Positions 1-64,000 of a DNA stretch of 64,000 nucleotides are shown here, piece after piece. The notes beneath the pieces are model-generated. The model was not told the origin of the DNA. It made no database searches and was given only the letters and a program-made list of their open reading frames with translations. A program made the position numbers and the translations under genes. Every line of letters begins with the position of its first letter. Positions within the stretch are counted from its first letter, which is position 1. This stretch comes from Plantactinospora mayteni. GTDB lineage: Bacteria > Actinomycetota > Actinomycetes > Mycobacteriales > Micromonosporaceae. Where the stretch lies: contig NZ_BONX01000023.1 in the NCBI RefSeq assembly GCF_016862935.1, positions 186,001-250,000 of the forward strand, read 5' to 3'.

Positions 1-73
1 CCGGTCCCGAGATACAGCGCCATCACCCACTGCCTGGACGACGGGCACCGCGAGCGGAAGCGCGGCGGTGACG
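1..73. other. left edge, no gene supported
   Basis: A minus-strand frame is open from a GTG at 48 to the edge (reads MPVVQAVGDGAVSRDR), and an ATG at 23 starts another short frame, but neither has a ribosome binding site. In related genomes a signal peptidase gene often follows rplS; these bases are too few to say whether one starts here. Confidence 0.3.
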
Positions 74-101
74 GGCGACCCCGGCAGTCGCCGGGGTCGC
101 C
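74..101 (-). terminator. hairpin downstream of rplS
   Basis: Perfect 12-bp inverted repeat (74-85 with 90-101, arm GGCGACCCCGGC) around a 4-nt AGTC loop, 88 bp beyond the rplS stop. No U-tract follows on either strand, which is common for actinobacterial terminators. Its place right after a ribosomal protein gene supports a termination role. Confidence 0.6.
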
Positions 102-189
102 GAGTCTCGCGTCTGCCCGTGTGGCCAGCGTAGTCGGCGTTGGCCGGGTCGGCACCCCGCGATCGGCGTCGGTGCGGTCAGCCGGGAGG

Positions 190-546
190 TCAGCCGACCC
201 GCTTCTCGCGCTTCTCCTTGATCTTGGCCTTCTTGCCGCGCAGCTCACGGAGGTAGTAGAGCTTGGCCCGGCGTACGTCACCACGGACGACGACCTCGAT
301 CCGGTCGATACCCGGGCTGTTGATCGGGTACGTCCGCTCGACCCCGACCCCAAAGCTGATCTTCCGTACGGTGAAGGTCTCCCGCAGGCCCGCCCCGTGG
401 CGTCGGATGACGACACCCTCGAAGACCTGGACCCGGGACCGGCTGCCCTCGATGACTCGGGCGTGCACCTTGACGGTGTCACCGGCCCGGAAATCGGGCA
501 CGTCGGTCCGCTGCGACTGGGCGTCGAGGGCGTCCAGGGTGTTCAT
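190..546 (-). CDS. rplS: 50S ribosomal protein L19
   Basis: Large-subunit protein L19, at the 30S–50S interface. The 118-aa product is of normal family length. It shows the L19 core: [13 protein letters not shown] near residues 22-34, the [10 protein letters not shown] strand, the ERTYPINSP segment and the basic tail [21 protein letters not shown]. It lies 141 bp downstream of trmD on the same strand, the usual actinobacterial order rpsP-khpA-rimM-trmD-rplS, so it is probably the last gene of that operon, with a hairpin terminator after it. Confidence 0.97.
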
Positions 547-687
547 CGCTGCATCCTTGAAGGCTCACGGCGCACCGGGCGTCGGCGCGCGGATGGGTAA
601 TTCTGATCTCCACGGCAGGGTCCGGCACGGCAACCCCGGCGGAGATCCTCGCAGCCGACCGTGGCACGGGCGACTGCGGCAACCCCC

Positions 688-1464
688 CTACTTTGCCATA
701 TCGTCGGCCGGAGGCTGAAATCCGGCCCCGGCCAGGGCGGCGACGTCCCGTTTGTCCAACCGCTCGGCCGGCAGCACGGCGAGCATGTCGGGCCGGCGCC
801 GGGCCGTCCGGACCAGCGCCTGGTCGCGCCGCCACCGGGCGATCCGGCCGTGGTCACCCGAGCGCAGGATCTCGGGTACGTCCAGTCCGCGCCAGCTCGG
901 CGGTTTGGTGTAGACCGGCGCCTCCAGCAGCCCGTGCGCGTGCGACTCCTCGGCGAGCGAGTCGGCGTTGCCGAGTACCCCGGGCAGCAGGCGGGTCACC
1001 GCCTCCATGATCACCAGTACCGCCACCTCGCCGCCGAAGAGCACGTAGTCGCCGAGCGAGACCTCGGTCACCGGCATCCGGGTGCCGGCGTGCTCGAGGA
1101 CCCGCTGGTCGATCCCCTCGTACCGGCCGCAGGCGAAGACGAGGTGCGACTCGGCGGCCAGCTCGTGCGCCATCGCCTGGTCGAACCGGACCCCGGCCGG
1201 GGTGGGCACCACCAGGCGCGCCCCGGACTCCTCGCCGGGCGGTACCAGGCTGTCCAGCGCCTCTCCCCACGGCTCGGGCCGCATCACCATGCCGGGCCCG
1301 CCACCGTACGGGGTGTCGTCGACCGTACGGTGCACGTCGTGCGTCCAGGCCCGCAGGTCGTGCACGCCGACGTCGAGTACGCCGGCCGCCCGGGCCCGCC
1401 CGATCAGCGAGAGCCCCAGCGGAGCGAGGTACTCGGGGAAGATCGACACCACGTCGACGCGCAT
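688..1464 (-). CDS. trmD: tRNA (guanine-N1-)-methyltransferase
   Basis: Methylates G37 next to the anticodon in tRNAs reading CNN/CGG codons, using S-adenosylmethionine, which prevents +1 frameshifting. At 258 aa it is of usual length. SPOUT trefoil-knot motifs are visible: ACGRYEGID (about 110-119) and [11 protein letters not shown] (about 136-146). The N-terminus [13 protein letters not shown] is typical, so the start is secure. It follows rimM in the same operon with a 77-bp gap that carries an 8-bp repeat (GGTTACCGGTTACCGG). Confidence 0.97.
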
Positions 1465-1541
1465 CTGCGGAGGGCCCCCTCGACGGTTCCCGGTTACCGG
1501 TTACCGGGCAGGTCAGACGACGACAGACATGCGGACCCGGC

Positions 1542-2111
1542 TCACAGGTCCAGCAGGCCGGGCGGAGCGTCCACGACCACCCGACCGGTGGCCAGGTCCA
1601 CCTCCGGGACGATCGCCTTGACGAACGGGATCAGCGCGGTACGCCCCTCGGGGCGGCGCAGCACCAGCAGGTCGGAGGCGGGAGCGTGGTCGATCCGGGC
1701 CACCTCGCCGAGCGACTCGCCGGCCGGGGTGACCACCGCGAGCCCGATCAACTGGTGGTCGTTGAACTCGTCCGGGTCGGCCGGCGGCGGCACCTCCGCG
1801 CTGTCCACCCAGAGCAGGGTGTCGCGGAGCGCCTCGGCCACGTCGCGGTCGTAGACACCGTCGAAGGTGACCAGCAGCCTGCCCTGGTGCCACCGGGTGG
1901 CCTCGACGGTGAGCCGGTCGGGCACCCGGACCAGCTCGCCGTGCCCGGTGACCGGGGGCGGCGCCGTCGGGCCGGTGCCGGATGCCGCCGGGTCGGTGCG
2001 CAACACCGCCCCGGCGGCGAACCGTGTCTCGGGATCGTCGGTCCGCACCTCCACGGTCACCTCACCGCGAATGCCGTGCGGACGGCCGATCCGGCCGACG
2101 ATCAGGAGCAT
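1542..2111 (-). CDS. rimM: 16S rRNA processing / 30S maturation factor RimM
   Basis: Assembly factor that binds S19 and helps mature the 30S head domain. The ATG at 2111 gives 189 aa beginning [18 protein letters not shown], the standard RimM N-terminus; an in-frame ATG at 2159 would overlap the upstream khpA gene and is unlikely. The N-terminal RimM barrel is followed by a PRC-barrel ending [20 protein letters not shown] Pro/Gly/Thr-rich insert near residues 35-55 lengthens the first domain. It starts 13 bp after the khpA stop, suggesting translational coupling. Confidence 0.95.
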
Positions 2112-2124
2112 CGGGATCCGCGGG

Positions 2125-2358
2125 TCAGTACGAGTCGACGATGTCGACGCGTACCCCACGGCCGCCGATCGACCCGATCACCTGGCGCAGCGCCTTCGCG
2201 GTACGGCCGGAGCGGCCGATCACCGTACCCAGGTCCTCGGGGTGCACCCGCACCTCCAGGCGCTTGCCGCGCCGGGAGTCGACCATCCGGACCCGTACGT
2301 CGTCCGGGTGGTCGACGATGCCCTTGACCAGGTGTTCGAGCGCCGGCCGGAGCGCCAC
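2125..2358 (-). CDS. khpA: KH-domain RNA-binding protein KhpA
   Basis: Single KH-domain protein (YlqC/KhpA family), known to partner KhpB and bind many RNAs in Gram-positive bacteria. The GTG at 2358, one base beyond the rpsP stop, gives 77 aa starting [21 protein letters not shown], the family consensus N-terminus. The RNA-binding loop [10 protein letters not shown] carries the GxxG signature at about 48-51. It lies between rpsP and rimM, the conserved location in actinobacteria and firmicutes. Confidence 0.93.
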
Positions 2359-2359
2359 G

Positions 2360-2821
2360 TCAGGCCTGCTCGCCGGAGTCCGCACCGGCCTGCTCCTCGG
2401 TCTTCGGGGCCTCGGTCTTCGGGGTCTCAGCGGGTGCCGCCTTGGCCGCCTTCCTCGCCGGCTTGGCCGCCTCGGTCAGCCCGGCCGCCGCCTTCGCCTC
2501 GGCCTCGTAGGCCGCCGTGCGGTCGACCCGCTCCGGCGCCACCAGCAGCGGCGGCGGGGCCGGCAGGCCCTTGAACTTCTGCCAGTCGCCGGTCTTCTCC
2601 AGCAGGCGCTGGACGGCCTCACTCGGCTGGGCGCCGACAGAGAGCCAGTACTGCACCCGGTCCGACTTGACCTCGATCACCGAAGGGTGCTCCTTCGGCT
2701 GGTAGATCCCGACGAACTCGATCGCCCGACCGTCGCGCTTGGTACGCGAGTCGGCGACGACGATGCGGTATTGCGGGTTGCGGATCTTACCCATCCGCAG
2801 GAGCCGGATCTTTACGGCCAC
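2360..2821 (-). CDS. rpsP: 30S ribosomal protein S16
   Basis: Small-subunit protein S16. The GTG at 2821, preceded by AGGAG about nine bases upstream, gives 153 aa starting [31 protein letters not shown], the S16 hallmark. The S16 fold occupies the first 85 or so residues; the rest is a long Ala/Lys/Glu/Pro-rich tail, typical of actinobacterial S16 and probably disordered. It heads the operon; the 280 bp upstream should hold the promoter, though I could not pick clear -35/-10 hexamers. ffh, often next to rpsP in actinomycetes, is here separated by about 8 kb of other genes. Confidence 0.95.
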
Positions 2822-3101
2822 AGTGTGTTCGCTCCTGTTGCGATTCTCACCGTCCCGGACACGGGCGGTGCGCGGGTGAGAGCCGACCGGCACAGTGGGG
2901 TTGAGCCGGGGACTGCTCGATGGACTGGCGACGCGCCCGGGTTAGAGGGCGCCGGACGCGCGCCGGATACCAGCGACCCATTGTGCCAGATCCGGCCCGG
3001 GTACCTCACACCGGCCGGCAAACTCGCCGACCGGACCCACTCCCGGTGATCATGACGACGCCACGATCTGCCGATCACGGCTGTGCGAGCGCCGCTGCCG
3101 C

Positions 3102-3962
3102 TCAGCCCTTGACGGCGCCCTGGAGGCCGCCGACGATCTGCTTCTCGGCGAAGGTGAAGAAAAGTAGTGCCGGCAGCATCGCCAGCGAGGTGAAGGCGAG
3201 AATTCCCGCCGTGTCGGAGGTGTATTGACTTGAGAAGTTCTGCACCCCGAGGGGCAGGGTGTGCAGATTGACGTCGCCGAGCACGAGCAGCGGCAGGAGG
3301 AACGCGTTCCAGCTCGCCACGAACGCGAGGATGCCGACCGTGACGAGCGCGGGCCGGGACAGCGGCAGCACGATGAGCCAGAGGAAGCCGAGCCGACCCG
3401 TACCGTCGATCGCGGCGGCGTCCTCCAGCTCGCGGGGGATGGCTGCCAGGAAGGGACGCAGGATCACGATCGTGAGCGGCAACGCGAAGGCGACCTGCGG
3501 GAGGATCACCGCGTAGTAGGAGTTGATCAGGTTCAGGTCGCGCAGCATGAGATAGAGCGGCAGGATCGCCGCCCCGGCCGGGAAGAGCAGGCCGAGCGTG
3601 AAGAAGGTGTAGAGCGCCTCACGCCCCCGGAAGGTGTACCGGGCCAGCACGAACGCCGCGCAGACCCCGAGCACCACGACGCCGAGCGTCGTACCCAGGG
3701 CGATCACCGCGCTGTTCAGCGCCTGCCCCCAGAAGTCGCTCTGGGTCAGCACCCGGACGTAGTTGTCCCAGACCCAGGGGTCGGGCAGCCCGGCCGGGTC
3801 GGCGACGATCTGCGGGGTGGTACGGAAACCACCGACGATCACGTAGACGACCGGAGCGATCGACACCGCCGCGACCGCGAGCGCCAGCGCATAGGTGAGC
3901 GGGCTGCCCCACGACACCGGGCGGCGCTTGGACGGTGGGGGCAGGACAGCGTTCGCGGCCAC
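3102..3962 (-). CDS. sugar ABC transporter permease (MalG type)
   Basis: Inner-membrane permease of a CUT1-type carbohydrate importer. The GTG at 3962 lies two bases after the stop of the upstream permease, with GGAAGGG in front, giving 286 aa. About six membrane helices are visible and the cytoplasmic EAA loop, which contacts the ATPase, reads ELEDAAAIDGTGRLGFLWLI near 179-198. It is the last gene of the binding protein-permease-permease operon; no ATPase gene is present, so a shared MsiK-like ATPase is expected elsewhere. The substrate cannot be read from the sequence. Confidence 0.92.
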   Translation of the reverse strand: MAANAVLPPPSKRRPVSWGSPLTYALALAVAAVSIAPVVYVIVGGFRTTPQIVADPAGLPDPWVWDNYVRVLTQSDFWGQALNSAVIALGTTLGVVVLGVCAAFVLARYTFRGREALYTFFTLGLLFPAGAAILPLYLMLRDLNLINSYYAVILPQVAFALPLTIVILRPFLAAIPRELEDAAAIDGTGRLGFLWLIVLPLSRPALVTVGILAFVASWNAFLLPLLVLGDVNLHTLPLGVQNFSSQYTSDTAGILAFTSLAMLPALLFFTFAEKQIVGGLQGAVKG

Positions 3963-3964
3963 GG

Positions 3965-4966
3965 TCAGTTCACCCTTCCGGTGATGGCGCCCTGGATGTC
4001 GCGACGAAGGAGGAACCGCTGGAACAGCAGCGCCGCGACGAAGGAGATGACGAAGAGGATCACGGCCACCGCGTTGCCGTAGCCCCAGAGCCGGGCGAAG
4101 AAGCCGTTGTCCACCATGTACGTCGCCATGGTGGCCGACGCGCCGAGCGACCGCACGGCGGGTACCGAGGTCACCCAGATCACGTCGAAGACCTGCAACG
4201 AACCGATCATCGACAGGAACATCCAGATCCGGATCGTCGGGCCGAGCAGCGGGAGCGTGATGTGGCGCTGGATCTGCCACCAGCTCGCGCCGTCGATCTC
4301 GGCGGCCTCGGTCAGCTCGTGCGGCACGTTCGACAGGCCGGCGAGCAGCAGGATGATGGCGAAGCCGACGTACTTCCAGGTGAGGACGATGAGCAGCGTC
4401 CAGATGACGACGTCGAGGTCGGCGAGCCACGCCTGCACCAGGCTGCCCAGTCCGAGCGACCGCAGCAGCGCGTCGACCGTCCCGCCGTCGGTCAGGATCA
4501 GCTTCCACATGATGCCGACGGTGACCTCGGCGAGCACGTAGGGCACGAACACCAGCAGGCGGAACACGGTGCGCCCGCGGAAGCGACGGTTGAGCAGCAG
4601 GGCGATCCCGAGCGCGATCGGACCCTGGATCAGCAGCGACCCGACCACGATGATGGCGTTGTTGCGCAGCGCGTCGAGGAAGATCGGGTCCTGGAAGGCG
4701 AGCACGTAGTTGTCGAGGCCGACGAACTCGGTGGGCGGTCCGACCCCGCGCCAGCGGAAGAGGCTGTAGTAGACCGCGAAGCCCATCGGCACCAGTACGA
4801 ACATCACGTAGACGATCACCGCTGGCGTGGTGAGCCCGATGATCTCGTACCACTTGCGGCGGGTCTCGGCCGCGCGGGAGGACGACCGCCTCCGGGCGGG
4901 CCGGACACCCGCCGGCGGCGCGGATGCGCCACCGGCGGGGTTCAGGGTGGGGTTGGAGGCGGTCAC
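3965..4966 (-). CDS. sugar ABC transporter permease (MalF type)
   Basis: First permease of the CUT1 importer, 333 aa. The GTG at 4966 overlaps the stop of the binding-protein gene by four bases (GTGA), indicating translational coupling. After a 35-residue cytoplasmic Ala/Pro/Arg-rich leader come about six transmembrane helices; the EAA loop ELTEAAEIDGASWWQIQRH lies near 217-235. It pairs with the permease encoded just downstream. Confidence 0.92.
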   Translation of the reverse strand: MTASNPTLNPAGGASAPPAGVRPARRRSSSRAAETRRKWYEIIGLTTPAVIVYVMFVLVPMGFAVYYSLFRWRGVGPPTEFVGLDNYVLAFQDPIFLDALRNNAIIVVGSLLIQGPIALGIALLLNRRFRGRTVFRLLVFVPYVLAEVTVGIMWKLILTDGGTVDALLRSLGLGSLVQAWLADLDVVIWTLLIVLTWKYVGFAIILLLAGLSNVPHELTEAAEIDGASWWQIQRHITLPLLGPTIRIWMFLSMIGSLQVFDVIWVTSVPAVRSLGASATMATYMVDNGFFARLWGYGNAVAVILFVISFVAALLFQRFLLRRDIQGAITGRVN

Positions 4967-6270
4967 TTGCGTGCGGCTGCCTTCATCGCGTCGACGACCT
5001 TCTCGGGGCTGCCGCTGCCGGCGAAGATGGCGACGATCGCGTCGTTCATCGCGTTGCCGACCGTGCTGCCGAAGGCCGTGTCCAACCAGAGCTGTACGTA
5101 GGTCGCGCTCGACGTGGCCTCCAGGATGGACTTCAGGGCCGGGTCCGCGACGCCGCTCTCCGCCCCCTTGGCGACGGGCAGGCCGGTGCCGGTCGCGGCG
5201 TAGCCCGTCTGCACCTCGGGGCTGACGAGGTACTTGAGGAACTCGACGCACTCGGCCGGGGCGTTCTTGGCACAGGCGAACCCGTCACCACCGCCGAGGG
5301 CCGCCTTCGGGTCACCCGCCGAACCGGTGATCGCCGGTACCGGGAACCAGCCGAGGAACTTGGCCAGCGCCGCCTTGTCCTCGGCGACGGTATCCAGGGT
5401 GCCCTTGTTCCAGTCGCCCATCAGCTCCATCGCGGCCTTGCCGTTGGCGAGCAGACCGTTGGCGCTGGTGGGGTCGTTCTGGCCGGGCGTGGCGATGAAG
5501 TTGGGCTGGAACGGGTTGGTGCCGATGAAGGTCTTCAGGTCCTGACCGGCCTTCACGAAGCACGGATCGTCGAAGACGGCCTCGGTGGATGCCTTCTTCA
5601 GGGTGTCGACCGAGCAGGCGCGCAGCGCGAAGTTGTACCACCAGTGCGCGGCGGGCCACTTGTCGCCGGCACCGAGGGCGATCGGGACGACGTTGATCGC
5701 CTTGAGCTTGTTGACCGCGTCGTTGAGCTCGTCGAACGTGGTCGGTGGGGCGGCGATGCCCGCCCGCGCGAACATGTCCTTGTTGTACCAGATGCCTTCG
5801 ATGCCCATCCGGTACGGCAGGCCGTACTGCTTGCCGTCCACCGCCCAGATCTCGGCCGCGCTGCCGATGTTGCCGACCTCCGTCTTGACCTGGTCGGTGA
5901 CGTCCTTGAGGTAGTCGGCCTCCACCTGCTCGCGCATCTCGCCGCCGCCCCACGCCTGGAAGATGTCCGGCGGGTCGCTGGTCAGCAGCGCGGCGGGGAG
6001 CCGGGTGCGCTGGAGCTGGTTGGTCTCGATCGCCTCGATCTGGATCGTGACGGTCGGGTGGAGTCCGGAGAAGTCCTTGGCGACCTTCTCCCAGTAAGTC
6101 TTGCCGGGTCCGTCCTGCGAGGCGTTGTGCCACCAGGTCAGGGTCACCGGGTTCTTGTAGAGCTCGTCCTCAGCGGGCGCTTCGTCGCCGCCGCCGCTAC
6201 ATCCGGCAGCAAGGAGTGCGCTGGTCGTAAGCAGCGCCAGGGCGGTGCCCGCGCGGCCCTTCATCGCCAT
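4963..6270 (-). CDS. extracellular sugar-binding lipoprotein (CUT1)
   Basis: Substrate-binding lipoprotein of the ABC importer, 435 aa. The signal peptide ends in lipobox LLAAGC with the acylated Cys at residue 24, so it is anchored on the outer face of the membrane. VTLTWWHNASQDGPGK and the DIFQAWGGGEM segment are typical of family 1 solute-binding proteins for oligosaccharides. The ATG at 6270 has GAGGAGA seven bases upstream. The overall look recalls xylobiose/raffinose-type binding proteins, a weak guess only. A LacI-type operator lies about 80 bp upstream. Confidence 0.92.
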   Translation of the reverse strand: MAMKGRAGTALALLTTSALLAAGCSGGGDEAPAEDELYKNPVTLTWWHNASQDGPGKTYWEKVAKDFSGLHPTVTIQIEAIETNQLQRTRLPAALLTSDPPDIFQAWGGGEMREQVEADYLKDVTDQVKTEVGNIGSAAEIWAVDGKQYGLPYRMGIEGIWYNKDMFARAGIAAPPTTFDELNDAVNKLKAINVVPIALGAGDKWPAAHWWYNFALRACSVDTLKKASTEAVFDDPCFVKAGQDLKTFIGTNPFQPNFIATPGQNDPTSANGLLANGKAAMELMGDWNKGTLDTVAEDKAALAKFLGWFPVPAITGSAGDPKAALGGGDGFACAKNAPAECVEFLKYLVSPEVQTGYAATGTGLPVAKGAESGVADPALKSILEATSSATYVQLWLDTAFGSTVGNAMNDAIVAIFAGSGSPEKVVDAMKAAARK

Positions 6271-6350
6271 CGATTGTCTCCTCGACTAGTCAGTCGCGGT
6301 ACTCACCTGAACGGCGAGTTTTACAGCCACGTAACTCGGTGTCAACCGTT

Positions 6351-6368
6351 GTCGATAACGTTTTCGAC
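6351..6368. promoter_or_regulatory. LacI-family operator
   Basis: Near-perfect 18-bp palindrome GTCGATAACGTTTTCGAC (one mismatched pair) centred on the AACGTT core typical of LacI/GalR operators. It lies between the divergent binding-protein gene (start 6270) and the lacI-type gene (start 6411), placed to repress both. Confidence 0.75.
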
Positions 6369-6410
6369 TCCCCTGTCACGGGGTGCTCCCGGCCCTTTAT
6401 CATCGTCGGC

Positions 6411-7466
6411 GTGGCGTTTCCGCAGCGTGTCAAGATGTCGGACGTGGCCCGTACGGCCGGCGTCTCGGTGGCAACCGTATCCAAGGTGGTAAATGGCAGG
6501 TACGGCGTGGCACAGGCGACCGTGGAGCGCGTCCAGCAGGTCATCCACCAGCTCGGGTACGAGGCCAGCCTCGGGGCACAGAGCCTGCGCAGCCACCGCA
6601 CCAACGTGCTGGGGATCCTGGTCGCCGAGTTCGAGCCGTTCTCGACCGAACTGCTCAAGGGTGCGTCCAGGGAGGTCGCCGGCACCGGCTACCAACTGCT
6701 GGCGTACTCCGGCGGCGACGGCGACCACACGGCCATCGGCTGGGAGCGGCGGTCGCTGGCCCGGCTCTCCGGAACGCTCATCGACGGAGCCGTGATCGTC
6801 ACGCCGACCGTGGTCGAGACCAACCAGGGCTTCCACGTCGTGGCCGTCGACCCGCACACGGGCCCGTCCGGCCTGCCCACCGTCGACTCCGACAACTTCG
6901 CCGGCGCCGTACTCGCGACCAACTACCTGCTGTCGCTCGGACACCGTCGGATCGGGCACATCAGCGGGCGCTCCGACCTGGAGTCGGCACGCCTGCGCGA
7001 GGCCGGGTTCCGCAAGGCGATGGCCGACGCCGACGTACCGGTGGACGAGCGACTGGTCCGGGTCGGCGGGTTCCGGATCGAGAGCGCCGCCGGTACCGCC
7101 GCCGAACTGCTCGCGCTCCCGGACCGGCCGACCGCGGTCTTCGCCGGAAACGACCTCTCCGCGATCTCCACCCTCGACGTCGCCCGGAACATGGGACTCC
7201 GGGTGCCCGACGACCTCTCCGTGATCGGCTTCGACAACGTACCGGAGTCGGCGCTGGTCAACCCGCCGCTGACGACGATCATGCAACCGTTGCAGCGGAT
7301 GGGTGCCGAGGCGTTGCGCCTGCTCATCGACCTGATCGGCGGCGTGGAGCGCGACACGCACATCCGGCTACCCACCGAGCTGGTCGTCCGGGCGTCCTGC
7401 CGCACCTACGGCCCTCCCCTGCGACCGGGCCCGCTCGCCGCCGACGCCGCGCCGACGGGCGGCTGA
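6411..7466 (+). CDS. LacI-family transcriptional regulator
   Basis: Probable sugar-responsive repressor of the divergent importer. The GTG at 6411 gives 351 aa (MAFPQRVKMSDVARTAG...). The N-terminal helix-turn-helix with hinge spans about residues 8-60 (VKMSDVARTAGVSVATVSKV then LGYEASLGAQSLRS), followed by the periplasmic-binding-like effector domain (GHRRIGHISG; DLSVIGFDNVPES near the end). An upstream in-frame ATG at 6339 would place the operator inside the gene and was rejected. Family known to bind palindromes with a central CG, as found just upstream. Confidence 0.9.
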   Translation: MAFPQRVKMSDVARTAGVSVATVSKVVNGRYGVAQATVERVQQVIHQLGYEASLGAQSLRSHRTNVLGILVAEFEPFSTELLKGASREVAGTGYQLLAYSGGDGDHTAIGWERRSLARLSGTLIDGAVIVTPTVVETNQGFHVVAVDPHTGPSGLPTVDSDNFAGAVLATNYLLSLGHRRIGHISGRSDLESARLREAGFRKAMADADVPVDERLVRVGGFRIESAAGTAAELLALPDRPTAVFAGNDLSAISTLDVARNMGLRVPDDLSVIGFDNVPESALVNPPLTTIMQPLQRMGAEALRLLIDLIGGVERDTHIRLPTELVVRASCRTYGPPLRPGPLAADAAPTGG

Positions 7467-7480
7467 ACTCGCGGCGCAGC

Positions 7481-7562
7481 TCGCGATCCGGGTCGATCCC
7501 GGACCTCCCGGTTCAGCCGTCGTACCTCGCGATCCGGGTCGATCCCGGGGCTGCCGGTTCAG
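7481..7562. repeat. 46-bp-period direct repeat on the DUF402 stop codon
   Basis: Two copies of a ~36-bp unit, 46 bp apart: an identical TCGCGATCCGGGTCGATCCC core (7481-7500 and 7527-7546), then a diverged stretch, then GGTTCAG (7510-7516 and 7556-7562). The second copy holds the minus-strand stop codon (7559-7561) of the DUF402 gene. Each core contains a CCGGG-tcgat-CCCGG mini-hairpin that could terminate the convergent genes. Confidence 0.8.
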
Positions 7563-8212
7563 CGTGCGGGTGGGCGGTCCCAGCCGGGCGGCAGGTCCGG
7601 CGGGGTCCAGGCCGGGTCGGGGACGAAGTCGCACCAGGTGCCGTCGAACGGGAACTGCGCCGCCTCGGCGATCTTGATCACCCGCTCCCCCTCGGCCCGT
7701 ACCGCGGCCGGGTCCGGCACCCAGTAGTGCTCCGGCAGGGCGAGCCGCTCGGCGAACTCGTCCTCGTCCTTCCACTGCCAGGTGTGGTCCGGCCAGACCA
7801 CCACGTCGAGGTCCTGGTCCAGCACGTCGACGCCGGCGAGTATGCCGTCGTCCCAGCGGACGCCGTGCTCCTCGAGGTTGACGTACCAGTTGGCGAACTG
7901 GTCCGCCGCGTCCCGGAAGAACCAGACCGAGTGGTTGGCACCGGTCGGCAGGAACTTCAGCACCGGCGGCCCGGCCCAGGTGGCGACCCGCAGCCGGTAC
8001 GTCGAGGCGACCCACTCGGTGAACGGCATCGTCCGCATCCCGCGACCGTCCGCGGTGACCTCGCTGGCCACCTGGGTGCCCCGGGCGACCCAGAGCAGCA
8101 GACCACGGTCGTCGTCGCTGACCACCCGGGCCGGCCGGACCCAGCCGATCCGGCCCCGCCGCACGTTGCGGTGCACGATGACGCGGCCCGGTGCGAAGCG
8201 CATCCCGGTCAC
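7559..8212 (-). CDS. DUF402 domain protein (nucleotide phosphatase-like)
   Basis: 217-aa protein of the DUF402/FomD-like family; characterised relatives hydrolyse nucleoside or nucleotidyl phosphate esters with divalent metal. The fold signature is visible: HSVWFFRDAADQFANWYVNLEE, then DDGILAGVDVLDQDLDVVVWPD and WKDEDEF, which supply the acidic metal-binding residues. An in-frame ATG at 8203 is an alternative start. It lies alone between lacI (convergent) and proS (same strand, 39 bp apart). Substrate not inferable. Confidence 0.85.
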   Translation of the reverse strand: MTGMRFAPGRVIVHRNVRRGRIGWVRPARVVSDDDRGLLLWVARGTQVASEVTADGRGMRTMPFTEWVASTYRLRVATWAGPPVLKFLPTGANHSVWFFRDAADQFANWYVNLEEHGVRWDDGILAGVDVLDQDLDVVVWPDHTWQWKDEDEFAERLALPEHYWVPDPAAVRAEGERVIKIAEAAQFPFDGTWCDFVPDPAWTPPDLPPGWDRPPAR

Positions 8213-8251
8213 GCCGTCCTGCTCCGCTGCGCCATGTGGCTGTCCGGCCGG

Positions 8252-9658
8252 TCAGTAGGAGCGTGCGAGGATGGCGGTCAGCTCCGGCTCGTCCTCCGAG
8301 TCCGGCACCGAGCCGTCGGCCCGGCGCAGGCAGCGCACGGTCACGGCCTTGGCGTTCGCCTCGGCCTCACCCTCGGCCCCGACCGCCGACCACGGCACCC
8401 GGGCCCAGCCGGTGGCCGCCGCCTCGATCGCCTCGGCCAGCGTCTCCACCGAGACGGTGTGCGACTCGCGCCGGGCCAGCGCCTCGTCGTAGAGCGTCTT
8501 CTGGTCGGCGTCGAGCGCGGCGAGTACCCCGGCGACCACGTCCGGCACCGGGACCGGGGTCTTGGCGCCGGTGGTCCGGCGGACCAGCACCGCGTTACCG
8601 GCGGCCAGGTCGCGGGGACCGAGTTCGACGCGTACCGGATAGCCCTTGAGTTCGGCGTCGACGGCCCGGCGGCCGAACGGGGTGTCCACCCGGTCGTCGA
8701 GGGCGACCCGGACCCCGGCGTCGCGCAGCGCGTCGCAGAGCTTCGCGGCGGCCTCGGCGACGCCGTCGCCGGCCTTGACCACCATCACGTACGCCTGCAC
8801 CGGCGCCAGCCTCGGCGGCACCCGCAGCCCGTTGTCGTCGCCGTGACACATGATCAACCCGCCGAGCATCCGGGTCGAGCTGCCCCAGGAGGTGGTCCAG
8901 GCGTGCTCGACGCTGCGCTCGGCCGACGTGTAGGTGATGTCGAAGGCGCGGGCGAAGTTCTGCCCCAGCTCGTGCGAGGTGCCCATCTGGAGCGCCTTGC
9001 CGTCACCCATCATGCCTTCCAGGGTGTAGGTGCGGGTGGCACCGGCGAACCGCTCCCGGGCGGTCTTCAGCCCGACCAGCACCGGGATGCCGAGCACCCC
9101 GACCATGAAGTCCTCGTAGACCTCGTGCAGGATCTTCCGGGCGTACGCCCGCGCGTCGGCCTCGTCGGCGTGCGCGGTGTGCCCCTCCTGCCAGAGGAAC
9201 TCGCTGGTCCGCAGGAAGACCCGGGGCCGCAGCTCCCAGCGCACCACGTTGGCCCACTGGTTGAGCAGCAGCGGCAGGTCGCGGTAGGAGTCGACCCACT
9301 TCGCCATGAACTCGCCGATCACCGTCTCGCTGGTCGGCCGCACCACGACCGGCTCGGCGAGCTGCTTGCCGCCACCGTGGGTGACCACCGCCAGCTCGGG
9401 CGAGAAGCCCTCGACGTGCTGCGCCTCCCGGCGCAGGTAGCTCTCCGGGATGAAGAGCGGGAAGTACGCGTTCTCCGCGCCGGCGAGCTTGATCCGGGCG
9501 TCCATCTCGGCCTGCATGCGCTCCCAGATGGCGTAGCCGGCCGGTCGGATGACCATGGTCCCCCGCACCGGCCCGTTGTCGGCGAGCTGCGCCTTGGCGA
9601 TCAGGTCCTGGTACCAGCGGGGGAAGTCCTCCGCACGGGGAGTGAGCACGCGTGCCAT
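8252..9658 (-). CDS. proS: prolyl-tRNA synthetase, archaeal/eukaryote-like type
   Basis: Charges tRNA-Pro with proline. At 468 aa it is the compact ProS form lacking the INS editing domain of the E. coli-type enzyme. Class II motifs are readable: motif 2 region RWELRPRVFLRTSEFLWQEGH, the proline pocket around LQMGTSHELGQNFARAF, and motif 3 GSSTRMLGGLIMCHGDD; the anticodon-binding domain follows and the chain ends ARSY, the C-terminal Tyr typical of this class. Start at ATG 9658 gives the normal N-terminus. It is downstream of the amidohydrolase gene (132 bp). Confidence 0.95.
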   Translation of the reverse strand: MARVLTPRAEDFPRWYQDLIAKAQLADNGPVRGTMVIRPAGYAIWERMQAEMDARIKLAGAENAYFPLFIPESYLRREAQHVEGFSPELAVVTHGGGKQLAEPVVVRPTSETVIGEFMAKWVDSYRDLPLLLNQWANVVRWELRPRVFLRTSEFLWQEGHTAHADEADARAYARKILHEVYEDFMVGVLGIPVLVGLKTARERFAGATRTYTLEGMMGDGKALQMGTSHELGQNFARAFDITYTSAERSVEHAWTTSWGSSTRMLGGLIMCHGDDNGLRVPPRLAPVQAYVMVVKAGDGVAEAAAKLCDALRDAGVRVALDDRVDTPFGRRAVDAELKGYPVRVELGPRDLAAGNAVLVRRTTGAKTPVPVPDVVAGVLAALDADQKTLYDEALARRESHTVSVETLAEAIEAAATGWARVPWSAVGAEGEAEANAKAVTVRCLRRADGSVPDSEDEPELTAILARSY

Positions 9659-9791
9659 GAGGGCACATCTTAGGCGTCGACACCGGAGCCGACGCGCCCG
9701 GCCCGCTGCCGCGCGCCCACCGTCCCCGCCGTCCCCGACGCCCCACGGCCTGGACGGGCTCGACGAGACGCGGCGCGGGCGGCCCCGGGGT

Positions 9792-10871
9792 TCAGCGCAG
9801 TACCCGGCCGCGCAGCACGATGCGCTCCGGTGCGCGTACCACCCGCAGGTCGGTGCGGGGGTCGGTGGGGTAGACCACCAGGTCGGCGAGGCCGCCCTCG
9901 ACCAGGCCGGGGAAGCCGAGCCAGTCCCGGGCCCGCCAAGAGGCGGCGGCCAGCACGTCGACCGGGGACATCCCGGCCTGCTCGTGCAGCAGCAGCATCT
10001 CCTCGGCGGCCAGCCCGTGGTCGATCCCGCCGCCCGCGTCGGTGCCGACGTAGATCGGCACCCCGGCCTCGTACGCCGCGCCGACCACCGCCGGGAAGTT
10101 GTCGCGGAGCGCGAGCATGTGCTTGGCGTACCCCGGGAACTTCGCGGCGGCCCGCTCGGCGATCTCGCCGAAGGTGGCGATGTTGATCATCGTCGGCACC
10201 AGCGCGGTGCCGCGCCGGGCCATCTCGTCGACGAGTTCGAGGCTGACGCCGGTACCGTGCTCGACCGAGTCGACCCCGGCCCGGACCATCACCTCGACCG
10301 CGGCCTCGGAGAAGGTGTGCACCGCCGCCCGGGCGCCGGCCGCGTGCGCGGCGGCCACCGCGGCGGCCACGGTCTCCGGCTCCCAGGACGGCGCCAGGTC
10401 GCCGACGTTCCGGTCGATCCAGTCGCCGACCAGCTTGACCCAGCCATTGCCGGCCCGGGCCTGCGCGGTCACCGCCGCCGGCACGTCGGCGGGCTCGACC
10501 TCCACCGCGAGGCCCCGCAGATAACGCTTGGGCGGCGCGACGTGCCGGCCCGCGCGGGCCAGTCGCGGCAGGTCCGGCTCGTCCTCCAACTCCGGGTACG
10601 GGAACGGCGAGCCGGCGTCCCGGATCGCCAGTACCCCGGCGTCCCGGTCGATCCGGGCCAGTTCGCGGGCCTGGTCGAGGGAGGTGATCGGCACCGACCC
10701 GGGGGCGATGCCCGGATGGCAGTGCGCGTCGACCAGACCGGGCAGTACGAAGCCGCGATCGACCACCGTCACCGCCCCCGGGACCGGGGTGAAGGTGACC
10801 CGGTCACCGACCAGCCACAGGTCGCGGACCTCGTCGTCCGGGAGCACGACCCCTCGTACGTGCAGCGCCAT
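9792..10871 (-). CDS. amidohydrolase family protein
   Basis: Metal-dependent hydrolase of the imidazolonepropionase/prolidase-like amidohydrolase group, 359 aa from the ATG at 10871 (TAGGA eight bases upstream; a longer frame from 10913 lacks a site). The metal motif is GLVDAHCHPG with His50 and His52. Later motifs include a HTFSEAA stretch, SVEHGT, and VGTDAGGGIDHGLAAEE, which carries the catalytic Asp. No signal peptide, so cytoplasmic. Substrate unknown. Confidence 0.88.
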   Translation of the reverse strand: MALHVRGVVLPDDEVRDLWLVGDRVTFTPVPGAVTVVDRGFVLPGLVDAHCHPGIAPGSVPITSLDQARELARIDRDAGVLAIRDAGSPFPYPELEDEPDLPRLARAGRHVAPPKRYLRGLAVEVEPADVPAAVTAQARAGNGWVKLVGDWIDRNVGDLAPSWEPETVAAAVAAAHAAGARAAVHTFSEAAVEVMVRAGVDSVEHGTGVSLELVDEMARRGTALVPTMINIATFGEIAERAAAKFPGYAKHMLALRDNFPAVVGAAYEAGVPIYVGTDAGGGIDHGLAAEEMLLLHEQAGMSPVDVLAAASWRARDWLGFPGLVEGGLADLVVYPTDPRTDLRVVRAPERIVLRGRVLR

Positions 10872-10958
10872 GGGCACATTCCTACCCGATCGGGATCGGC
10901 CCGCCCGCCGCACCCCGGCATGCCCCGCCGAGGATCACGCCCCGGACACCGGTGACAC

Positions 10959-11004
10959 CGCCCCGGCCGCGCTCGACGTCACGCCCCGGCCGCGCTCGAC
11001 GTCA
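10959..11004. repeat. 23-bp tandem repeat after ffh
   Basis: Two contiguous, essentially identical 23-bp units (10959-10981, 10982-11004; core CCCCGGCCGCGCTCGACGTC), followed by a decayed third copy (CGCCTCGGCGCGG). They lie about 50 bp beyond the ffh stop in the 184-bp ffh-amidohydrolase spacer. Confidence 0.8.
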
Positions 11005-11055
11005 CGCCTCGGCGCGGCCCCGCAGGCCAGCCCACGCGCACGCTCTCTGCCACTA

Positions 11056-12597
11056 TCACTTCTCGTTCGGGCGCTTGCCGAGCTTGTTGAAGTCGAGCTT
11101 CGGCAGCTTGAAGCCGGGCGGCAGGCCCTGGCCGCCCTGGAGCGCGTTCGGGTCCAGCCCCGGCGGCAGCTGCGGCATGCCGGCCGGGAAGCCGCCGGCC
11201 GGACCGCCGACCCGGGGCCGACCGCCGCCCTTGGTGCCCTTGCGCTTGTTCTTCGGCGACTTGGTCGCCTTGCGCCGGCCGCCGGGCAGGCCCATCATGC
11301 CGCCCATCTGCTTCATCATCTTCTGCGCCTCGGCGAAGCGGTTGAGCAGTTGGTTGACGTCCATCACGGTGACCCCGGAGCCGGTCGCGATCCGGGCCCG
11401 CCGCGAGCCGTTGATGATCTTCGGGTTGGTCCGCTCGCCGGGGGTCATCGACCGGATGATCGCGGTGACCTTGTCGAAGTGCTTGTCGTCGACCTCGGCC
11501 AACTGGTCCTTCATCTGCCCCATCCCGGGCATCATGGCCAGGACGTTGGCGATCGGGCCCATCCGGCGTACCGCGATGAGCTGGTCGAGGAAGTCCTCCA
11601 GGGTGAACTGCTCGCCGCCCATCAGCTTGGCGGTCATCTTCTCTTTCTGATCGGCGTCGAAGGCCTGCTCGGCCTGCTCGATCAGCGTGAGCACGTCACC
11701 CATGCCGAGGATCCGGCTGGCCATCCGGTCCGGATGGAAGACGTCGAAGTCGGTCAGCTTCTCGCCCGTGGAGGCGAAGAGGATCGGCTGACCGGTGACC
11801 TGCCGTACGGAGAGCGCGGCGCCGCCACGCGCGTCACCGTCGAGCTTCGAGAGCACCACGCCGGTGATCCCGACGCCGTCCCGGAACGCCTCGGCGGTGC
11901 GTACCGCGTCCTGACCGACCATCGCGTCGATCACGAAGATGACCTCGTCCGGGTCGACCGCGTCCCGGATCGCGGCGGCCTGCGCCATCATCTCGGCGTC
12001 GATACCGAGCCGGCCGGCGGTGTCGACGATGACGATGTCCCGGGCGGCCCGGCGGGCGTGCTCGATCGACGCCTTGGCGACCTGGACCGGGTCGCCGACC
12101 CCGTTGCCCGGCTCCGGCGCGAAGACCTCCACCCCGGCCCTGCCGCCGAGCACCTGCAACTGGTTGACCGCGTTGGGGCGCTGGAGGTCGGCGGCGACCA
12201 GCAGCGGCTGGTGCCCCTGCCCCTTCAGCCAGCCGGCCAGCTTGCCGGCCAGGGTCGTCTTACCCGAGCCCTGGAGGCCGGCGAGCATGATCACCGTCGG
12301 GGGCTGCTTGGCGAACTGCAACCGGCGACCCTCACCGCCGAGTACGGCGACGAGTTCCTCGTGGACGATCTTGATAACCTGCTGGGCCGGGTTGAGCGCC
12401 TGCGACACATCGGCGCCCCGGGCCCGCTCCTTCACGCTGTTGATGAAGGACTTGACCACGGGCAGGGCGACGTCCGCCTCCAGCAGCGCCAGCCGGATCT
12501 CCCGGGCGGTGGCGTCGATGTCGGCGTCGGTGAGGCGACCCTTGCCACGCAGCTTGGTGAAGATCCCGGACAGGCGGTCACTCAAAGTGTCAAACAC
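11056..12597 (-). CDS. ffh: signal recognition particle protein Ffh
   Basis: SRP54 GTPase that, with 4.5S RNA, brings nascent membrane and secreted proteins to FtsY. 513 aa: N domain (1-90), G domain with G1 GLQGSGKTT at about 107-115, DTAGR, and the TKLD-type motif present as SKLDG; then a Met-rich M domain (MMPGMGQMK, MMKQMGGMMGLPGGRRK) that binds signal peptides and RNA. The C-terminal tail is long, basic and Gly/Pro-rich, as in other actinomycetes. Its receptor gene ftsY lies about 10 kb away in this window. Confidence 0.97.
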   Translation of the reverse strand: MFDTLSDRLSGIFTKLRGKGRLTDADIDATAREIRLALLEADVALPVVKSFINSVKERARGADVSQALNPAQQVIKIVHEELVAVLGGEGRRLQFAKQPPTVIMLAGLQGSGKTTLAGKLAGWLKGQGHQPLLVAADLQRPNAVNQLQVLGGRAGVEVFAPEPGNGVGDPVQVAKASIEHARRAARDIVIVDTAGRLGIDAEMMAQAAAIRDAVDPDEVIFVIDAMVGQDAVRTAEAFRDGVGITGVVLSKLDGDARGGAALSVRQVTGQPILFASTGEKLTDFDVFHPDRMASRILGMGDVLTLIEQAEQAFDADQKEKMTAKLMGGEQFTLEDFLDQLIAVRRMGPIANVLAMMPGMGQMKDQLAEVDDKHFDKVTAIIRSMTPGERTNPKIINGSRRARIATGSGVTVMDVNQLLNRFAEAQKMMKQMGGMMGLPGGRRKATKSPKNKRKGTKGGGRPRVGGPAGGFPAGMPQLPPGLDPNALQGGQGLPPGFKLPKLDFNKLGKRPNEK

Positions 12598-12802
12598 GGC
12601 GCAGCATCCCGTTTGTCGTATTTACCCGAGCATGGCATGGCCGAGACACGGGTGCCCGGCCACCGCAAGGGTAGCCGCCCACATCCCCCGCCGCCTCCGC
12701 CCTGCCCGACCCGGGCGATGGGCTGGCCGGTGGGTGGGCGCACCGGCAGGGCCAGGCGGTGAGGTGGGGCGACCACCGGCGACCACGGGCATACCCGGGC
12801 GG

Positions 12803-13477
12803 TCAGGGCTCGACCAGGCCGGACTGGTAGGCGTACACCACCAACTGGGCGCGGTCCCGGGCGCCCAGTTTGACCATGGCCCGGCTGACGTGGGTACGCG
12901 CCGTGGCCGGACTGACCAGCAGGCGACTGCCGATCTCGTCGTTGCTCAGCCCCTCGCCGACCAGCCCCACCACCTGCCGCTCCCGCTCGGTCAGGGTGTC
13001 CAGCCGAGGATGCGGGCGGAGCACCCGGGACGGCCGGGTGGCGAACTCCTTGACCACCCGCCGGGTCACCGACGGGGAGAGCAGCGCCTCGCCGCTGGCC
13101 ACCAGCCGGATCGCCCGGAGCAGTTCGACCGGCTTGGTGTCCTTGGTCAGGAAGCCGCTGGCACCGTGCCGGAGCGCCTCGAAGACGTACGAGTCGAGTT
13201 CGAAGGTGGTCAGCACCACCACCCGGGTACCGGCCAGCTCCGGGTCGGCGACGATCCGCCGGGTCGCCTCGATGCCGTCGATCCCGGGCATCCGGACGTC
13301 CATCAGCACCACGTCGGGACGCTCCCGCCGAGCCACCGCGAGCGCGCCCAGCCCGTCGGCCGCCTCCCCGACCACCCGCAGGTCGGCCTCGCTCTCGACC
13401 AGTGCGCGCAGCCCCAGCCGGACCAGGTCCTGGTCGTCCGCGATCAGTACCCCGATCGGCGTGCTCCGCTCGGTCAC
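12803..13477 (-). CDS. NarL/LuxR-family response regulator
   Basis: Partner of the adjacent histidine kinase. The receiver domain starts [21 protein letters not shown], with phosphoacceptor Asp near residue 60 ([13 protein letters not shown]) and Lys in LTKD; the C-terminal LuxR helix-turn-helix reads [23 protein letters not shown] chose GTG 13477, which has GGAGG eight bases upstream, giving 224 aa; in-frame ATGs at 13498 and 13537 are possible. It likely controls the ABC transporter at the head of the operon. Confidence 0.92.
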
Positions 13478-13509
13478 CCCGCTCTCCTCCCCGGTCATCT
13501 CCCCTCCCG

Positions 13510-13563
13510 TCAGCCCCGCGCCTCGGCTCAGCCCCATGCCTCAGCTCAGCCCCGCGCCTCGGC
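13510..13563. repeat. 18-bp x3 tandem repeat carrying the kinase stop codon
   Basis: Three contiguous 18-bp units (13510-13527, 13528-13545, 13546-13563). Units 1 and 3 are identical (TCAGCCCCGCGCCTCGGC); unit 2 differs at three positions. Unit 3 holds the last kinase codons and its stop. Read on the minus strand each unit is five codons plus TGA (AEARG-stop, AEAWG-stop, AEARG-stop), so the gene 3' end is triplicated in frame. Confidence 0.9.
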
Positions 13564-14730
13564 GGGCAGCCGGGCGAAGACCCGGAACCCGCCCCCGGGG
13601 CGCGGCCCGACCTCCAGCGTGCCGCCGAGCGCGTCGATCCGCTCCCGCATCCCGGTCAGCCCGTGGCCGTCCCCCGGACCGGCCGGTCCCGACCCGCCGT
13701 GCCCGGTGTCGACCACCTCGACCGTCACGTCGGCCGGCAGGTACCCGATCCGGACGGTCGCGGCGGCGGTGCCGGCGTGCCGCAGCACGTTGGTCAACGA
13801 CTCCTGCACCACCCGGTACGCGGCCAGGTCGACCGCCACCGGCAGCGGCCGGCGCTCCCCGGTGACCTCCAGGGTGACCGTCAGCCCGGTCTGGCGCAGC
13901 CGGGCGGTCAGCGCCGCCACCTGGTCCAACCCGGGCACCGGAGCGCGGTCGACGGCGGCGTCCCGGCGGACCACCGAGAGGGTGACCCGCAGCTCGTCCA
14001 GTGCCTCCCGGCTGGTCCGGCTGATCGCGGTCAGCGCCGTCTCCGCCTGCTCCGGACGCTTCGCCAGCAGGTGCAGGGCGATCTCGGCCTGCATGTTGAT
14101 CGCGGCCAGCCCGTGCCCGACCACGTCGTGCACCTCCTGGGCGATCCGGAGCCGCTCGTCGTCGGCCAACCGGCGGGCCTGCTCGATCCGGTCCCGGGCG
14201 GCGGCCTCCCGGTTGTTCCGCACCGTGGCACCCACCGCGAACGGTACGACGACCCACGCCGCCCCGGGGAGCAGGCCGGGAAACCCGACCGGTTCGCGCA
14301 GGGACACGAAGACGTGTACCAGCAGTAACGCCAGGGCCGGGGCGCAGCCGAGTACCGCCCGACGGATCGGCAGGTGCCGGGCGACCGTGTAGACCGCGAC
14401 GAAGAACGAGACCAGGATCGGCCCGTACGGATACCCGGCCACCAGGTACGCCGTGACGGCCACGGTGGAGAGCGCCAACGTGACCAGCGGCCAGCGCCGG
14501 CGTACGACCAGCGCCAGTGCCGCCACCGCGACCAGCACGTACGTCGGAGTCCCGATCGGCGCGGCGTCCGGGAAGTTCTCCGCCGCGCCGCGGGTGCCGA
14601 AGTAGCCGAAGACCAGCAGCACGAACGCGAGCACGGCGTCGGCCAGCAGACTGCTCCACCGCCTGTCGGCCCGTCGCACCCCGCCGTCCACTTCCCGACC
14701 CTGGATCGCCATCTGTGCCGAGGATGTCAT
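13546..14730 (-). CDS. NarL-family sensor histidine kinase
   Basis: Membrane sensor kinase, 394 aa, with ATG 14730 behind GGGAGGGG. Four to six hydrophobic segments fill residues 28-170 without a recognisable extracellular domain, so it probably senses within the membrane. The HisKA_3 box [17 protein letters not shown] puts the phosphorylated His at about 201; the ATPase domain shows [14 protein letters not shown] and DTGHGGSG...[11 protein letters not shown]. It lies between the ABC-2 permease (38 bp upstream) and the regulator, an arrangement resembling antibiotic- or envelope-stress export modules. Confidence 0.92.
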
Positions 14731-14768
14731 GTCGGCGCCCCTCCCAGCAGGCCGCGTCCGCGCAGAAC

Positions 14769-15590
14769 TCAGAGGATGTCCCGGCGGTGCAGGTACGCCC
14801 CGGCCAGCAGGACGAAGCCGAGCAGGTACCCGGCGAGGACCACCGCCGCCTGACCGCCGCCGACGACCGCGGCCACCCCCGGGGTGTCCGACCCGGCGCC
14901 GAATGCCGCCGCCAGCGCCCCCGCGTTCGGGCCCGGCAGCCCCTTCTGGAGTTCCGCCACCCAGTCCAGGATCGGCGCGGCGACGGCGGCCAGCAGGTTC
15001 TGCACGGCGAGCAGCCAGACCAGGCCGAGCCCGATCGGCAGCGCCACCCCGCGCAGCAGCACCGCCAGCAGTACGCCGAAGCCGGCCCAGACCATGCTGA
15101 TCAGCCAGCCGCTGCCGATCCCGAGCGCGAGGTCACCGACGGCCGGCCAGTGCACCGGCTGCGACTCCGCGACCGCGATCAGCAGGCTGGCCAGCGCGCC
15201 GACCGCGAAGAGGGTCAGCACCAGCACCAGGGTCGCGGCGGCCAGCACGAGCAGCTTGCCCAGATAGACCGCCAGCCGGGACGGTCCCTGGGTGAGCAGG
15301 GTCTTCCAGGTGCCCCAGGCGTACTCGGCGCCGACGGTGAGCACCGCCAGGATCAGGGCGATCGCGCCGATGAAGACCGGCAGTCCGCCGATCGAGTTGC
15401 CGACCAGCCGGTCCGGCAGCAGCGCGTCGAGTGCCCGGTCGCTGAGCACCCCGCCGGAGCCGTCGGCGTAGGCGGCGTACGGGGCCAGATAGGTGAAGAC
15501 CAGGCTGAGTACGACCGCGACGGTGAGCAGCAGCCACGTCCCCGGTCGACGGACCATCTTGATCGCTTCCGCTTGCCAGCTAGCCCACAT
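14769..15590 (-). CDS. ABC-2 type transporter permease
   Basis: 273-aa membrane protein with about six hydrophobic helices: an N-terminal segment beginning at WLLLTVAVVLSLVF, then GAIALILAVLTVGAEYAWGTW, which carries the ABC-2 family signature. The start at 15590 is preceded by GGAGGAGGGG and lies inside the last 11 bases of the ATPase gene, so the two are translationally coupled. With the upstream ATPase it forms an exporter of unknown substrate. Confidence 0.88.
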   Translation of the reverse strand: MWASWQAEAIKMVRRPGTWLLLTVAVVLSLVFTYLAPYAAYADGSGGVLSDRALDALLPDRLVGNSIGGLPVFIGAIALILAVLTVGAEYAWGTWKTLLTQGPSRLAVYLGKLLVLAAATLVLVLTLFAVGALASLLIAVAESQPVHWPAVGDLALGIGSGWLISMVWAGFGVLLAVLLRGVALPIGLGLVWLLAVQNLLAAVAAPILDWVAELQKGLPGPNAGALAAAFGAGSDTPGVAAVVGGGQAAVVLAGYLLGFVLLAGAYLHRRDIL

Positions 15591-16527
15591 GGCCGGCCCC
15601 TCCTCCGGTGAGTTCGAAGAACACCTGCTCCAGGTCCCGCTCCAGCGGGCGCAGTTCGCGTACCGCCACTCCGGCGCCGACCAGCTCGGTGTTGAGCCAG
15701 GCGGCCCGGTCCGGATCGACCGACAGGTCCAGCCCGCCGTCGACCACCCGCACCCGGTCGGGGCCGAGCAGTGCGCGTACCCGCTCCTCGGCGCCGTCCA
15801 GCGGTTCGGCCAGTACCCGCACCCCGGCCGTGCCGCGCAGCTCCGCGACCGTGCTCTCGGCGACCAGCCGGCCCCGGGAGACCACCCCGACCCGGTCGCA
15901 GATCTGCTGCACCTCGCCGAGCAGATGGCTGGAGAGCAGTACGGTGCAGCCCGCCGCCGCGAGCCGGCGGATCAGGGCCCGCATGTCGGCCATCCCGGCC
16001 GGGTCGAGCCCGTTGGTCGGCTCGTCCAGGATCAACAGCCGGGGATCCTTCAGCAGGGCGGCGGCGACGCCGAGCCGCTGCTTCATCCCGAGCGAGTAGC
16101 TGGCGTACCTGTCACCGGCCCGGTCGGCCAGGTCGACCATCTCCAGCACGGTCCGGATCCGGATCGGCGGGGTGCCGGTGAGCCGGGCCAGCACCCGCAG
16201 GTTGTCCCAGCCGGAGAGGTAGGGATAGCAGGCCGGCCCCTCGATCAGCGCGCCGACCCGGTCCAGTTGGCCGGGGGCGCCGGGTGGCCGGCCGAACAGC
16301 CGGACGGCGCCGGCGCTGGGCCGGACGAGGCCGAGCAGCATCCGCAGCGTACTGGTCTTGCCGGCGCCGTTCGGGCCGAGGAACCCGTACACCTCGCCGG
16401 TCCGTACGGTGAGGTCGAGCGAGTCGACGGCGACGAGGTCGCCGTACCGCTTGGTCAGGCCGCTGGTCTCGACCGGGTGCGGCGGCCCGGCGCCCGGAAC
16501 GATCGGGCGGGAAAGTGTTTCCGTCAT
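15580..16527 (-). CDS. ABC transporter ATP-binding protein (CcmA/BcrA type)
   Basis: 315-aa ATPase for the ABC-2 permease. Walker A GPNGAGKT at about 51-58, signature YSLGMKQRLG, Walker B LLILDEP with NGLDPAGM, and the switch His in SSHLLGEV are all intact, so it should be active. The C-terminal extension of about 80 residues is as in BcrA/DrrA exporters. First gene of the four-gene operon ATPase-permease-kinase-regulator. The ATG at 16527 has no good ribosome site; a leaderless mRNA is possible. Confidence 0.93.
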   Translation of the reverse strand: MTETLSRPIVPGAGPPHPVETSGLTKRYGDLVAVDSLDLTVRTGEVYGFLGPNGAGKTSTLRMLLGLVRPSAGAVRLFGRPPGAPGQLDRVGALIEGPACYPYLSGWDNLRVLARLTGTPPIRIRTVLEMVDLADRAGDRYASYSLGMKQRLGVAAALLKDPRLLILDEPTNGLDPAGMADMRALIRRLAAAGCTVLLSSHLLGEVQQICDRVGVVSRGRLVAESTVAELRGTAGVRVLAEPLDGAEERVRALLGPDRVRVVDGGLDLSVDPDRAAWLNTELVGAGVAVRELRPLERDLEQVFFELTGGGAGHVG

Positions 16528-16626
16528 GCCCTAGACGATCCCGCCCGCCGGGCCCGGCGGCGTCGCCCCGCGAGCGACCTCCGATCTACGCCCGCTGACG
16601 TAGTCGGCCGGACCCTGGCGACGCCG

Positions 16627-16750
16627 GTTCAGCCGGCGGCGGCCCGCGCCCGTGCGACGATTCAGCCCGGCGGGTGCGGCGGTTCAGCCGGCGGCGGTCA
16701 GAGCCCGCGACGACTCGGCCCGGCCGGCCCGCCAGTTCAGCCGGCGGCGG
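16627..16750. repeat. ~54-bp repeat ending on the glnD stop codon
   Basis: The 16-bp core GTTCAGCCGGCGGCGG occurs identically at 16627-16642, 16682-16697 and 16735-16750, with spacings of 55 and 53 bp and related sequence between. The last copy encodes the glnD C-terminus and contains its minus-strand stop (16737-16739). A decayed core (ATTCAGCCCGGCGGG) lies near 16660. Confidence 0.85.
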
Positions 16751-19148
16751 CCAGCACGGCGGCCTCGACCCGGTCCCGCTCGGCCTCGTCGGGCCAGCTT
16801 CCGACCAGGTAGAAGGCGTCGACCACGTCGCCGCCGAGGGTGGAGATCCGGGCTGCCCGCACCTGGGCGCCGGCCTCGTCCAGCGCGCTGGTCACCCGGT
16901 AGAGCAACCCGCCCGCGTCGGCGGCCCGCAACTCCAGCACGACGGCGTCGGTGGCGGCGGCCCGGTGCCAGACCACCCGGGGTGGCGAGCCGCCGCCCCG
17001 GGCCGCCAGCGCACGGCCGCGCAGCCGCTGGGTCACCGAGACGTCGCCGGTGACCGCCCGGCGCAGGTCGGCGGCGAGCGCGACCGGATCCGGCGGGGTG
17101 CCGTAGCGGGGCTGCACCAGGAACTCGACCAGGGCGGTCTCCTCGACCATGCTGGCGTCGGCGGCCAGCACCTCCAGCCGGTGCAGGGCCAGGCATCCGG
17201 CGACCGCGGCGAGCAGCCCCCGCCGGTCCGCCGCGGCCACCGCCACCCGGTCCCCCTCCAGGTGTACGGCCGGCAGCGGCCCCGCCACCAGCGCCGGATC
17301 CGGGGTCGGCGGCTCGGGGAGCTGGCCGGTGTCGAGCCGGGTGTGCACCCGGCGGACCAGTTCGGCGATCAGCCGGGCCTTCCAGTCCGACCAGGCGGCC
17401 GGCCCGGTCGCCTTGGCGTCGGCCCGGGCCAGCCCGTGCAGCAGGCTCAGCGTGCTGGTGTCCCGCACCGCCTCGGCCACCCCGGCGATGGTGACCGGGT
17501 CGGCGAGGTCCCGCCGGGTCGCCACCTCGGGCAGCAGCAGGTGCAGTCGGACCAGTTTCTCGATCAGCGCCACCTCGACCGGGCGCAACCCGATCCGGGC
17601 CGCGATCCGGGCCGCGATCGGCGCCCCGACCAGGCTGTGATCCCCACCCAACCCCTTGCCGACGTCGTGCAGGAAGGCGGCCAGCAGCAGCAGGTCGGGC
17701 CGGTCCACCTCGCGGGCGTACCCGGTCGCCTCGGCAGCGGCCTGCACCAGGTGCCGGTCGAGGGTGTAGCGGTGTACCGGGTTGTGCTGCGGCAGGCTGC
17801 GCATCCGGGGCCACTCCGGCAGCCAGCCGTCGACCAGGCCGTACCGGTCACAGGTCTCCCAGGTGCCGACCAGCCCCGTACCGGCGCCGAGCAGGGTGAT
17901 CAGCGCGGCCCGGGCGGCCGGTGGCCAGGGCGTCGGCAGCGGCGGACAGTACGCGGCCAGCCACTCGCAGGTGGCCCGGGCGATCGGCAGCCGGGCGCTG
18001 GCCGCGGCGGCGGCGACCCGCAGCGACAGGCTCGGGTCGGGGCGGGCCCCGATGGCGGTCCGGGCGAGCACCAGTTCGCCGTCCTGCTCGACCACGTCCC
18101 GGGCGACGGGACGGCGCAGCGGCCGGCCGTCGGCGCCCCGGCGCCGCCCCGAGCGGAGCCGGTCGGCGGCCCGCCAGGCGTCGTCCAGGGCGTGGCTGAT
18201 CGTCCGGGCGTCCCCGGCGACCTGGCGCAGCAGTGCGTCGCCCAGCTCGGCGACCCCGTTGGCCGGCCCGGCCCCGTCCGGCGGGAGTTGTCGGGGGGCG
18301 GGGTCGTCGGGTGGAAGCTGTCGGGGGGCGGGGTCGACCGTGCCGCGCCGGAGTTGACGCAGCCCGAGCAGGCCGGCGACGGTGGCCCGCTCCTGGGCGA
18401 GCAGCCGGTCGACCCGGCGGCCGACCGAGGTGTGCAGGGCGTCCCGGGTGTCCAGCATCCGCAGGTGCGCGGCCCGGACGGCCGGGCGGAGCGTGTCGCT
18501 GATCCCGGCGAAGGCGATGGCCCGAAGCAGCGCCACGTCCCGCAGGCCGCCGGCCGCCTCCTTCAGGTCGCCTTCCAGCAGGAACGCCAGCTCGCCGTGC
18601 GCCTGCCAGCGGGTCGCGGTGATCTCGCGCAGCGCCGGCAGCGCGCGTACGGCCGTCCGCCGCCACTGGTCGGCGGCGGCACCGACCAGCCGGGCCGAGA
18701 GTTCCCGGTCCCCGGCGACGTGCCGGGCGTCCAGCAGGCCGAGCGCGACCTTGACGTCGTCGTGTGCGACGGAGAGCGCCTCGGGGATGGTCCGTACCGA
18801 GTGGTCCAGCCCGAGCCGGGCGTCCCAGATCGGATACCAGAGCGCGGCGGCCAGCTCGTCCATCCCGGGCACCCCGGCGTGCAGCAGGACCAGGTCCAGG
18901 TCGCCGCAGGGGGCGCACTGTCGCCGGCCGAGCCCGCCGACCGCAACCAGGGCGACTCCGTCGGCCGAGGTCGGGTCGGCGGCGCCCCGCTTGCCGGCGG
19001 TCTCCCGCAGCCCGGCCGTGAGCAGCCCGGTCAGCCACGCGTCGAGCGCCGCCGCTCGCTGCTCGCGGGCGGCGGCGCCGATGCCGGGGATGACCAGGGG
19101 CCTCGGGTCGACCTGACCGGCGGTCAGCGGCACGGGTCCCCTGGTCAT
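16737..19148 (-). CDS. glnD: [protein-PII] nucleotidyltransferase GlnD
   Basis: Bifunctional nitrogen sensor that modifies and demodifies the PII protein (adenylylation in actinomycetes). 803 aa: nucleotidyltransferase domain with GGLGRRQ near 71-77 and DLDL near 83-86; an HD phosphohydrolase domain (LLAAFLHDVGKGLGGDHSLVG); and two C-terminal ACT domains for glutamine sensing. An in-frame tandem duplication (two DPAPRQLPPD decapeptides) sits between the transferase and HD domains and is probably neutral. ATG 19148 has GGGGGAGA upstream, 15 bp after the PII gene. Confidence 0.95.
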   Translation of the reverse strand: MTRGPVPLTAGQVDPRPLVIPGIGAAAREQRAAALDAWLTGLLTAGLRETAGKRGAADPTSADGVALVAVGGLGRRQCAPCGDLDLVLLHAGVPGMDELAAALWYPIWDARLGLDHSVRTIPEALSVAHDDVKVALGLLDARHVAGDRELSARLVGAAADQWRRTAVRALPALREITATRWQAHGELAFLLEGDLKEAAGGLRDVALLRAIAFAGISDTLRPAVRAAHLRMLDTRDALHTSVGRRVDRLLAQERATVAGLLGLRQLRRGTVDPAPRQLPPDDPAPRQLPPDGAGPANGVAELGDALLRQVAGDARTISHALDDAWRAADRLRSGRRRGADGRPLRRPVARDVVEQDGELVLARTAIGARPDPSLSLRVAAAAASARLPIARATCEWLAAYCPPLPTPWPPAARAALITLLGAGTGLVGTWETCDRYGLVDGWLPEWPRMRSLPQHNPVHRYTLDRHLVQAAAEATGYAREVDRPDLLLLAAFLHDVGKGLGGDHSLVGAPIAARIAARIGLRPVEVALIEKLVRLHLLLPEVATRRDLADPVTIAGVAEAVRDTSTLSLLHGLARADAKATGPAAWSDWKARLIAELVRRVHTRLDTGQLPEPPTPDPALVAGPLPAVHLEGDRVAVAAADRRGLLAAVAGCLALHRLEVLAADASMVEETALVEFLVQPRYGTPPDPVALAADLRRAVTGDVSVTQRLRGRALAARGGGSPPRVVWHRAAATDAVVLELRAADAGGLLYRVTSALDEAGAQVRAARISTLGGDVVDAFYLVGSWPDEAERDRVEAAVLAAAG

Positions 19149-19163
19149 CGTGGCGATCTCCCC

Positions 19164-20922
<1,759 letters not shown>

Positions 20923-21013
20923 GCTGGCCTCCTAAAGTTTGGTTACCCTCCTTCCCGGCCCACCGAGGCAGCATCGCCCGTACGCCGGTTGCGCGGAAGC
21001 TTCCTGGCTGGAG

Positions 21014-21062
21014 GTTTCACCCGTGGTGCCCACTTGGTTTCCGTGGCGTCACGGGTTGTTTC
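21014..21062 (-). promoter_or_regulatory. GlnR-type operator upstream of amt
   Basis: On the minus strand, GTGAC (21052-21048) is followed after exactly six bases by GAAAC (21041-21037), matching the actinobacterial GlnR half-site pair gTnAC-n6-GaAAC. A second, weaker pair follows (GGCAC 21030-21026, then GAAAC 21018-21014), and another GAAAC lies at 21062-21058. The position, 92-140 bp upstream of the amt start, fits activation under nitrogen limitation. Confidence 0.8.
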
Positions 21063-21174
21063 CAACGTGTGAAGAAGCCCGCACTATCGCTGGAACGGAC
21101 AGGGGCATATCAGCCGAATAGCCCACCGCAGATGCACGGAAAGCGACACGCGGCTACCGGAGCATGTAAGGCGG

Positions 21175-21963
21175 TTACCGGAGCGCGTACTCCAGGGTGT
21201 GCCGTTCGTAGTCGAGCAGCCGCAGATCGCGCATTGGGCGCCGGAGGTGACCCTTGTGCACGATCCGGACGAACGCCGGGTCACCGGCCGCCGCCATCCG
21301 GCGGATCCCCTCGACGTGGTCCACGATCCGCTTCCGGATGGTCCGGACCAGCCGATGCCGGTCCCGGGGGATCAGCCCGTACGCGTCGGCGAAGAGCCGC
21401 AGTCGGCGCGGCCGGTTCGGCCGTTGCCAGCCGAGGGTGTAGGAGTCCCGGTCGGAGAAGAGCGGCACCCAGGTCCAGGCCGCGTACGCCACGTCGTAGA
21501 TCCGGGCACCCGGCGAGGCGAGGTCGAAGTCGATCAGGGCCAGGGTGCCGTCCGGCCGCCAGATCACGTTGTGCGGGGCGGCGTCGTGGTGACAGATCAC
21601 CTCGGTGTCCGGCGGCGGTGGCCCGAACGACCGCCAGACCGCGTTCGGCGGCGGCTGGAAACCATATTGCGCGTCGTGGAACATCCGCAGCATGGTGGCG
21701 ACGGTGGCCAGCGCCTCGTCGGTGACCCAGTGCGGGGCGAGCGGGTATTCCCCGCACTCCCCCTCCAGATACGACAGCACCTCGCGGTTGCGCGAGTCCA
21801 TCCCGAGGGCCCGGGGCGAGCCGGTGAAGCCGACGTATTCCAGGTGCCGGAGCAGGGCGTGCACCGAGGGGGTCCACGGGCCGGCGTTGCGCCGTACCGT
21901 GTCGCCCACCCGCACGACGGTGCTGACGTTCCCGCCGTGTAGCGGGATCTCCTGCGAAGTCAC
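21175..21963 (-). CDS. aminoglycoside phosphotransferase-family kinase
   Basis: 262-aa small-molecule kinase fold. Brenner motif HHDAAPHNVIW supplies the catalytic Asp and Asn; IDFDLASPGARIYDVA supplies the metal-binding Asp. The N-lobe is short and lacks an obvious Lys/Glu pair. GTG 21963 has AGGAG eight bases upstream. Divergence from known resistance enzymes and the lack of nearby resistance genes suggest a housekeeping or unknown kinase rather than a drug-resistance enzyme. It is separated from amt by the GlnR-operator region. Confidence 0.85.
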   Translation of the reverse strand: MTSQEIPLHGGNVSTVVRVGDTVRRNAGPWTPSVHALLRHLEYVGFTGSPRALGMDSRNREVLSYLEGECGEYPLAPHWVTDEALATVATMLRMFHDAQYGFQPPPNAVWRSFGPPPPDTEVICHHDAAPHNVIWRPDGTLALIDFDLASPGARIYDVAYAAWTWVPLFSDRDSYTLGWQRPNRPRRLRLFADAYGLIPRDRHRLVRTIRKRIVDHVEGIRRMAAAGDPAFVRIVHKGHLRRPMRDLRLLDYERHTLEYALR

Positions 21964-22053
21964 GTACGTCTCTCCTGAAGGAGCGGCGCTGGAACAGCGG
22001 CACCAGGCCCGCGCCCGGGACGGGGCGGGGTGTTACGAAACAGTCCCCCGAGA

Positions 22054-23253
22054 TTACGCGTCGACGCCAAGCGGCTCGGTGCCGAGGAGCGCGTCGACGA
22101 ACTGCGCCGGATCGAAGGGCGCGAGATCGTCCGGACCCTCGCCCAGCCCCACCAGCTTGACCGGGATGCCGAGCTTGCGCTGCACCGCGATCACGATGCC
22201 GCCCTTGGCGGTGCCGTCGAGCTTGGTCAGCACCACGCCGGTGACGTCGACCACCTCGGTGAAGACCCGGGCCTGCTCCAGGCCGTTCTGCCCGGTGGTG
22301 GCGTCCAGCACCAGCAGGGTTTCGTCCACCGCACCGTGCCGGGAGACCACCCGCTTGATCTTGCCCAGCTCGTCCATCAGGCCGACCTTGTTCTGCAACC
22401 GGCCGGCGGTGTCGACCAGCACCGTGTCGACGGACGCCTCGATGCCGCGCTGCACCGCGTCGAAGGCGACACTGGCCGGGTCCGCCCCCTCCGGGCCCCG
22501 GACCACCTCGGCGCCGACCCGGCCGGCCCAGGTGGTGAGCTGCTCGGCGGCGGCGGCCCGGAACGTGTCGGCGGCGCCGAGCAGCACCGTACGGCCGTCC
22601 GCGATCAGCACCCGGGCCACCTTGCCGCAGGTGGTCGTCTTGCCGGCACCGTTCACCCCGACCACCAGCAGTACCGCCGGGGTGCCGCCGTCCCGGGTCG
22701 CCCGCAGCGACCGGTCCAGCGTCGGGTCGAGTACCCCCACCAGTTCGTCGGCGAGCAGCGCCCGCAGCTCGGTCGCGCTCCGGGTGCCGAGTACGGCGGT
22801 CCGCTCCCGCAGCCGGTCGACGATCTCCCGGGTCGCCTCGACCCCGACGTCGGCGCCGATCAGGCTGTCCTCGATCTCCTCCCAGACCTCCTCGTCGAGA
22901 TGGTCCCGGGAGAGCAGGCTGAGCAGGCCCTTGCCGAAGACGTTCTGCGACCGGGAGAGCCGGGCCCGCAGCCGGACCAGCCGCCCGGCGGTCGGCTCCG
23001 GCCGCTCGACCACCACCGGCGTCTCGACCTCGGCCGGTGCCGGCGGCGCCTCGGCGGGCGGGGTCAGCACGTCCGTCGGCGGTACCGCCGTGGGGGTCGG
23101 CGGCACCGGCGGTACCGGCGGCGCGGGCGGGATCGGCGGCAACGGCGGGGCGGCCCGGCCACCCCGGCGGCTCACCACCAGACCGATCGTCAGGCCCACC
23201 GCGAGGAGTACCAGCACGCCGGCCACGATCAGCATGACGACGAGGTTGTCCAT
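22054..23253 (-). CDS. ftsY: signal recognition particle receptor FtsY
   Basis: Membrane-associated SRP receptor GTPase. The ATG at 23253 gives 399 aa starting with a membrane helix (MDNLVVMLIVAGVLVLLAVGL), then a Pro-rich linker (about 35-85), the N domain, and the G domain with P-loop GVNGAGKTTT at about 199-208, DTAGRLQNK, and TKLDGTAKGG. An N-terminal transmembrane anchor is usual in actinobacteria. Partner Ffh is encoded near 11-12.6 kb. Confidence 0.96.
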   Translation of the reverse strand: MDNLVVMLIVAGVLVLLAVGLTIGLVVSRRGGRAAPPLPPIPPAPPVPPVPPTPTAVPPTDVLTPPAEAPPAPAEVETPVVVERPEPTAGRLVRLRARLSRSQNVFGKGLLSLLSRDHLDEEVWEEIEDSLIGADVGVEATREIVDRLRERTAVLGTRSATELRALLADELVGVLDPTLDRSLRATRDGGTPAVLLVVGVNGAGKTTTCGKVARVLIADGRTVLLGAADTFRAAAAEQLTTWAGRVGAEVVRGPEGADPASVAFDAVQRGIEASVDTVLVDTAGRLQNKVGLMDELGKIKRVVSRHGAVDETLLVLDATTGQNGLEQARVFTEVVDVTGVVLTKLDGTAKGGIVIAVQRKLGIPVKLVGLGEGPDDLAPFDPAQFVDALLGTEPLGVDA

Positions 23254-23296
23254 ATGGGCGATCCTGTCAGACGCCGGACGGCTTGGCGCAGCCGCC

Positions 23297-23381
23297 GCAC
23301 CTGTAGCCGGGATGTCCCGCACCTGTATCCGGGATGTCCCGCACCCGTGCCGGGTGTTCCGCACCTGTGCCGGGGTGTTAC
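23297..23381. repeat. ~22-bp x4 tandem repeat between ftsY and phoD
   Basis: Four contiguous units of 22, 22, 20 and 21 bp starting 23297, 23319, 23341 and 23361; each begins GCACCTG or GCACCCG, then a CCGGG core and a short GT-rich tail. The first two differ at one base. They lie in the divergent ftsY/phoD promoter region, about 45 bp from the ftsY start and 100 bp from the phoD start, so they may affect either promoter. Confidence 0.85.
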
Positions 23382-23479
23382 AGCCGAGTAGGCTCGCCGC
23401 GAAGCTCCCCGGTGGCGCCCGCGATCGGCGGGGTTGGAGGATTCGGTTCGCCACCCCTCGTCCGCTCGGAGGTCGCGCC

Positions 23480-25216
23480 ATGTCCAGCGCCCGGCTACTG
23501 ATCGGCCCGGTCCTGCGCCGGGTCGTCGGCTCCAGGGCCACCGTCTGGGTGGAGACCGACGGGCCGGCCCTGGTCCGGGTCGACACGCCGGACGGCGCGG
23601 CCGGCGAGGCGGCCACCTTCAGCGCCTTCGGGCACCACTACGCGATGGTCGTGGTGGACGGGCTGGCGCCGGGCCGGGCCACGCCCTACCAGGTCTTGCT
23701 GGACGGCGAGCAGGTCTGGCCGGAGCCCGGGGCGACCTTCCCGCCGAGCGTGATCCGGACCCGCCCGGCCGGCGACCACGGGGCACGGCTGATCTTCGGC
23801 TCCTGCCGGGAGACCACCCAGCACGCCACCGCGCGGAAGCTGCCGCCGGACGCGCTCGACGCGTACTCCCGGCGGTTGATGGCCTCGGCCGGGAGCGGCG
23901 GCGGCGCCGACGGGTGGCCGGACCTGATCGTGCTGCTCGGCGACCAGGTCTACGCCGACCAGACCTCTCCGACGGTACGCAAGCTGCTGCACCGGCGGCG
24001 CGACCGGAGTGCCGGCGCCCCGGCCGACCAGGTGGTGAGCTTCGACGAGTACACCAAGCTCTATCTGGAGTCGTGGCGGGATCCGGAGATCCGCTGGCTG
24101 CTCTCCACCGTGCCGAGCGTAATGATCTTCGACGACCACGAGATCATCGACGACTGGAACACGTCGAGGCCGTGGCGGGCCGAGACGCACCGCCAGCCCT
24201 GGTGGCCGGAGCGGATCTCCAGCGGGCTCGCGTCGTACTGGGTCTACCAGCACCTGGGCAACCTCGAACCGGACGAGATCGCCGCCGACCCGGTGTACGC
24301 CAAGGTGGTCGCCGCCGAGGACGCCACCTCGGTACTGCGCGAGTTCGGCGCGCGGGTCGACGCCGAGGCGACCGGCTACGACGCCGCGCTGGGCCGGGGC
24401 GAGTCACCGGCCCAGGCCGCCTCGCCCGGCCGCTACCAGTGGAGCTACTCCCTCGACGTCGGCCGTACCCGGCTGGTCGTGCTGGACAACCGGTGCAGCC
24501 GGGTACTCGACCGGGCGCACCGGGCGATGCTGCCGCCGACCGAGTGGTCCTGGTTCACCGACCAGGTGCACGGCGAGTACGACCACCTGGTGGTCGGCTC
24601 GTCGCTGCCCTGGCTGCTGCCCCCCGGCATCCACCACCTGGAGTCCTGGAACGAGAAGCTGGCCGACTCGGAGCGCCCCCGGGTGGCGGCGTTCGCCGAA
24701 CGGCTGCGCCGGGCGCTCGACCTGGAGCACTGGGCCGCGTTCCGCCGGTCGTTCGACGCGCTCGCCCAGGTCTTCGCCCGGCTCGGCAGCGGGCCGGCCG
24801 GGCAGCCGGGCGACCGGGTCGGGGCCGGGCCGGCGTACCCGACACCGGCGTCGATCAGCGTGCTCTCCGGCGACGTGCACCACTCCTACGTCGCCCGGGC
24901 CCGGTTCCCCGGCGGGCCGACCAGCACTCCGGTACACCAGTTGACCTGCTCGCCGATCCACAACCAGATCCCCGGGCCGATGCGCCCGCTGCTCCGGCTC
25001 GGCTGGTGGCGCGGCCCGTCCGTGGCGGCCCGGGCGCTGGCCCGGACGGCCGGGATCAAGCGGCCACCGGTGCGCTGGCGCAAGCTCGACGGACCATACT
25101 TCGGCAACGCGGTCAGCACGCTCCAGCACCAGGGCCGCACCGCCGAGGTGACCATCGAGGGCACCACGCCGGACGGCACCCTGCACACGGTCGCCCGGCG
25201 TACCCTCACCCGCTGA
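23480..25216 (+). CDS. PhoD-like metallophosphatase/phosphodiesterase
   Basis: 578-aa alkaline phosphatase D family protein. ATG 23480 has GGAGG seven bases upstream. A fibronectin-like N-terminal domain (1-100) precedes the metallophosphatase core with FGSCRETT, LLGDQVYADQT, MIFDDHEIIDDWN and LSGDVHHSYVARA, which carry the expected metal ligands. No signal peptide or Tat motif is visible, unlike secreted Bacillus PhoD, so it may act in the cytoplasm. Its last 11 bases overlap the convergent ABC exporter gene. Confidence 0.9.
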   Translation: MSSARLLIGPVLRRVVGSRATVWVETDGPALVRVDTPDGAAGEAATFSAFGHHYAMVVVDGLAPGRATPYQVLLDGEQVWPEPGATFPPSVIRTRPAGDHGARLIFGSCRETTQHATARKLPPDALDAYSRRLMASAGSGGGADGWPDLIVLLGDQVYADQTSPTVRKLLHRRRDRSAGAPADQVVSFDEYTKLYLESWRDPEIRWLLSTVPSVMIFDDHEIIDDWNTSRPWRAETHRQPWWPERISSGLASYWVYQHLGNLEPDEIAADPVYAKVVAAEDATSVLREFGARVDAEATGYDAALGRGESPAQAASPGRYQWSYSLDVGRTRLVVLDNRCSRVLDRAHRAMLPPTEWSWFTDQVHGEYDHLVVGSSLPWLLPPGIHHLESWNEKLADSERPRVAAFAERLRRALDLEHWAAFRRSFDALAQVFARLGSGPAGQPGDRVGAGPAYPTPASISVLSGDVHHSYVARARFPGGPTSTPVHQLTCSPIHNQIPGPMRPLLRLGWWRGPSVAARALARTAGIKRPPVRWRKLDGPYFGNAVSTLQHQGRTAEVTIEGTTPDGTLHTVARRTLTR

Positions 25217-27023
25217 CCGTCGCCGCCACCGCCGGCCGGGGAGTCTGGTCCGCGTCGGCGGCGATCCGCAGCGCCTCGACGAGTTCCCGATAGAGCTGGT
25301 CGCTCGCCAACAGCTCCGCGTGGCTGCCCCGGGCCCGGATCCGGCCCTCCTCCATCACCACGATGGTGTCCGCGTCGATCACCGTGGAGAGCCGGTGCGC
25401 GACGGTGACCACCGCCGCCTCGGCGGCCCGGGCCTGGATCACGTCGTGCACGGCTACCTCGGTGAGCCCGTCGATCTGCGCGGTCGCCTCGTCCAGCAAC
25501 AACACCTCAGGGGTACGCAGGATGGCCCGGGCCAGCGCGATCCGCTGCCGCTCGCCACCGGAGACCGACGACGAGGTCAACGAGGTCTCCAGCCCCTCCG
25601 GCAGTGAGTCGATCTTGGCAGTGAGCCGTACCTGTGCCAGTACCCGGCGGATCTCCTCCTCGCTGGCGTCCGGATAGGTGAAGAGCAGGTTCTCCCGGAT
25701 GCTCCCCGGCACCACCGGCGCCTCCTGCTCGACGTACGCGAGCCGCTGGCGGATCTCCGCGTGCGTGTACTCCCGGTACGGCCGGCCGTCCAGCGACAGT
25801 TCACCCTCCTGCGGCTCCAGGAAGCGCAGTACCAGCGAGAAGATGGTGGTCTTCCCGGCACCGGAGGGCCCGACGATCGCGGTGTGCCCGCGTCGCGGGA
25901 CGGCCAGGTCGATGCCGCGCACCGCCGGGGCGGCGTCCGGGCCGTACCGGGCCGAGACGCCGCGCAGTTCGAGTACCGGGCCGTCGGCGTCCGGCCGGGC
26001 GGTGCCGGGGTGCCGACGGACCGCCTCGGCGGCCGGGCTCTCCAGCTCGATCGCGTCGATCTGACGGATCCGACCGGCCGCGGCGATCCCCGACTGCAAC
26101 GCGGTGACGTTCTGACTGATCTCGGTGATCGGCCCCATCAGGCCGAACGCGTAGAGCAGGAAGGCGATCAGGCTGGAGACCTCCAACTCGCCCGCGCTGA
26201 CCCGCGCCGCCCCGATGCCGAGGATCAGGATGATCGCCAGTTGGACGCCGGACCAGACGACCGTCCAGGCCGTCGCCTCCCGGCGGGCCGCCCGTACGCT
26301 GAACCGGGCCACCTCGCCCGCCTCGGCCAGTACCCGCGCGGACTGCCGCTCCTCGGCCCGGCTCACCTTCACGGTCCGGATCGCCCGCAGGGTGCCCTCC
26401 AGCAGTCCGCCGAGCCGGCCGAGGTGCTCCTGAGACCGCTCCTGCGCCTTGGCGATCGCCGGCATGAGCGCACCGAACAACACCGCGACCACGATCACCG
26501 CCCCGACGGTGGCGCCAAGCAGCACCAGGTCGAGTACGCCCATCAGGATCAACGTCCCGGCGAGCATGACCGTACCGTTGATCAGGCCGATCAGGCTCGC
26601 CGAGGCGGCCTGGTGCAGCAGTAGGGTGTCCGAGGTGACCCGGGCGACCAGTTCGCCGATCGGCCGGCGGGTCACCTCCGGCACGGTGGCCCGGAACAGC
26701 CGCCGGACGATCGACGCACGCGCGTCCAGCACGATCCGCTCGCCGAGCGTGCCGAGCAGGATCCACTGCCACAGCCAGATCAGACTGCCGACCACGAGCA
26801 GTACGCCGAGCGCGATCACCGGCCCGGCCAGCGACGCCGAGCCCCCGAGCGAGTCGAGCACCCACTTGGTGACCATCGGCGAGGCCAGCCCGGTCGCCGA
26901 GCCGATCAGGGCGAGCAGCAGACCGAGGAGCAGTTTGCCGAGGTGTGGCCGCGTGAACGACCAGAGGATCCGCAGTCTCCCCCAGGAAAGTTGATCACTA
27001 CCGGTCTCTTCCGCTACAGGCAT
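25206..27023 (-). CDS. ABC exporter, fused membrane and ATPase domains
   Basis: 605-aa half-transporter of the MsbA/multidrug type. Six transmembrane helices occupy roughly residues 25-310; the nucleotide-binding domain has Walker A GPSGAGKT, Q-loop VEQEAPVVPGSIRENLLF, signature VSGGERQRIALARA, Walker B VLLLDEAT and the H-loop VAHRLST. Probably a homodimer. Divergent from a TetR gene with a palindrome only 4-33 bp upstream of its ATG, so drug-inducible export is a reasonable inference. Convergent 11-bp overlap with phoD. Confidence 0.93.
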   Translation of the reverse strand: MPVAEETGSDQLSWGRLRILWSFTRPHLGKLLLGLLLALIGSATGLASPMVTKWVLDSLGGSASLAGPVIALGVLLVVGSLIWLWQWILLGTLGERIVLDARASIVRRLFRATVPEVTRRPIGELVARVTSDTLLLHQAASASLIGLINGTVMLAGTLILMGVLDLVLLGATVGAVIVVAVLFGALMPAIAKAQERSQEHLGRLGGLLEGTLRAIRTVKVSRAEERQSARVLAEAGEVARFSVRAARREATAWTVVWSGVQLAIILILGIGAARVSAGELEVSSLIAFLLYAFGLMGPITEISQNVTALQSGIAAAGRIRQIDAIELESPAAEAVRRHPGTARPDADGPVLELRGVSARYGPDAAPAVRGIDLAVPRRGHTAIVGPSGAGKTTIFSLVLRFLEPQEGELSLDGRPYREYTHAEIRQRLAYVEQEAPVVPGSIRENLLFTYPDASEEEIRRVLAQVRLTAKIDSLPEGLETSLTSSSVSGGERQRIALARAILRTPEVLLLDEATAQIDGLTEVAVHDVIQARAAEAAVVTVAHRLSTVIDADTIVVMEEGRIRARGSHAELLASDQLYRELVEALRIAADADQTPRPAVAATVSG

Positions 27024-27026
27024 GCC

Positions 27027-27065
27027 CTCTAGTGGAGCATGACTGTTCCATTAGAGGCAACCTCT
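27027..27065. promoter_or_regulatory. TetR-family operator
   Basis: Inverted repeat CTCTAGTGGA (27027-27036) / TCCATTAGAG (27047-27056), one mismatch, 10-bp spacer; a second palindrome AGAGG-caa-CCTCT overlaps its right arm (27053-27065). It abuts the exporter start codon and lies 38-76 bp upstream of the tetR start, so binding would block both. The stretch is distinctly AT-richer than the surroundings. Confidence 0.75.
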
Positions 27066-27102
27066 ATTCAAGATGGGAGGTATGTTGTCTAAACTCTGCG
27101 TC

Positions 27103-27687
27103 ATGGCGGACAGGTCGACCATCGACGTCGAGAGCCGGGCCCGGGCCCGGACCAGGCGGGCGATCCTCGACGCCGCGATCACGGTCCTGTCGCAGCACAG
27201 CACCGCATCCCTCGGCGACGTCGCGGACGCGGCCGGGGTGGGCCGGACGACCCTGCACCGCTACTTCCCGGAGCGCGCCGACCTGCTGACCGCGCTCAGC
27301 ACCGACGTACTGGCCCGGATCGACTCCGCCGCCGAGCGCGCCCAACCCGACCGGGGCCCGGCGCCGGACGCCCTGGAGCGGATGTGCCAGGAGTTCTTCG
27401 AACTCGGCGACATCCTGATGTGCGTCTTCTCCCAGCCGGAACTGGTCAACACCACGGCCTGGGAGGAGTGCAGCGAGGCGGACAAGGCGCTGATCCGGCT
27501 CGTCGAGCGCGGTCACGCCGAGGGCACCCTCGACCCGGCCCTCGACCCGATCTGGGTCCAGCAGGTGCTCTGGTCGACGCTCTACGCCGCGTGGCAGCAC
27601 ACCCGGGAGCACGGCGTCTCCAAGCACCGCGCCCTGGACCTCTGCCTACGCAGCCTCCGCAAGGTGGTCGCGGCAGTACCCGGCTGA
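27103..27687 (+). CDS. TetR-family transcriptional regulator
   Basis: 194-aa regulator: N-terminal helix-turn-helix RARTRRAILDAAITVL...SLGDVADAAGVGRTTLHRYFPERADLL, then an all-helical ligand-binding domain. ATG 27103 is chosen because TAAACT (27090-27095) sits where a -10 box for a leaderless mRNA would be; in-frame ATGs at 27073 and 27082 lack proper spacing. Divergent from the ABC exporter and presumably its repressor. Confidence 0.88.
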   Translation: MADRSTIDVESRARARTRRAILDAAITVLSQHSTASLGDVADAAGVGRTTLHRYFPERADLLTALSTDVLARIDSAAERAQPDRGPAPDALERMCQEFFELGDILMCVFSQPELVNTTAWEECSEADKALIRLVERGHAEGTLDPALDPIWVQQVLWSTLYAAWQHTREHGVSKHRALDLCLRSLRKVVAAVPG

Positions 27688-27697
27688 AAGTGCGACC

Positions 27698-27752
27698 CAA
27701 GATTCTTGGCGAATTGTGGTTCGCAGCGAGCCACAATTCGCCAAGAATCTTG
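27698..27752. repeat. perfect 22-bp inverted repeat after tetR
   Basis: Arms 27698-27719 and 27731-27752 are perfect complements (22 of 22) around an 11-nt loop; the left arm begins CAAGATTCTTGGCGAATT. The outermost 11 bp of each arm are themselves palindromic (CAAGATTCTTG). The sequence is far AT-richer than its surroundings and begins 11 bp past the tetR stop. It may be a strong terminator or a small mobile palindromic element; no target-site duplication is obvious. Confidence 0.9.
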
Positions 27753-27814
27753 ACGCCCTTGCGCCGGGGGCGCCAGCGGGCGGGGTGGGCGGGTGATCAT
27801 GCGATTATGTGGCG

Positions 27815-28333
27815 ATGACCTGGACCGCACCCGATGTCGAGCGGCACCGCGCACCAGTGGTCGCCGACGAGCGCACCATGTTGGACGGCTGGCTCGACTT
27901 CCACCGGCAGACCCTGCTGACCAAGTGCGCCGGGCTGACCGCCGAACAGCTCCGCACCGCCAGCGTCGAACCCTCCGGGCTGACCCTGCTCGGCCTGGTC
28001 CGGCACTGCGCCGACAACGAGCGGTACTGGTTCCGGCAGCAGTTCGCCCGGCTCGACGTACCGTCGCTGTACGCCATCCCGGAGCAGCCGGACCGCGACC
28101 TGGAGGATGTCGCCGACGCCGATCCGGTGGCCGACTTCGCCATCTTCCGGGAGGAGGTCGAACTCGGCCGGCAGGCCGTCGCCGGCCGCGAGCTTGACGA
28201 CACCTTCGTCAGCCCGCGCGGCAAGGACGTCAGCCTGCGCTGGGTCTACCTGCACATGATCGAGGAGTACGCCCGGCACAACGGCCACGCCGACCTGATC
28301 CGCGAGCGCCTCGACGGTACGACCGGCGAGTAG
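27815..28333 (+). CDS. DinB-superfamily protein (DUF664)
   Basis: 172-aa four-helix-bundle protein of the DinB/DUF664 group, often thiol- (mycothiol-) dependent enzymes in actinobacteria. Metal-ligand histidines are visible in LVRHCADNERYWFR and in MIEEYARHNGHADLIRE. ATG 27815 is preceded by GATTAT at the leaderless -10 position; GTG 27809 is an alternative start. Its stop codon lies in a 19-bp tandem repeat. Specific reaction unknown. Confidence 0.88.
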   Translation: MTWTAPDVERHRAPVVADERTMLDGWLDFHRQTLLTKCAGLTAEQLRTASVEPSGLTLLGLVRHCADNERYWFRQQFARLDVPSLYAIPEQPDRDLEDVADADPVADFAIFREEVELGRQAVAGRELDDTFVSPRGKDVSLRWVYLHMIEEYARHNGHADLIRERLDGTTGE

Positions 28334-28364
28334 TCCGACCAGACCCGAGTAGTCCGACCAGCCC
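28327..28364. repeat. 19-bp x2 tandem repeat carrying the DinB stop codon
   Basis: Units 28327-28345 and 28346-28364 share CGAGTAGTCCGACCAG and differ at one base of 19; a partial third copy follows (GAGTGG). The TAG of the DinB gene (28331-28333) is in unit 1. Confidence 0.85.
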
Positions 28365-28386
28365 GAGTGGCTCGAGTGGACCGGAG

Positions 28387-28395
28387 TTATCCACA
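28387..28395 (+). promoter_or_regulatory. isolated perfect DnaA box
   Basis: TTATCCACA matches the DnaA-box consensus exactly. It stands alone about 75 bp upstream of the EspC-like gene, so it may be a DnaA titration or regulatory site, or chance. There is no cluster to suggest an origin. Confidence 0.4.
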
Positions 28396-28468
28396 GCCAC
28401 GGCACACGGGCTCCGAAGTTCGCCCTGAGCCAATAAGGTGCCGGGCAGAAGCGAGGGAAGGCTGGCAG

Positions 28469-28771
28469 ATGGTGCGGGTGGACACCGCCGCGTTGCGGAC
28501 GGCGGCGAAACAACTCCGCGACGAGGCGGCGGAGGTGGTCGGCGAGGCGGTCCAGGCCACCGGGAACACCGAGGGCCAGACAGTACTGGGCTTCGCCTTC
28601 GACCAGTACGGCAGCCACGACGGCTATCAGAGCGTCGCCAAGGCGTGGCGCACCGAACTGGGCTGCCTCGCCGAGGCGCTGCGCCAGCTCGCCGAGGCGA
28701 TGGAGCAGGCGGCCGACAACTACGACCGGTCCGACGAGAACGCCAAGACCCGGATGGGTGGGGCAGGCTGA
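28469..28771 (+). CDS. EspC/WXG100-like small helical protein
   Basis: 100-aa, all-helical protein starting MVRVDTAALRTAAKQLRDEA, which matches the pattern of the EspC/WXG100-type substrates of type VII secretion. No exact WXG turn, though AKAW occurs mid-chain. The ATG has GAGGGAAGG upstream. It overlaps the next gene by one base (TGATG), so the two are co-translated and the proteins may form a heterodimer for export. No secretion-machine gene (EccC and others) is in the window. Confidence 0.8.
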   Translation: MVRVDTAALRTAAKQLRDEAAEVVGEAVQATGNTEGQTVLGFAFDQYGSHDGYQSVAKAWRTELGCLAEALRQLAEAMEQAADNYDRSDENAKTRMGGAG

Positions 28772-30324
28772 TGGCCGACGACAACACGCCGCTGCCCCGG
28801 CTGAAGGAGCTCCAGCGCGACGTCGGGGAGCAGAACGGCATCTGGAACGCCGGCGCCCTGCACTACTCCCTCCGGGACGCCCTACAGGTCGCCGGACCGA
28901 CCGGTACACCGTCCACCCTGGACAACCTTGCCGGCGACTACACCCGGGCGGAGCAGCGCCTCGACGCCGCGCTGATGGCGGTCGGCCGGCTGCGGCGCAC
29001 GACGCTGCCAACGATCTGGGCCGGAGACACCCACGTCGCGGCCGGAGACGCCCTCGCCGCCGCCGAACGCGGGCTGGAGCGCGGGGTCGAGGTGCTGGGC
29101 AAGGTCGCGCAGGGCCTGCGCGGGCTGTCCGCCGCCCTCGAGGGCGGAAAGTCGCGGGACAGCGCCGCCCTGGCTCCGCTGCGCGAGGCGTACGAGCTGA
29201 CCGAGGAGATCACGGCCGGCCCCTTCATCGACCCGCTCAACTACGACGGCGACACGATGCACCGGGCCCACCAGTTGGCCAAGAGCGGGATGGCGGAGCG
29301 GGTCGGGGCGCACACCGCGGTCGCGGAGGCGTCCCGCGAGGCGAGCAGCACCTTCCACGACCTCGCGTCGCAGGCCCGGTTGCAGCGGTTGGCCGACTCA
29401 CCGCTGTCCGCACTGGACGAACTGCTGCTGGCCGACGCCGGCAGCACCGGCGACAGCGTCGACACGGCCGTCCTCTCCGCCGCGATGGCGGACCGGGCGG
29501 CCGACCGGCTCGCCGGGATGGGCGAGGCGGACCGGGCCCGGATGGAGCAACTGCTCGCCTCGGCGGGCAGCCCGGAGCACCGGGCCTACCTGATGCGCGC
29601 CCTGGCCGCCGGCCACGACATCGACCGGATCACCGAGTTCAACCGGCTGATCGGCCCGTACGGCGACGACCCGGCCTGGCTGCGGGAACATCTCAACCCG
29701 CTGGGCGCGGGCGGCCTGGCGGCCGGGCAGCAGCCCACGACGTTCGACGGCGCGGAGTGGACGCAGGGGCAACACCCGACCTGTGTCGCCTCCTCCACGG
29801 TCACCGCCCGGGCCCAGGTGGACCCGCTCTACGCGTTGCAGCTCACCACCGGCGGCCACCCGGGCGACCCGGCGTACGACAACGGTGCCGCGTTCGCCGA
29901 GCGGCTCCGCGACGAGCAGGTCCGGGTGTACGACGGCGAGCGCTCCTGGCTCCAGGAGCTACCGCTGCTGGGCAGCGACGGGATGACCAACGACCAGTCG
30001 GCGACCGTCGCCGACCAGGAGATCGGCGCCCGCACCGGCGCGGACTACGAGAACCGGGACGTGGACAACAGCGACGAGCGCCGCGCGGTGCTGCCGGAGA
30101 TCGAGCGGGCGGTGGACGAGGGGCACGCCGTGCCCTTCTCCAGCCACGACGACAGCGGCGGGCACCAGATGCTGATCATCGGCCACGAGGGCGACAGGCT
30201 CCAGGTCTACAACCCGTGGGGCTACACCGTCTGGGTCGACGAGGACGACTTCGTCAACGGTCGGCTCGGCTCCATCGGCAACGGCGTACCGACCGAGTTC
30301 ACCAGCGTCCGGCTGCCCGGGTGA
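28771..30324 (+). CDS. WXG-helical protein with C-terminal papain-like protease domain
   Basis: 517 aa. The N-terminal 210 residues are helical with a WAG turn at 83-85, resembling WXG100/LXG-type export domains; residues 210-320 form a further helical linker. The C-terminal part looks like a papain/C39-like cysteine peptidase: QGQHPTC (Cys338), SGGHQMLIIG (His465), VYNPWG (Asn481), spaced as in that fold. No signal peptide, so export by a type VII system is inferred. Candidate secreted effector/toxin; the neighbouring small gene (30336) or the chagasin-like gene (30869) could protect the producer. Enzymatic activity not proven. Confidence 0.7.
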   Translation: MADDNTPLPRLKELQRDVGEQNGIWNAGALHYSLRDALQVAGPTGTPSTLDNLAGDYTRAEQRLDAALMAVGRLRRTTLPTIWAGDTHVAAGDALAAAERGLERGVEVLGKVAQGLRGLSAALEGGKSRDSAALAPLREAYELTEEITAGPFIDPLNYDGDTMHRAHQLAKSGMAERVGAHTAVAEASREASSTFHDLASQARLQRLADSPLSALDELLLADAGSTGDSVDTAVLSAAMADRAADRLAGMGEADRARMEQLLASAGSPEHRAYLMRALAAGHDIDRITEFNRLIGPYGDDPAWLREHLNPLGAGGLAAGQQPTTFDGAEWTQGQHPTCVASSTVTARAQVDPLYALQLTTGGHPGDPAYDNGAAFAERLRDEQVRVYDGERSWLQELPLLGSDGMTNDQSATVADQEIGARTGADYENRDVDNSDERRAVLPEIERAVDEGHAVPFSSHDDSGGHQMLIIGHEGDRLQVYNPWGYTVWVDEDDFVNGRLGSIGNGVPTEFTSVRLPG

Positions 30325-30335
30325 GGAGTGCTGCG

Positions 30336-30725
30336 ATGACCTACCCGAGGACCGACGAGGACGAACTGCGGCGCGTCGACGTACCGGCCGAGCTGGTGGC
30401 CCGGCTGCGGGTCGGCCGGCCGCCGGGCGGGGACGCGACCGTCGCCGCCGCGCTGGCCGCGGACCGGCTCGGCACCCAGCCCCGGTCGCTGACCTTCCTC
30501 GCCGAGGTGGTCCGGCGGGGTGGCACCGGTTTCGCCGGTACCCTGCCGGAGCCGCTGCCGACCCCGGAGCAGGCGGCGCTCGCCGCGACCTGGCTGGCCG
30601 CCGCGAACAGCGTCGAGGTGTCGGACCGTGGGCCCAATCACGACGAGACGGTGGCCCGCTGGCTGGAGAACGTGGCCCTGCTGGTGGCGGCCCGCCGCCG
30701 AGCCGGCGCAGCCGCCGCAGACTGA
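30336..30725 (+). CDS. small protein of unknown function, cassette partner
   Basis: 129-aa mainly helical protein with no family I recognise. ATG 30336 has GAGGAG seven bases upstream and lies 11 bp after the protease gene, so it belongs to the same operon. It has no signal peptide or membrane segment. Small size and position suggest a chaperone or immunity protein for the WXG-papain protein, purely from context. Confidence 0.7.
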   Translation: MTYPRTDEDELRRVDVPAELVARLRVGRPPGGDATVAAALAADRLGTQPRSLTFLAEVVRRGGTGFAGTLPEPLPTPEQAALAATWLAAANSVEVSDRGPNHDETVARWLENVALLVAARRRAGAAAAD

Positions 30726-30734
30726 GGCGCCGGC

Positions 30735-30890
30735 GCGCTCACCAGACCCTCACCGCCGAAGCGCTCAGCAGACCCTCACCGCCGAAGCGCTCAGGAAACC
30801 GTCACCGTCGAGGCGCTCAGCAGACCGCCACCGCCGAAGCGCTCAGCAGACCGTCATCGCCGGGGCGCTCAGGAGACGGTCACCGTCCAG
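30735..30890. repeat. 26-bp x6 tandem repeat ending on a stop codon
   Basis: Six contiguous 26-bp units start at 30735, 30761, 30787, 30813, 30839 and 30865, all beginning GCGCTCA and ending near CACCG; pairwise they differ at about 1-7 positions. The last unit encodes the C-terminus of the minus-strand chagasin-like protein and contains its stop (30869-30871); the other five run downstream of it. Twenty-six is not a multiple of three, so minus-strand TGA triplets fall in all frames. No spacers, so not CRISPR. Confidence 0.92.
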
Positions 30891-31321
30891 GTGACCGTCT
30901 CCGACGCCGCCCTGGCCGCCTCGTTCCCGCAGCCCTGGAAGCAGTTCGTCAGGGTGATCGCGACCTGTCCGGAACGCCGGGCGTCGAACAGGAAGTAGCG
31001 GTTGCCGCCGCCGCCCCCGGCCGCCGGCCCGAAAATCCGGTCCCTCAGGCTGTCGGAGATCAGCTCGTCCTCGACCAGCGTCACCAGGTTAGCCGGCTCG
31101 GCGGTGGCGCTCCAGTTGTCGCCGACCGAGGCGCCCCGGTCCGAGACCCGGACCGAGAAGCGGTCTCCCGACTCCACTGTGGCCGAAGTCGCCTGCCGGT
31201 CCAGGACGGTCCCGTACCGGGCGTTGCGCCGGATCGTCAGCCCGACGACCGTGGTCAGGCCGACCACCAGCACCAGGGCGAGGGCGGCGCCGACGAGCAC
31301 GAGACGCTTAGGCGAGGCCAC
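30869..31321 (-). CDS. membrane-anchored chagasin-like (I42) protein
   Basis: 150 aa: N-terminal signal-anchor (about 8-30), then one Ig-like beta domain facing outward. The order GDRFSVRVSDRG, a GDNW turn at 67-70, and a GGGGGNRYFLFDARRSGQVAITLTN strand pair (102 on) follows the chagasin/ICP plan of inhibitors of papain-like proteases (BC, DE, FG loops). Two Cys (127, 131) could form a disulfide. The canonical NPTTGYxW loop is degenerate, so inhibitory activity is uncertain. Encoded convergently to the WXG-papain cassette. Confidence 0.6.
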   Translation of the reverse strand: MASPKRLVLVGAALALVLVVGLTTVVGLTIRRNARYGTVLDRQATSATVESGDRFSVRVSDRGASVGDNWSATAEPANLVTLVEDELISDSLRDRIFGPAAGGGGGNRYFLFDARRSGQVAITLTNCFQGCGNEAARAASETVTWTVTVS

Positions 31322-31378
31322 AGCGGACGACGATACCGGGCAGCCGCCACCGCCTGGGTACCCGCCGAACGGGGCCGC

Positions 31379-32002
31379 TCACCGGGCCAGCGCGGCGCGC
31401 AGGTAGCGCAGGTCCTCCGCCCCGCTCCACCGGTACGCCGACAGCCCGGCCACCCGGGCCCCCCGAACCGACCGGTCCGAGTCGTCGACGAAGAGCACCT
31501 GGGCCGGCGGGACGCCGACGGCCAGACAGGCCCGCTGGAAGTATTCCTTCGACGGCTTGGAGACGCCCAGCTCGGACGAGTTGACCACCACGTCCACCTC
31601 GTCGGTCAGCCCGAGCAGCGCCAGGTCGGCGTCGAGCAGGTCGGTGGCGTTGGTGGCCAGTCCGACCCGGATCCCGGCCGCCCGCACCTCGCGGACGAAG
31701 CCGAGTACCTCCGGGTCCACGGTGCCCCGGTCGGCCTGCCACTCCTGCACCGCCGCCCGGGCCCGGTCCGGCCCACCGGCCGGCTCGGCGAGCGCGTCGG
31801 CGATCCCGGCCAGCCAGTCGGCGTGACTGAGTTGCCCGGTGACCGCCGGTTGCAGCAGCGACGACTGCATCGCGGTGTCGTAGAGCGCGCCGGCCGGCAG
31901 CCCGTACCGGCGCTCGACGGCGGCGGTGCTCTCCGGGTCCCACCGCCGCAACACCCCGTCCAGATCCACCAGCAGGGCGGTCGGGCGTTCCCGCCGGGCC
32001 AT
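31379..32002 (-). CDS. HAD-superfamily hydrolase
   Basis: 207-aa haloacid dehalogenase-type phosphatase. Motif I is LLVDLDGVLRRW with both catalytic Asp; motif II is LATNAT; motif III has Lys in GVSKPSKEYFQRA; motif IV is VLFVDDSDRSVRGA. A helical cap lies between motifs I and II, as in subfamily IA. The start codon directly abuts the smc stop (TGAATG), so it is co-transcribed with smc. Substrate unknown. Confidence 0.9.
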   Translation of the reverse strand: MARRERPTALLVDLDGVLRRWDPESTAAVERRYGLPAGALYDTAMQSSLLQPAVTGQLSHADWLAGIADALAEPAGGPDRARAAVQEWQADRGTVDPEVLGFVREVRAAGIRVGLATNATDLLDADLALLGLTDEVDVVVNSSELGVSKPSKEYFQRACLAVGVPPAQVLFVDDSDRSVRGARVAGLSAYRWSGAEDLRYLRAALAR

Positions 32003-35000
32003 TCAGTCCTCCTCGTTGCTGAGCCGTTGGCTGATCACCTGGGTCACGCCGCTGCGCATGGTCACGCCGTACAGGGCGTCGGCGACCTCCATCGTGCGCT
32101 TCTGGTGGGTGACGACGATGAGCTGGCTCTTCTCCCGCAACTGGGCCATCAGGGTGATCAGCCGGCCCAGGTTGACGTCGTCGAGCGCCGCCTCGACCTC
32201 GTCCATGATGTAGAACGGACTGGGTCGGGCCCGGAAGATCGCCACCAGCATCGCGACGGCGGTCAGCGACCGCTCGCCGCCGGAGAGCAGCGACAGCCGC
32301 TTGATCTTCTTGCCCGGCGGGCGGGCCTCGACCTCGACGCCGGTGGTGAGCAGGTCCTCCGGGTCGGTGAGCACCAACCGCCCCTCGCCGCCGGGGAAGA
32401 GCACGGTGAAGACCTGCTCGAACTCCCGGGCGGTGTCGTGGTAGGCGCTGGCGAAGACCTCCAGGATCCGGTCGTCCACGTCCTTGACCACGGTGAGCAG
32501 GTCCCGGCGGGTCGCCTTCAGGTCTTCGAGCTGCTCGGAGAGGAACTTGTAGCGCTCCTCCAGGGCGGCGAACTCCTCCAGGGCCAGCGGGTTGACCTTG
32601 CCGAGCAGGGCCAGTTCGCGTTCCGCCTTGGCGGCCCGCTTCTCCTGCACCGGCCGCTCGAACGGCACCGGTTCGGGGGCCGACCGGTCGTCCTTCTCGG
32701 CGGCGGCGATCTCGGCCTGGCTGGGCGGGACCGGCTGCTGCGGACCGTACTCGGAGATCAGCGTCTCCACGTCCAGCCCGAAGTCCTCGGCCGCCTTCGC
32801 CTCCAACTGCTCGATCCGCAGCCGCTGCTCGGCCCGGGCCACCTCGTCCCGGTGTACCGCGCTGGTCAGCCGCTCCAGGTCGGCGCCGAGCCGCTTGGCC
32901 GCGCCGCGTACCTCCTGGAGTTCGGCCTCCCGGGCGGACCGGGCCGCCGCGACGGCGTCCCGGGTCTGCTCGGCTGCGGCCAGTGACACCGCGAGCCTGG
33001 TCAGCGCCTCCCGGGCGCCGAACTCGACGGCCCGGGCGATACCGGCGCCCCGGGCCCGGGCGGCCCGCCGGGCGGCGGCCCGCTCCCGGGCGGCCCGCTC
33101 GGCGGCGGCCTGCCGGGCCAGCGAGTCGGCGCGGCCGGCGATCGAGGCGACCCGCTCCTCGGCGGTACGCACCGCGAGCCGGACCTCCATCTCGTTCTGC
33201 CGCGCCTGCGGCAGGTACGCGGCCAACTCGTCCCGCTCCTCGGTGGACGGGTCGGCGTCGATCGGGGTCGCCTCGGCCAGGCTGAGCCGCTCCTCCAGTT
33301 CGGCCAGGCCGGCGAGATCGTGCTCCCGGGCCTGCTCGGCGCGGCCCCGCGACTCGGCCAGCCGGTCCATCTCGGCCTTGGCCGACCGGGCGGCGGCGCC
33401 CAGCTCGGCGAGCCGGCGGGCGGCGGCGTTGCGCTGCCCCTCCGCGTCCCGCTTCACGGCTGCGGCGGCGGCCACCTCCTGCTTGCGCTCGGCCACCTCC
33501 TCGCGGGCCTCGCCGAGCTGTTCGCGCAGCTCGGCGATGGTCTGCTCGGCGGCGACCCGGTTGGTCCGGGCCTCCTCGACGGCGGCCTGCACCTCCAGGA
33601 AGCTCGGTGCCTTGGCCGAGCCGCCGGCCGCCGCGTAGCCGCCGACCACGTCACCGTCGGCGGTCACCGCACGCAGCTCGGGGTTGCCGGCCACCAGCTT
33701 GGTCGCGGCCTCCAGCGTGTCGACGAGTACGACGTCGCGGAGCGCCCGGTGCACCGCCGGGCGTACCTCGTCGGGGCAGCCGACCAGGTCCGGCGCCCAG
33801 CGCGCCCCGGCCGGCAGGGCGGGGCGGAGTGCGTCCGGCGAGCCGATCATGCCCGGTCCGGCGTGGCCGCCGACCAGCAGCTCGGCCCGGCCGGCGTCCT
33901 GGATCTTCAGCCACCGCATCGCCTCGGCCGCCTCGTCCACCCCGGCCACCGCCACGGCGTCGGCCAGCGAGCCGAGCGCGGCGGCCAGCGCCGCCTCGTG
34001 CCCGGGCGCGACGGTCAGCATCCCGGCCAGGCTGCCCAGCAGTCCCGGTACCTGGTCGGCGCGGGCCAGCAGCGCCCCGGCGCCGTCCTTGCGGCGCAGC
34101 CCCATCGCCAGCGCCTCTTCCCGGGCCTTCCAGGTCGCCGCGTCCTTCTCCGCCGCCCGTTCGGCATCGGAGAGGGTACGCACCCGCGCCGCCGCCTCCT
34201 CCTGCGCGGCGACCGCCTCGGCGTGCCGGGCGTCCAGCTCGGCGTTGTCCCGATCCGCCTCCGAGGACTGCTCGGCGACGGCGTCCAGCTCGTTCTGACT
34301 CTGCTCCGCCCGCACCTGCGCGTCGGCGTGCGCGGCGGCGAGCCGTTCGATCTCCTCGGCCGCCGACCCGGTACGCGCCCGCGCCGAGTTGACCTGCCCG
34401 GTCAGCTTCGCCAGCCCCTCGCGCCGGTCGGCAATCGCCTTCGCGGCCGCCACCAGCGCGCGTTCGGCCTCGGCGAGCTGCCGTTCGAGCTGCTGGCGGC
34501 TCTCCACCGCCTCGGCCAGCCGGATCTGGTCCTCGGTGAGCGCGGCGCGCAGCTCCTCCTCGTGCGCCCGCACCTCCTCGGCCTCGGCTTCCAACCGCTC
34601 GGGGTCCCGTCCCGGCCGCTCGTCGTCCGGCGTGGTACTCAGGTGCCGCAGCCGCTCCCGCGCGAGTTGCTCTGTCGAGCGGAACCGCTCGGTGAGCGCG
34701 GAGAGCCGATACCAGGTGTCCTGGGCCCGGGCCAGCAGCGGGGCGTCCTCGGCGAGCGCCTCCTCCAACTCGGCGAGCCGGGACTGCACCTCGGCGTGTT
34801 CCGCCTCGACCTGCTCGCGGCGCTGCCGCAGGGCCGCCTCGTCGGCGATCTCCTTGTCCAGCGTCGAGCGGAGCGTGGCCAGGTCGTCGGCGAGCAGCCG
34901 CAGCCGGGCGTCCCGCAGGTCGGCCTGGATCCCCTGGGCCCGTCGGGCCACCTCGGCCTGCCGGCCCAGCGGCTTGAGCTGGCGGCGCAGCTCGGCGGTC

Positions 35001-35581
35001 AGATCGGTCAGCCGGTTCAGGTTGACCTGCATCGCGTCGAGCTTGCGCAGCGCCTTCTCCTTGCGCTTGCGATGCTTGAGTACCCCCGCCGCCTCCTCGA
35101 TGAAGGCCCGCCGGTCCTCCGGCTTCGCGTGCAGTACGGCGTCGAGCTGGCCCTGCCCGACGATCACGTGCATCTCCCGGCCGATGCCGGAGTCGGAGAG
35201 GAGTTCCTGGATGTCGAGGAGCCGGCAGGAGTCGCCGTTGATCTCGTATTCGCTCTCGCCGGACCGGAACATCCGGCGGGTGATCGACACCTCGGTGTAG
35301 TCGATCGGCAGCGCGCCGTCGGTGTTGTCGATCGTCAGGGTGACCTCGGCCCGACCCAGCGGTGCCCGGCCGGCGGTACCGGCGAAGATCACGTCCTCCA
35401 TCTTGCCGCCACGCAGCGCCTTCGCGCTGTGCTCGCCGAGTACCCAGGCGATCGCGTCGACGACGTTCGACTTGCCCGAGCCGTTGGGACCCACCACGCA
35501 GGTGATCCCCGGCTCCAGCTTGAAGGTCGTGCTGGAGGCGAAGGACTTGAAGCCCTTCACCGTCAGGCTCTTGAGATACAC
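32003..35581 (-). CDS. smc: chromosome segregation protein SMC
   Basis: 1192-aa condensin ATPase that compacts and segregates the chromosome with ScpAB. N-terminal Walker A GPNGSGKS at about 31-38, two long coiled coils (heptad-rich Ala/Glu/Arg) flanking a Gly-rich hinge near 510-680, and a C-terminal head with LLSGGERSLTAVAML signature and YIMDEVEAALDD Walker B. GTG 35581 has GAGGATC upstream. Length and order are normal. scpA/scpB are not in the window. Confidence 0.97.
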   Translation of the reverse strand: MYLKSLTVKGFKSFASSTTFKLEPGITCVVGPNGSGKSNVVDAIAWVLGEHSAKALRGGKMEDVIFAGTAGRAPLGRAEVTLTIDNTDGALPIDYTEVSITRRMFRSGESEYEINGDSCRLLDIQELLSDSGIGREMHVIVGQGQLDAVLHAKPEDRRAFIEEAAGVLKHRKRKEKALRKLDAMQVNLNRLTDLTAELRRQLKPLGRQAEVARRAQGIQADLRDARLRLLADDLATLRSTLDKEIADEAALRQRREQVEAEHAEVQSRLAELEEALAEDAPLLARAQDTWYRLSALTERFRSTEQLARERLRHLSTTPDDERPGRDPERLEAEAEEVRAHEEELRAALTEDQIRLAEAVESRQQLERQLAEAERALVAAAKAIADRREGLAKLTGQVNSARARTGSAAEEIERLAAAHADAQVRAEQSQNELDAVAEQSSEADRDNAELDARHAEAVAAQEEAAARVRTLSDAERAAEKDAATWKAREEALAMGLRRKDGAGALLARADQVPGLLGSLAGMLTVAPGHEAALAAALGSLADAVAVAGVDEAAEAMRWLKIQDAGRAELLVGGHAGPGMIGSPDALRPALPAGARWAPDLVGCPDEVRPAVHRALRDVVLVDTLEAATKLVAGNPELRAVTADGDVVGGYAAAGGSAKAPSFLEVQAAVEEARTNRVAAEQTIAELREQLGEAREEVAERKQEVAAAAAVKRDAEGQRNAAARRLAELGAAARSAKAEMDRLAESRGRAEQAREHDLAGLAELEERLSLAEATPIDADPSTEERDELAAYLPQARQNEMEVRLAVRTAEERVASIAGRADSLARQAAAERAARERAAARRAARARGAGIARAVEFGAREALTRLAVSLAAAEQTRDAVAAARSAREAELQEVRGAAKRLGADLERLTSAVHRDEVARAEQRLRIEQLEAKAAEDFGLDVETLISEYGPQQPVPPSQAEIAAAEKDDRSAPEPVPFERPVQEKRAAKAERELALLGKVNPLALEEFAALEERYKFLSEQLEDLKATRRDLLTVVKDVDDRILEVFASAYHDTAREFEQVFTVLFPGGEGRLVLTDPEDLLTTGVEVEARPPGKKIKRLSLLSGGERSLTAVAMLVAIFRARPSPFYIMDEVEAALDDVNLGRLITLMAQLREKSQLIVVTHQKRTMEVADALYGVTMRSGVTQVISQRLSNEED

Positions 35582-35830
35582 GTTCCCGATCCTCGTCCGG
35601 CGCGACCGCCGGGCAGACTCGACGCTTCCCGGTCCGTCCCGCTCCCGGTCCGGTACCGCCCCGACCGCTCGTCAGCCGCTCGGCCGCGCCCGAACTCGGC
35701 GGAGATTGTGCCCCCGGCGGCGGGAGCCTGGTCAACCCGCAGGGTAACCCGGGGGCGGTCGTCCTGCTCGACGCGGCACGCAGCGACCAGCGTATCCGGT
35801 GCTCCGAAGCCCGGGTAGGACACGACCGGC

Positions 35831-35938
35831 CGCCGTACTCCCACCGGGCGCCGTACTCCCACCGGGCGGGGACGGGACCGGCGGGAGGCGTACCCGGGGA
35901 ACGGGCGTACCCGGGGAACGGGCGTACCCGGGGAAACA
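35831..35938. repeat. two tandem repeat sets upstream of smc
   Basis: Set A: two identical 18-bp units, 35831-35848 and 35849-35866 (CGCCGTACTCCCACCGGG). Set B: 17-bp units at 35889-35905 and 35906-35922 plus 15-16 bases of a third (CGTACCCGGGGAACGGG). Both lie in the 446-bp spacer (35582-36027) between the small coiled-coil gene and smc, where I see no coding sequence. Confidence 0.85.
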
Positions 35939-35943
35939 GAACT

Positions 35944-35976
35944 GCGCGCCGCCACAGATGTGTCGGCGCGCTTTTT
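35944..35976. terminator. intrinsic-type hairpin between small gene and smc
   Basis: GCGCGCCG (35944-35951) pairs with CGGCGCGC (35964-35971), followed on the plus strand by TTTTT (35972-35976). On the minus strand it lies 52 bp after the small coiled-coil gene and is followed by a weak T-rich stretch, so it may serve that gene, but the good U-tract faces the plus strand, where no upstream gene is apparent. Confidence 0.7.
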
Positions 35977-36027
35977 CTGGTGCGATTCAGTTGTCAGGCG
36001 GGGCGCCGGTTGCCCGACGCCCGGAGC

Positions 36028-36222
36028 TCAGGTCAGCGCGGGCTCGGCCAGCCGCAGCAGATCGTCTGCCTCGGCAGCCGCCGCCGCGAGCCGATCGTTC
36101 TCGGCACGCAACCGCGTCGTCTCGAACTCCAGTGCCTGAACCCTGGCACGCAGTCGGGTGACCTCGTCGAGGAGGCGCCGGTCAGGCGCCGCACCAACGT
36201 GGCCGTAGAGGGCCTTCGCCAT
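36028..36222 (-). CDS. small conserved coiled-coil protein
   Basis: 64-aa protein starting MAKALYGHV, followed by an Arg/Glu/Leu heptad stretch (about 17-55) predicting a coiled coil. ATG 36222 has a strong AAGGAG seven bases upstream. It resembles short uncharacterised actinobacterial proteins with the same MAKAL-G-V start, to my recollection. Own promoter (36337-36365) and terminator-like hairpin, so it is a stand-alone gene. Function unknown. Confidence 0.82.
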   Translation of the reverse strand: MAKALYGHVGAAPDRRLLDEVTRLRARVQALEFETTRLRAENDRLAAAAAEADDLLRLAEPALT

Positions 36223-36336
36223 ATCGTCTCCTTGTAATGCGCTGCCGGAAAGCCGGCCAACGCGCGCCCAACTCGTACGCGACTACCCGCCCGCAGGCAA
36301 ACGCGGGCATGGTCGGGCGCGACTGGCGACACTTAC

Positions 36337-36365
36337 ATAGTGTGCCGATGTCCCGGCTGAGTCAA
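36337..36365 (-). promoter_or_regulatory. promoter of the small coiled-coil gene
   Basis: Minus strand: TTGACT (-35, plus 36365-36360), 17-bp spacer, CACTAT (-10, plus 36342-36337). Consensus spacing for the main sigma factor. It implies a leader of roughly 105 nt before the ATG at 36222. The rest of the 36223-36637 gap shows no gene; CCTTATATC near 36531 may be part of a plus-strand promoter for the CAP gene. Confidence 0.6.
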
Positions 36366-36637
36366 GTTTCACCGGGGCACAGGCCACCTGTGCCGTCAAC
36401 CACTCGCTGACCGAGGGCTTGCCGCGCAGGCACGAACCAAGGCACTGTCCGGACGACGGAAGTCTATCCCCCATCGATGTCCGGATCGACGTCACCCCTG
36501 GCCAGCAGCACAATCCCGCCGGCGGGTCCCCCCTTATATCTTCCTTAGCCACGTTGCCCCCGGCTGGTGGGCCCGCGTAGCGTCCGCACGGTCAGCGACC
36601 AGGCAAAACCGGGATCCGGAAGCAACGGAGGCGCAGC

Positions 36638-37855
36638 GTGCAGGGGTGGAGCGAGCAGACCGAGTGGGAGGACGGCGGCGACAGCCTTCCCGACAACGGT
36701 GCTGCCTACCCGGCCGCCCGCGCCGGTCATCCGGATGATCCCTCCCGTCCCGGCGGGCACCCCGGCTGGCCCGACGCGCCGGACAACCCGCACGGCGACG
36801 GCCGCTGGCCCGACGAGCGGGCCGACCAGCACGGCGATGCCCGCTGGGCCGACGAGCCGGCTCGGGTCCCGGGTCCCGACGAGGAGGGCTGGGTGGACGA
36901 GGTCGCCGAGCGCTGGCGACGGGCCGGGCTCGACCGGGTGGACGAGCCGACCGAGCGGCGGGAGCATGCCGCGGCCCGCTGGGCGGACGAGCCCGCGGAC
37001 CTCGGCGCGTTCGAGCTGGGCCGGGACGCCGACGGCGGCTCGGGTCGTCGGGTACCCTCCGGCGACCGCCAGCTCGACGGCGCACGTGCCGACCGGGGCG
37101 GCTCCGGCCGGCACCGTCGACCGACCAGGTTGCGTGGCCCGGTCGGCCTGGGTGTCGCGGTGACCGCGCTGCTCGGCGTCTTCGGCGTCGGTGCGGCCCT
37201 GCTGCCGCCGAGCCTCGCCGGCTCGCCGGCCGGCAACCGCGAGGGCCAGCCGGCGGTCGAGGCGGCCGGCCCGGAGGAGTCCACGGATCTGGCGACCCCG
37301 GAGCCGACCGGGACCGCCGAGCCGACCGCCACCCCGACGCCGACCGCGACCGCCACCCGGCCGGCCGCCAAGCCCAAGGTCACCACCACCGCGCCGAAGC
37401 CGCCCCGGACGACCAGCCCGGCCGCGCCGCGTACGCCGGCCCGGTCGGGGTCCGGGGCGGGCGAGACGGGAAGCAGCCAGGAGGCGCAGGTACTCGCGAT
37501 CGTCAACCGGGAGCGTGCCGCCAACGGCTGCGGTGCGGTGGTGGTGAACGCCGACCTGGCCAAGGCGGCCCGGCTGCACAGCCAGGACCAGGGCGAGCAC
37601 ACCAACATGTCGCACACCGGCAGCGACGGCAGCGACTTCGTGGAACGTGCCCGGCGGGCCGGTTACGACCGGCCGATCGGTGAGAACGTCGCCATGGGCT
37701 ACGAGAACGCCGCCGCCGTGATGGACGGCTGGATGAACAGCTCCGGACACCGGGCCAACATCCTCAACTGCGACGCCAAGGCGATGGGGGTCGGGGTGGC
37801 CACCGGGGCCGACGGCCGGCTCTACTGGACCCAGATGTTCGGCGCGGTCGCCTGA
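36638..37855 (+). CDS. membrane-anchored CAP (SCP/YkwD) domain protein
   Basis: 405 aa. A 165-residue acidic, Asp/Arg/Gly-rich cytoplasmic region leads to one membrane helix (GLGVAVTALLGVFGVGAALL), then a Thr/Pro/Ala-rich wall-spanning linker (about 225-280), and a C-terminal CAP domain (LAIVNRERAANGCGAVVV ... GENVAMGYENAAAVMDGWMNSSGHRANIL) keeping the His/Glu cluster. GTG 36638 has GGAGG upstream. CAP proteins act extracellularly; the enzymatic role of bacterial members is unsettled. The unusually long cytoplasmic part is the odd feature. Confidence 0.88.
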   Translation: MQGWSEQTEWEDGGDSLPDNGAAYPAARAGHPDDPSRPGGHPGWPDAPDNPHGDGRWPDERADQHGDARWADEPARVPGPDEEGWVDEVAERWRRAGLDRVDEPTERREHAAARWADEPADLGAFELGRDADGGSGRRVPSGDRQLDGARADRGGSGRHRRPTRLRGPVGLGVAVTALLGVFGVGAALLPPSLAGSPAGNREGQPAVEAAGPEESTDLATPEPTGTAEPTATPTPTATATRPAAKPKVTTTAPKPPRTTSPAAPRTPARSGSGAGETGSSQEAQVLAIVNRERAANGCGAVVVNADLAKAARLHSQDQGEHTNMSHTGSDGSDFVERARRAGYDRPIGENVAMGYENAAAVMDGWMNSSGHRANILNCDAKAMGVGVATGADGRLYWTQMFGAVA

Positions 37856-37983
37856 CCTGCTCTGACGCCATTGGCTGTGCTGCGGCTCCGGCGGCACCTC
37901 CCCGGCCGCCGTGCCCCTCGTACCGGCTGGCTCGTTGGCCGGTACGAGGGGGTGCGCGGCCGTGCTTAGCGCTGCTGGCTGAG

Positions 37984-38808
37984 GTGTCCGGGGTACGCCG
38001 GGCCGCCGGACTGGTCCTCGCGGTCGCGCTGCTGCTGCCGGCCCAGGGGTGTCGCCTCCTGCCGGACCGGTCCACTCCGGTGCCACCGTGGCCGGGTGGC
38101 TCGACGCCGAGCTGGCAGTGGCAGGTCAGCGGTCAGCTCGATCCCACCGTCGACGCCCAGGTGTACGTACTCGACGGCTTCCGGACGTCGCTGGAGACCG
38201 CCCGACGGCTGCGGGCGGACGGGCGACGGCTGGTCTGCCACGTCGAGGTCGGGATCCACCAGGAGTCCCGGCAGGACGCGGGACGGTTTCCGGCAGTCGT
38301 ACTCGGTGCGCCGGCCCGGGTGCCGGGTCAACCGTCGGGTACGCCGCGCGGCCGGTGGCTGGACATCCGGCAGTGGTCGGTCCTCGAACCGATAATCGCC
38401 GACCGGTTCCGGCTCTGCCGGGGCAAGGGGTTCGTCGCCGTACTGCCGGTCGGGATGGACGGCTACCAGCAGCGGTCGGGCTTTCCGCTGACCTTCGACG
38501 ACCAGCTCACCTTCAACCGGCGCGTCGCCGAGTTGGCCCGGCAGGCACACCTCGCCCCGGGCCTCGCCAACGACATCGACCAGGTACTGGCGCTGGAGCC
38601 GTACTTCGACTTCGCGGTCAACGAGGAGTGCGTCCGGCGTACCGAGTGTGCCCGGCTGGTGCCGTTCACCCAGGCGGGGAAGCCGGTGTTCCACGTCGAG
38701 TACCAGGGGTCGACCGCCGAATTCTGCACCACCTCGGTCGGCTACGGCCTCACCTCGATCCGCAAGGACCGCGACCTCGGGGTACGCCGGGACGTCTGCC
38801 CGCCCTGA
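37984..38808 (+). CDS. GH114-like (endo-alpha-1,4-polygalactosaminidase family) lipoprotein
   Basis: 274 aa with a lipoprotein signal (lipobox-like LPAQGC). Family marks are WQWQVSGQLD near residue 40, VYVLDGF, RRLVCHVEVG, RGRWLDIRQW, GYQQRSGFPLTFDDQL, and VNEEC; six or more Cys suggest disulfides outside the cell. Two positions differ from the motifs I recall for GH114: LPVGMDGY in place of EPDN-DGY and LANDIDQV in place of LKND. Catalysis may be altered. The GTG start has only a weak ribosome site. Confidence 0.82.
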   Translation: MSGVRRAAGLVLAVALLLPAQGCRLLPDRSTPVPPWPGGSTPSWQWQVSGQLDPTVDAQVYVLDGFRTSLETARRLRADGRRLVCHVEVGIHQESRQDAGRFPAVVLGAPARVPGQPSGTPRGRWLDIRQWSVLEPIIADRFRLCRGKGFVAVLPVGMDGYQQRSGFPLTFDDQLTFNRRVAELARQAHLAPGLANDIDQVLALEPYFDFAVNEECVRRTECARLVPFTQAGKPVFHVEYQGSTAEFCTTSVGYGLTSIRKDRDLGVRRDVCPP

Positions 38809-38843
38809 CCGAGCCGGTCACCACGTCGAGCCGGACGGGCGCG

Positions 38844-39707
38844 TCAGCGGGTCGGCCGCGCCGCCGTTCGGGGGCGGGGCTGGCAGCGGGGGCAGCTGAA
38901 CGACGACCGGTTCATGAACGCCTCGCGGCGGATCGGCGTACCGCAGCGGCGGCAGGGCAGGCCCTCCCGGCCGTACACGTTCAGTTCGCGGTCGAAGTAG
39001 CCGCTCTCGCCGTTGACGTTGACGTAGAGCGCGTCGAAGCTGGTGCCGCCCTCTTTGATCGCCTCGCCGAGCACGTCCCGGACGTGGCCGAGCAGTCGGG
39101 TGATCGCCGGACCGGTGAGTGCCTCCGTCGGTCGGGCGCCGTGCAGCCGGGCCCGCCACAGCGCCTCGTCGGCGTAGATGTTGCCGACCCCGGAGATCAG
39201 GGTCTGGTCGAGCAGCGCCCGCTTCACCTCGGTACGCCGCCGCCGGGTCGCGGCCACGAAGTCGGTGTCGGAGAAGTCCGGATCCATCGGGTCCCGGGCG
39301 ATGTGCGCGATCTCGGCCGGCAGGGTCGCGCCGCCCTCGGAGACCGCCAGGCCGCCGAAGGTGCGCTGGTCGACGAAGCGCAGGTCGGTGCCGCCGTCGT
39401 CGAAGGTGAACCGGATCCGCAGGTGGGTCTCGTCGGCCGCCTCGGTCGGCCGGACCAGCAACTGCCCGGACATCCCGAGGTGTCCGACGATCGCGTCACC
39501 GCTGTCCAGCGGCAGCCACAGGTATTTGCCGCGCCGCCGGGCGTCCAGGATCGTCCGTCCGGCGAGCACCGCGGCGAAGTGCTCGGCGCCGGGCAGGTAC
39601 CGGCGTACGGCGCGCGGATGGCGTACCTCGACGGTCGCGATCCGCCGACTCGTCACCCAGCGGGACAGCCCCTCCCGGACCGTCTCCACCTCTGGCAGCT
39701 CAGGCAT
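38844..39707 (-). CDS. mutM: formamidopyrimidine-DNA glycosylase
   Basis: Removes oxidised purines such as 8-oxoG and cleaves the abasic site. ATG 39707 gives 287 aa starting with the catalytic [14 protein letters not shown] (Pro2, Glu3). Lys in the RRRGKYLWL loop, the helix-two-turn-helix ([17 protein letters not shown]), and the C-terminal zinc finger [25 protein letters not shown] are all intact. It starts 13 bp after the rnc stop, the conserved rnc-mutM pair of actinobacteria. Confidence 0.96.
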
Positions 39708-39720
39708 GCGGCACCTTCGT

Positions 39721-40629
39721 TCAGTTCGGCACGGCGTCGGCGGCCGTACCCGGATTGCGGTGGTCGGCGTCGGCCGGCCCGCCGGAGGCCGCGACGACCG
39801 GCCGGCCCGGGTCGGTCTCGACGACGGGGCCGACGCCGTCGGGTGCCGCCTCGACGGCCGCCTCAACGGGCTGGTCGACGTGCTGGTCACCGGGCTGGTC
39901 GACGGCGACGGTCTCGTTCTGCTGCTCGGAGAGGGTCCGCCAGGCGGCCTCGGCGGCCCGCTGCTCGGCCTCCTTCTTGCTGCGGCCGTCGGCACCGCCG
40001 TACTTCCGGCCGGCCACCACCACCCAGGCGGTGAAGGTCTTGGCGTGGTCGGGCCCGGCCTCGTCGATCCGGTACTCCGGGACGCCCAGCCCGAGCGCGG
40101 CGGTCAGCTCCTGGAGGCTGGTCTTCCAGTCCAGCGCGGCCCCCCGACCGGCCGACTCCGCCATCAGCGGGTCGAAGAGCCGGTGGATGACGATGGCGAC
40201 GGTGTCCAGGCCGTACTGGAGGTAGATCGCGCCGAGCAGCGCCTCCAGGGTGTCGGCGAGGATGCTCGCCTTGTCCCGCCCGCCGGTACTCTCCTCACCC
40301 TTGCCCAGCAGCAGGTAGGGTCCGAGCCCGGCCGGGCCGAGCCGCCGGGCGACGTCGGCCAGCGCCCGCATGTTGACCACGCTGGCCCGCAGCTTCGCCA
40401 ACTGTCCCTCGGGCAGGTCCGGATGGTTGTGGAAGAGCGCCGTGGTGATCACCACTCCCAGTACCGAGTCGCCGAGGAACTCCAGCCGCTCGTTGGTCGG
40501 CAGGCCACCGTTCTCGTACGCGAAGGACCGGTGGGTGAGGGCCCGCTCCAGCAGTTCCGGGTCGAGGGCGATCCCGAACGCCGCCTCCAGGTGCGTGATC
40601 GGCGGTCGCCGCCGCTTGTCCTTGGTCAT
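39721..40629 (-). CDS. rnc: ribonuclease III
   Basis: Cleaves double-stranded RNA in rRNA processing and mRNA decay. 302 aa: RNase III domain with signature [12 protein letters not shown] and a second acidic cluster [15 protein letters not shown]; a dsRNA-binding domain (DWKTSLQEL ... [12 protein letters not shown]); then an unusual ~70-residue acidic Pro/Val/Asp-rich tail absent from the basic enzyme. ATG 40629 has GGAGACGGC directly upstream and overlaps a mini-ORF by ATGA. Confidence 0.95.
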
Positions 40630-40736
40630 GCCGTCTCCTCGCTTCGCCCGCCGCCGCCCCGACCAGGGCGACTCGGCTGGCTGATTCGCTCGTTGCGCTC
40701 GCGCCCGGGGAGGGTGGTGAGCCGCTGTCCGCTCAT
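40626..40736 (-). CDS. 36-aa mini-ORF coupled to rnc
   Basis: ATG 40736 is preceded by GGAGACGGC, identical to the site before rnc, and its TGA overlaps the rnc ATG (ATGA). The product starts [19 protein letters not shown] and ends SEETA. It resembles the mini-ORF upstream (shared ERIS and ETA ends), so both look like products of one duplication. Real peptide or just a coupling device cannot be told. Confidence 0.35.
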
Positions 40737-40798
40737 GCCGTCTCCCCCGCCCCAGGGTGGACGTGCCGGGCCCTGAGCAGGCTGATTCGCTCGCTCAT
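40733..40798 (-). CDS. 21-aa mini-ORF coupled to plsX
   Basis: ATG 40798 overlaps the plsX stop (ATGA) and its own TGA overlaps the next mini-ORF start. Reads [21 protein letters not shown]. With the neighbouring mini-ORF it forms an unbroken chain of ATGA links from plsX to rnc. Direct repeats TCATGCCGTCTCC (40626-40638, 40733-40745) and GGCTGATTCGCTCG (40679-40692, 40780-40793) show the duplication. Confidence 0.35.
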
Positions 40799-41874
40799 GC
40801 CGGCACCTCGGTGTCGGTGGTCCGACCGGTCGTGGTGGGCTCGGCGAGCAGCGCGGACACCGCCGGGATGGTCCGGCGGCGGTGCAGGTGTGCGGCGAGC
40901 GCGATGCCCGACGCGACGTCGTCGTCCCCGGCCGCACCGTGGCAGACCACCACGGCACCGGCCACCCCCAGCAGGGTGGCGGCCCGGGGCGGACCACCGC
41001 TGGCGGGCGGGCCGCCGGCCATCGCATACGCGCCCTCGATCCCCTTGAGCAGGACGTTTCCGGTGAACCCGTCGGTGACGACGACGTCGGCTCGGTTGCC
41101 CAACGCCACGTCGTACCCCTCGACCAGGCCCACGTAGCGGGCACCGGCCGGCAGCGCCTGCTCGGCCAGGACCGGGTCGGCGGCTCGGCGGATCCGGTCG
41201 CCCTTGCCCGGTTCGGTACCGATCGACAGCAGCCCGACCCGGGGCTCCGGCACCCCGTGGGTGACCGCCGCATATGCCGCACCGAGTACGGCGTGCCGGG
41301 CCAGGGTGGCCGGCCGGGCCTCCAGGGAGCCGCCGACGTCGAGCAGCACGACCGGGCCGTCCAGCGCGGGCAGGGTGGCGACCAGCGCGGGCCGGCGTAC
41401 GCCGGGCCAGCGGCCGAAGCCGAGTACGGCGGCGGTGACGGTCGCGCCGGTCGCGCCGGCCGAGACCACCGCGTCGGCCGTACCGTCGAGCACCGCCGCC
41501 ACCGCGGCCTGGATGGTGTTCTCGGAGCGGACGATCGCGGCGGGATCCCCGTTCGTCGCGACGACGTCGCGGACCGGCAGCACCGCGATCCGGTCGCGGT
41601 CGGCCGGGCCGAGCACGGCGATCAGCTCGTCGGCCACCTCGGCGGGGCCGACGAGCAGTAGGCGCAGGTCGGGATCAGCGCGGAACGCCCGCAGAGCGCC
41701 GTCAACCACGACGGCGGGAGCTTCGTCCCCGCCGAGGAGGTCGACGGCGATCCGCACGGTGCCCGGCTCCACGGGAACGCCGGCCGTCCAGGGTCGGTCG
41801 GCGTCGGCGGGAGCCGGTGCACCGGGCAGTCGCCAGGGCGGGTGCGCCGTCCGACCGGAGGTCGGTGGCGTCAC
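40795..41874 (-). CDS. plsX: phosphate acyltransferase PlsX
   Basis: Converts acyl-ACP to acyl-phosphate for phospholipid synthesis. 359 aa from GTG 41874 (GGAG in front), 15 bp after rpmF as is typical. The fold signatures are present but drifted: VRIAVDLLGGDEAP (usually DAMGGD), VVSAGATGATVT (usually SAGNTGA), VLLDVGG, VGLVEGYDV, VVTDGFTGNVLLKGIEG. The ~40-residue Pro/Ala-rich N-terminal extension may mean a later start. Confidence 0.9.
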   Translation of the reverse strand: MTPPTSGRTAHPPWRLPGAPAPADADRPWTAGVPVEPGTVRIAVDLLGGDEAPAVVVDGALRAFRADPDLRLLLVGPAEVADELIAVLGPADRDRIAVLPVRDVVATNGDPAAIVRSENTIQAAVAAVLDGTADAVVSAGATGATVTAAVLGFGRWPGVRRPALVATLPALDGPVVLLDVGGSLEARPATLARHAVLGAAYAAVTHGVPEPRVGLLSIGTEPGKGDRIRRAADPVLAEQALPAGARYVGLVEGYDVALGNRADVVVTDGFTGNVLLKGIEGAYAMAGGPPASGGPPRAATLLGVAGAVVVCHGAAGDDDVASGIALAAHLHRRRTIPAVSALLAEPTTTGRTTDTEVPA

Positions 41875-41889
41875 TCGGTCTCCAGGAGG

Positions 41890-42063
41890 TCAGACCTCGA
41901 TGACCTGGCGGCCGTTGTAGGTGCCGCAGACGCCGCAGGCCGCGTGCGGCAGCTTCGGCGACTTGCACTGCGGGCAGGCGACGGTCGCGACCGCGGTGGT
42001 CTTCCAGTTCGCCCGGCGGGACCGGGTGTTGCTGCGCGACATCTTGCGCTTGGGGACGGCCAC
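41890..42063 (-). CDS. rpmF: 50S ribosomal protein L32
   Basis: 57-aa L32. GTG 42063 has AGGAAG just upstream; the product begins [17 protein letters not shown], the L32 hallmark, and carries two Cys pairs (CPQC and CGVC) for a zinc ribbon, so it is the zinc-containing form. It sits between DUF177 (8 bp upstream) and plsX, the conserved yceD-rpmF-plsX order. Confidence 0.96.
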
Positions 42064-42071
42064 GGTTCTTC

Positions 42072-42635
42072 CTACTCCTCTTGACGGGTCAGTTGCGACA
42101 GGCCCGCCCAGCGCGGGTCGACCTGCTGGTGGCTGTGCTCAGCCGGCAGCTCGTCCCAATGCACCCCGCACTCGGGGCACAGTCCTGGGCAGTCCTCCCG
42201 GCACACCGGGTTGGTCGGCAGTGCGAGCACCACCGCGTCCCGTAGCGCCGGTTCCAGGTCGATCAGGTCGCCCTGCATCCGGCCCACCTCGTCCTCGTCG
42301 GTCGTCTCGTCCGTGGTGCTGTGCGCGTAGGCGTACAGCTCCTGGATCGGGACGACCAGCGAGTCCGTGATCGGGCACAGGCAACGGCCGCACTCGCCCT
42401 GGATCGGACCGGTGACGGTCCCCGAGACGAGTACGCCCTCGGACACCGACTCGAGCCTCAGGTCGAGGTTCAGGTCCGCGCCCTCCGGCACGCCGATCAG
42501 CTCCACGCCGAGGTCCGCCGGTGCCGCCACCGTCCGACTGACCGTACGCAACACTCCAGGTCGGCGCGGCAGTTCCCTCGTGTCGAGGACCAGCGGCGAC
42601 CTGGGGTTGAGATGGGTCGGCAGATGTTTGGGCAT
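42072..42635 (-). CDS. DUF177/YceD-family protein
   Basis: 187 aa. YceD relatives are linked to 23S rRNA accumulation and ribosome assembly. The domain is recognised by [22 protein letters not shown] (first Cys pair) and a C-terminal [16 protein letters not shown] zinc motif. An N-terminal [13 protein letters not shown] stretch is family-typical. Gap of 8 bp to rpmF shows an operon. Confidence 0.93.
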
Positions 42636-42765
42636 AGTCAGACTCCGGCCTGTGCGAGGCCGACGAAACAGGTTACCTGAGCAGCGGGCTTAGCGTCGAA
42701 CCGGGGCGAGCTGGCCGGGCCTGGAAGGGTGCGTCCGCCCCGCCCGCCGATCCGGACAGTACGGG

Positions 42766-43263
42766 TCAGAACGGCAGCGGGCGCTCGTTCTCCTCCCCGC
42801 CGAACGTGCCGATCTCCCGCAGCGCGTGCATCTTGTCCCGCCCGCGCTCGATGGAGGCGAGTGCCCGGGTCAGGAACTGCTCGAAGTTGGCCAGCGCGGT
42901 GTCGACGTAGTCGTCGACCTCCTCGCGGAGCCGCTGGGCCTCGGCCCGGGCCTCCGCGATGATCCGGGCGCCCTCGTGCTCGGCGGAGACGGTGATCTCG
43001 TTGACCGAGACCAGCCGGGCATGCTCCGCCTCGCCCTCGCTGATGATCCGGTCCGCCTCACGCTTGCCGGCGTCCATGATCTTGTCGCGCTCTTCGAGCA
43101 GCGCCGCCGCCCGGCGCAGTTCGACAGGCAGCTCGACGCGCAGTTCCTCGAGGGCGCCGATCATCTCGGCACGGTCGACCATGGCGTTGTTGCGGGACAT
43201 CGGGACGGACCGCGCCGTCTCCACAATGCCGATGATCTCGTCTATGCGATCGAGCGGGTCCAC
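42766..43263 (-). CDS. DivIVA-like coiled-coil protein
   Basis: 165 aa from GTG 43263 (VDPLDRIDEIIGIVETARSVPMS), with GAGG-TACCG upstream; an in-frame ATG at 43302 is an alternative. A short N-terminal domain leads to a long coiled coil (about 60-140; EVDDYVDTALANFEQFLTRALASI) resembling DivIVA/Wag31-type or F-ATPase b-type helices. Such genes near coaD in actinobacteria are linked to cell envelope growth; the function here is inferred from family only. Confidence 0.8.
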   Translation of the reverse strand: MDPLDRIDEIIGIVETARSVPMSRNNAMVDRAEMIGALEELRVELPVELRRAAALLEERDKIMDAGKREADRIISEGEAEHARLVSVNEITVSAEHEGARIIAEARAEAQRLREEVDDYVDTALANFEQFLTRALASIERGRDKMHALREIGTFGGEENERPLPF

Positions 43264-43612
43264 CGGTACCTCACTCCCGTCGTTGCTTCGGTCGACATAC
43301 ATGATGGGCCGTCGGACCGGGTTGCTGCTCAACCAATGATGCGGTGCGGCCCGTACCCGGTCGGTGATCGCCCCGGGGACGGCGCGTCGCCAAGGCCCCG
43401 ACCAGGACGGGAACGCCCGGACGTCGCCATCGCCGCCGCCGTCGCCTCGCCGCCGATCCGCCGCCACCGTCGCCTCGCCGTCGGCGGCCGGTCGGTGCCG
43501 GCGGATCGGCGTCGGTGCCGGCCAGCGGATCACCTTGTTGCCGGCCGGCGGATCAGGGTTGGTGCCGGCCGGCGCGCGGACGGAAGGGCTGTGGCCCGGA
43601 GGTGCCGGTCGG
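43264..43612. other. 349-bp intergenic region with degenerate GC-rich repeats
   Basis: No gene seen. Near 43490-43590 the motif GGTGCCGGCCGGCGGATCA recurs three or four times in decayed form (for example around 43494, 43518, 43542 and 43568), ending near the coaD stop. The half toward 43263 should hold the promoter of the DivIVA-like gene. Confidence 0.5.
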
Positions 43613-44098
43613 TCAGGAGCCCGGGCCGAGCAGCCGCTCCCGCAGCCGCTCGCGGACCACGTCCGGTACGTGCGGCGAGACGTCGCCGCCCCACTTCGCC
43701 ACGTCCTTGACCAGGCTCGACGAGAGGAACGAGTGCAGCGGGCTGGTGGGCATGAAGAGGGTCTCGACGCCGGCCAGCCCGATGTTCATCTGGGCCATCT
43801 GCAACTCGTAGTCGAAGTCGCTGACCGCGCGCAGCCCGCGTACCACGACGCCAGCCTGCTGGGCCCGGCAGAAGTCGACCAACAGACCCTGGAACGACTC
43901 CACCCGGACATTGCCGTAGGAGCCGGTCACCTCGCGAAGCATGTCGATCCGCTCGTCGACGGTGAACAGCCCGCGCTTGGACTCGTTGATCAACACGCCG
44001 ACGATCACCTCGTCGAAGAGCCGGCTCGCCCGGCCGATGATGTCGAGGTGACCGTTGGTGACCGGATCGAAGGAGCCGGGACAGACCGCACGTCTCAC
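43613..44098 (-). CDS. coaD: phosphopantetheine adenylyltransferase
   Basis: Fourth step of coenzyme A synthesis: joins AMP to 4'-phosphopantetheine. 161 aa from GTG 44098, beginning RRAVCPGSFDPVTNGHLDII with the nucleotide-binding NGH; VVRGLRAVSDFDYE and the C-terminal SSSLVKDVAKWGGDVSPHVP are typical. The start overlaps the rsmD stop by four bases (GTGA), the common rsmD-coaD pair. Confidence 0.96.
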   Translation of the reverse strand: MRRAVCPGSFDPVTNGHLDIIGRASRLFDEVIVGVLINESKRGLFTVDERIDMLREVTGSYGNVRVESFQGLLVDFCRAQQAGVVVRGLRAVSDFDYELQMAQMNIGLAGVETLFMPTSPLHSFLSSSLVKDVAKWGGDVSPHVPDVVRERLRERLLGPGS

Positions 44099-44676
44099 GA
44101 TCGGCGACCGTACCAAAGAGTGGTCTCGCCGTAACGGCGACTGCGCTGGGCAGTGATCCCTTGCACCCAGTCGAGCTCCCCGGTCCGGCTGGACCGCTCG
44201 ATCACCAGCAGGGCGTCCGGGGCCAGCCAGCCTTGGTCGCGCAGCGCGGCCTGCACCGCCACCAGCTCCGAATCCGGTACGGCGTACGGCGGGTCGGCGA
44301 AGACGACGTCGTAGGGGCCGCCCTCGGGCGGGGTGCCGAGCACCTGGGCGACCTTGCCGGTGACCAGCCGAGCGCTGCCGGCGACCGGGCTGGCCGGAGT
44401 CGAGCGCAGCGCGGCGAGGTTCTCCCGGATGGTGCGGGCGGCCCGGGGATCGAACTCGACCAGCAGCACCTGGGCGGCGCCCCGGGACAGCGCCTCCAGG
44501 CCCACCGCGCCGGAGCCGGCGTAGAGGTCGGCGAAGCGCGCGCCGACCAGCTCCGTACTCGCCTCGATCGCACTGAACAACGCCTCGCGTACCCGGTCGC
44601 TGGTCGGCCGGGTACGCCCGCCGGGCGGAGCGGCGATCCGGCGCCCGCCGAGTACGCCCGCCACGATCCGGGTCAT
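44095..44676 (-). CDS. rsmD: 16S rRNA (guanine966-N2)-methyltransferase
   Basis: 193-aa Rossmann methyltransferase acting on 16S rRNA. Begins MTRIVAGVLGGRRIAAPPG; SAM site FADLYAGSGAVGLEALSRGA near residue 50; catalytic motif VVFADPPYAV near 120. The ribosome site GGGAGGCG is the last of a tandem series of similar sites (44690-44738), and the ATG overlaps the stop of a small leader frame. Confidence 0.95.
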   Translation of the reverse strand: MTRIVAGVLGGRRIAAPPGGRTRPTSDRVREALFSAIEASTELVGARFADLYAGSGAVGLEALSRGAAQVLLVEFDPRAARTIRENLAALRSTPASPVAGSARLVTGKVAQVLGTPPEGGPYDVVFADPPYAVPDSELVAVQAALRDQGWLAPDALLVIERSSRTGELDWVQGITAQRSRRYGETTLWYGRRS

Positions 44677-44738
44677 CCTGACGCCTCCCGCGTGGACGTC
44701 TCCGGCATCGACGTCTCCTGCGTGGACGTCTCCTGCAT
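44673..44738 (-). repeat. 15-bp repeat of ribosome-binding-like units / leader frame before rsmD
   Basis: Units 44690-44704, 44705-44719 and 44720-44734 are 15-bp near-copies (GCGTGGACGTCTCCT), each carrying a GGAGA on the minus strand; the true rsmD site is an extra variant. Read from ATG 44738 they encode MQETSTQETSMPETSTREASG, whose stop overlaps the rsmD ATG (ATGA). It may act as a coupled leader peptide. Confidence 0.6.
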
Positions 44739-45083
44739 GACAGCGACGCTACGCGACGCGTCGGTGATGCCGGTTCGCCCCGGGTGGCAACACGCTTCCG
44801 ATGAACGGCAACAGACAAACAGGCACGGTGCGTACACCGAGGGAAATAGGTTCACTACCGCCCGTCTATCAATCATCTCGAATTGACAACATCATCGTTA
44901 GAGGACCCTGAAGGCTGTTTCTGTACCACGTCGATCGCTAAGGTCGTGCGCTGTGCCGGCTGCCGCTTGCCGGCCTACGACGTCGAAGAGGCGGTACTCG
45001 CAGGGTCGAGCGCCACCCCATGGCGCCCCCGCTCGCCTCCCACCCGCGTCGTACCATGACGCCCTCATCTCTCAGGAGTACGC
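44739..45083. other. divergent promoter region, no gene
   Basis: Holds the promoters for rsmD and the LPLTG protein. TTGACA at 44883-44888 on the plus strand is a candidate -35, but no clear -10 follows at 17 bp. I see no other feature. Confidence 0.5.
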
Positions 45084-46028
45084 GTGATCCGTCCTAAGCT
45101 GTCGCTCCGGCGTTCGGCTGCTGTTCTTGGGGCCGCGTTCCTCGGCCTCGGCGCCGCAGTCGCGATTGCCGCCCCGGCCAGCGCCCACCACCCCGAGATC
45201 TACGGCAGCTTCTGCAAGGTCCAGGGGAGCAACAACTACGAGTTCCAGTGGACGGTCGGCAACAGCGAGAACATCAAGGCTGAGGTCATCCGGGTCGAGC
45301 CCGGTGCGGTCGGCGAGATCCAGGTCGGCGCCGAGATGAACCCGAAGGGCGGCGCGCCGCTCACGGGCACCGAGACCCGTACGGCTCCGTCGAAGGGCCA
45401 GCTCGACAAGAGCCTGCTCGTCGAGGCCAAGTGGAAGCGCCCGGACCGTGTGGTCAAGGAGTTCCGCAAGGTCGAGGCCAAGGACAAGGGCAAGTGCGCC
45501 ACCCCGCCCACCACTCCGCCGACCACCCCGGAGCCGACCCCGCCGGTCACCCCGACCCCGGAGCCGACCCCGCCGGCCACGCCGACCCCGGAGCCGACCC
45601 CGCCGGCCACCCCGACCCCGGAGCCGACCCCGTCGACCACGCCGGAGCCGGTCGAGCCGGTGGGCACCTACGAGTCCACCTGTGACGAGCTGATCATCAC
45701 GCTCGAGAACACCACGGACGCGGAGATCAGCGTCGTCCTCACCCCCAACGAGGGCGAGGCCAAGACCCTGACGGTCGCGCCGGGCAAGACCGGCAGCGTC
45801 TCGTTCCCGGCCAAGGAGGGCCTGACCGTCACCCCCAGTGGTGAGGGCCTGGAGGGCGAGCCGATCGGGTACGAGCAGCCCGAGGAGTGCGGTGGCGGCG
45901 GCGGTGGCGACCTGCCGCTGACCGGTGCCGCTGCCGGTGGCATCGCGGGCGGCGCGGTGCTGCTGCTCGCCGCCGGTGTGGTGCTCTACATCGTGGCCCG
46001 CCGCCGTCGGGTGACCTTCACCGCCTGA
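45084..46028 (+). CDS. LPxTG-type surface protein
   Basis: 314 aa. A signal peptide (about 1-35, ending PASAHH) precedes a small beta-rich domain, a Thr/Pro/Glu linker with TPEPTPPATP repeats (about 140-192), a second small domain with Cys pairs, and a sorting signal LPLTG at 277-281 followed by a membrane helix and an RRRR tail. GTG 45084 has CAGGAG upstream. It should be attached to the cell wall by a sortase not encoded here. Role unknown; wall-spanning shape. Confidence 0.88.
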   Translation: MIRPKLSLRRSAAVLGAAFLGLGAAVAIAAPASAHHPEIYGSFCKVQGSNNYEFQWTVGNSENIKAEVIRVEPGAVGEIQVGAEMNPKGGAPLTGTETRTAPSKGQLDKSLLVEAKWKRPDRVVKEFRKVEAKDKGKCATPPTTPPTTPEPTPPVTPTPEPTPPATPTPEPTPPATPTPEPTPSTTPEPVEPVGTYESTCDELIITLENTTDAEISVVLTPNEGEAKTLTVAPGKTGSVSFPAKEGLTVTPSGEGLEGEPIGYEQPEECGGGGGGDLPLTGAAAGGIAGGAVLLLAAGVVLYIVARRRRVTFTA

Positions 46029-46061
46029 TCGGTAGCGACCGCACCAACTGAACCAACCGCC

Positions 46062-46099
46062 TGAGGGCGCGTCGACCGGAAACGGTCGGCGCGCCCTCA
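46062..46099 (+). terminator. terminator of the LPLTG gene
   Basis: TGAGGGCGCG (46062-46071) pairs with CGCGCCCTCA (46090-46099), inner stem CGACCG-gaaa-CGGTCG, one mismatch. 33 bp past the stop; a short T-rich run follows. It also faces the recG 3' end. Confidence 0.85.
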
Positions 46100-46169
46100 G
46101 CACTTTCCGGCGTACGCCGCCGTCCTGTAATGCCCGCACCGTGATGCCGGTGTGAGGAGCGGCGGACCG

Positions 46170-48419
46170 TCAGCCCTTCTCCAGGTATTCGGCGCGTTCC
46201 TCGTCGACCAGGGCGGCTACCGAGGCTGCCAGCGCCGGATGCCGGTCCAGTTCCGGATCCTCCTCGACCAGGGCAACCGCCTCGACCCGGGCGTCCCGGA
46301 TCAGTTCGCTGTCACGCAGCAGCGAGAGCAGCCGCAGGTGCGAGCGTCGCCCGGACTGGGTCGCCCCGAGTACGTCCCCCTCGCGCCGCTGCTCCAGGTC
46401 GAGTTCGGCCAGCCGGAAACCGTCCGTGGTGGAGGCGACCGCGTCGAGCCGCTCGCGGGCCGGCGTCTCCTCCACGGCCTCGGTGACCAGCAGGCAGAGC
46501 CCGGCGGCCGAACCCCGGCCGACCCGACCCCGCAACTGGTGCAGTTGGGAGACGCCGAACCGGTCCGCGTCGAGCACGATCATCACCGTCGCGTTCGGCA
46601 CGTCGACGCCGACCTCGATCACCGTGGTCGCCACCAGCACGTCCAGTTCGCCGGCCGCGAAGGTCCGCATCACCGAGTCCTTCTCGTCGGCCGGCAGTCG
46701 GCCGTGCAGTACGCCGATCCGCAGCCCGTGCAGCGGGCCGTCGGCGAGCAGCGGTGCCACCTCGGCCACGGCCAGTGGGGGACGTCGACCGTCCTCGCCG
46801 ATCGCGCCGACCTCCTCGGCGGTCGCCGACTGGTCACCGATGCGCGGGCAGACCACGTACGCCTGGTGGCCGGCGGCGACCTCCTCGCGGAGCCGGCGCC
46901 AGGCCCGGTCCAGGTACGCCGGCTTCTCCGCCGCCGGTACGACGTGCGAGGCGATCGGCGACCGCCCGCGCGGCAACTGGGAGAGGGTGGAGATCTCCAG
47001 GTCCCCGTAGACGGTCATCGCCACGGTGCGCGGGATCGGGGTCGCGGTCATCACCAGCACGTGCGGCGGCTGCTCGGCCTTTGCCCGCAGCGCGTCCCGC
47101 TGCTCGACCCCGAACCGGTGCTGCTCGTCCACCACCACCAGCCCCAGGTCGGCGAAGTCGACGCCCTCGTAGAGCAGCGCATGTGTGCCGACCACGATCC
47201 CGGCCTCCCCGGCCGCGACGGTCTCCAGGGCCCGCCGTCGGGCCGCCGCGCCGAGCGAGCCGGTGACCAGGGCCAGCCGGGTACCGTCCGGGTCGCCGTC
47301 CAGCTCGCCGGCCCGGCCGAGCGGGCCGAGCAGGTCGAGCATGCCCCGGTAGTGCTGTGCGGCGAGTACCTCGGTCGGGGCCAGCAGTGCGGCCTGGCCG
47401 CCCGCGTCGACCACCTGGAGCATCGCGCGCAGTGCGCAGACCGTCTTGCCGGAACCGACCTCACCCTGGAGCAGCCGGTGCATCGGATGCGCGGTACCCA
47501 GATCCGCCGCGACCTCCTCGCCGACGGCGCGCTGCCCGGCGGTCAGCTCGTACGGCAGCCGCGCGTCGAACGCGGTCAGCAGGCCGTCCTCGCGGCGCGG
47601 CCGGGGCTGCGCCGGCCAGGCGGATGCCCGGTGCTTGCGCTGCACCAGGGTCAGTTGCAGGGCGAACGCCTCGTCCCACTTCAACCGGTGCCGGGCCCGG
47701 TACAGCTCCTCCTTGCTCGCCGGCCGGTGGATCTCGCGCAGCGCGGTGGCCAGCCCGACCAGGTTGCGGGTGGCCCGCAGCGTCGCCGGCAGCGGGTCCT
47801 CCGGCGGGGTGACAGTGTCCACTACCACCCGGACGCACCGGGCGATCACCCAGGTCGGCACCGCCGCCGCGGCCGGATAGACCGGGATCAGCGCTCCGGC
47901 GAACTCCTCGATCTCCTCGCTCGCCTCGCCACCGCCGCTGCCGGGCTCACCGTCGCCGCTGCCGTCGCCGAGCAGGACGTACTCCGGGCCGTTGAGCTGC
48001 CGCTTGCCCCGGAACTCGGTGACCTTGCCGGCGAACATGCCCCAGCGACCGGGCTTGAGGTCCCGCTCCCGCCACGCCTGGTTGCCGAAGAAGGTGAGCG
48101 TCAGTACGCCGCCGGACCCGTCCCCGACGGTCACCTCCAGCAGGTTTCCCCGGCGCTGCCGCATCGGCCGGACCGCCGTACGCTGCACCTGGCCGAGTAC
48201 CGTCACCTGCTCTCCGACCTCCAGGGAGCGGATGTCGGTGTGCTCGCCCCGCTCGTCGTAGCGGCGCGGGAAGTGGTAGAGCAGGTCACCGGCGGTGTGC
48301 AGGTCGAGATGGCTGGCGAGCGCCTTCGCCGTCTTCTCGCCGACCAGCTTGCGCAGCGGCGTCTCCACGTCGGCCGAGGTCTGATCCGTCCCAGTCGAGG
48401 TCGATCCGTTGGCTGTCAT
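46170..48419 (-). CDS. recG: ATP-dependent DNA helicase RecG
   Basis: Branch-migration helicase that rescues stalled forks. 749 aa: N-terminal wedge domain with an OB fold (SLEVGEQVTVLGQV ... GVLTLTFFGNQAW), then two helicase lobes with Walker A QGEVGSGKTVCAL, DEQH box VVDEQHRFG, MTATPIPRT, and the TRG region. An acidic insert (GDGSGDGEPGSGGGEASEE) lies in the wedge/helicase link. ATG 48419 is followed downstream by no obvious partner. Confidence 0.95.
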   Translation of the reverse strand: MTANGSTSTGTDQTSADVETPLRKLVGEKTAKALASHLDLHTAGDLLYHFPRRYDERGEHTDIRSLEVGEQVTVLGQVQRTAVRPMRQRRGNLLEVTVGDGSGGVLTLTFFGNQAWRERDLKPGRWGMFAGKVTEFRGKRQLNGPEYVLLGDGSGDGEPGSGGGEASEEIEEFAGALIPVYPAAAAVPTWVIARCVRVVVDTVTPPEDPLPATLRATRNLVGLATALREIHRPASKEELYRARHRLKWDEAFALQLTLVQRKHRASAWPAQPRPRREDGLLTAFDARLPYELTAGQRAVGEEVAADLGTAHPMHRLLQGEVGSGKTVCALRAMLQVVDAGGQAALLAPTEVLAAQHYRGMLDLLGPLGRAGELDGDPDGTRLALVTGSLGAAARRRALETVAAGEAGIVVGTHALLYEGVDFADLGLVVVDEQHRFGVEQRDALRAKAEQPPHVLVMTATPIPRTVAMTVYGDLEISTLSQLPRGRSPIASHVVPAAEKPAYLDRAWRRLREEVAAGHQAYVVCPRIGDQSATAEEVGAIGEDGRRPPLAVAEVAPLLADGPLHGLRIGVLHGRLPADEKDSVMRTFAAGELDVLVATTVIEVGVDVPNATVMIVLDADRFGVSQLHQLRGRVGRGSAAGLCLLVTEAVEETPARERLDAVASTTDGFRLAELDLEQRREGDVLGATQSGRRSHLRLLSLLRDSELIRDARVEAVALVEEDPELDRHPALAASVAALVDEERAEYLEKG

Positions 48420-48476
48420 CGGCCCCCCACGAGCGCTCTCATCCGGCCCTCCACCCGCACCGTCATCCGACTACTC

Positions 48477-48608
48477 CCCCGGCGCCCTCGGTCGGCTCCC
48501 CGGCGCCCCCGGTCGGTCTCCCCGGCGCCCCCGGTCGGTCTCCCCGGCGCCGTCGTCCGGGTGCCCCGGCACGACTTCTCGTCCGGCTTCCCCGGCAGCG
48601 TCATTCGA
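48477..48608. repeat. ~22-bp tandem repeats ending on the DAK-gene stop
   Basis: At least three strong units starting CCCCGGCGCC at 48477, 48498 and 48520, then three weaker ones (48542, 48564, 48590). The last covers GCAGCGTCATTCGAC, which includes the minus-strand stop (48601-48603). The repeats fill most of the 181-bp spacer to recG. Confidence 0.8.
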
Positions 48609-50235
48609 CTCCCACCAGCAAGGGGTAGAACGGTTGGCCACCGGAGTAGTGGTGCACCTCGACGAAGGGCCAGCGCCGGGCCAGGTGGGTCCGGAGGACC
48701 TCGGCCAGGTCGTCGGGGGCGTCGGCGCCGAGCAGCAGGGTGACCAGTTCACCGCCGCCGCCGAGCATCCGGTCGAGCAGCGCGGCGCAGGTCTGCACCA
48801 GGTCGCCGCCGATCAGGTGCACCTCGCCGTCCACCAGCCCGAGCACGTCGCCCGGCTGGCAGCGGCCGGCAACCGTCAGCGCCTCCCGGGAGGCGTGGCA
48901 GACCTCGGCGTACCGGCAGGCGCCGGCCGCCTCGGCCATCGCGATCACGTCGTCGGCGAAGCGCCGGGCCGGATCCCGGACCGCGAGCGCGGCCAGCGCC
49001 TGCACCGGGGAGCGGGTCGGCACCACGCTCACCGATATCCCGAACGGCTGTGCCTCCTCGGCCGCCACCCGTGCCACCGCCTGGGTGTTCGGGTCGTTCG
49101 GCAGCACCACCGCCCGGGACGCGCCGGTCGACCGGACCGCCGCGAGCAGCTCCCCGGCGGACGGCTTGCCGTCCACCACGGTCGCACCCTCGCCGGCGAA
49201 GATCGCGGCGAGCCCGGGACCGGACGCGACCACCACCGCCGCCCGCTCGGGCACGCCCGCCAGCACCGTCGCTGGCGGGGCCACATCCGGAAGCTGGTCC
49301 GCGAAGCGGGTGACGGAGATCTGGTACGGCCGGCCGGCCACCACGCCGGCCTCGATCGCCGCCCCGACGTCGTTGACGTGTACGTGCACGTTCCAGGTCG
49401 ACGTGCCGGTGGGGTCCGCCTCGTCCCCGACCACCACCAGCGAGTCGCCCAGCCGGGCGAGTTCGGCCCGGAGTCGGCGTACCGCCGGGAGGTCGGCGTC
49501 GAGCAGGAACTGCACCTCGTAGGCGTACTCGGTCGAGCCGGTCTCCCGGGCGGCCTCCAACGGCCGGCGGGGTGGTGCCGGGGTGGCCTCGGGCCGGTCC
49601 GGAGCGGCACCGGTGACCACCTCGACCAGCGCGTCGAGCAGGACGCAGAGGCCACGTCCGCCCGCGTCCACCACGCCGGCCCGGGCCAGCGCCGGCAACT
49701 GCTCCGGGGTACGCGCCAGCGCCTCGTCGGCGGCGGTCGCGGCGGCCCGGGTCACCGCCGCGAGATCGTCGGTGTCGGCCCGTACGGCGGCGGTCGCCGC
49801 GGCGGTGAGGACGCTGAGTACGGTCCCCTCCACCGGCTCGGCCACCGCCGAGTACGCCGCCGTGCCGGCCGCCCGCAGCGCCGCCGCGAGCGCCCGCCCC
49901 CGCACCTCGGGAGTGTCGCCGAGCGCGTCGGCCAGGCCGCGCAGGATCTGCGAGACGATCACGCCCGAGTTGCCCCGGGCACCGAGCAGCGCGCCCCGGG
50001 CCAGCAGCCGCAACACCCGGGCGGGTGCCGGCTGTCCGTCGACGCCTGGATCGTCCCGTTCGAGCCGGAGCGCCTGCTCGGCGGAGGTCATCGTGAGCAC
50101 CAGGTTGGTGCCGGTGTCGCCGTCGGGAACCGGATAGACGTTGAGCTGGTTGATCTCGTCCTGGTGCCGCTTGAGCGCGGCCAACCCGCCGGCACACCAC
50201 CGGTGCAGGGCCGCGGCGTCGAGGGTCTCCAGCAC
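48601..50235 (-). CDS. DAK-phosphatase-domain protein (FakA-like)
   Basis: 544 aa from GTG 50235. The N-terminal DhaL-type kinase domain has NVYPVPDGDTGTNL and LLGARGNSGVI; the C-terminal part (EYAYEVQFLLDA onward) matches the DegV-partner region of fatty acid kinase FakA. Firmicute FakA, with FakB (DegV), phosphorylates fatty acids. No degV gene is in the window, so the substrate is uncertain. Adjacent to recG and divergent from rpmB, a conserved actinobacterial neighbourhood. Confidence 0.9.
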   Translation of the reverse strand: MLETLDAAALHRWCAGGLAALKRHQDEINQLNVYPVPDGDTGTNLVLTMTSAEQALRLERDDPGVDGQPAPARVLRLLARGALLGARGNSGVIVSQILRGLADALGDTPEVRGRALAAALRAAGTAAYSAVAEPVEGTVLSVLTAAATAAVRADTDDLAAVTRAAATAADEALARTPEQLPALARAGVVDAGGRGLCVLLDALVEVVTGAAPDRPEATPAPPRRPLEAARETGSTEYAYEVQFLLDADLPAVRRLRAELARLGDSLVVVGDEADPTGTSTWNVHVHVNDVGAAIEAGVVAGRPYQISVTRFADQLPDVAPPATVLAGVPERAAVVVASGPGLAAIFAGEGATVVDGKPSAGELLAAVRSTGASRAVVLPNDPNTQAVARVAAEEAQPFGISVSVVPTRSPVQALAALAVRDPARRFADDVIAMAEAAGACRYAEVCHASREALTVAGRCQPGDVLGLVDGEVHLIGGDLVQTCAALLDRMLGGGGELVTLLLGADAPDDLAEVLRTHLARRWPFVEVHHYSGGQPFYPLLVGVE

Positions 50236-50368
50236 GGCGAGAAGCCTACTGGCGTACCCTGACGCCCCGCTGGCACTGCCGGACGACTCCGGCCACCGCG
50301 TCGCCGCCCGCAAGCCGGGAGCGGCGGAGCCGATTCGCCCGGCGACCGGGGCATCGGGTACCCTGGCC

Positions 50369-50400
50369 AGGTTGCCCGGCCAGCACCCCGCCGGCAACCT
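50369..50400 (+). promoter_or_regulatory. leader hairpin upstream of rpmB
   Basis: AGGTTGCC...GGCAACCT inverted repeat, with a single-base bulge extending to 11 paired bases, ends 27 bp before the rpmB start. A candidate -10 TACCCT (50359-50364) lies just before it. May be an autoregulatory RNA fold or a protein operator. Confidence 0.45.
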
Positions 50401-50427
50401 GACGACGATCACATCCAGGAGTATCCC

Positions 50428-50619
50428 GTGGCTAGCGTGTGCGACATCTGTGGCAAGGGGCCCGGCTTCGGCCACAACGTGTCCCACTCGCACCGGCGGA
50501 CCAACCGCCGCTGGAACCCGAACATCCAGTCGGTGCGTACCCCGGCGGGTGGCGGCACGACCCGCAAGCTCAAGGTCTGCACCTCGTGCATCAAGGCCGG
50601 CAAGGTCGCCCGCGCCTGA
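50428..50619 (+). CDS. rpmB: 50S ribosomal protein L28
   Basis: 63-aa L28, starting [24 protein letters not shown] from GTG 50428 with CAGGAG upstream. Two Cys pairs (CDIC, CTSC) mark the zinc-containing form. Divergent from the DAK gene and followed by a strong hairpin. Confidence 0.96.
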
Positions 50620-50642
50620 GCCTGGGCACCCCGTAAGCACGA

Positions 50643-50673
50643 ACAGCCGCCGGAGCAGTGCTTCGGCGGCTGT
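50643..50673 (+). terminator. terminator of rpmB
   Basis: Perfect 10-bp stem ACAGCCGCCG (50643-50652) / CGGCGGCTGT (50664-50673), 11-nt loop, followed by TGCTGT. 24 bp after the stop. Confidence 0.85.
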
Positions 50674-50751
50674 TGCTGTCCGCACCAGATCCCGCCACCC
50701 GGCCACGCCCCGATAACGGCTGCCGACAGGCTCGAAGGAATCGGGACGGGG

Positions 50752-51222
50752 TCAGAGCGAGCGGCCGAACGAGAGGACTCCCGGCGCGTCGCGGTAGTAG
50801 CCGAAGTCCGCGATCCGCTCGTAGCCGTTGCCCTGGTAGAGGGCGATCGCCTCGGGCTGTCGATCGCCGCACTCCAGGATCAGCCGGCGCCGACCGTACT
50901 CCCGGGCGGAGCCCTCGACCGCCGACAGCACCCGCCGGGCGACGCCTCGACCACGGGCCGTCGGGGAGACGTACATCCGCTTGAGTTCGGCGACGTCGCC
51001 GCTGTCGCCGTGGGTACGCCACCCGGCGCAGCCGATCGGCGCGTCGTCCAGGTACGCCACCAGGAACGCCCCGACCGGCGGCTCGAACTCGTTCGCCGCC
51101 ACGGGTGTCTCGTCGCCCTCGCTGCCGCCGTACCGCTGCGCCAGGTCTGCCAGTGCGGCGCCGACCAGCTCCCGGGCGACCGGGGAGTCGTAGGGGACGA
51201 CGCGGATGTCCAGCTCACTCAC
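50752..51222 (-). CDS. GNAT-family N-acetyltransferase
   Basis: 156-aa acetyltransferase. Acetyl-CoA site V-ELKRMYVSPTARGRGVARRVL (Q/RxxGxG/A as RGRGVA) at about 80-100, then RLILECGDRQPEAIALYQGNGY. Resembles GNATs for small-molecule amines; substrate unknown. It is 57 bp downstream of thiL on the same strand. Confidence 0.88.
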   Translation of the reverse strand: MSELDIRVVPYDSPVARELVGAALADLAQRYGGSEGDETPVAANEFEPPVGAFLVAYLDDAPIGCAGWRTHGDSGDVAELKRMYVSPTARGRGVARRVLSAVEGSAREYGRRRLILECGDRQPEAIALYQGNGYERIADFGYYRDAPGVLSFGRSL

Positions 51223-51262
51223 CCGGTGAAGGGTACGACCCTCGCCCGCACCTCCACCGACC

Positions 51263-51283
51263 GGTCAGCGGTCAGCGGTCAGC
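51263..51283. repeat. 7-bp x3 tandem repeat on the thiL stop
   Basis: GGTCAGC three times in a row (51263-51283). The minus-strand stop of thiL (51279-51281) is in the third copy, so TGA occurs at three consecutive 7-bp steps. Confidence 0.8.
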
Positions 51284-52217
51284 GGAAGTGTTCCCAGCCG
51301 CCCGACCCCTTGTAGGCCCGGCCGTCCACGGTCACCCCGGCGCCGTGCACCACGTGACCGATCAGCCGGAAGCCGCCCGGCAGCGGCAGGTCCTCCGGGA
51401 ACGTCGCCACCAGCGCGTGGTCGTCGCCACCGCCGAGTACCCAGGCCAGCGGATCCACCCCGAGCGCGTGCGCGGCGTCCCGCATCTGCTCCGGCACCTC
51501 GAACGCGTTGCCGAGCAGGTCGATGCCGACCCGGCTGGCCGTCGCCACGTGACCGAGGTCGGCGAGCAGCCCGTCCGAGACGTCGATCATGGCGGTGGCG
51601 CCGAACCGGGCCGCCGACGGCCCCGCCCCGTACGGCACCTCGGGCCGCCGGTACGCCTCGACCAGTATCTTCGGGGTGCGGAACCCGCGCGACAGCACGG
51701 TGTAGCCGGCCGCGGCGTACCCGAGCCGGCCGGCGAGCGCGACCACGTCACCGGCCCGCGCCCCGCTGCGCGTCACCGGGGGCTGCCCGCCCAGGTCGCC
51801 GAGGGCGGTCACCGCGATGGTCAGGGTGGGACTGGCCGACATGTCCCCGCCGACCACACCCGCCCCGACCCGGGCCGCCTCCGCGGCCAGGCCGTCGGCC
51901 AGCTCCTCCGCCCACTGCGCCTCCAGGTCGGGCGGCATGCAGAGCGCGACGAGCAGCGCGGTCGGCGCCGCGCCCATCGCCGCCACGTCGGCCAGGTTCG
52001 CCGCCGCGGCCCGATGTCCGATGTCCACCGCGGACGCCCAGTCCCGGCGGAAGTGCCGCCCTTCGACCAGTACGTCGGTGGAGGCGACCACCCGGCCGTC
52101 GGGGGCGTGCACCACCGCCGCGTCGTCGCCGGGCCCGAGCAGCGTGGCGTGTCCGGTGGCGAGCCGGGCGGTGACCCGGGCGATCAGGCCGAACTCGCCG
52201 GCCCGCGCGACGCTCAC
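51279..52217 (-). CDS. thiL: thiamine-monophosphate kinase
   Basis: Makes thiamine diphosphate, the last step of vitamin B1 cofactor synthesis. GTG 52217, with GGAGG five bases upstream, gives 312 aa with the family start ARAGEFGLIARVTARLA. Mg/ATP motifs GPGDDAAVV, STDVLVEGRHF, GVVGGDMSAS and MIDVSDGLLADLG are intact. It overlaps a 52-codon upstream frame with a strong ribosome site (see 52214-52372). Confidence 0.92.
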   Translation of the reverse strand: MSVARAGEFGLIARVTARLATGHATLLGPGDDAAVVHAPDGRVVASTDVLVEGRHFRRDWASAVDIGHRAAAANLADVAAMGAAPTALLVALCMPPDLEAQWAEELADGLAAEAARVGAGVVGGDMSASPTLTIAVTALGDLGGQPPVTRSGARAGDVVALAGRLGYAAAGYTVLSRGFRTPKILVEAYRRPEVPYGAGPSAARFGATAMIDVSDGLLADLGHVATASRVGIDLLGNAFEVPEQMRDAAHALGVDPLAWVLGGGDDHALVATFPEDLPLPGGFRLIGHVVHGAGVTVDGRAYKGSGGWEHFR

Positions 52218-52372
52218 ACCGACCTCCGGGCACTTGGGCTCCCCGGGGGCGGGGCGGCACGGCGCTCGGCCGCCGGCCCGGCCGGGCTCGTCGCCGGTCT
52301 CGGCCACCGGATTCCGGGTACCTCCGGATCCGGCACCGCCCCCGCACCGGCCCGGCCGATTCGATCGCTCAT
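52214..52372 (-). CDS. possible leader frame of thiL
   Basis: ATG 52372 follows GGAGGAGA with ideal spacing and opens 52 codons (MSDRIGRAGAGAVPDPEV...), low in complexity, ending where thiL begins (GTGTGA overlap). Either a coupled leader ORF or the true thiL N-terminus displaced by a frameshift. Confidence 0.35.
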   Translation of the reverse strand: MSDRIGRAGAGAVPDPEVPGIRWPRPATSPAGPAAERRAAPPPGSPSARRSV

Positions 52373-52462
52373 CGTGTCTCCTCCGACCACCGATCGGGAT
52401 ACGACCTGCTCCGTACGGTATTTTCACGGTCTAGCCGCTCGGCGGCGGACGGGAGGCGGGTC

Positions 52463-52696
52463 GTGGTCCAGGCGTACATCCTCATCCAGACAGAGGTCGG
52501 AAGGGCACGTGACGTGGCCGCGCACATCTCGGATATTCCCGGAGTCGTCCGCGTCGACGCCGTCACCGGCCCGTACGACGTGGTCGTGCTCACCGAGGCA
52601 CACACCGTCGACGAGCTGGGCAAGATGATCGTCAGCAAGGTGCAGTTGGTGCCCGGCATCACCCGCACGCTGACCTGCTCCGTGGTCCGGTTGTAA
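52463..52696 (+). CDS. stand-alone Lrp/AsnC ligand-binding (RAM) protein
   Basis: 77-aa single RAM/ACT-like domain: VQAYILIQTEVGRARDVAAHI ... GVVRVDAVTGPYDVVVL, without a DNA-binding domain. Such small proteins form rings and bind amino acids; function otherwise unknown. GTG 52463 has GGGAGG upstream. Divergent from thiL; the next gene starts right after its stop. Confidence 0.88.
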   Translation: MVQAYILIQTEVGRARDVAAHISDIPGVVRVDAVTGPYDVVVLTEAHTVDELGKMIVSKVQLVPGITRTLTCSVVRL

Positions 52697-53455
52697 GTGG
52701 TGCGGACACCGGACGTGGTTGGTGCACAACCGGAAGGGGCCGACTCACCGCCGAAGGCGGCCGACTCGGCCGACTCACCGTCGGAGGCGGCCGACTCACC
52801 GTCGGAGGCGGCCGACTCACCGTCGGAGGCGGCCGACTCACCGCCGGAGGCGGGGGCGATCGGGCCGGCGGACCGGCCGAGCGGGGCCGGGCCGGACCGG
52901 ACCACCCGACAGGCGGCGATCTGGGCGACGGTGGTCGCCCTGCCGCTGACCGCCCTCGTCGCGATACTCGTCTTCGGCCAGCTCAGCCCGGACCCGGTCG
53001 AGAAGCCCGCCGCGACGCCGACCTCGGCCGCGCCCCAGGTGACCACGCCGGTGCAGATGGCCGCCCGGGAGCTGGCCGAACGGCCGGCCACGGTCTGCCG
53101 GGCCCTGCTGTCCCGGATGCCGGCCACCCTCCGCGACCTCGGCCAGCGGCCGGTCACCGCCGGCCCCGAGCAGAACGCCGCGTACGGCGACCCGGCCGTC
53201 ACCCTCGCCTGCGGAGTGGACCGGCCGGCCGTTCCGGCGGTCGCCGACCTCTGGATGGTCAACAAGGTCTGCTGGCTCACCGAACACCGCGACGGCGGTC
53301 TGGTGTTGACCACTGTGGACCGTGAGGTGCCGGTCCGGCTCAGCGTGCCGGCCGGGCAGGAGCAGTCGGTGCAGTGGGCGGCGCCGGTCTCGGAGACCCT
53401 GGTCGCCTCGGTACCGTCGGTGCCGGACGTGCCGACCGGCTGTGCCGAGGGCTGA
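52697..53455 (+). CDS. DUF3515-family membrane-anchored protein
   Basis: 252 aa. An N-terminal cytoplasmic stretch with ADSPSEA repeats (in-frame 21-bp units, about residues 22-50) leads to one membrane helix (IWATVVALPLTALVAILVFG), then an extracytoplasmic domain with three or more Cys (AACGVDRPAVP-like region, NKVCWL, TGCAEG). DUF3515 is restricted to actinobacteria, often next to ddl or thiL, with unknown function. Its stop lies in a 24-bp tandem repeat. Confidence 0.85.
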   Translation: MVRTPDVVGAQPEGADSPPKAADSADSPSEAADSPSEAADSPSEAADSPPEAGAIGPADRPSGAGPDRTTRQAAIWATVVALPLTALVAILVFGQLSPDPVEKPAATPTSAAPQVTTPVQMAARELAERPATVCRALLSRMPATLRDLGQRPVTAGPEQNAAYGDPAVTLACGVDRPAVPAVADLWMVNKVCWLTEHRDGGLVLTTVDREVPVRLSVPAGQEQSVQWAAPVSETLVASVPSVPDVPTGCAEG

Positions 53456-53491
53456 CCGCCACCACACGCCGATGGCTGACCGCCACCACAC
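53444..53491. repeat. 24-bp x2 tandem repeat carrying the DUF3515 stop
   Basis: Units 53444-53467 and 53468-53491 (GCCGAGGGCTGACCGCC...) differ at a single base of 24. The TGA of the DUF3515 gene (53453-53455) is in unit 1 and an equivalent TGA in unit 2. Confidence 0.9.
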
Positions 53492-53549
53492 CGAGGCCAC
53501 GTCTCCGATCCGGCCGACCGTCCCCGGACGGGCGGCGAACAGGCGTTTG

Positions 53550-54653
53550 TCAATGCAGACCGGTGCCTCGGCGCAGCGCCGTCCGGATCAGCCGGTTCAC
53601 CAGCTTGGGATACTCCAGCCCGGTCGCCGCCCACATCTGCGGAAACATCGAGGTGGGGGTGAACCCCGGCATGGTGTTGATCTCGTTGAGATAGACGTCC
53701 AGTTCCGGCGTGACGAAGAAGTCGACCCGGGCCAGACCGGCGCAGTCCAGCGCGGTGAACGTACGGCAGGCGTACTCCTGCACCTGCCGGGTCACCCGGT
53801 CGGGCAGCTCGGCCGGGATGTCGTAGTCGCTGGCGTCGAGATACTTCGCGTCGAAGTCGTAGAAGTCGTGCTCGGCCACCCGGATCTCGGCCAGCAGGGA
53901 CGCCTCCGGGCCACCACCGGCCTCGGCCTCCAGCACCCCGCACTCGATCTCCCGGCCGACGATCGCGGCCTCGACCAGCACCTTCGGGTCGACCTGCCGG
54001 GCCAGCGCGACGGCGTCGTCGAGATTCGCCCAGTCGGAGACCTTGCTGATCCCGACCGACGAACCCGCCCGGGACGGCTTGACGAAGACCGGCAGCCCGA
54101 GCCGCTCCTTGTCCTCCTCGGTCAGGCTGACCCCGCTGCGCAGCACCACGTACGGCCCGACCGGGATGCCCTCGGCGACCGCCAGCTTCTTGCTGAACTC
54201 CTTGTCCATCGCCGCCGCAGAGGCGAAGACGTTCGCACCGACGTACGGGATGCCGGCCATCTCCAGCAGCCCCTGGATGGTGCCGTCCTCGCCGTACGCG
54301 CCGTGCAGCGCCGGAAAGACCACGTCGACTCCGGCGAGTGCCTGGGGCCCCTCGGCCGGGTCCAGCACCATCAGACCGTCGCCGGTCGGGTCGGCCGGCA
54401 ACACCACGGTGGATCCGGCGGCGGCGGTGATCTCCGGCAGCCGCCGGTCGGTGATCGCGAACCGGGCCGGGTCACCGTCGGTCAGCACCCACTGACCCGC
54501 CCGGGTGATGCCGACCGGGACCACGTCGTATTCGTCCGGGTCGAGAGCGGCGAGGATGCTGCCGGCGCTGACGCAGGAGATCGCATGCTCCGTACTGCGA
54601 CCGCCGAAGACGACGGCCACGCGGGTCTTGCCTGGGGTGGTCACTCCGGTCAC
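53550..54653 (-). CDS. ddl: D-alanine–D-alanine ligase
   Basis: Makes the D-Ala-D-Ala end of peptidoglycan stem peptides. 367 aa from GTG 54653 (GTG 54644 is an alternative with better spacing). ATP-grasp features: [49 protein letters not shown], and the C-terminal [34 protein letters not shown] is the usual omega-loop form, with Tyr as in D-Ala-specific enzymes rather than D-Lac ligases. No van genes nearby. Confidence 0.95.
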
Positions 54654-54987
54654 CTTTCGCTCGCGTCACCACTGGTCGTCAGCGTCACCGCTGGTCGGCG
54701 TCATCACTGGTCGGCATCGTCGTTGGCCGTTCGCGTCACCGACGGACACCCGCCCGGCGGGAGGCCCAGCGGTGCTGCCGTCGCTCCTCGTGCGCTCACC
54801 GGGTGACCCTACTCTGCGTGGCGAACTCACGGGTTCACACCCCTTTTCAGCGCCGGGAAACCTCCACCGGAGTAAACGTGCCGAGCACAACCGGTAACCG
54901 GTGACGTGGCGGCGCTCAAGAGGCCGTCGGTACCGGAGTTACCGGTGTGTCGCCCCCGTGACCGCCGCCGTCTAGGCTGCTCGTCTT
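54654..54987. other. divergent region with CGTCACC-CTGGTCG repeats
   Basis: Promoter region of ddl and the AAA+ gene. Three degenerate copies of CGTCACCACTGGTCG lie at 54664-54682, 54683-54698 and 54699-54717, next to the ddl start. A short palindrome AACCGGTAACCGGT (about 54890) is a possible operator. No gene seen. Confidence 0.5.
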
Positions 54988-56316
54988 GTGAGTTCCGATT
55001 CGGTTATCGACAGCCTGACCGCCGCGGTGAACGCCAGCCCGGAGGATGTTCCGCTGCGGGTGCACCTCGCCGGGCTGCTCCTCGACGCCGGACGTCCCGC
55101 CGAGGCGATCGCGCACGTCGGGCAGGCGCTCGCCAGGAACCCGGCCGACCCGCAGGCACAGGCCCTGATGCAGCGAGCCCTGGGCGGCGGCGCGGCCACG
55201 CCCGGCTCCGGTACCCCCGCGCCGGGCCCGGCCACCGCCAAACCGGCCGGCGGCACCGGAGCGGCCGGCGGCACCGGAGCGGCAGCGGAAGCACCGAGAC
55301 CGGCCCCGCCGCCCGGACCGGGCCAGCCGGGCGACGATCCGCTCGCCGCCTACGAGCAGGAACTCGCCGACGTCGTACCGCCGCGCTTCTCGCCCGCCGG
55401 AGACCAGCCCGAGCCGGTGACCAAGGACGCCGACCGGATGTTCGACGTCGAGGTCTCCACCATCCGGCTCGGCGACGTCGGCGGGATGACCGAGGTCAAG
55501 GAGCGACTGGAGCTGGCCTTCCTCGGCCCGCTGCGCAACCCCGAACTGCGCAAGTTGTACGGCAAGAGCCTGCGCGGCGGCCTGATGCTCTACGGCCCGC
55601 CCGGCTGCGGCAAGACGTTCCTGGCCAAGGCGATCGCCGGCGAGATGGGGGCCAAGTTCATCTCGCTCTCCATCGTGGACGTCCTCGACATGTGGATCGG
55701 CAACTCCGAGCGCAACCTGCACGAGCTGTTCCAGACCGCCCGGCGCAGCGCGCCGTGCGTACTCTTCCTGGACGAGGTCGACGCGCTCGGGCACAAGCGC
55801 TCCAAGGTCACCTCCAGCGGGATGCGGACCATCGGCAACCAACTGCTCGCCGAACTCGACGGCGTGGAGGGCAACAACGAGGGCGTCTTCGTGCTGGCCG
55901 CCACCAACACGCCCTGGGACGTGGACCCCGCACTGCGCCGGCCCGGCCGCCTCGACCGGGTGGTCCTGGTACTCCCACCCGACGCTCCGGCCCGGACCTC
56001 GATCCTGGAATACCACCTGCGGGACCGGCCGATCGCCAACATCGACGTACGCCGGGTCGTCGCCGCCACCGACGACTTCTCCGGCGCCGACCTGGCACAC
56101 CTCTGCGAGTCGGCCGCCGAGTACGCGATGGCCGACTCGATCCGGCGCGGCGAGGTACGGATGATCGAGCAGCGCGACTTCGACCGGGCGTTGAAGGACG
56201 TGCGTCCCTCCACCAAGCCGTGGTTCGCCACCGCCCGGAACGTGGCGATGTTCGCCAACGAGGGCGGCGTCTACGACGACCTGGTCAGCTATCTGAAGCG
56301 ACGGAAGCTGCTCTGA
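54988..56316 (+). CDS. AAA+ ATPase with N-terminal TPR region
   Basis: 442 aa. Residues 1-70 look like a TPR pair, then a Gly/Pro/Ala-rich linker (70-120), then a classic AAA module: Walker A GPPGCGKT at 203-210, Walker B VLFLDEVDALGHK, sensor-1 LAATNTP, arginine finger LRRPGRLDRVVL, related to Cdc48/Spo-VK-type ATPases. GTG 54988 lacks a ribosome site, so it may be leaderless. One-base overlap with the next gene (TGATG) indicates the two act together, perhaps as an unfoldase with a membrane adaptor. Confidence 0.88.
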   Translation: MSSDSVIDSLTAAVNASPEDVPLRVHLAGLLLDAGRPAEAIAHVGQALARNPADPQAQALMQRALGGGAATPGSGTPAPGPATAKPAGGTGAAGGTGAAAEAPRPAPPPGPGQPGDDPLAAYEQELADVVPPRFSPAGDQPEPVTKDADRMFDVEVSTIRLGDVGGMTEVKERLELAFLGPLRNPELRKLYGKSLRGGLMLYGPPGCGKTFLAKAIAGEMGAKFISLSIVDVLDMWIGNSERNLHELFQTARRSAPCVLFLDEVDALGHKRSKVTSSGMRTIGNQLLAELDGVEGNNEGVFVLAATNTPWDVDPALRRPGRLDRVVLVLPPDAPARTSILEYHLRDRPIANIDVRRVVAATDDFSGADLAHLCESAAEYAMADSIRRGEVRMIEQRDFDRALKDVRPSTKPWFATARNVAMFANEGGVYDDLVSYLKRRKLL

Positions 56317-57518
56317 TGACCGCCGGTGCCACCGAGGCCGGCGCCGGCACGGGTACCGGCACGGGTACCGGCACGGGCACGGGCACGAGCACCGGCATGG
56401 GCACGGACGGCAGGAACTCGCTGCTGGAGCGGGCGCTGCAACTCGCCCAGGTCGGTCGGGTCAAGGCGGCGTACCCGCTGGTCACGGAGGTGCTCCGGGC
56501 CGACCCGGGCGACAGTCACGCCCTCCAGGTGCTCGGCTACTGCTACCAGCGGGAGAGCCGCTGGGCGGACATGCTGACCGTGCTCGACATCGCGGCCCGG
56601 CGTACCCCGGACAACCCGCAACTGCAGCGCAACCGCTCCCTGGCGCTCCGCCAACTGGGCCGGATCCCCGAGGCACTCGCCGCCGCCGAGCTGGCCCGGT
56701 CCCTCGCTCCGGACGACGCCCGCAGCGAGATCGCCCGAGCCGAGGCGCTGCTGCGCGGCCGGGGTACCCGGACGGTGCTCGCCGCGCTGGCCGCGACCAG
56801 GCGGGCCAGGGAACTCGACCCGGAGAGTGTCGGGGCGCACGTCGCCGAGGGCAAGGTGCAGCGCCGGATGGCCGAGTTCCGTCGGGCCCGGACGGCGTAC
56901 CTGGAGGCGTTGCGGCTCGCTCCCGACGACCCGCAGGCGCTGCACGGCCTGGCCACCCTGGACAGCGACCGGGGCCGGGCCGTACGCGCCTCGCCGGCGA
57001 TGGCCGGGATGCTCCGGACGGTACCCACCGATCCGGTCGCGATCCGGGCCGCCACGCTCAACGCCCGACGGGCGCTCTGGCTGCTGACCGATCTCGGCTG
57101 CGTCGTACTCCTGCTCGTCGCCTTCCTGGTGGGGACGTTGCAGGAGGCGATCGGGTCCCGAACGCTCGCGGCGGCCAGCGGGGTACTGGTGGCGCTGGCC
57201 GGCGCGGCGGCCGTCCTCGCGCTGCTGCGCTGGCGGTTCGACCGGCTCTCCGCGCCGATCCGCGCGCTGGTCCTGGCCAACCGCTACCGGTTCTCCTTCG
57301 TCACCGCACCGCTGCGGCTCGCCGCGCTGCTGCTCGGCATGCTGCTCTTCACGCTCGGCCCGTATCCGCCGGTCGCGGTCGTGGTGATCGGCACGACGGC
57401 GACGATCGTGCCGCTGCTGACCCTGATCATCAGGTGGCGCAGCCGGGCCGCCGCCGAGGTCGGCCTGCTGGTCCGCCGCTGCTGGTTCCGGCTCCACCGC
57501 CTCACCCCGGGCACCTGA
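56316..57518 (+). CDS. TPR membrane protein, partner of the AAA+ ATPase
   Basis: 400 aa starting with a low-complexity Gly/Thr stretch (residues ~10-27, from 12-bp repeats), then at least three TPR units (NSLLERALQLAQVGRVKAA ... LEALRLAPDDPQALHGLA), then about four hydrophobic helices in the C-terminal half (LLTDLGCVVLLLVAFLVG, LALLRWRF region and two more). The TPR part probably docks the AAA+ protein at the membrane. No family name known to me. Confidence 0.82.
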   Translation: MTAGATEAGAGTGTGTGTGTGTGTSTGMGTDGRNSLLERALQLAQVGRVKAAYPLVTEVLRADPGDSHALQVLGYCYQRESRWADMLTVLDIAARRTPDNPQLQRNRSLALRQLGRIPEALAAAELARSLAPDDARSEIARAEALLRGRGTRTVLAALAATRRARELDPESVGAHVAEGKVQRRMAEFRRARTAYLEALRLAPDDPQALHGLATLDSDRGRAVRASPAMAGMLRTVPTDPVAIRAATLNARRALWLLTDLGCVVLLLVAFLVGTLQEAIGSRTLAAASGVLVALAGAAAVLALLRWRFDRLSAPIRALVLANRYRFSFVTAPLRLAALLLGMLLFTLGPYPPVAVVVIGTTATIVPLLTLIIRWRSRAAAEVGLLVRRCWFRLHRLTPGT

Positions 57519-57529
57519 CCGCTCAGCTC

Positions 57530-57602
57530 AGGCACCTCAGCTCGGCGCGCCTGGCCGCCCAACTCAGGCACCCTCAGCTCGGCGCGGCTGGCCGCTCGCC
57601 TC
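57530..57602. repeat. 36-37-bp x2 repeat after the TPR gene
   Basis: Units 57530-57565 and 57566-57602 begin AGGCACC and CTCAGCTCGGCGCG and continue closely similar. The stop region of the TPR gene (GGGCACCTGACC) is a related partial copy, so the 3' end is again amplified. Confidence 0.7.
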
Positions 57603-57640
57603 CGGGCGGCTGGCCAGCAACCCGACCGGCGGTCGGCGGC

Positions 57641-57862
57641 TCAGCCGACCAGGGATCGTCGTCGGCCGACCGCGAGTACCTTGACCCGCTGTCGTCCCGC
57701 CCGCACCATGCCCAGCGCCGCGAAGGCGGCGGCGATCCGGTCGGCGGCCTCCCGGCTGGTGGCGCCGACGACCTGGCGGCGGCGTTCCGGCTCGATCCGC
57801 TCGTCCCGGCCATCCCTGGTCAGCGGCCGTACGTCGGTGAGCACCACGAGGAACCGGGTCAC
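57641..57862 (-). CDS. small conserved-looking protein, unknown
   Basis: 73 aa from GTG 57862 (MTRFLVVLTDVRPLTRD...), or longer from ATG 57883. Alternating hydrophobics at the start and the RRQVVGATSREAADRIAAAFAALGM helix look like a real folded domain. A tiny upstream frame ends in a GTGA overlap with this start. Family not recognised. Confidence 0.5.
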   Translation of the reverse strand: MTRFLVVLTDVRPLTRDGRDERIEPERRRQVVGATSREAADRIAAAFAALGMVRAGRQRVKVLAVGRRRSLVG

Positions 57863-57956
57863 CGTGACCGCCCCGGCCACCATCGCGGGTGGCTTCCCCG
57901 CCCGCGATCACTCCGAAGTCCGTGCCGGTCAGAGGGCACGGCGAGCCGCCTCCGGC

Positions 57957-58088
57957 TCACCCGCCCCACCGGTCCCGGCACACGTGGGCCAGGTCGGCGT
58001 GGATCCACGCGCCCTCGTTGTCCCGCAACACGGGTCGCGCACACCAGCGGCATCGGGAAACCCGAGGCCAGCACGGGGTCGCGGTCAT
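57957..58088 (-). CDS. 43-aa zinc-ribbon-like small protein
   Basis: ATG 58088 is preceded by GGAGGTGACAG. Reads MTATPCWPRVSRCRWCARPV, then a C-terminal WIHADLAHVCRDRW. CRWC pair plus a later Cys and His suggest a metal-binding ribbon. Short proteins ending HVCRDRWGG occur in Micromonosporaceae to my recollection. Divergent from the XRE gene. Confidence 0.65.
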   Translation of the reverse strand: MTATPCWPRVSRCRWCARPVLRDNEGAWIHADLAHVCRDRWGG

Positions 58089-58256
58089 CTGTCACCTCCA
58101 GGTCCGCTTGCTGGCGGGAGGGACACGGCGATCGGGTACGGGAAGGTCCGATCGCCGTGCGCCTCATTCCCCTTCGGTCACCCACAGCCACCGTCGACAC
58201 GACCACCGGCGGTGAGGACGTGATGACAGATTGCCGCTGCGAGCGCGTGAATGCAA

Positions 58257-58281
58257 CTCTCACGTACCTTCTCTCACGCAC
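58257..58281 (+). promoter_or_regulatory. direct repeats upstream of the XRE regulator
   Basis: CTCTCACGTAC (58257-58267) and CTCTCACGCAC (58271-58281), 14 bp apart, lie 33-57 bp before the XRE start. The inverse CGTGA occurs just upstream. Likely binding site for the regulator itself or a DUF397-linked partner. Confidence 0.5.
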
Positions 58282-58313
58282 GCATTCCCAGTTCCATGTG
58301 ACAGGATCGATGC

Positions 58314-59159
58314 ATGGCTCCGAAGTCGTTTGGCGCTCGCCGCCTCGGTATCGCCCTGCGCCATGCCCGCGAGGCGGCCGGGTTCACCCTCGAACAGGCC
58401 GCTGACGAGATCAACAGCACCCGCAGCACGCTCTCCCGGTACGAGAACGCGCAGACGATGGTCAGCCCGGCCTCGGTACGCGCCCTGCTCACCCTCTACA
58501 AGCGGCCGGAGAGCGAGCTGACGGACATGGTGCAGCTCGCCAAGGAGGCCCGGAAGCCGGGCTGGTGGGTCTCCTACTCCTACATCCTGGACCGCCGCAC
58601 CATCGACTTCATCGCGGTCGAGGCGGAGGCCACCGCGATCGCGAACTTCGAGCCGTCGGTCGTGCCGGGTCTGCTCCAGACCACGGAGTACATCCGGGCG
58701 ATCATGCGGGGCGGTCCGCACACCCTCGGCGACGAGGAGGTGGAGCAGCGGGTGCAGATCCGGATCGGCCGGCAGGAGCGGCTGAAGGAGACCGACCCGC
58801 CGATCTTCGACGCCATCGTGGACGAGGGCGCCCTGCTCCGCCCGGTCGGCGGCGAGGCCGTGATGGCGGCACAGCTCAAGAGCCTGCTCAAGATGTCCGA
58901 ACTGCCGAACGTGACCATCCAGGTCATCCCGCTCAAGGCGGGCTACCACCGCGGTACCCGTGGTTCCCTGCACATCCTCGAATTCGCCGACCCGGAGGAC
59001 CCGACCCTCGCCTCGGTGGAGACCGTCGCCGGTCAACTGATCCTCGACCGGCCGCACGACCTGCGCACCTGCGCGAAGATCATGGAACACCTGCGGGCCG
59101 TCGCGCTGAGTCCCGCGGAAAGCCGCGACACCATCAACCGCCTCCTGAAAGGACTGTGA
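58314..59159 (+). CDS. XRE-family regulator with DUF5753 domain
   Basis: 281 aa: N-terminal HTH (LGIALRHAREAAGFTLEQAADEINSTRSTLSRYEN, about 11-45) and a C-terminal DUF5753 domain (FEPSVVPGLLQTTEYIRAIM ... GYHRGTRGSLHILEF). This pairing with a DUF397 gene is widespread in streptomycetes and relatives, where members such as WhiJ influence development. It is the first gene of the pair. Confidence 0.93.
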   Translation: MAPKSFGARRLGIALRHAREAAGFTLEQAADEINSTRSTLSRYENAQTMVSPASVRALLTLYKRPESELTDMVQLAKEARKPGWWVSYSYILDRRTIDFIAVEAEATAIANFEPSVVPGLLQTTEYIRAIMRGGPHTLGDEEVEQRVQIRIGRQERLKETDPPIFDAIVDEGALLRPVGGEAVMAAQLKSLLKMSELPNVTIQVIPLKAGYHRGTRGSLHILEFADPEDPTLASVETVAGQLILDRPHDLRTCAKIMEHLRAVALSPAESRDTINRLLKGL

Positions 59160-59160
59160 C

Positions 59161-59385
59161 ATGTCACCGGAGACGACCGACCTGCTCGGCCGAGCCCCCT
59201 GGCGCAAGAGCAGCCACAGCGGAGACCAGGGCGCCTGCGTCGAGTACGCCCTGCTCGCCGGGGCCGCCGACGACGTCGTGGCCGTCCGCGACTCCAAGGA
59301 CACCGCCGGCCCGGTGCTGACCTTCGCCCCGGCCGCCTGGACCGCATTCACCACCGCGCTGCCCACCTCCCCCGTTCTCCCCTGA
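59161..59385 (+). CDS. DUF397 protein
   Basis: 74 aa with the family core PWRKSSHSGDQGACVEYA, VAVRDSKDTAGPVLTFAPAAWTAF. It starts one base after the XRE stop. DUF397 proteins are thought to be antagonists or partners of the adjacent XRE regulator (toxin–antitoxin-like in some reports). A strong hairpin follows. Confidence 0.93.
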   Translation: MSPETTDLLGRAPWRKSSHSGDQGACVEYALLAGAADDVVAVRDSKDTAGPVLTFAPAAWTAFTTALPTSPVLP

Positions 59386-59455
59386 CCTGGGGGGAGGTCG
59401 GCGGTCACCGAGCTGCGTCCCCCCGGCAAGGCTCGGCCCGCCCAGCTCCGGTGCC

Positions 59456-59502
59456 CCACGCCCCCTGTTCCGCCGGTCCGGGTCGGCGGGCAGGGGGCGT
59501 GG
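59456..59502. terminator. terminator after DUF397
   Basis: Outer stem CCACGCCCCCTG (59456-59467) / CAGGGGGCGTGG (59491-59502), 12 of 12, with an inner stem CCGCCG/CGGCGG. Symmetric, so it could stop both strands. The following bases to 59610 hold only a GGGCGTGGCGG repeat. Confidence 0.85.
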
Positions 59503-59610
59503 CGGTGTCAGCGGGCGTGGCGGTCAGCGGGGGTATGCCGGGCGGCGGCCGGGCGGCTCCGCCGGAAACTCGCCGACGGCGGCCCCGTCTCGTGGCTACC
59601 CTTGATCGTC

Positions 59611-60201
59611 GTGACCGCCACCGCGCTGCACCGCGCCCTCGCCGATCCCGGCACGCCACCGCTGCGCCCGCTCCCGCCGGAGGCCGCCGAGCTGCTGCTC
59701 AGGTCGAACGCCCCGGCCCGGCTGGCCGCACACCTGCGCGCGGTGCACGACGTCGCGGCCCAACTGCTCGACTGGCTCGGCCAGGACTATCCCGACCTCG
59801 TCGTCGACGACCGGGCGGTGCGCTTCGGCGCGGCCACCCACGACATCGGCAAGACCCGCCATCCCGAAGAACTCTCCGGGCCCGGCTCGCGGCACGAGCC
59901 CGCCGGCCGCGAGCTGCTGATCGGGTACGGAGTCCCGCCGGCCCTGGCCCGGTTCGCCGCCAGCCATGCCCGCTGGGACTCCCCGGACGTGACGATCGAG
60001 GAGTTGCTGGTCAGCCTCGCCGACAAGGTCTGGAAGGGCCGACGCGAAGCCGAGCTGGAAAACCGGGTCGTGGATCGGCTGGCCACGGTCAGTGGGCAGC
60101 AGCGCTGGGCGGCGTTCCTGGCCCTGGACGACGTACTGGCCCGGATCGCCGAGGAGGCCGACGCGCGGCTCGACTTCCAGTCCCGCTACCCCGTCGACTG
60201 A
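59611..60201 (+). CDS. HD-domain phosphohydrolase
   Basis: 196 aa from GTG 59611. HD signature: His in LAAHLRAVHD, GAATHDIGKTRHPEEL (HD pair), and a later Asp in SLADKVWKGR. Relatives act on nucleotides or 2',3'-cyclic phosphates. It is 10 bp upstream of the Thg1-like gene, so the pair are co-transcribed and may act on RNA ends together (inference). Confidence 0.87.
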   Translation: MTATALHRALADPGTPPLRPLPPEAAELLLRSNAPARLAAHLRAVHDVAAQLLDWLGQDYPDLVVDDRAVRFGAATHDIGKTRHPEELSGPGSRHEPAGRELLIGYGVPPALARFAASHARWDSPDVTIEELLVSLADKVWKGRREAELENRVVDRLATVSGQQRWAAFLALDDVLARIAEEADARLDFQSRYPVD

Positions 60202-60211
60202 CGGGGCGACG

Positions 60212-60967
60212 ATGCGGGACGACGAGTTCGAGTCGCGGCAGCGGGCCCGGGAATACTTCCACGCCCTGCGGGTGCTGCCCGGCGCCTGGACGGTGCTCCG
60301 GCTGGACGGCCGGGGCTTCACCCGGTTCACCGAGGAACACTTCGACAAGCCGTTCGACCCCCGGTTCGGTGAGCTGATGGTCGACACCGCCCAGGCGCTC
60401 CTGACCGAGCTGGGCGCGCGGTACGCGTACACCGAGAGCGACGAGATCTCCGTGCTGCTCGCCCCCGACCACGGCCTGTTCGGCGGCGGGGTGGAGAAGC
60501 TGGTGTCGATCTCGGCCGGGATCGCCAGCGCCGAGTTCAGCCGGGCCGCCGGCCGTTCGGCGCACTTCGACTCCCGGATCTGGCTGGGCGTGAGCGTCGC
60601 CGACGTGCTCGACTACTTCTCCTGGCGGCAGTCCGACGCGGCGCGCTGCGCGCTCAACGGCTGGTGCTACTGGACGCTGCGCCAGGCCGGCCGGTCCGCC
60701 CGGGAGGCCAGCCAGGCGCTGGACGGAGCCAGTACCTCGGAGAAGAACGAGCTGCTCTACCAGCACGGCATCAACTTCGCCGAACTGCCCGCCTGGCAGC
60801 GCCGGGGCGTCGGGCTCTGGTGGGAGAACCACCAGCACTCCGGCCACGACCCGGTACGCGACACCGACGTGGTCACCACCCGCCGCCGGCTCCGGATCGA
60901 CCGCGAACTGCCGATGAAGGCCGACTACCGTGAGCTGGTCGAACGGATCGCCACCATTCGGTCCTGA
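60212..60967 (+). CDS. Thg1-like tRNA-His guanylyltransferase family protein
   Basis: 251 aa with the reverse (3'-5') polymerase fold. Metal motifs: VLRLDGRGFTRF (Asp32) and YTESDEISVLL (Asp77, Glu78); FDKPFDPRF and the C-terminal NELLYQHGINFAELP...RRGVGLWWE also match the Thg1 family. Thg1 adds G-1 to tRNA-His in eukaryotes; bacterial and archaeal members repair tRNA 5' ends. Rare in bacteria. Overlaps the convergent DUF998 gene by 43 bp. Confidence 0.88.
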   Translation: MRDDEFESRQRAREYFHALRVLPGAWTVLRLDGRGFTRFTEEHFDKPFDPRFGELMVDTAQALLTELGARYAYTESDEISVLLAPDHGLFGGGVEKLVSISAGIASAEFSRAAGRSAHFDSRIWLGVSVADVLDYFSWRQSDAARCALNGWCYWTLRQAGRSAREASQALDGASTSEKNELLYQHGINFAELPAWQRRGVGLWWENHQHSGHDPVRDTDVVTTRRRLRIDRELPMKADYRELVERIATIRS

Positions 60968-61692
60968 CCGGACTGCACCGACCGGCGGGGTGTCGTCCGC
61001 CGCAGTACCGGAGTGTGGCCGGCCGGGACTTCCGGTGTCGGGACCGCACGGGGGCGGTTGCCGGCGACCCGGTGCAGCCGGGCCACCAGGACGGCGAGCA
61101 GCGCCAGCTCGACGAGTACCAGGATCCGCTCGACCAGGCCCATCATCACCCGACCGCCGGGAAACGCGACGTAGTAGAGCGCGAGCAGCGCGAACACGCT
61201 GGTCACCGCCAGCGCCCGCAACGGGCGTACGGCGTCCCGCCAGCGCGCGTCGGCGGCAAGCCGGCGGATCGCCAGCAGCGTCGCGAGCGGCAGGGCGACG
61301 AAGGCGGCGACCGAGACGTACCGGTGCACGTAGCCCTGGGTACTCAGCTCGACCACCCCGATCGGGTCGGTCGGTACCAGCGCCGAGGCGATCAGCCCCA
61401 GGCACCAGACCAGCAGCAGCGCCTCGGCGAGCCATCCCACCCTGACCCGGGCGTCCCGCAACGCCAGCGGTACGGCCAGCGAGGTCACGCCGAGGATCAG
61501 GATCGCGAGGTTCATCGGCCAGCCGTTGTTCGACACCGCGTAGTCGCTGATCGTGAGCGACAGCGGACTCATCCCGGGTTCGGGGGCGAGGTGCGCCGCG
61601 ACGCCCAGGGTCGCCGTCAGGCATATGCCGAGCGCCGCGACCATGGTCAGCGGCTGGGCGGTCCACGGCTGTTGTAGAGATCTGGACATCAT
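60925..61692 (-). CDS. DUF998-family membrane protein
   Basis: 255 aa with about six membrane helices and a cytoplasmic Arg/Pro/Thr-rich tail. The MSPLSLTISDYAVSN segment and the GYVHRYVSVAAFVALPLA stretch match DUF998. Function unknown. The 3' 43 bp, coding for the tail, are antisense to the Thg1-like gene. Confidence 0.85.
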   Translation of the reverse strand: MMSRSLQQPWTAQPLTMVAALGICLTATLGVAAHLAPEPGMSPLSLTISDYAVSNNGWPMNLAILILGVTSLAVPLALRDARVRVGWLAEALLLVWCLGLIASALVPTDPIGVVELSTQGYVHRYVSVAAFVALPLATLLAIRRLAADARWRDAVRPLRALAVTSVFALLALYYVAFPGGRVMMGLVERILVLVELALLAVLVARLHRVAGNRPRAVPTPEVPAGHTPVLRRTTPRRSVQSGQDRMVAIRSTSSR

Positions 61693-62009
61693 GTGACCAG
61701 CGTGGTCGCGCCGCCGTGTCGGCGAATCCGGTGTGATCCCGGACCGATCCCGGGGTTCCGCGACCCTGAGCAGGTCAGGGTCGGGTTTCCCCTACCGCCA
61801 GCCCTACCCCCAGCACCATCGACACGGCCGTCCCGGCCCGCTCCGGCGGCCCAGTTCGGCCGGGCGTCGCCCGGGATCCAGGGGCAGCCCGCACCGGGGC
61901 GAGGCCGGGTGTGGAATCGAGATCCGGGGCGGTGCGGCGTGCCCAGCGATCGGCGAGTTGCGGTGGCCTCCGGCCCGACCTTACGGTCGGGCCGGACCGT
62001 CGAGAGTGG
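61693..62009. other. 317-bp intergenic region with terminator hairpin
   Basis: Perfect 11-bp stem CCGGCCCGACC (61970-61980) / GGTCGGGCCGG (61985-61995) with a TTAC loop, 15 bp past the anti-sigma gene stop, likely its terminator. The remainder includes the promoter of the DUF998 gene. No gene seen. Confidence 0.7.
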
Positions 62010-62888
62010 TCAGTGTCCCCAACGTTCGGCGGGCGCGCAGCTGGCCGGGTCCACCGACGACGGCTCGTCCTTGGCGTGTTGCGGTTGGTAGAGAACCTTC
62101 CCGGCCGGGTCGACGTAGCAGCCGTCCTGGTCGCCTTTGTCGAACACCGGCAACTGGCCGAGTTCGTTGCCGTCCGCGTCGTAACTGACAAGCCGCGCGT
62201 CCGCGCGGACCGCTCCGTTGCTGCTGACCAGCCCGAACGCCCCGTCCTTCAGCCGGGCCGTGGTGGTGCGCCCGTCCCCGTGCTCCAGCACTAGTCGTTG
62301 CACCCGGGTGCTGGCTCGTCCGGTAACCATCACGTCGCCGCCGTCGAACTCACTGGAGGACCTGCCGAGCAGCTGGACGGGTCCAGGCAGCCAGTTCCGG
62401 CGGTCTCCCCACTCGTCCGACGAGTTAGCGCCGGTGACCTCCTTGCCCGGCTCGGAGATTACGGTACAGGCGAAGTAGCCGACATCGGTCAGGAACAGCA
62501 TGACCGAGTCGTGCCCTTGCTGCGCAGCCACGGCCAGGTTCTCCAGCGTGACCTCCAGCGGCGGAGGGGTGGGGCCGACGGTGTTGTGAGCGCGCTGCTC
62601 CCGGCTCCAGTCCAGGCACTGCTCCACCGCCCCGCGCTGGGACGGTGACAGCTCGGCTGCGGACATCGCCAGCGCCTGAGAGCCTCCGCCGGTCCCGCCA
62701 AACGGCCACAGCGTAGCCCCGCCCACACCGGCCACGACAGTCGTCACCACGGCGGCGAGGACCGCTACCCGCCGGCCTGCGTGCCGTGGCTCGGGCTCAT
62801 GTAGTGCGGCGAGGACGCCGGCCCGCAGCCGTTCGGCGCGGTCGGGTGGCAGATCCCGCTCGGCGGGGGGTTGCAGAACGTCGTTCAT
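62010..62888 (-). CDS. membrane protein, probable anti-sigma factor
   Basis: 292 aa. A 38-residue cytoplasmic start, one membrane helix (RVAVLAAVVTTVVAGVGGATLW), then a large extracytoplasmic domain with several Cys (EQCLDW, ACTVI, DGCYVD, ASCAP). No zinc-ASD motif is visible. ATG 62888 overlaps the sigma gene stop (ATGA), so it is inferred to control the ECF sigma factor. Confidence 0.78.
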   Translation of the reverse strand: MNDVLQPPAERDLPPDRAERLRAGVLAALHEPEPRHAGRRVAVLAAVVTTVVAGVGGATLWPFGGTGGGSQALAMSAAELSPSQRGAVEQCLDWSREQRAHNTVGPTPPPLEVTLENLAVAAQQGHDSVMLFLTDVGYFACTVISEPGKEVTGANSSDEWGDRRNWLPGPVQLLGRSSSEFDGGDVMVTGRASTRVQRLVLEHGDGRTTTARLKDGAFGLVSSNGAVRADARLVSYDADGNELGQLPVFDKGDQDGCYVDPAGKVLYQPQHAKDEPSSVDPASCAPAERWGH

Positions 62889-63463
62889 CGCTCCTCCAGT
62901 TTTTGATTGGCCACCATGCGGGCCAAGCGGGACCGTGCTCGGCTGACCCGGGAACGGACGGCGCCCTCGGTGACGCCGAGGATCGTGGCGGCTTGGGAAT
63001 ACGGCACACCAGACCAGACACAGAGCGCGACCGCCTCGCGTTCGGCGCGAGGTAGCCTGCGTACCAACGCCAGGAGGTCCCGCATGCGCTGTTCGTCGTA
63101 CAGCCGGTCTGCCACCTCGTCGGCGGGGTCCGACGTAGCTTCGGGCTCCGGCGGTACCCGGCGCAGCAGGGCGTGCCAGCGCCGCCAGGACCGGTGCTCC
63201 GCACGGGCCGCGTTCGTGGCCACGACCAGCAGCCACGGCAGCACCGAGCCGTCCACCAGCCGGGCCTCACGCCGGCGCCGCCACGCCGTCACGAACGTGA
63301 TCTGCGTGACGTCCTCGGCGACGCTCCACGAGCCGGACAGCCGGTACGCGTGGTTGTACACCGCCCGGGCATGGCGCTCGAACAGCCGTTCGATCGCCGT
63401 CTCATCGCCCTCGGCGCCGGCCGTCCAGAGCTGGGTATCGCTCGGCGGTATCTGAGTCCTCAC
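62885..63463 (-). CDS. ECF sigma factor
   Basis: 192 aa from GTG 63463, with CATATA at the -10 position of a leaderless start (longer ATG at 63499 possible). Region 2: AVYNHAYRLSGSWSVAEDVTQITFVTAW; region 4: LPRAEREAVALCVWSGVPYSQAATILGVTEGAVRSRVSRARSRL. Resembles the SigE-like ECF group that shares an operon with a short membrane anti-sigma factor, as here. Confidence 0.92.
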   Translation of the reverse strand: MRTQIPPSDTQLWTAGAEGDETAIERLFERHARAVYNHAYRLSGSWSVAEDVTQITFVTAWRRRREARLVDGSVLPWLLVVATNAARAEHRSWRRWHALLRRVPPEPEATSDPADEVADRLYDEQRMRDLLALVRRLPRAEREAVALCVWSGVPYSQAATILGVTEGAVRSRVSRARSRLARMVANQKLEER

Positions 63464-63625
63464 ACCTCTATATGTCCGGCCGGCACCGTCGTGTCGCATC
63501 CATTGGCGCAGCGCCGAGGGTGAGCAAGGGCAAAGTACCCCGGCCCGGATGACCAGCGCGCCGCGCCCCGGGCCGCCGTGGGAGAGGAGAACAGCGACCC
63601 GGGGCGCCTCCAGCGCGGACCGTCG

Positions 63626-64000
63626 TCACGGCCCGCCAGCGGCAACCCGCCAGTCGGGATAATGCCTCGCAGACGGAGGCACAAATGGCACCCGCCTCAG
63701 CGCCGGGGCCGCCAAGGGGGAAGGGGCGGCCGGAGGCGCCGGGAGACCGGCAATCCGTCGGGCGAGTGCTCGCCTGATCATCCTGTCTGTGCGAACCCAT
63801 CCGAGGAACCTGCCGTGCAGTTCGATCGGATCGGGTCCGGGGTTCGGGCACAGTCGATACAGGTCGCCGGCCGCCTCGTACAGGGCCGAGCCGAGTAAGA
63901 CGAATAGCGACAGCGGCTCCTGCCGGAACTCCTCCGGCAGGGACGACCTGGCCCACACACACGGCCAGGGGCCGCCGCACTGCCGGCACGTCCACAGTGG
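63626..64000 (-). CDS. partial gene at right edge, unknown
   Basis: Open from the window edge to a stop at 63626 (125 codons). Reads PLWTCRQCGGPWPC..., a CxxCGGPWPC metal-binding-like motif, then ALYEAAGDLYRLC and LHGRFLGWVRT. Similar short Cys/Trp proteins are common in Micromonosporaceae to my recollection. The start is beyond the window. The 162 bp to the sigma gene hold no gene. Confidence 0.65.
   Translation of the reverse strand, partial: PLWTCRQCGGPWPCVWARSSLPEEFRQEPLSLFVLLGSALYEAAGDLYRLCPNPGPDPIELHGRFLGWVRTDRMIRRALARRIAGLPAPPAAPSPLAAPALRRVPFVPPSARHYPDWRVAAGGP

Follow-up and report, generated by a model that had tools for sequence, protein, structure and literature searches.

In this work, we have mapped short tandem repeats against gene boundaries in Plantactinospora mayteni, in one window (a stretch of 64,000 nucleotides analysed at its full length) and in a sample of 864 kb of the 9.84-Mb genome, in which a home-made program called 674 genes. 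Our results show that, of these 674 genes, 46 have a tandem array across the stop and 7 have one across the start (Fisher p 2e-8), and we propose, with a probability of about 0.68, that slippage duplication is frequent, being tolerated downstream of stops and selected against in front of genes. An earlier note on the window had described duplications centred on stop codons; that observation is confirmed in part and has to be reworded, as the stop is the edge of the repeat zone and not its centre. A position profile shows how many 24-nt windows have a copy of themselves close by: 3.5% of those at the stop and 10.6% of those at +60, with the repeat peak lying 30–105 nt downstream of stops.

Arrays around stop codons

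Eight of the nine genes singled out in the window have an array that spans the stop codon. On the reverse strand, these arrays belong to the DUF402 gene (7472–7563, 46 bp x 2, 87%, over the stop at 7559 of gene 7559–8212, Pfam PF04167; missed by TRF), the HisKA_3 sensor kinase gene (13510–13563, 18 bp x 3.0, stop 13546), the glnD-like gene (16622–16754, 53 bp x 2.5, stop 16737), the chagasin-like gene (30728–30891, 26 bp x 6.1, stop 30869) and thiL (51262–51285, 7 bp x 3.4, score 48, stop 51279). The chagasin-like array has units similar to the coding tail of its gene and fills a convergent spacer, starting 3 bp past the facing stop at 30725. On the forward strand are the arrays of the 'DinB' gene (28327–28368, 19 bp x 2.3, stop 28333), whose product has the mycothiol-S-transferase MST as its top Pfam match and DinB_2 as the second, of the DUF3515 gene (53444–53491, 24 bp x 2.0, stop 53455) and of the TPR gene (57500–57595, 37 bp x 2.6, stop 57518), the last of which had been taken for a partial case and is a full one. 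The exception is the DAK/FakA-like gene on the reverse strand, whose array (48477–48551, 22 bp x 3.5, with a degenerate copy extending to 48566) does not span the stop at 48601 and lies 50 nt downstream of it. Three further arrays occupy 3΄ flanks: 10959–11013 (reverse strand, 23 bp x 2.4), 43 nt past the stop of gene 11056–12597; 43497–43574 (reverse strand, 24 bp x 3.3), 39 nt past the stop of gene 43613–44098; and 59485–59531 (forward strand, 18 bp x 2.8), 100 nt past the stop at 59385. Among the 34 arrays that TRF reports in the window at a score of at least 50, 6 run across a called stop, no called start is crossed, and 15 sit within called genes. The array at 52767–52853, in a called spacer, is probably coding because the DUF3515 reading frame is open from 52697 and reads through it as a seven-residue repeat; it was kept in the pooled counts and removed only from the tallies restricted to periods not divisible by 3.

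The excess at stops stands against shuffled spacers, in which three dinucleotide shuffles gave means of 2.0 stops and 3.0 starts spanned and an array coverage of 0.2%, compared with 8.0% in the real noncoding DNA. It also survives the confinement of repeats to noncoding DNA: 44 of the 156 arrays that touch noncoding sequence span a stop where uniform placement, a rough model in which each array is shrunk to one unit, predicts 17.0. The same null, applied to the 107 arrays that lie beyond the window, predicts that 13.0 of them span a stop and 13.1 a start, and the observed numbers are 36 and 5. Much of the stop excess arises because arrays avoid 5΄ ends, and within convergent spacers it nearly vanishes, with stop overlap in 16 of 33 arrays (12.2 expected) being near chance. 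The claim that few repeats fall inside genes holds per base, as arrays cover 1.9% of coding and 7.8% of noncoding DNA, and fails by number, since 218 of the 374 arrays in the 864 kb are wholly coding.

That this pattern is an artefact, produced by the GC-rich composition, by the thresholds of the repeat finder or by the gene calls, seems to us extremely improbable. The genome has 72% GC, array number tends to drop as GC rises among relatives, and the home-made gene caller left at least one 'spacer' array that is probably coding; however, shuffled spacers lack arrays, and a check that used no repeat finder agrees, the 24-nt window at the stop recurring downstream in 20 of 667 genes and that at the start recurring upstream in 2 (background 0). 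Relaxed gene calls still give 47 stops and 7 starts spanned of 702, and arrays with a period not divisible by 3, for which in-frame coding is impossible, span 27 stops and 1 start. Moreover, congeners conserve the coding tails up to the stop.

Array coverage of short spacers is 0.218 in convergent, 0.176 in co-directional 3΄ and 0.015 in divergent ones, and in convergent spacers it is 0.20–0.33 by zone (the short-spacer table used relaxed gene-call training, so its congener counts differ from those of the shuffle-test table). Sequence identity is 0.767 in 3΄ flanks (at most 50 nt from a stop and more than 100 from a start), 0.885 in 5΄ flanks (at most 50 nt from a start and more than 100 from a stop) and 0.841 at 51–100 nt past stops, the zone densest in repeats. 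These values bear on another explanation, which we regard as possible though distinctly less probable than tolerance, namely that gene ends are mutational hotspots, where duplication would be provoked past the stop by the termination of transcription, by positive supercoiling or by conflict between replication and transcription, and most strongly so where two genes converge. The convergent spacers are indeed the densest, and the roughly 14-fold difference in repeats between 3΄ and 5΄ sides far exceeds the roughly 2-fold difference in substitution divergence, which counts against tolerance, as does the identity of 0.841 in the repeat-dense zone. On the other hand, substitutions likewise show the 3΄ flanks to be less conserved.

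Origin of the repeated units

In 38 of the 45 stop-spanning arrays the stop lies inside the first unit, with the later copies downstream, and in the cases that were read this first unit is the gene's own tail. Coding arrays have periods that are multiples of 3 in 199 of 218 cases. In stop-spanning arrays this is so in 16 of 42 (remainders 0, 1 and 2 in 16, 12 and 14), and in spacer arrays in 47 of 103; since multiples of 3 are favoured there, some spacer arrays are missed coding arrays. Exact two-copy duplications were scored for short direct repeats bounding the copied segment, taken as 4 or more extra matching bases at its ends. Of the 38 noncoding cases 22 have them, as do 22 of the 39 coding ones, against 3.4% of simulated random duplications, and such end homologies in young duplications point to slippage. 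This measure could be too high where a partial third copy is present or the local sequence is itself repetitive. The likeness of the coding and noncoding figures makes a special process at gene ends unnecessary. The 3΄:5΄ skew is the same whatever the age of the arrays (23:5 for exact and 42:8 for diverged ones; 14 of the 42 exact arrays and 35 of the 85 diverged ones lie beyond short spacers and are left out), and gradual purging by selection was thus rejected. This equality speaks against tolerance, and a hotspot would explain why the youngest arrays already carry the full skew, but selection against promoter insertions could act immediately.

We infer that replication slippage is the process, and that selection rather than the local mutation rate lies behind the 3΄/5΄ skew. 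Slippage between short direct repeats would duplicate short segments (12–60 bp in the exact set) throughout the genome, at a rate that is probably high in this lineage, and position would decide which duplications survive. In coding DNA nearly all surviving arrays preserve the frame, around starts and promoters few are left, and over some 150 nt after a stop most duplications would be tolerated. A duplication that includes the stop would leave the gene intact, because the first copy keeps the true tail and stop, and the later copies would turn into spacer. Continued slippage would lengthen, remove and replace arrays, so that each species would come to have its own units, and some spacers between formerly adjacent genes may be copied junctions. 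This scheme builds on direct observations, namely the position profile, the stop in the first unit, the frame pattern, the species-private units and the end homologies.

The earlier note had offered two readings, slippage tolerated where downstream copies are neutral and a positive role in termination or 3΄-end stability. The first is supported by the end homologies, the place of the stop in the first unit, the less conserved 3΄ flanks and the scarce sharing of units among species; the second is not. Retention of the arrays for gene expression, as stacked stops, terminators, protection of the mRNA 3΄ end or coupling, appears unlikely. Arrays do sit after stops, some units hold a stop-start junction such as ATGA, the same stops carry arrays in several species somewhat more often than expected, and a passage of PMC2734929 describes, for the M. 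tuberculosis complex, a correlation of array length with the expression of the gene that follows. Against this, the periods are indifferent to frame and the arrays are not conserved across species. A second in-frame stop follows in 29 of 79 genes with arrays and 97 of 318 without (p 0.34), no excess, and stacked stops were rejected. A hairpin or terminator role was likewise rejected: array flanks fold more weakly (mean z –0.36 for the 79 with arrays, –0.98 for 160 folded of the 318 without), and stable hairpins beyond composition, as in REP/BIME elements or intrinsic terminators, were not found in them.

Comparison among species

Array differences are seen between species-level genomes. Units were shared with congeners in 1 of 58 comparisons covering 15 arrays, or 1 of 45 when 13 comparisons are left out that could not score as shared, their 3 arrays having only one copy in their own spacer at the threshold. 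Units are therefore mostly private to a species, though the same stops carry other units in congeners: at the DUF3515 stop, other units occur at the same stop in one congener (G006) and 13 nt past it in another (G001), and in the latter the TPR stop is trailed by a 12-bp x 5.3 array. At the sensor kinase junction, the two neighbouring genes of congener G004 overlap by 4 bases.

Nor do the repeats form a single dispersed or mobile family, a reading we consider next to impossible and which is nearly excluded for the sample; the earlier note, too, had argued against one mobile element. Of 133 units of at least 16 bp in the 864 kb, 21 have a gapless match of at least 80% in another array, against 6–9 for shuffled units; however, the best cross-array match is 0.89 and the other 20 lie at 0.80–0.84, so near-identical dispersed copies, as expected of a mobile element or MITE, were not found among them. 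Non-orthologous spacers of congeners were matched in just 8 of 464 cases, and those stop-spanning arrays that were read each start with the tail of their own gene.

Five congeners together have 19 stops spanned (8.0 expected) and 8 starts (7.7 expected). Start avoidance is clear in the P. mayteni genome and is not seen in the congener sample, and in G006 convergent and divergent coverage do not differ (0.052 and 0.054), both of which count against tolerance. So does recurrence at the same stops: 9 of 42 stops carry arrays in three or more of six genomes (5.2 expected, p 0.007, in a test that counts convergent pairs twice). Stops enriched even without start avoidance, and certain stops hit more than once, would fit a hotspot. 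It is conceivable, if rather doubtful, that transcription turns the 3΄ ends of genes in this genus, and convergent ends in particular, into true hotspots of slippage duplication. Gene tails would then keep being copied into the spacer, and genes that used to overlap would come to be separated by new spacers made of copied stop-start junctions.

Repeat density was also compared among 21 relatives. Loss of NucS mismatch repair as a mutator was rejected, since PF01939 is present in 40 of 41 genomes and in all 7 of the genus. With regard to end joining, Ku (PF02735) was found in 37 of the 41; repeats are low in the Ku-less G019 and G020 (two sampled of four) and also in the Ku-positive G025 and G031, a comparison confounded by GC.

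Relation to known repeats and meaning

With head-to-tail units of about 6–100 bp in two or more copies, the arrays have the structure of minisatellites. They resemble bacterial minisatellite or VNTR loci in having tandem units of about 7–80 bp that are private to a locus, variable among species and found within and between genes; they differ in that the arrays here were placed relative to stops and starts, which brings out a sharp excess on the 3΄ side, and were compared at the level of species. Some mycobacterial MIRU elements, which are also intergenic tandem units in actinobacteria, are located at stop-start junctions. Palindromic units (REP, BIME) are intergenic as well and often lie in 3΄ flanks, but they are dispersed palindromes of shared sequence, whereas the repeats described here are direct, private and weakly folding. 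Rfam models, at their gathering thresholds, matched nothing in either the window or L065. Passages of PMC2734929 describe the MIRUs as a named family of units found at 41 sites; one unit family shared by many loci was not found here, the arrays matching across loci no better than given above. The same passages report that in the M. tuberculosis complex the rnc-fpg1 spacer (ETR-F/VNTR3239) has 279–358 bp of direct repeats from 40 bp after a stop, and that in most other mycobacteria this spacer is a few bases. As far as those passages go, that case concerns one locus in one complex and a correlation with expression, whereas here there are dozens of loci and no sign of function. Our literature search, judged on titles and abstract openings, found no report of tandem repeats enriched at bacterial stops or 3΄ flanks; the nearest, in PMC4679880, are intergenic TAACTGA direct repeats in Beggiatoaceae.

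What do these arrays mean for the biology of the organism? They may be a source of typing markers, and they caution that in GC-rich genomes repeats at 3΄ ends require no function. With them it can also be tested whether gene ends have a higher mutation rate or are merely under weaker constraint. If tolerance is the right reading, the genome would be a natural map of the tolerance of small insertions around genes, with 22% coverage of convergent and 1.5% of divergent spacers, and its arrays would show spacers growing out of copied gene tails.

Short tandem repeats at the ends of genes

In this work, we have examined short tandem repeats (arrays) in an 864-kb sample of the Plantactinospora mayteni assembly, a 9.84-Mb draft of 123 contigs; the sample holds 674 genes and 374 arrays and is mostly two contigs and four contig ends, hence not a random draw. 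By thiL, the nearest named relative is Plantactinospora endophytica (96%), of a genus of the Micromonosporaceae, and the window has a GC content of 72%. Genes were called with a purpose-written small codon-usage program, not a curated annotation. Arrays cover 8.0% of the noncoding bases in the sample, against 0.2% after dinucleotide shuffling. Comparison with shuffled spacers, a check proposed beforehand, bore out the enrichment at stop codons: 46 stops and 7 starts are spanned, the shuffled averages being 2.0 and 3.0. When each array was shortened to a single unit and repositioned randomly at sites touching noncoding DNA, the 156 noncoding-touching arrays included 44 that span a stop (17.0 expected) and 6 that span a start (17.3 expected); with the window excluded (107 arrays) these values were 36 (13.0) and 5 (13.1). 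Arrays with periods not divisible by 3 cannot be in-frame coding repeats; they span 27 stops and 1 start, and the 73 of them in spacers of up to 600 bp span 26 stops (8.6 expected) and 1 start (8.8). A test free of any repeat finder agrees with this excess: in 20 of 667 genes the 24 nt around the stop have a second copy no more than 160 nt downstream, compared with 2 of 667 for the 24 nt around the start repeated upstream and 3 of 667 for mid-gene segments, with a background of 0.

In the window, Tandem Repeats Finder (score of at least 50) gave 34 arrays, 15 within called genes, 6 across called stops and none across called starts. The earlier note had placed the stops of nine named genes inside arrays, and this stands for eight of them, among them thiL, whose array scores below the cut-off of 50, and DUF402, whose 46-bp duplication was detected by a different method; in DAK the array begins 50 nt past the stop. 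The TPR array (37 bp x2.6), described as partial, is in fact complete. Pfam agreed with the gene names for 9 of 10 genes checked, at domain level alone for thiL and glnD, and gave no match for gene 30336-30725. The 21-bp x4.1 array at 52767-52853 (98%), which the gene caller placed in a spacer and which was counted there, probably codes for seven-residue repeats of DUF3515: the frame is open from 52697, and the array translates to a repeated AADSPSE-like segment ahead of a hydrophobic stretch.

The 3΄ flank as the feature to be explained

The proposal that the arrays are centred on stop codons has to be revised, as the stop is the edge of a repeat zone. A nearby copy exists for 1.2% of the 24-nt segments at -15 relative to the stop, rising to 3.5% at the stop itself and 10.6% at +60, then falling to 7.6% at +120 and 5.1% at +180; for the start codon the value is 0.4%, and for positions before it 1.6-4.0%. 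In spacers of up to 350 bp, array coverage reaches 22% where genes converge and 18% in the 3΄ flanks of co-directional genes, against 1.5% where they diverge; for periods not divisible by 3 it is 12% (convergent) and 1.0% (divergent). In co-directional spacers 26 of 74 arrays span a stop (10.3 expected) and 3 a start (10.4 expected). Convergent spacers have a stop at either end; of their 33 arrays, 16 are stop-spanning where 12.2 are expected (a count reached in 202 of 2000 simulations), and pooling with the five sampled congeners gives 22 of 43 against 15.9 (44 of 2000). This near-chance overlap, together with the position profile, makes the 3΄ flank the property to explain; any additional excess at the stop itself is slight. 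An exception to the divergent rule is the long region at 35581-36893, which has three separate arrays (16, 18 and 17 bp; 35627-35935); a fourth (36765-36860) lies within the right-hand gene if its start is called at 36638.

Origin and turnover of the arrays

The stop lies inside the first unit in 38 of 45 stop-spanning arrays, in array-less orthologues the gene tail is conserved through the stop in single copy, and the later units of several arrays inspected by eye are duplicates of that tail. In the congener G004, the orthologue of gene 50752-51222 carries its last coding bases and stop in three copies. Slippage between short direct repeats, one of the origins suggested earlier, predicts extra matching bases at the ends of exact duplications, and among two-copy duplications at least four were present in 22 of 38 noncoding cases and 22 of 39 coding ones, against 3.4% of simulated random duplications. 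A positive role through stacked stops found no support, a second in-frame stop occurring within 30 codons in 29 of 79 flanks with arrays versus 97 of 318 without (p 0.34), and RNA folding is weaker with arrays (z of -0.36 in the 79 flanks versus -0.98 in 160 of the 318 that were folded; p 0.03). Periods are indifferent to frame in stop-spanning arrays (remainders 16/12/14), whereas 199 of 218 wholly coding arrays preserve it; in spacer arrays multiples of 3 are favoured (47 of 103), which points to some missed coding repeats. The earlier view that the arrays are not one mobile element is supported: no shared unit family turned up, and 21 of 133 units have a match of at least 80% elsewhere (best 0.89), compared with 6-9 for shuffled units.

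Units are seldom shared between species. For 15 of 18 window arrays an orthologous spacer was available, and in 58 comparisons with five congeners at least two unit copies were found once, one copy in 8 and none in 49, three of these arrays (13 comparisons) being too diverged to score two copies even in their own spacer. Some array is present in at least one of six genomes at 24 of 42 orthologous stops, and in at least three at 9 of 42, against an expectation of 5.2 (p 0.007, with double counting of convergent neighbours); the units listed for these stops are mostly different. Some spacers are present only where arrays are, as at the kinase junction: the genes overlap by 4 bases in G004, are separated by 44-69 bp holding 17-18 bp arrays in this genome, G001 and G003, and by 27 bp with no array in G006. 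G004 also has an 18-bp x7.8 array (stretches L063-L065) past the stop of the orthologue of window gene 60212-60967; neither this genome nor G006 has an array closer than 150 nt to the orthologous stop.

A dispersed hairpin of about 55-60 bp was observed just past stops in the glnD 3΄ flanks of G004 and G005 (L063-L068) and at other sites in these genomes, its arms resembling AAGGAAGGGCCCCTT and AAGGGGCCCTTCC and flanking TTATCGCTTTTTGTA. All eight sampled sites (G004 six, G005 one, G022 one) fall within 150 nt past a called stop. A strict pattern matched 138 times in G004, 135 in G002, 42 in G016, 22 in G003 and 12 in G005, with zero matches in the remaining 36 of 41 genomes, this one among them; the stretch L065 has no Rfam match. 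In G005, the hairpin appears to supply the TAA stop of glnD.

Relatives, and selection or mutation

Arrays occupy 4.4-7.8% of noncoding bases across this genome and the five congeners. For the 16 other genomes the range is 0-8.6%, with 7.4-8.6% reached in G009 and G012, of two other genera, and in G036, a single genome of another family. For most relatives 40-60 kb were sampled, with gene starts called on scant training data; the 21 together have 42 stops and 16 starts spanned. The pooled congeners show 19 stop-spanning arrays against 8.0 expected and no start avoidance (8 against 7.7), and in the 16 other genomes 17 arrays span a stop against 10.8 expected (matched or exceeded in 69 of 2000 simulations) and 6 span a start against 11.4. 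The convergent excess is absent in G006 (0.052 convergent versus 0.054 divergent). A repeat of the segment around the stop is seen in 3.0% of genes here; congeners have 4 in 429 genes (mid-gene segments: 3 in 429) and the remaining genomes 5 in 1258. Among the genomes compared, this genome is the strongest case.

Repeats are skewed about 14-fold towards 3΄ over 5΄ flanks, alike in exact (23:5) and diverged (42:8) arrays, which implies either immediate selection at 5΄ ends or gene ends that mutate more. Sequence at most 50 nt from a stop and more than 100 from a start has an identity of 0.767; the value is 0.885 for the converse (at most 50 nt from a start, more than 100 from a stop). At 51-100 nt past stops, though, it is 0.841. 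This faster substitution divergence of 3΄ flanks favours tolerance, which we rank first, retaining a mutational hotspot at gene ends as the alternative.
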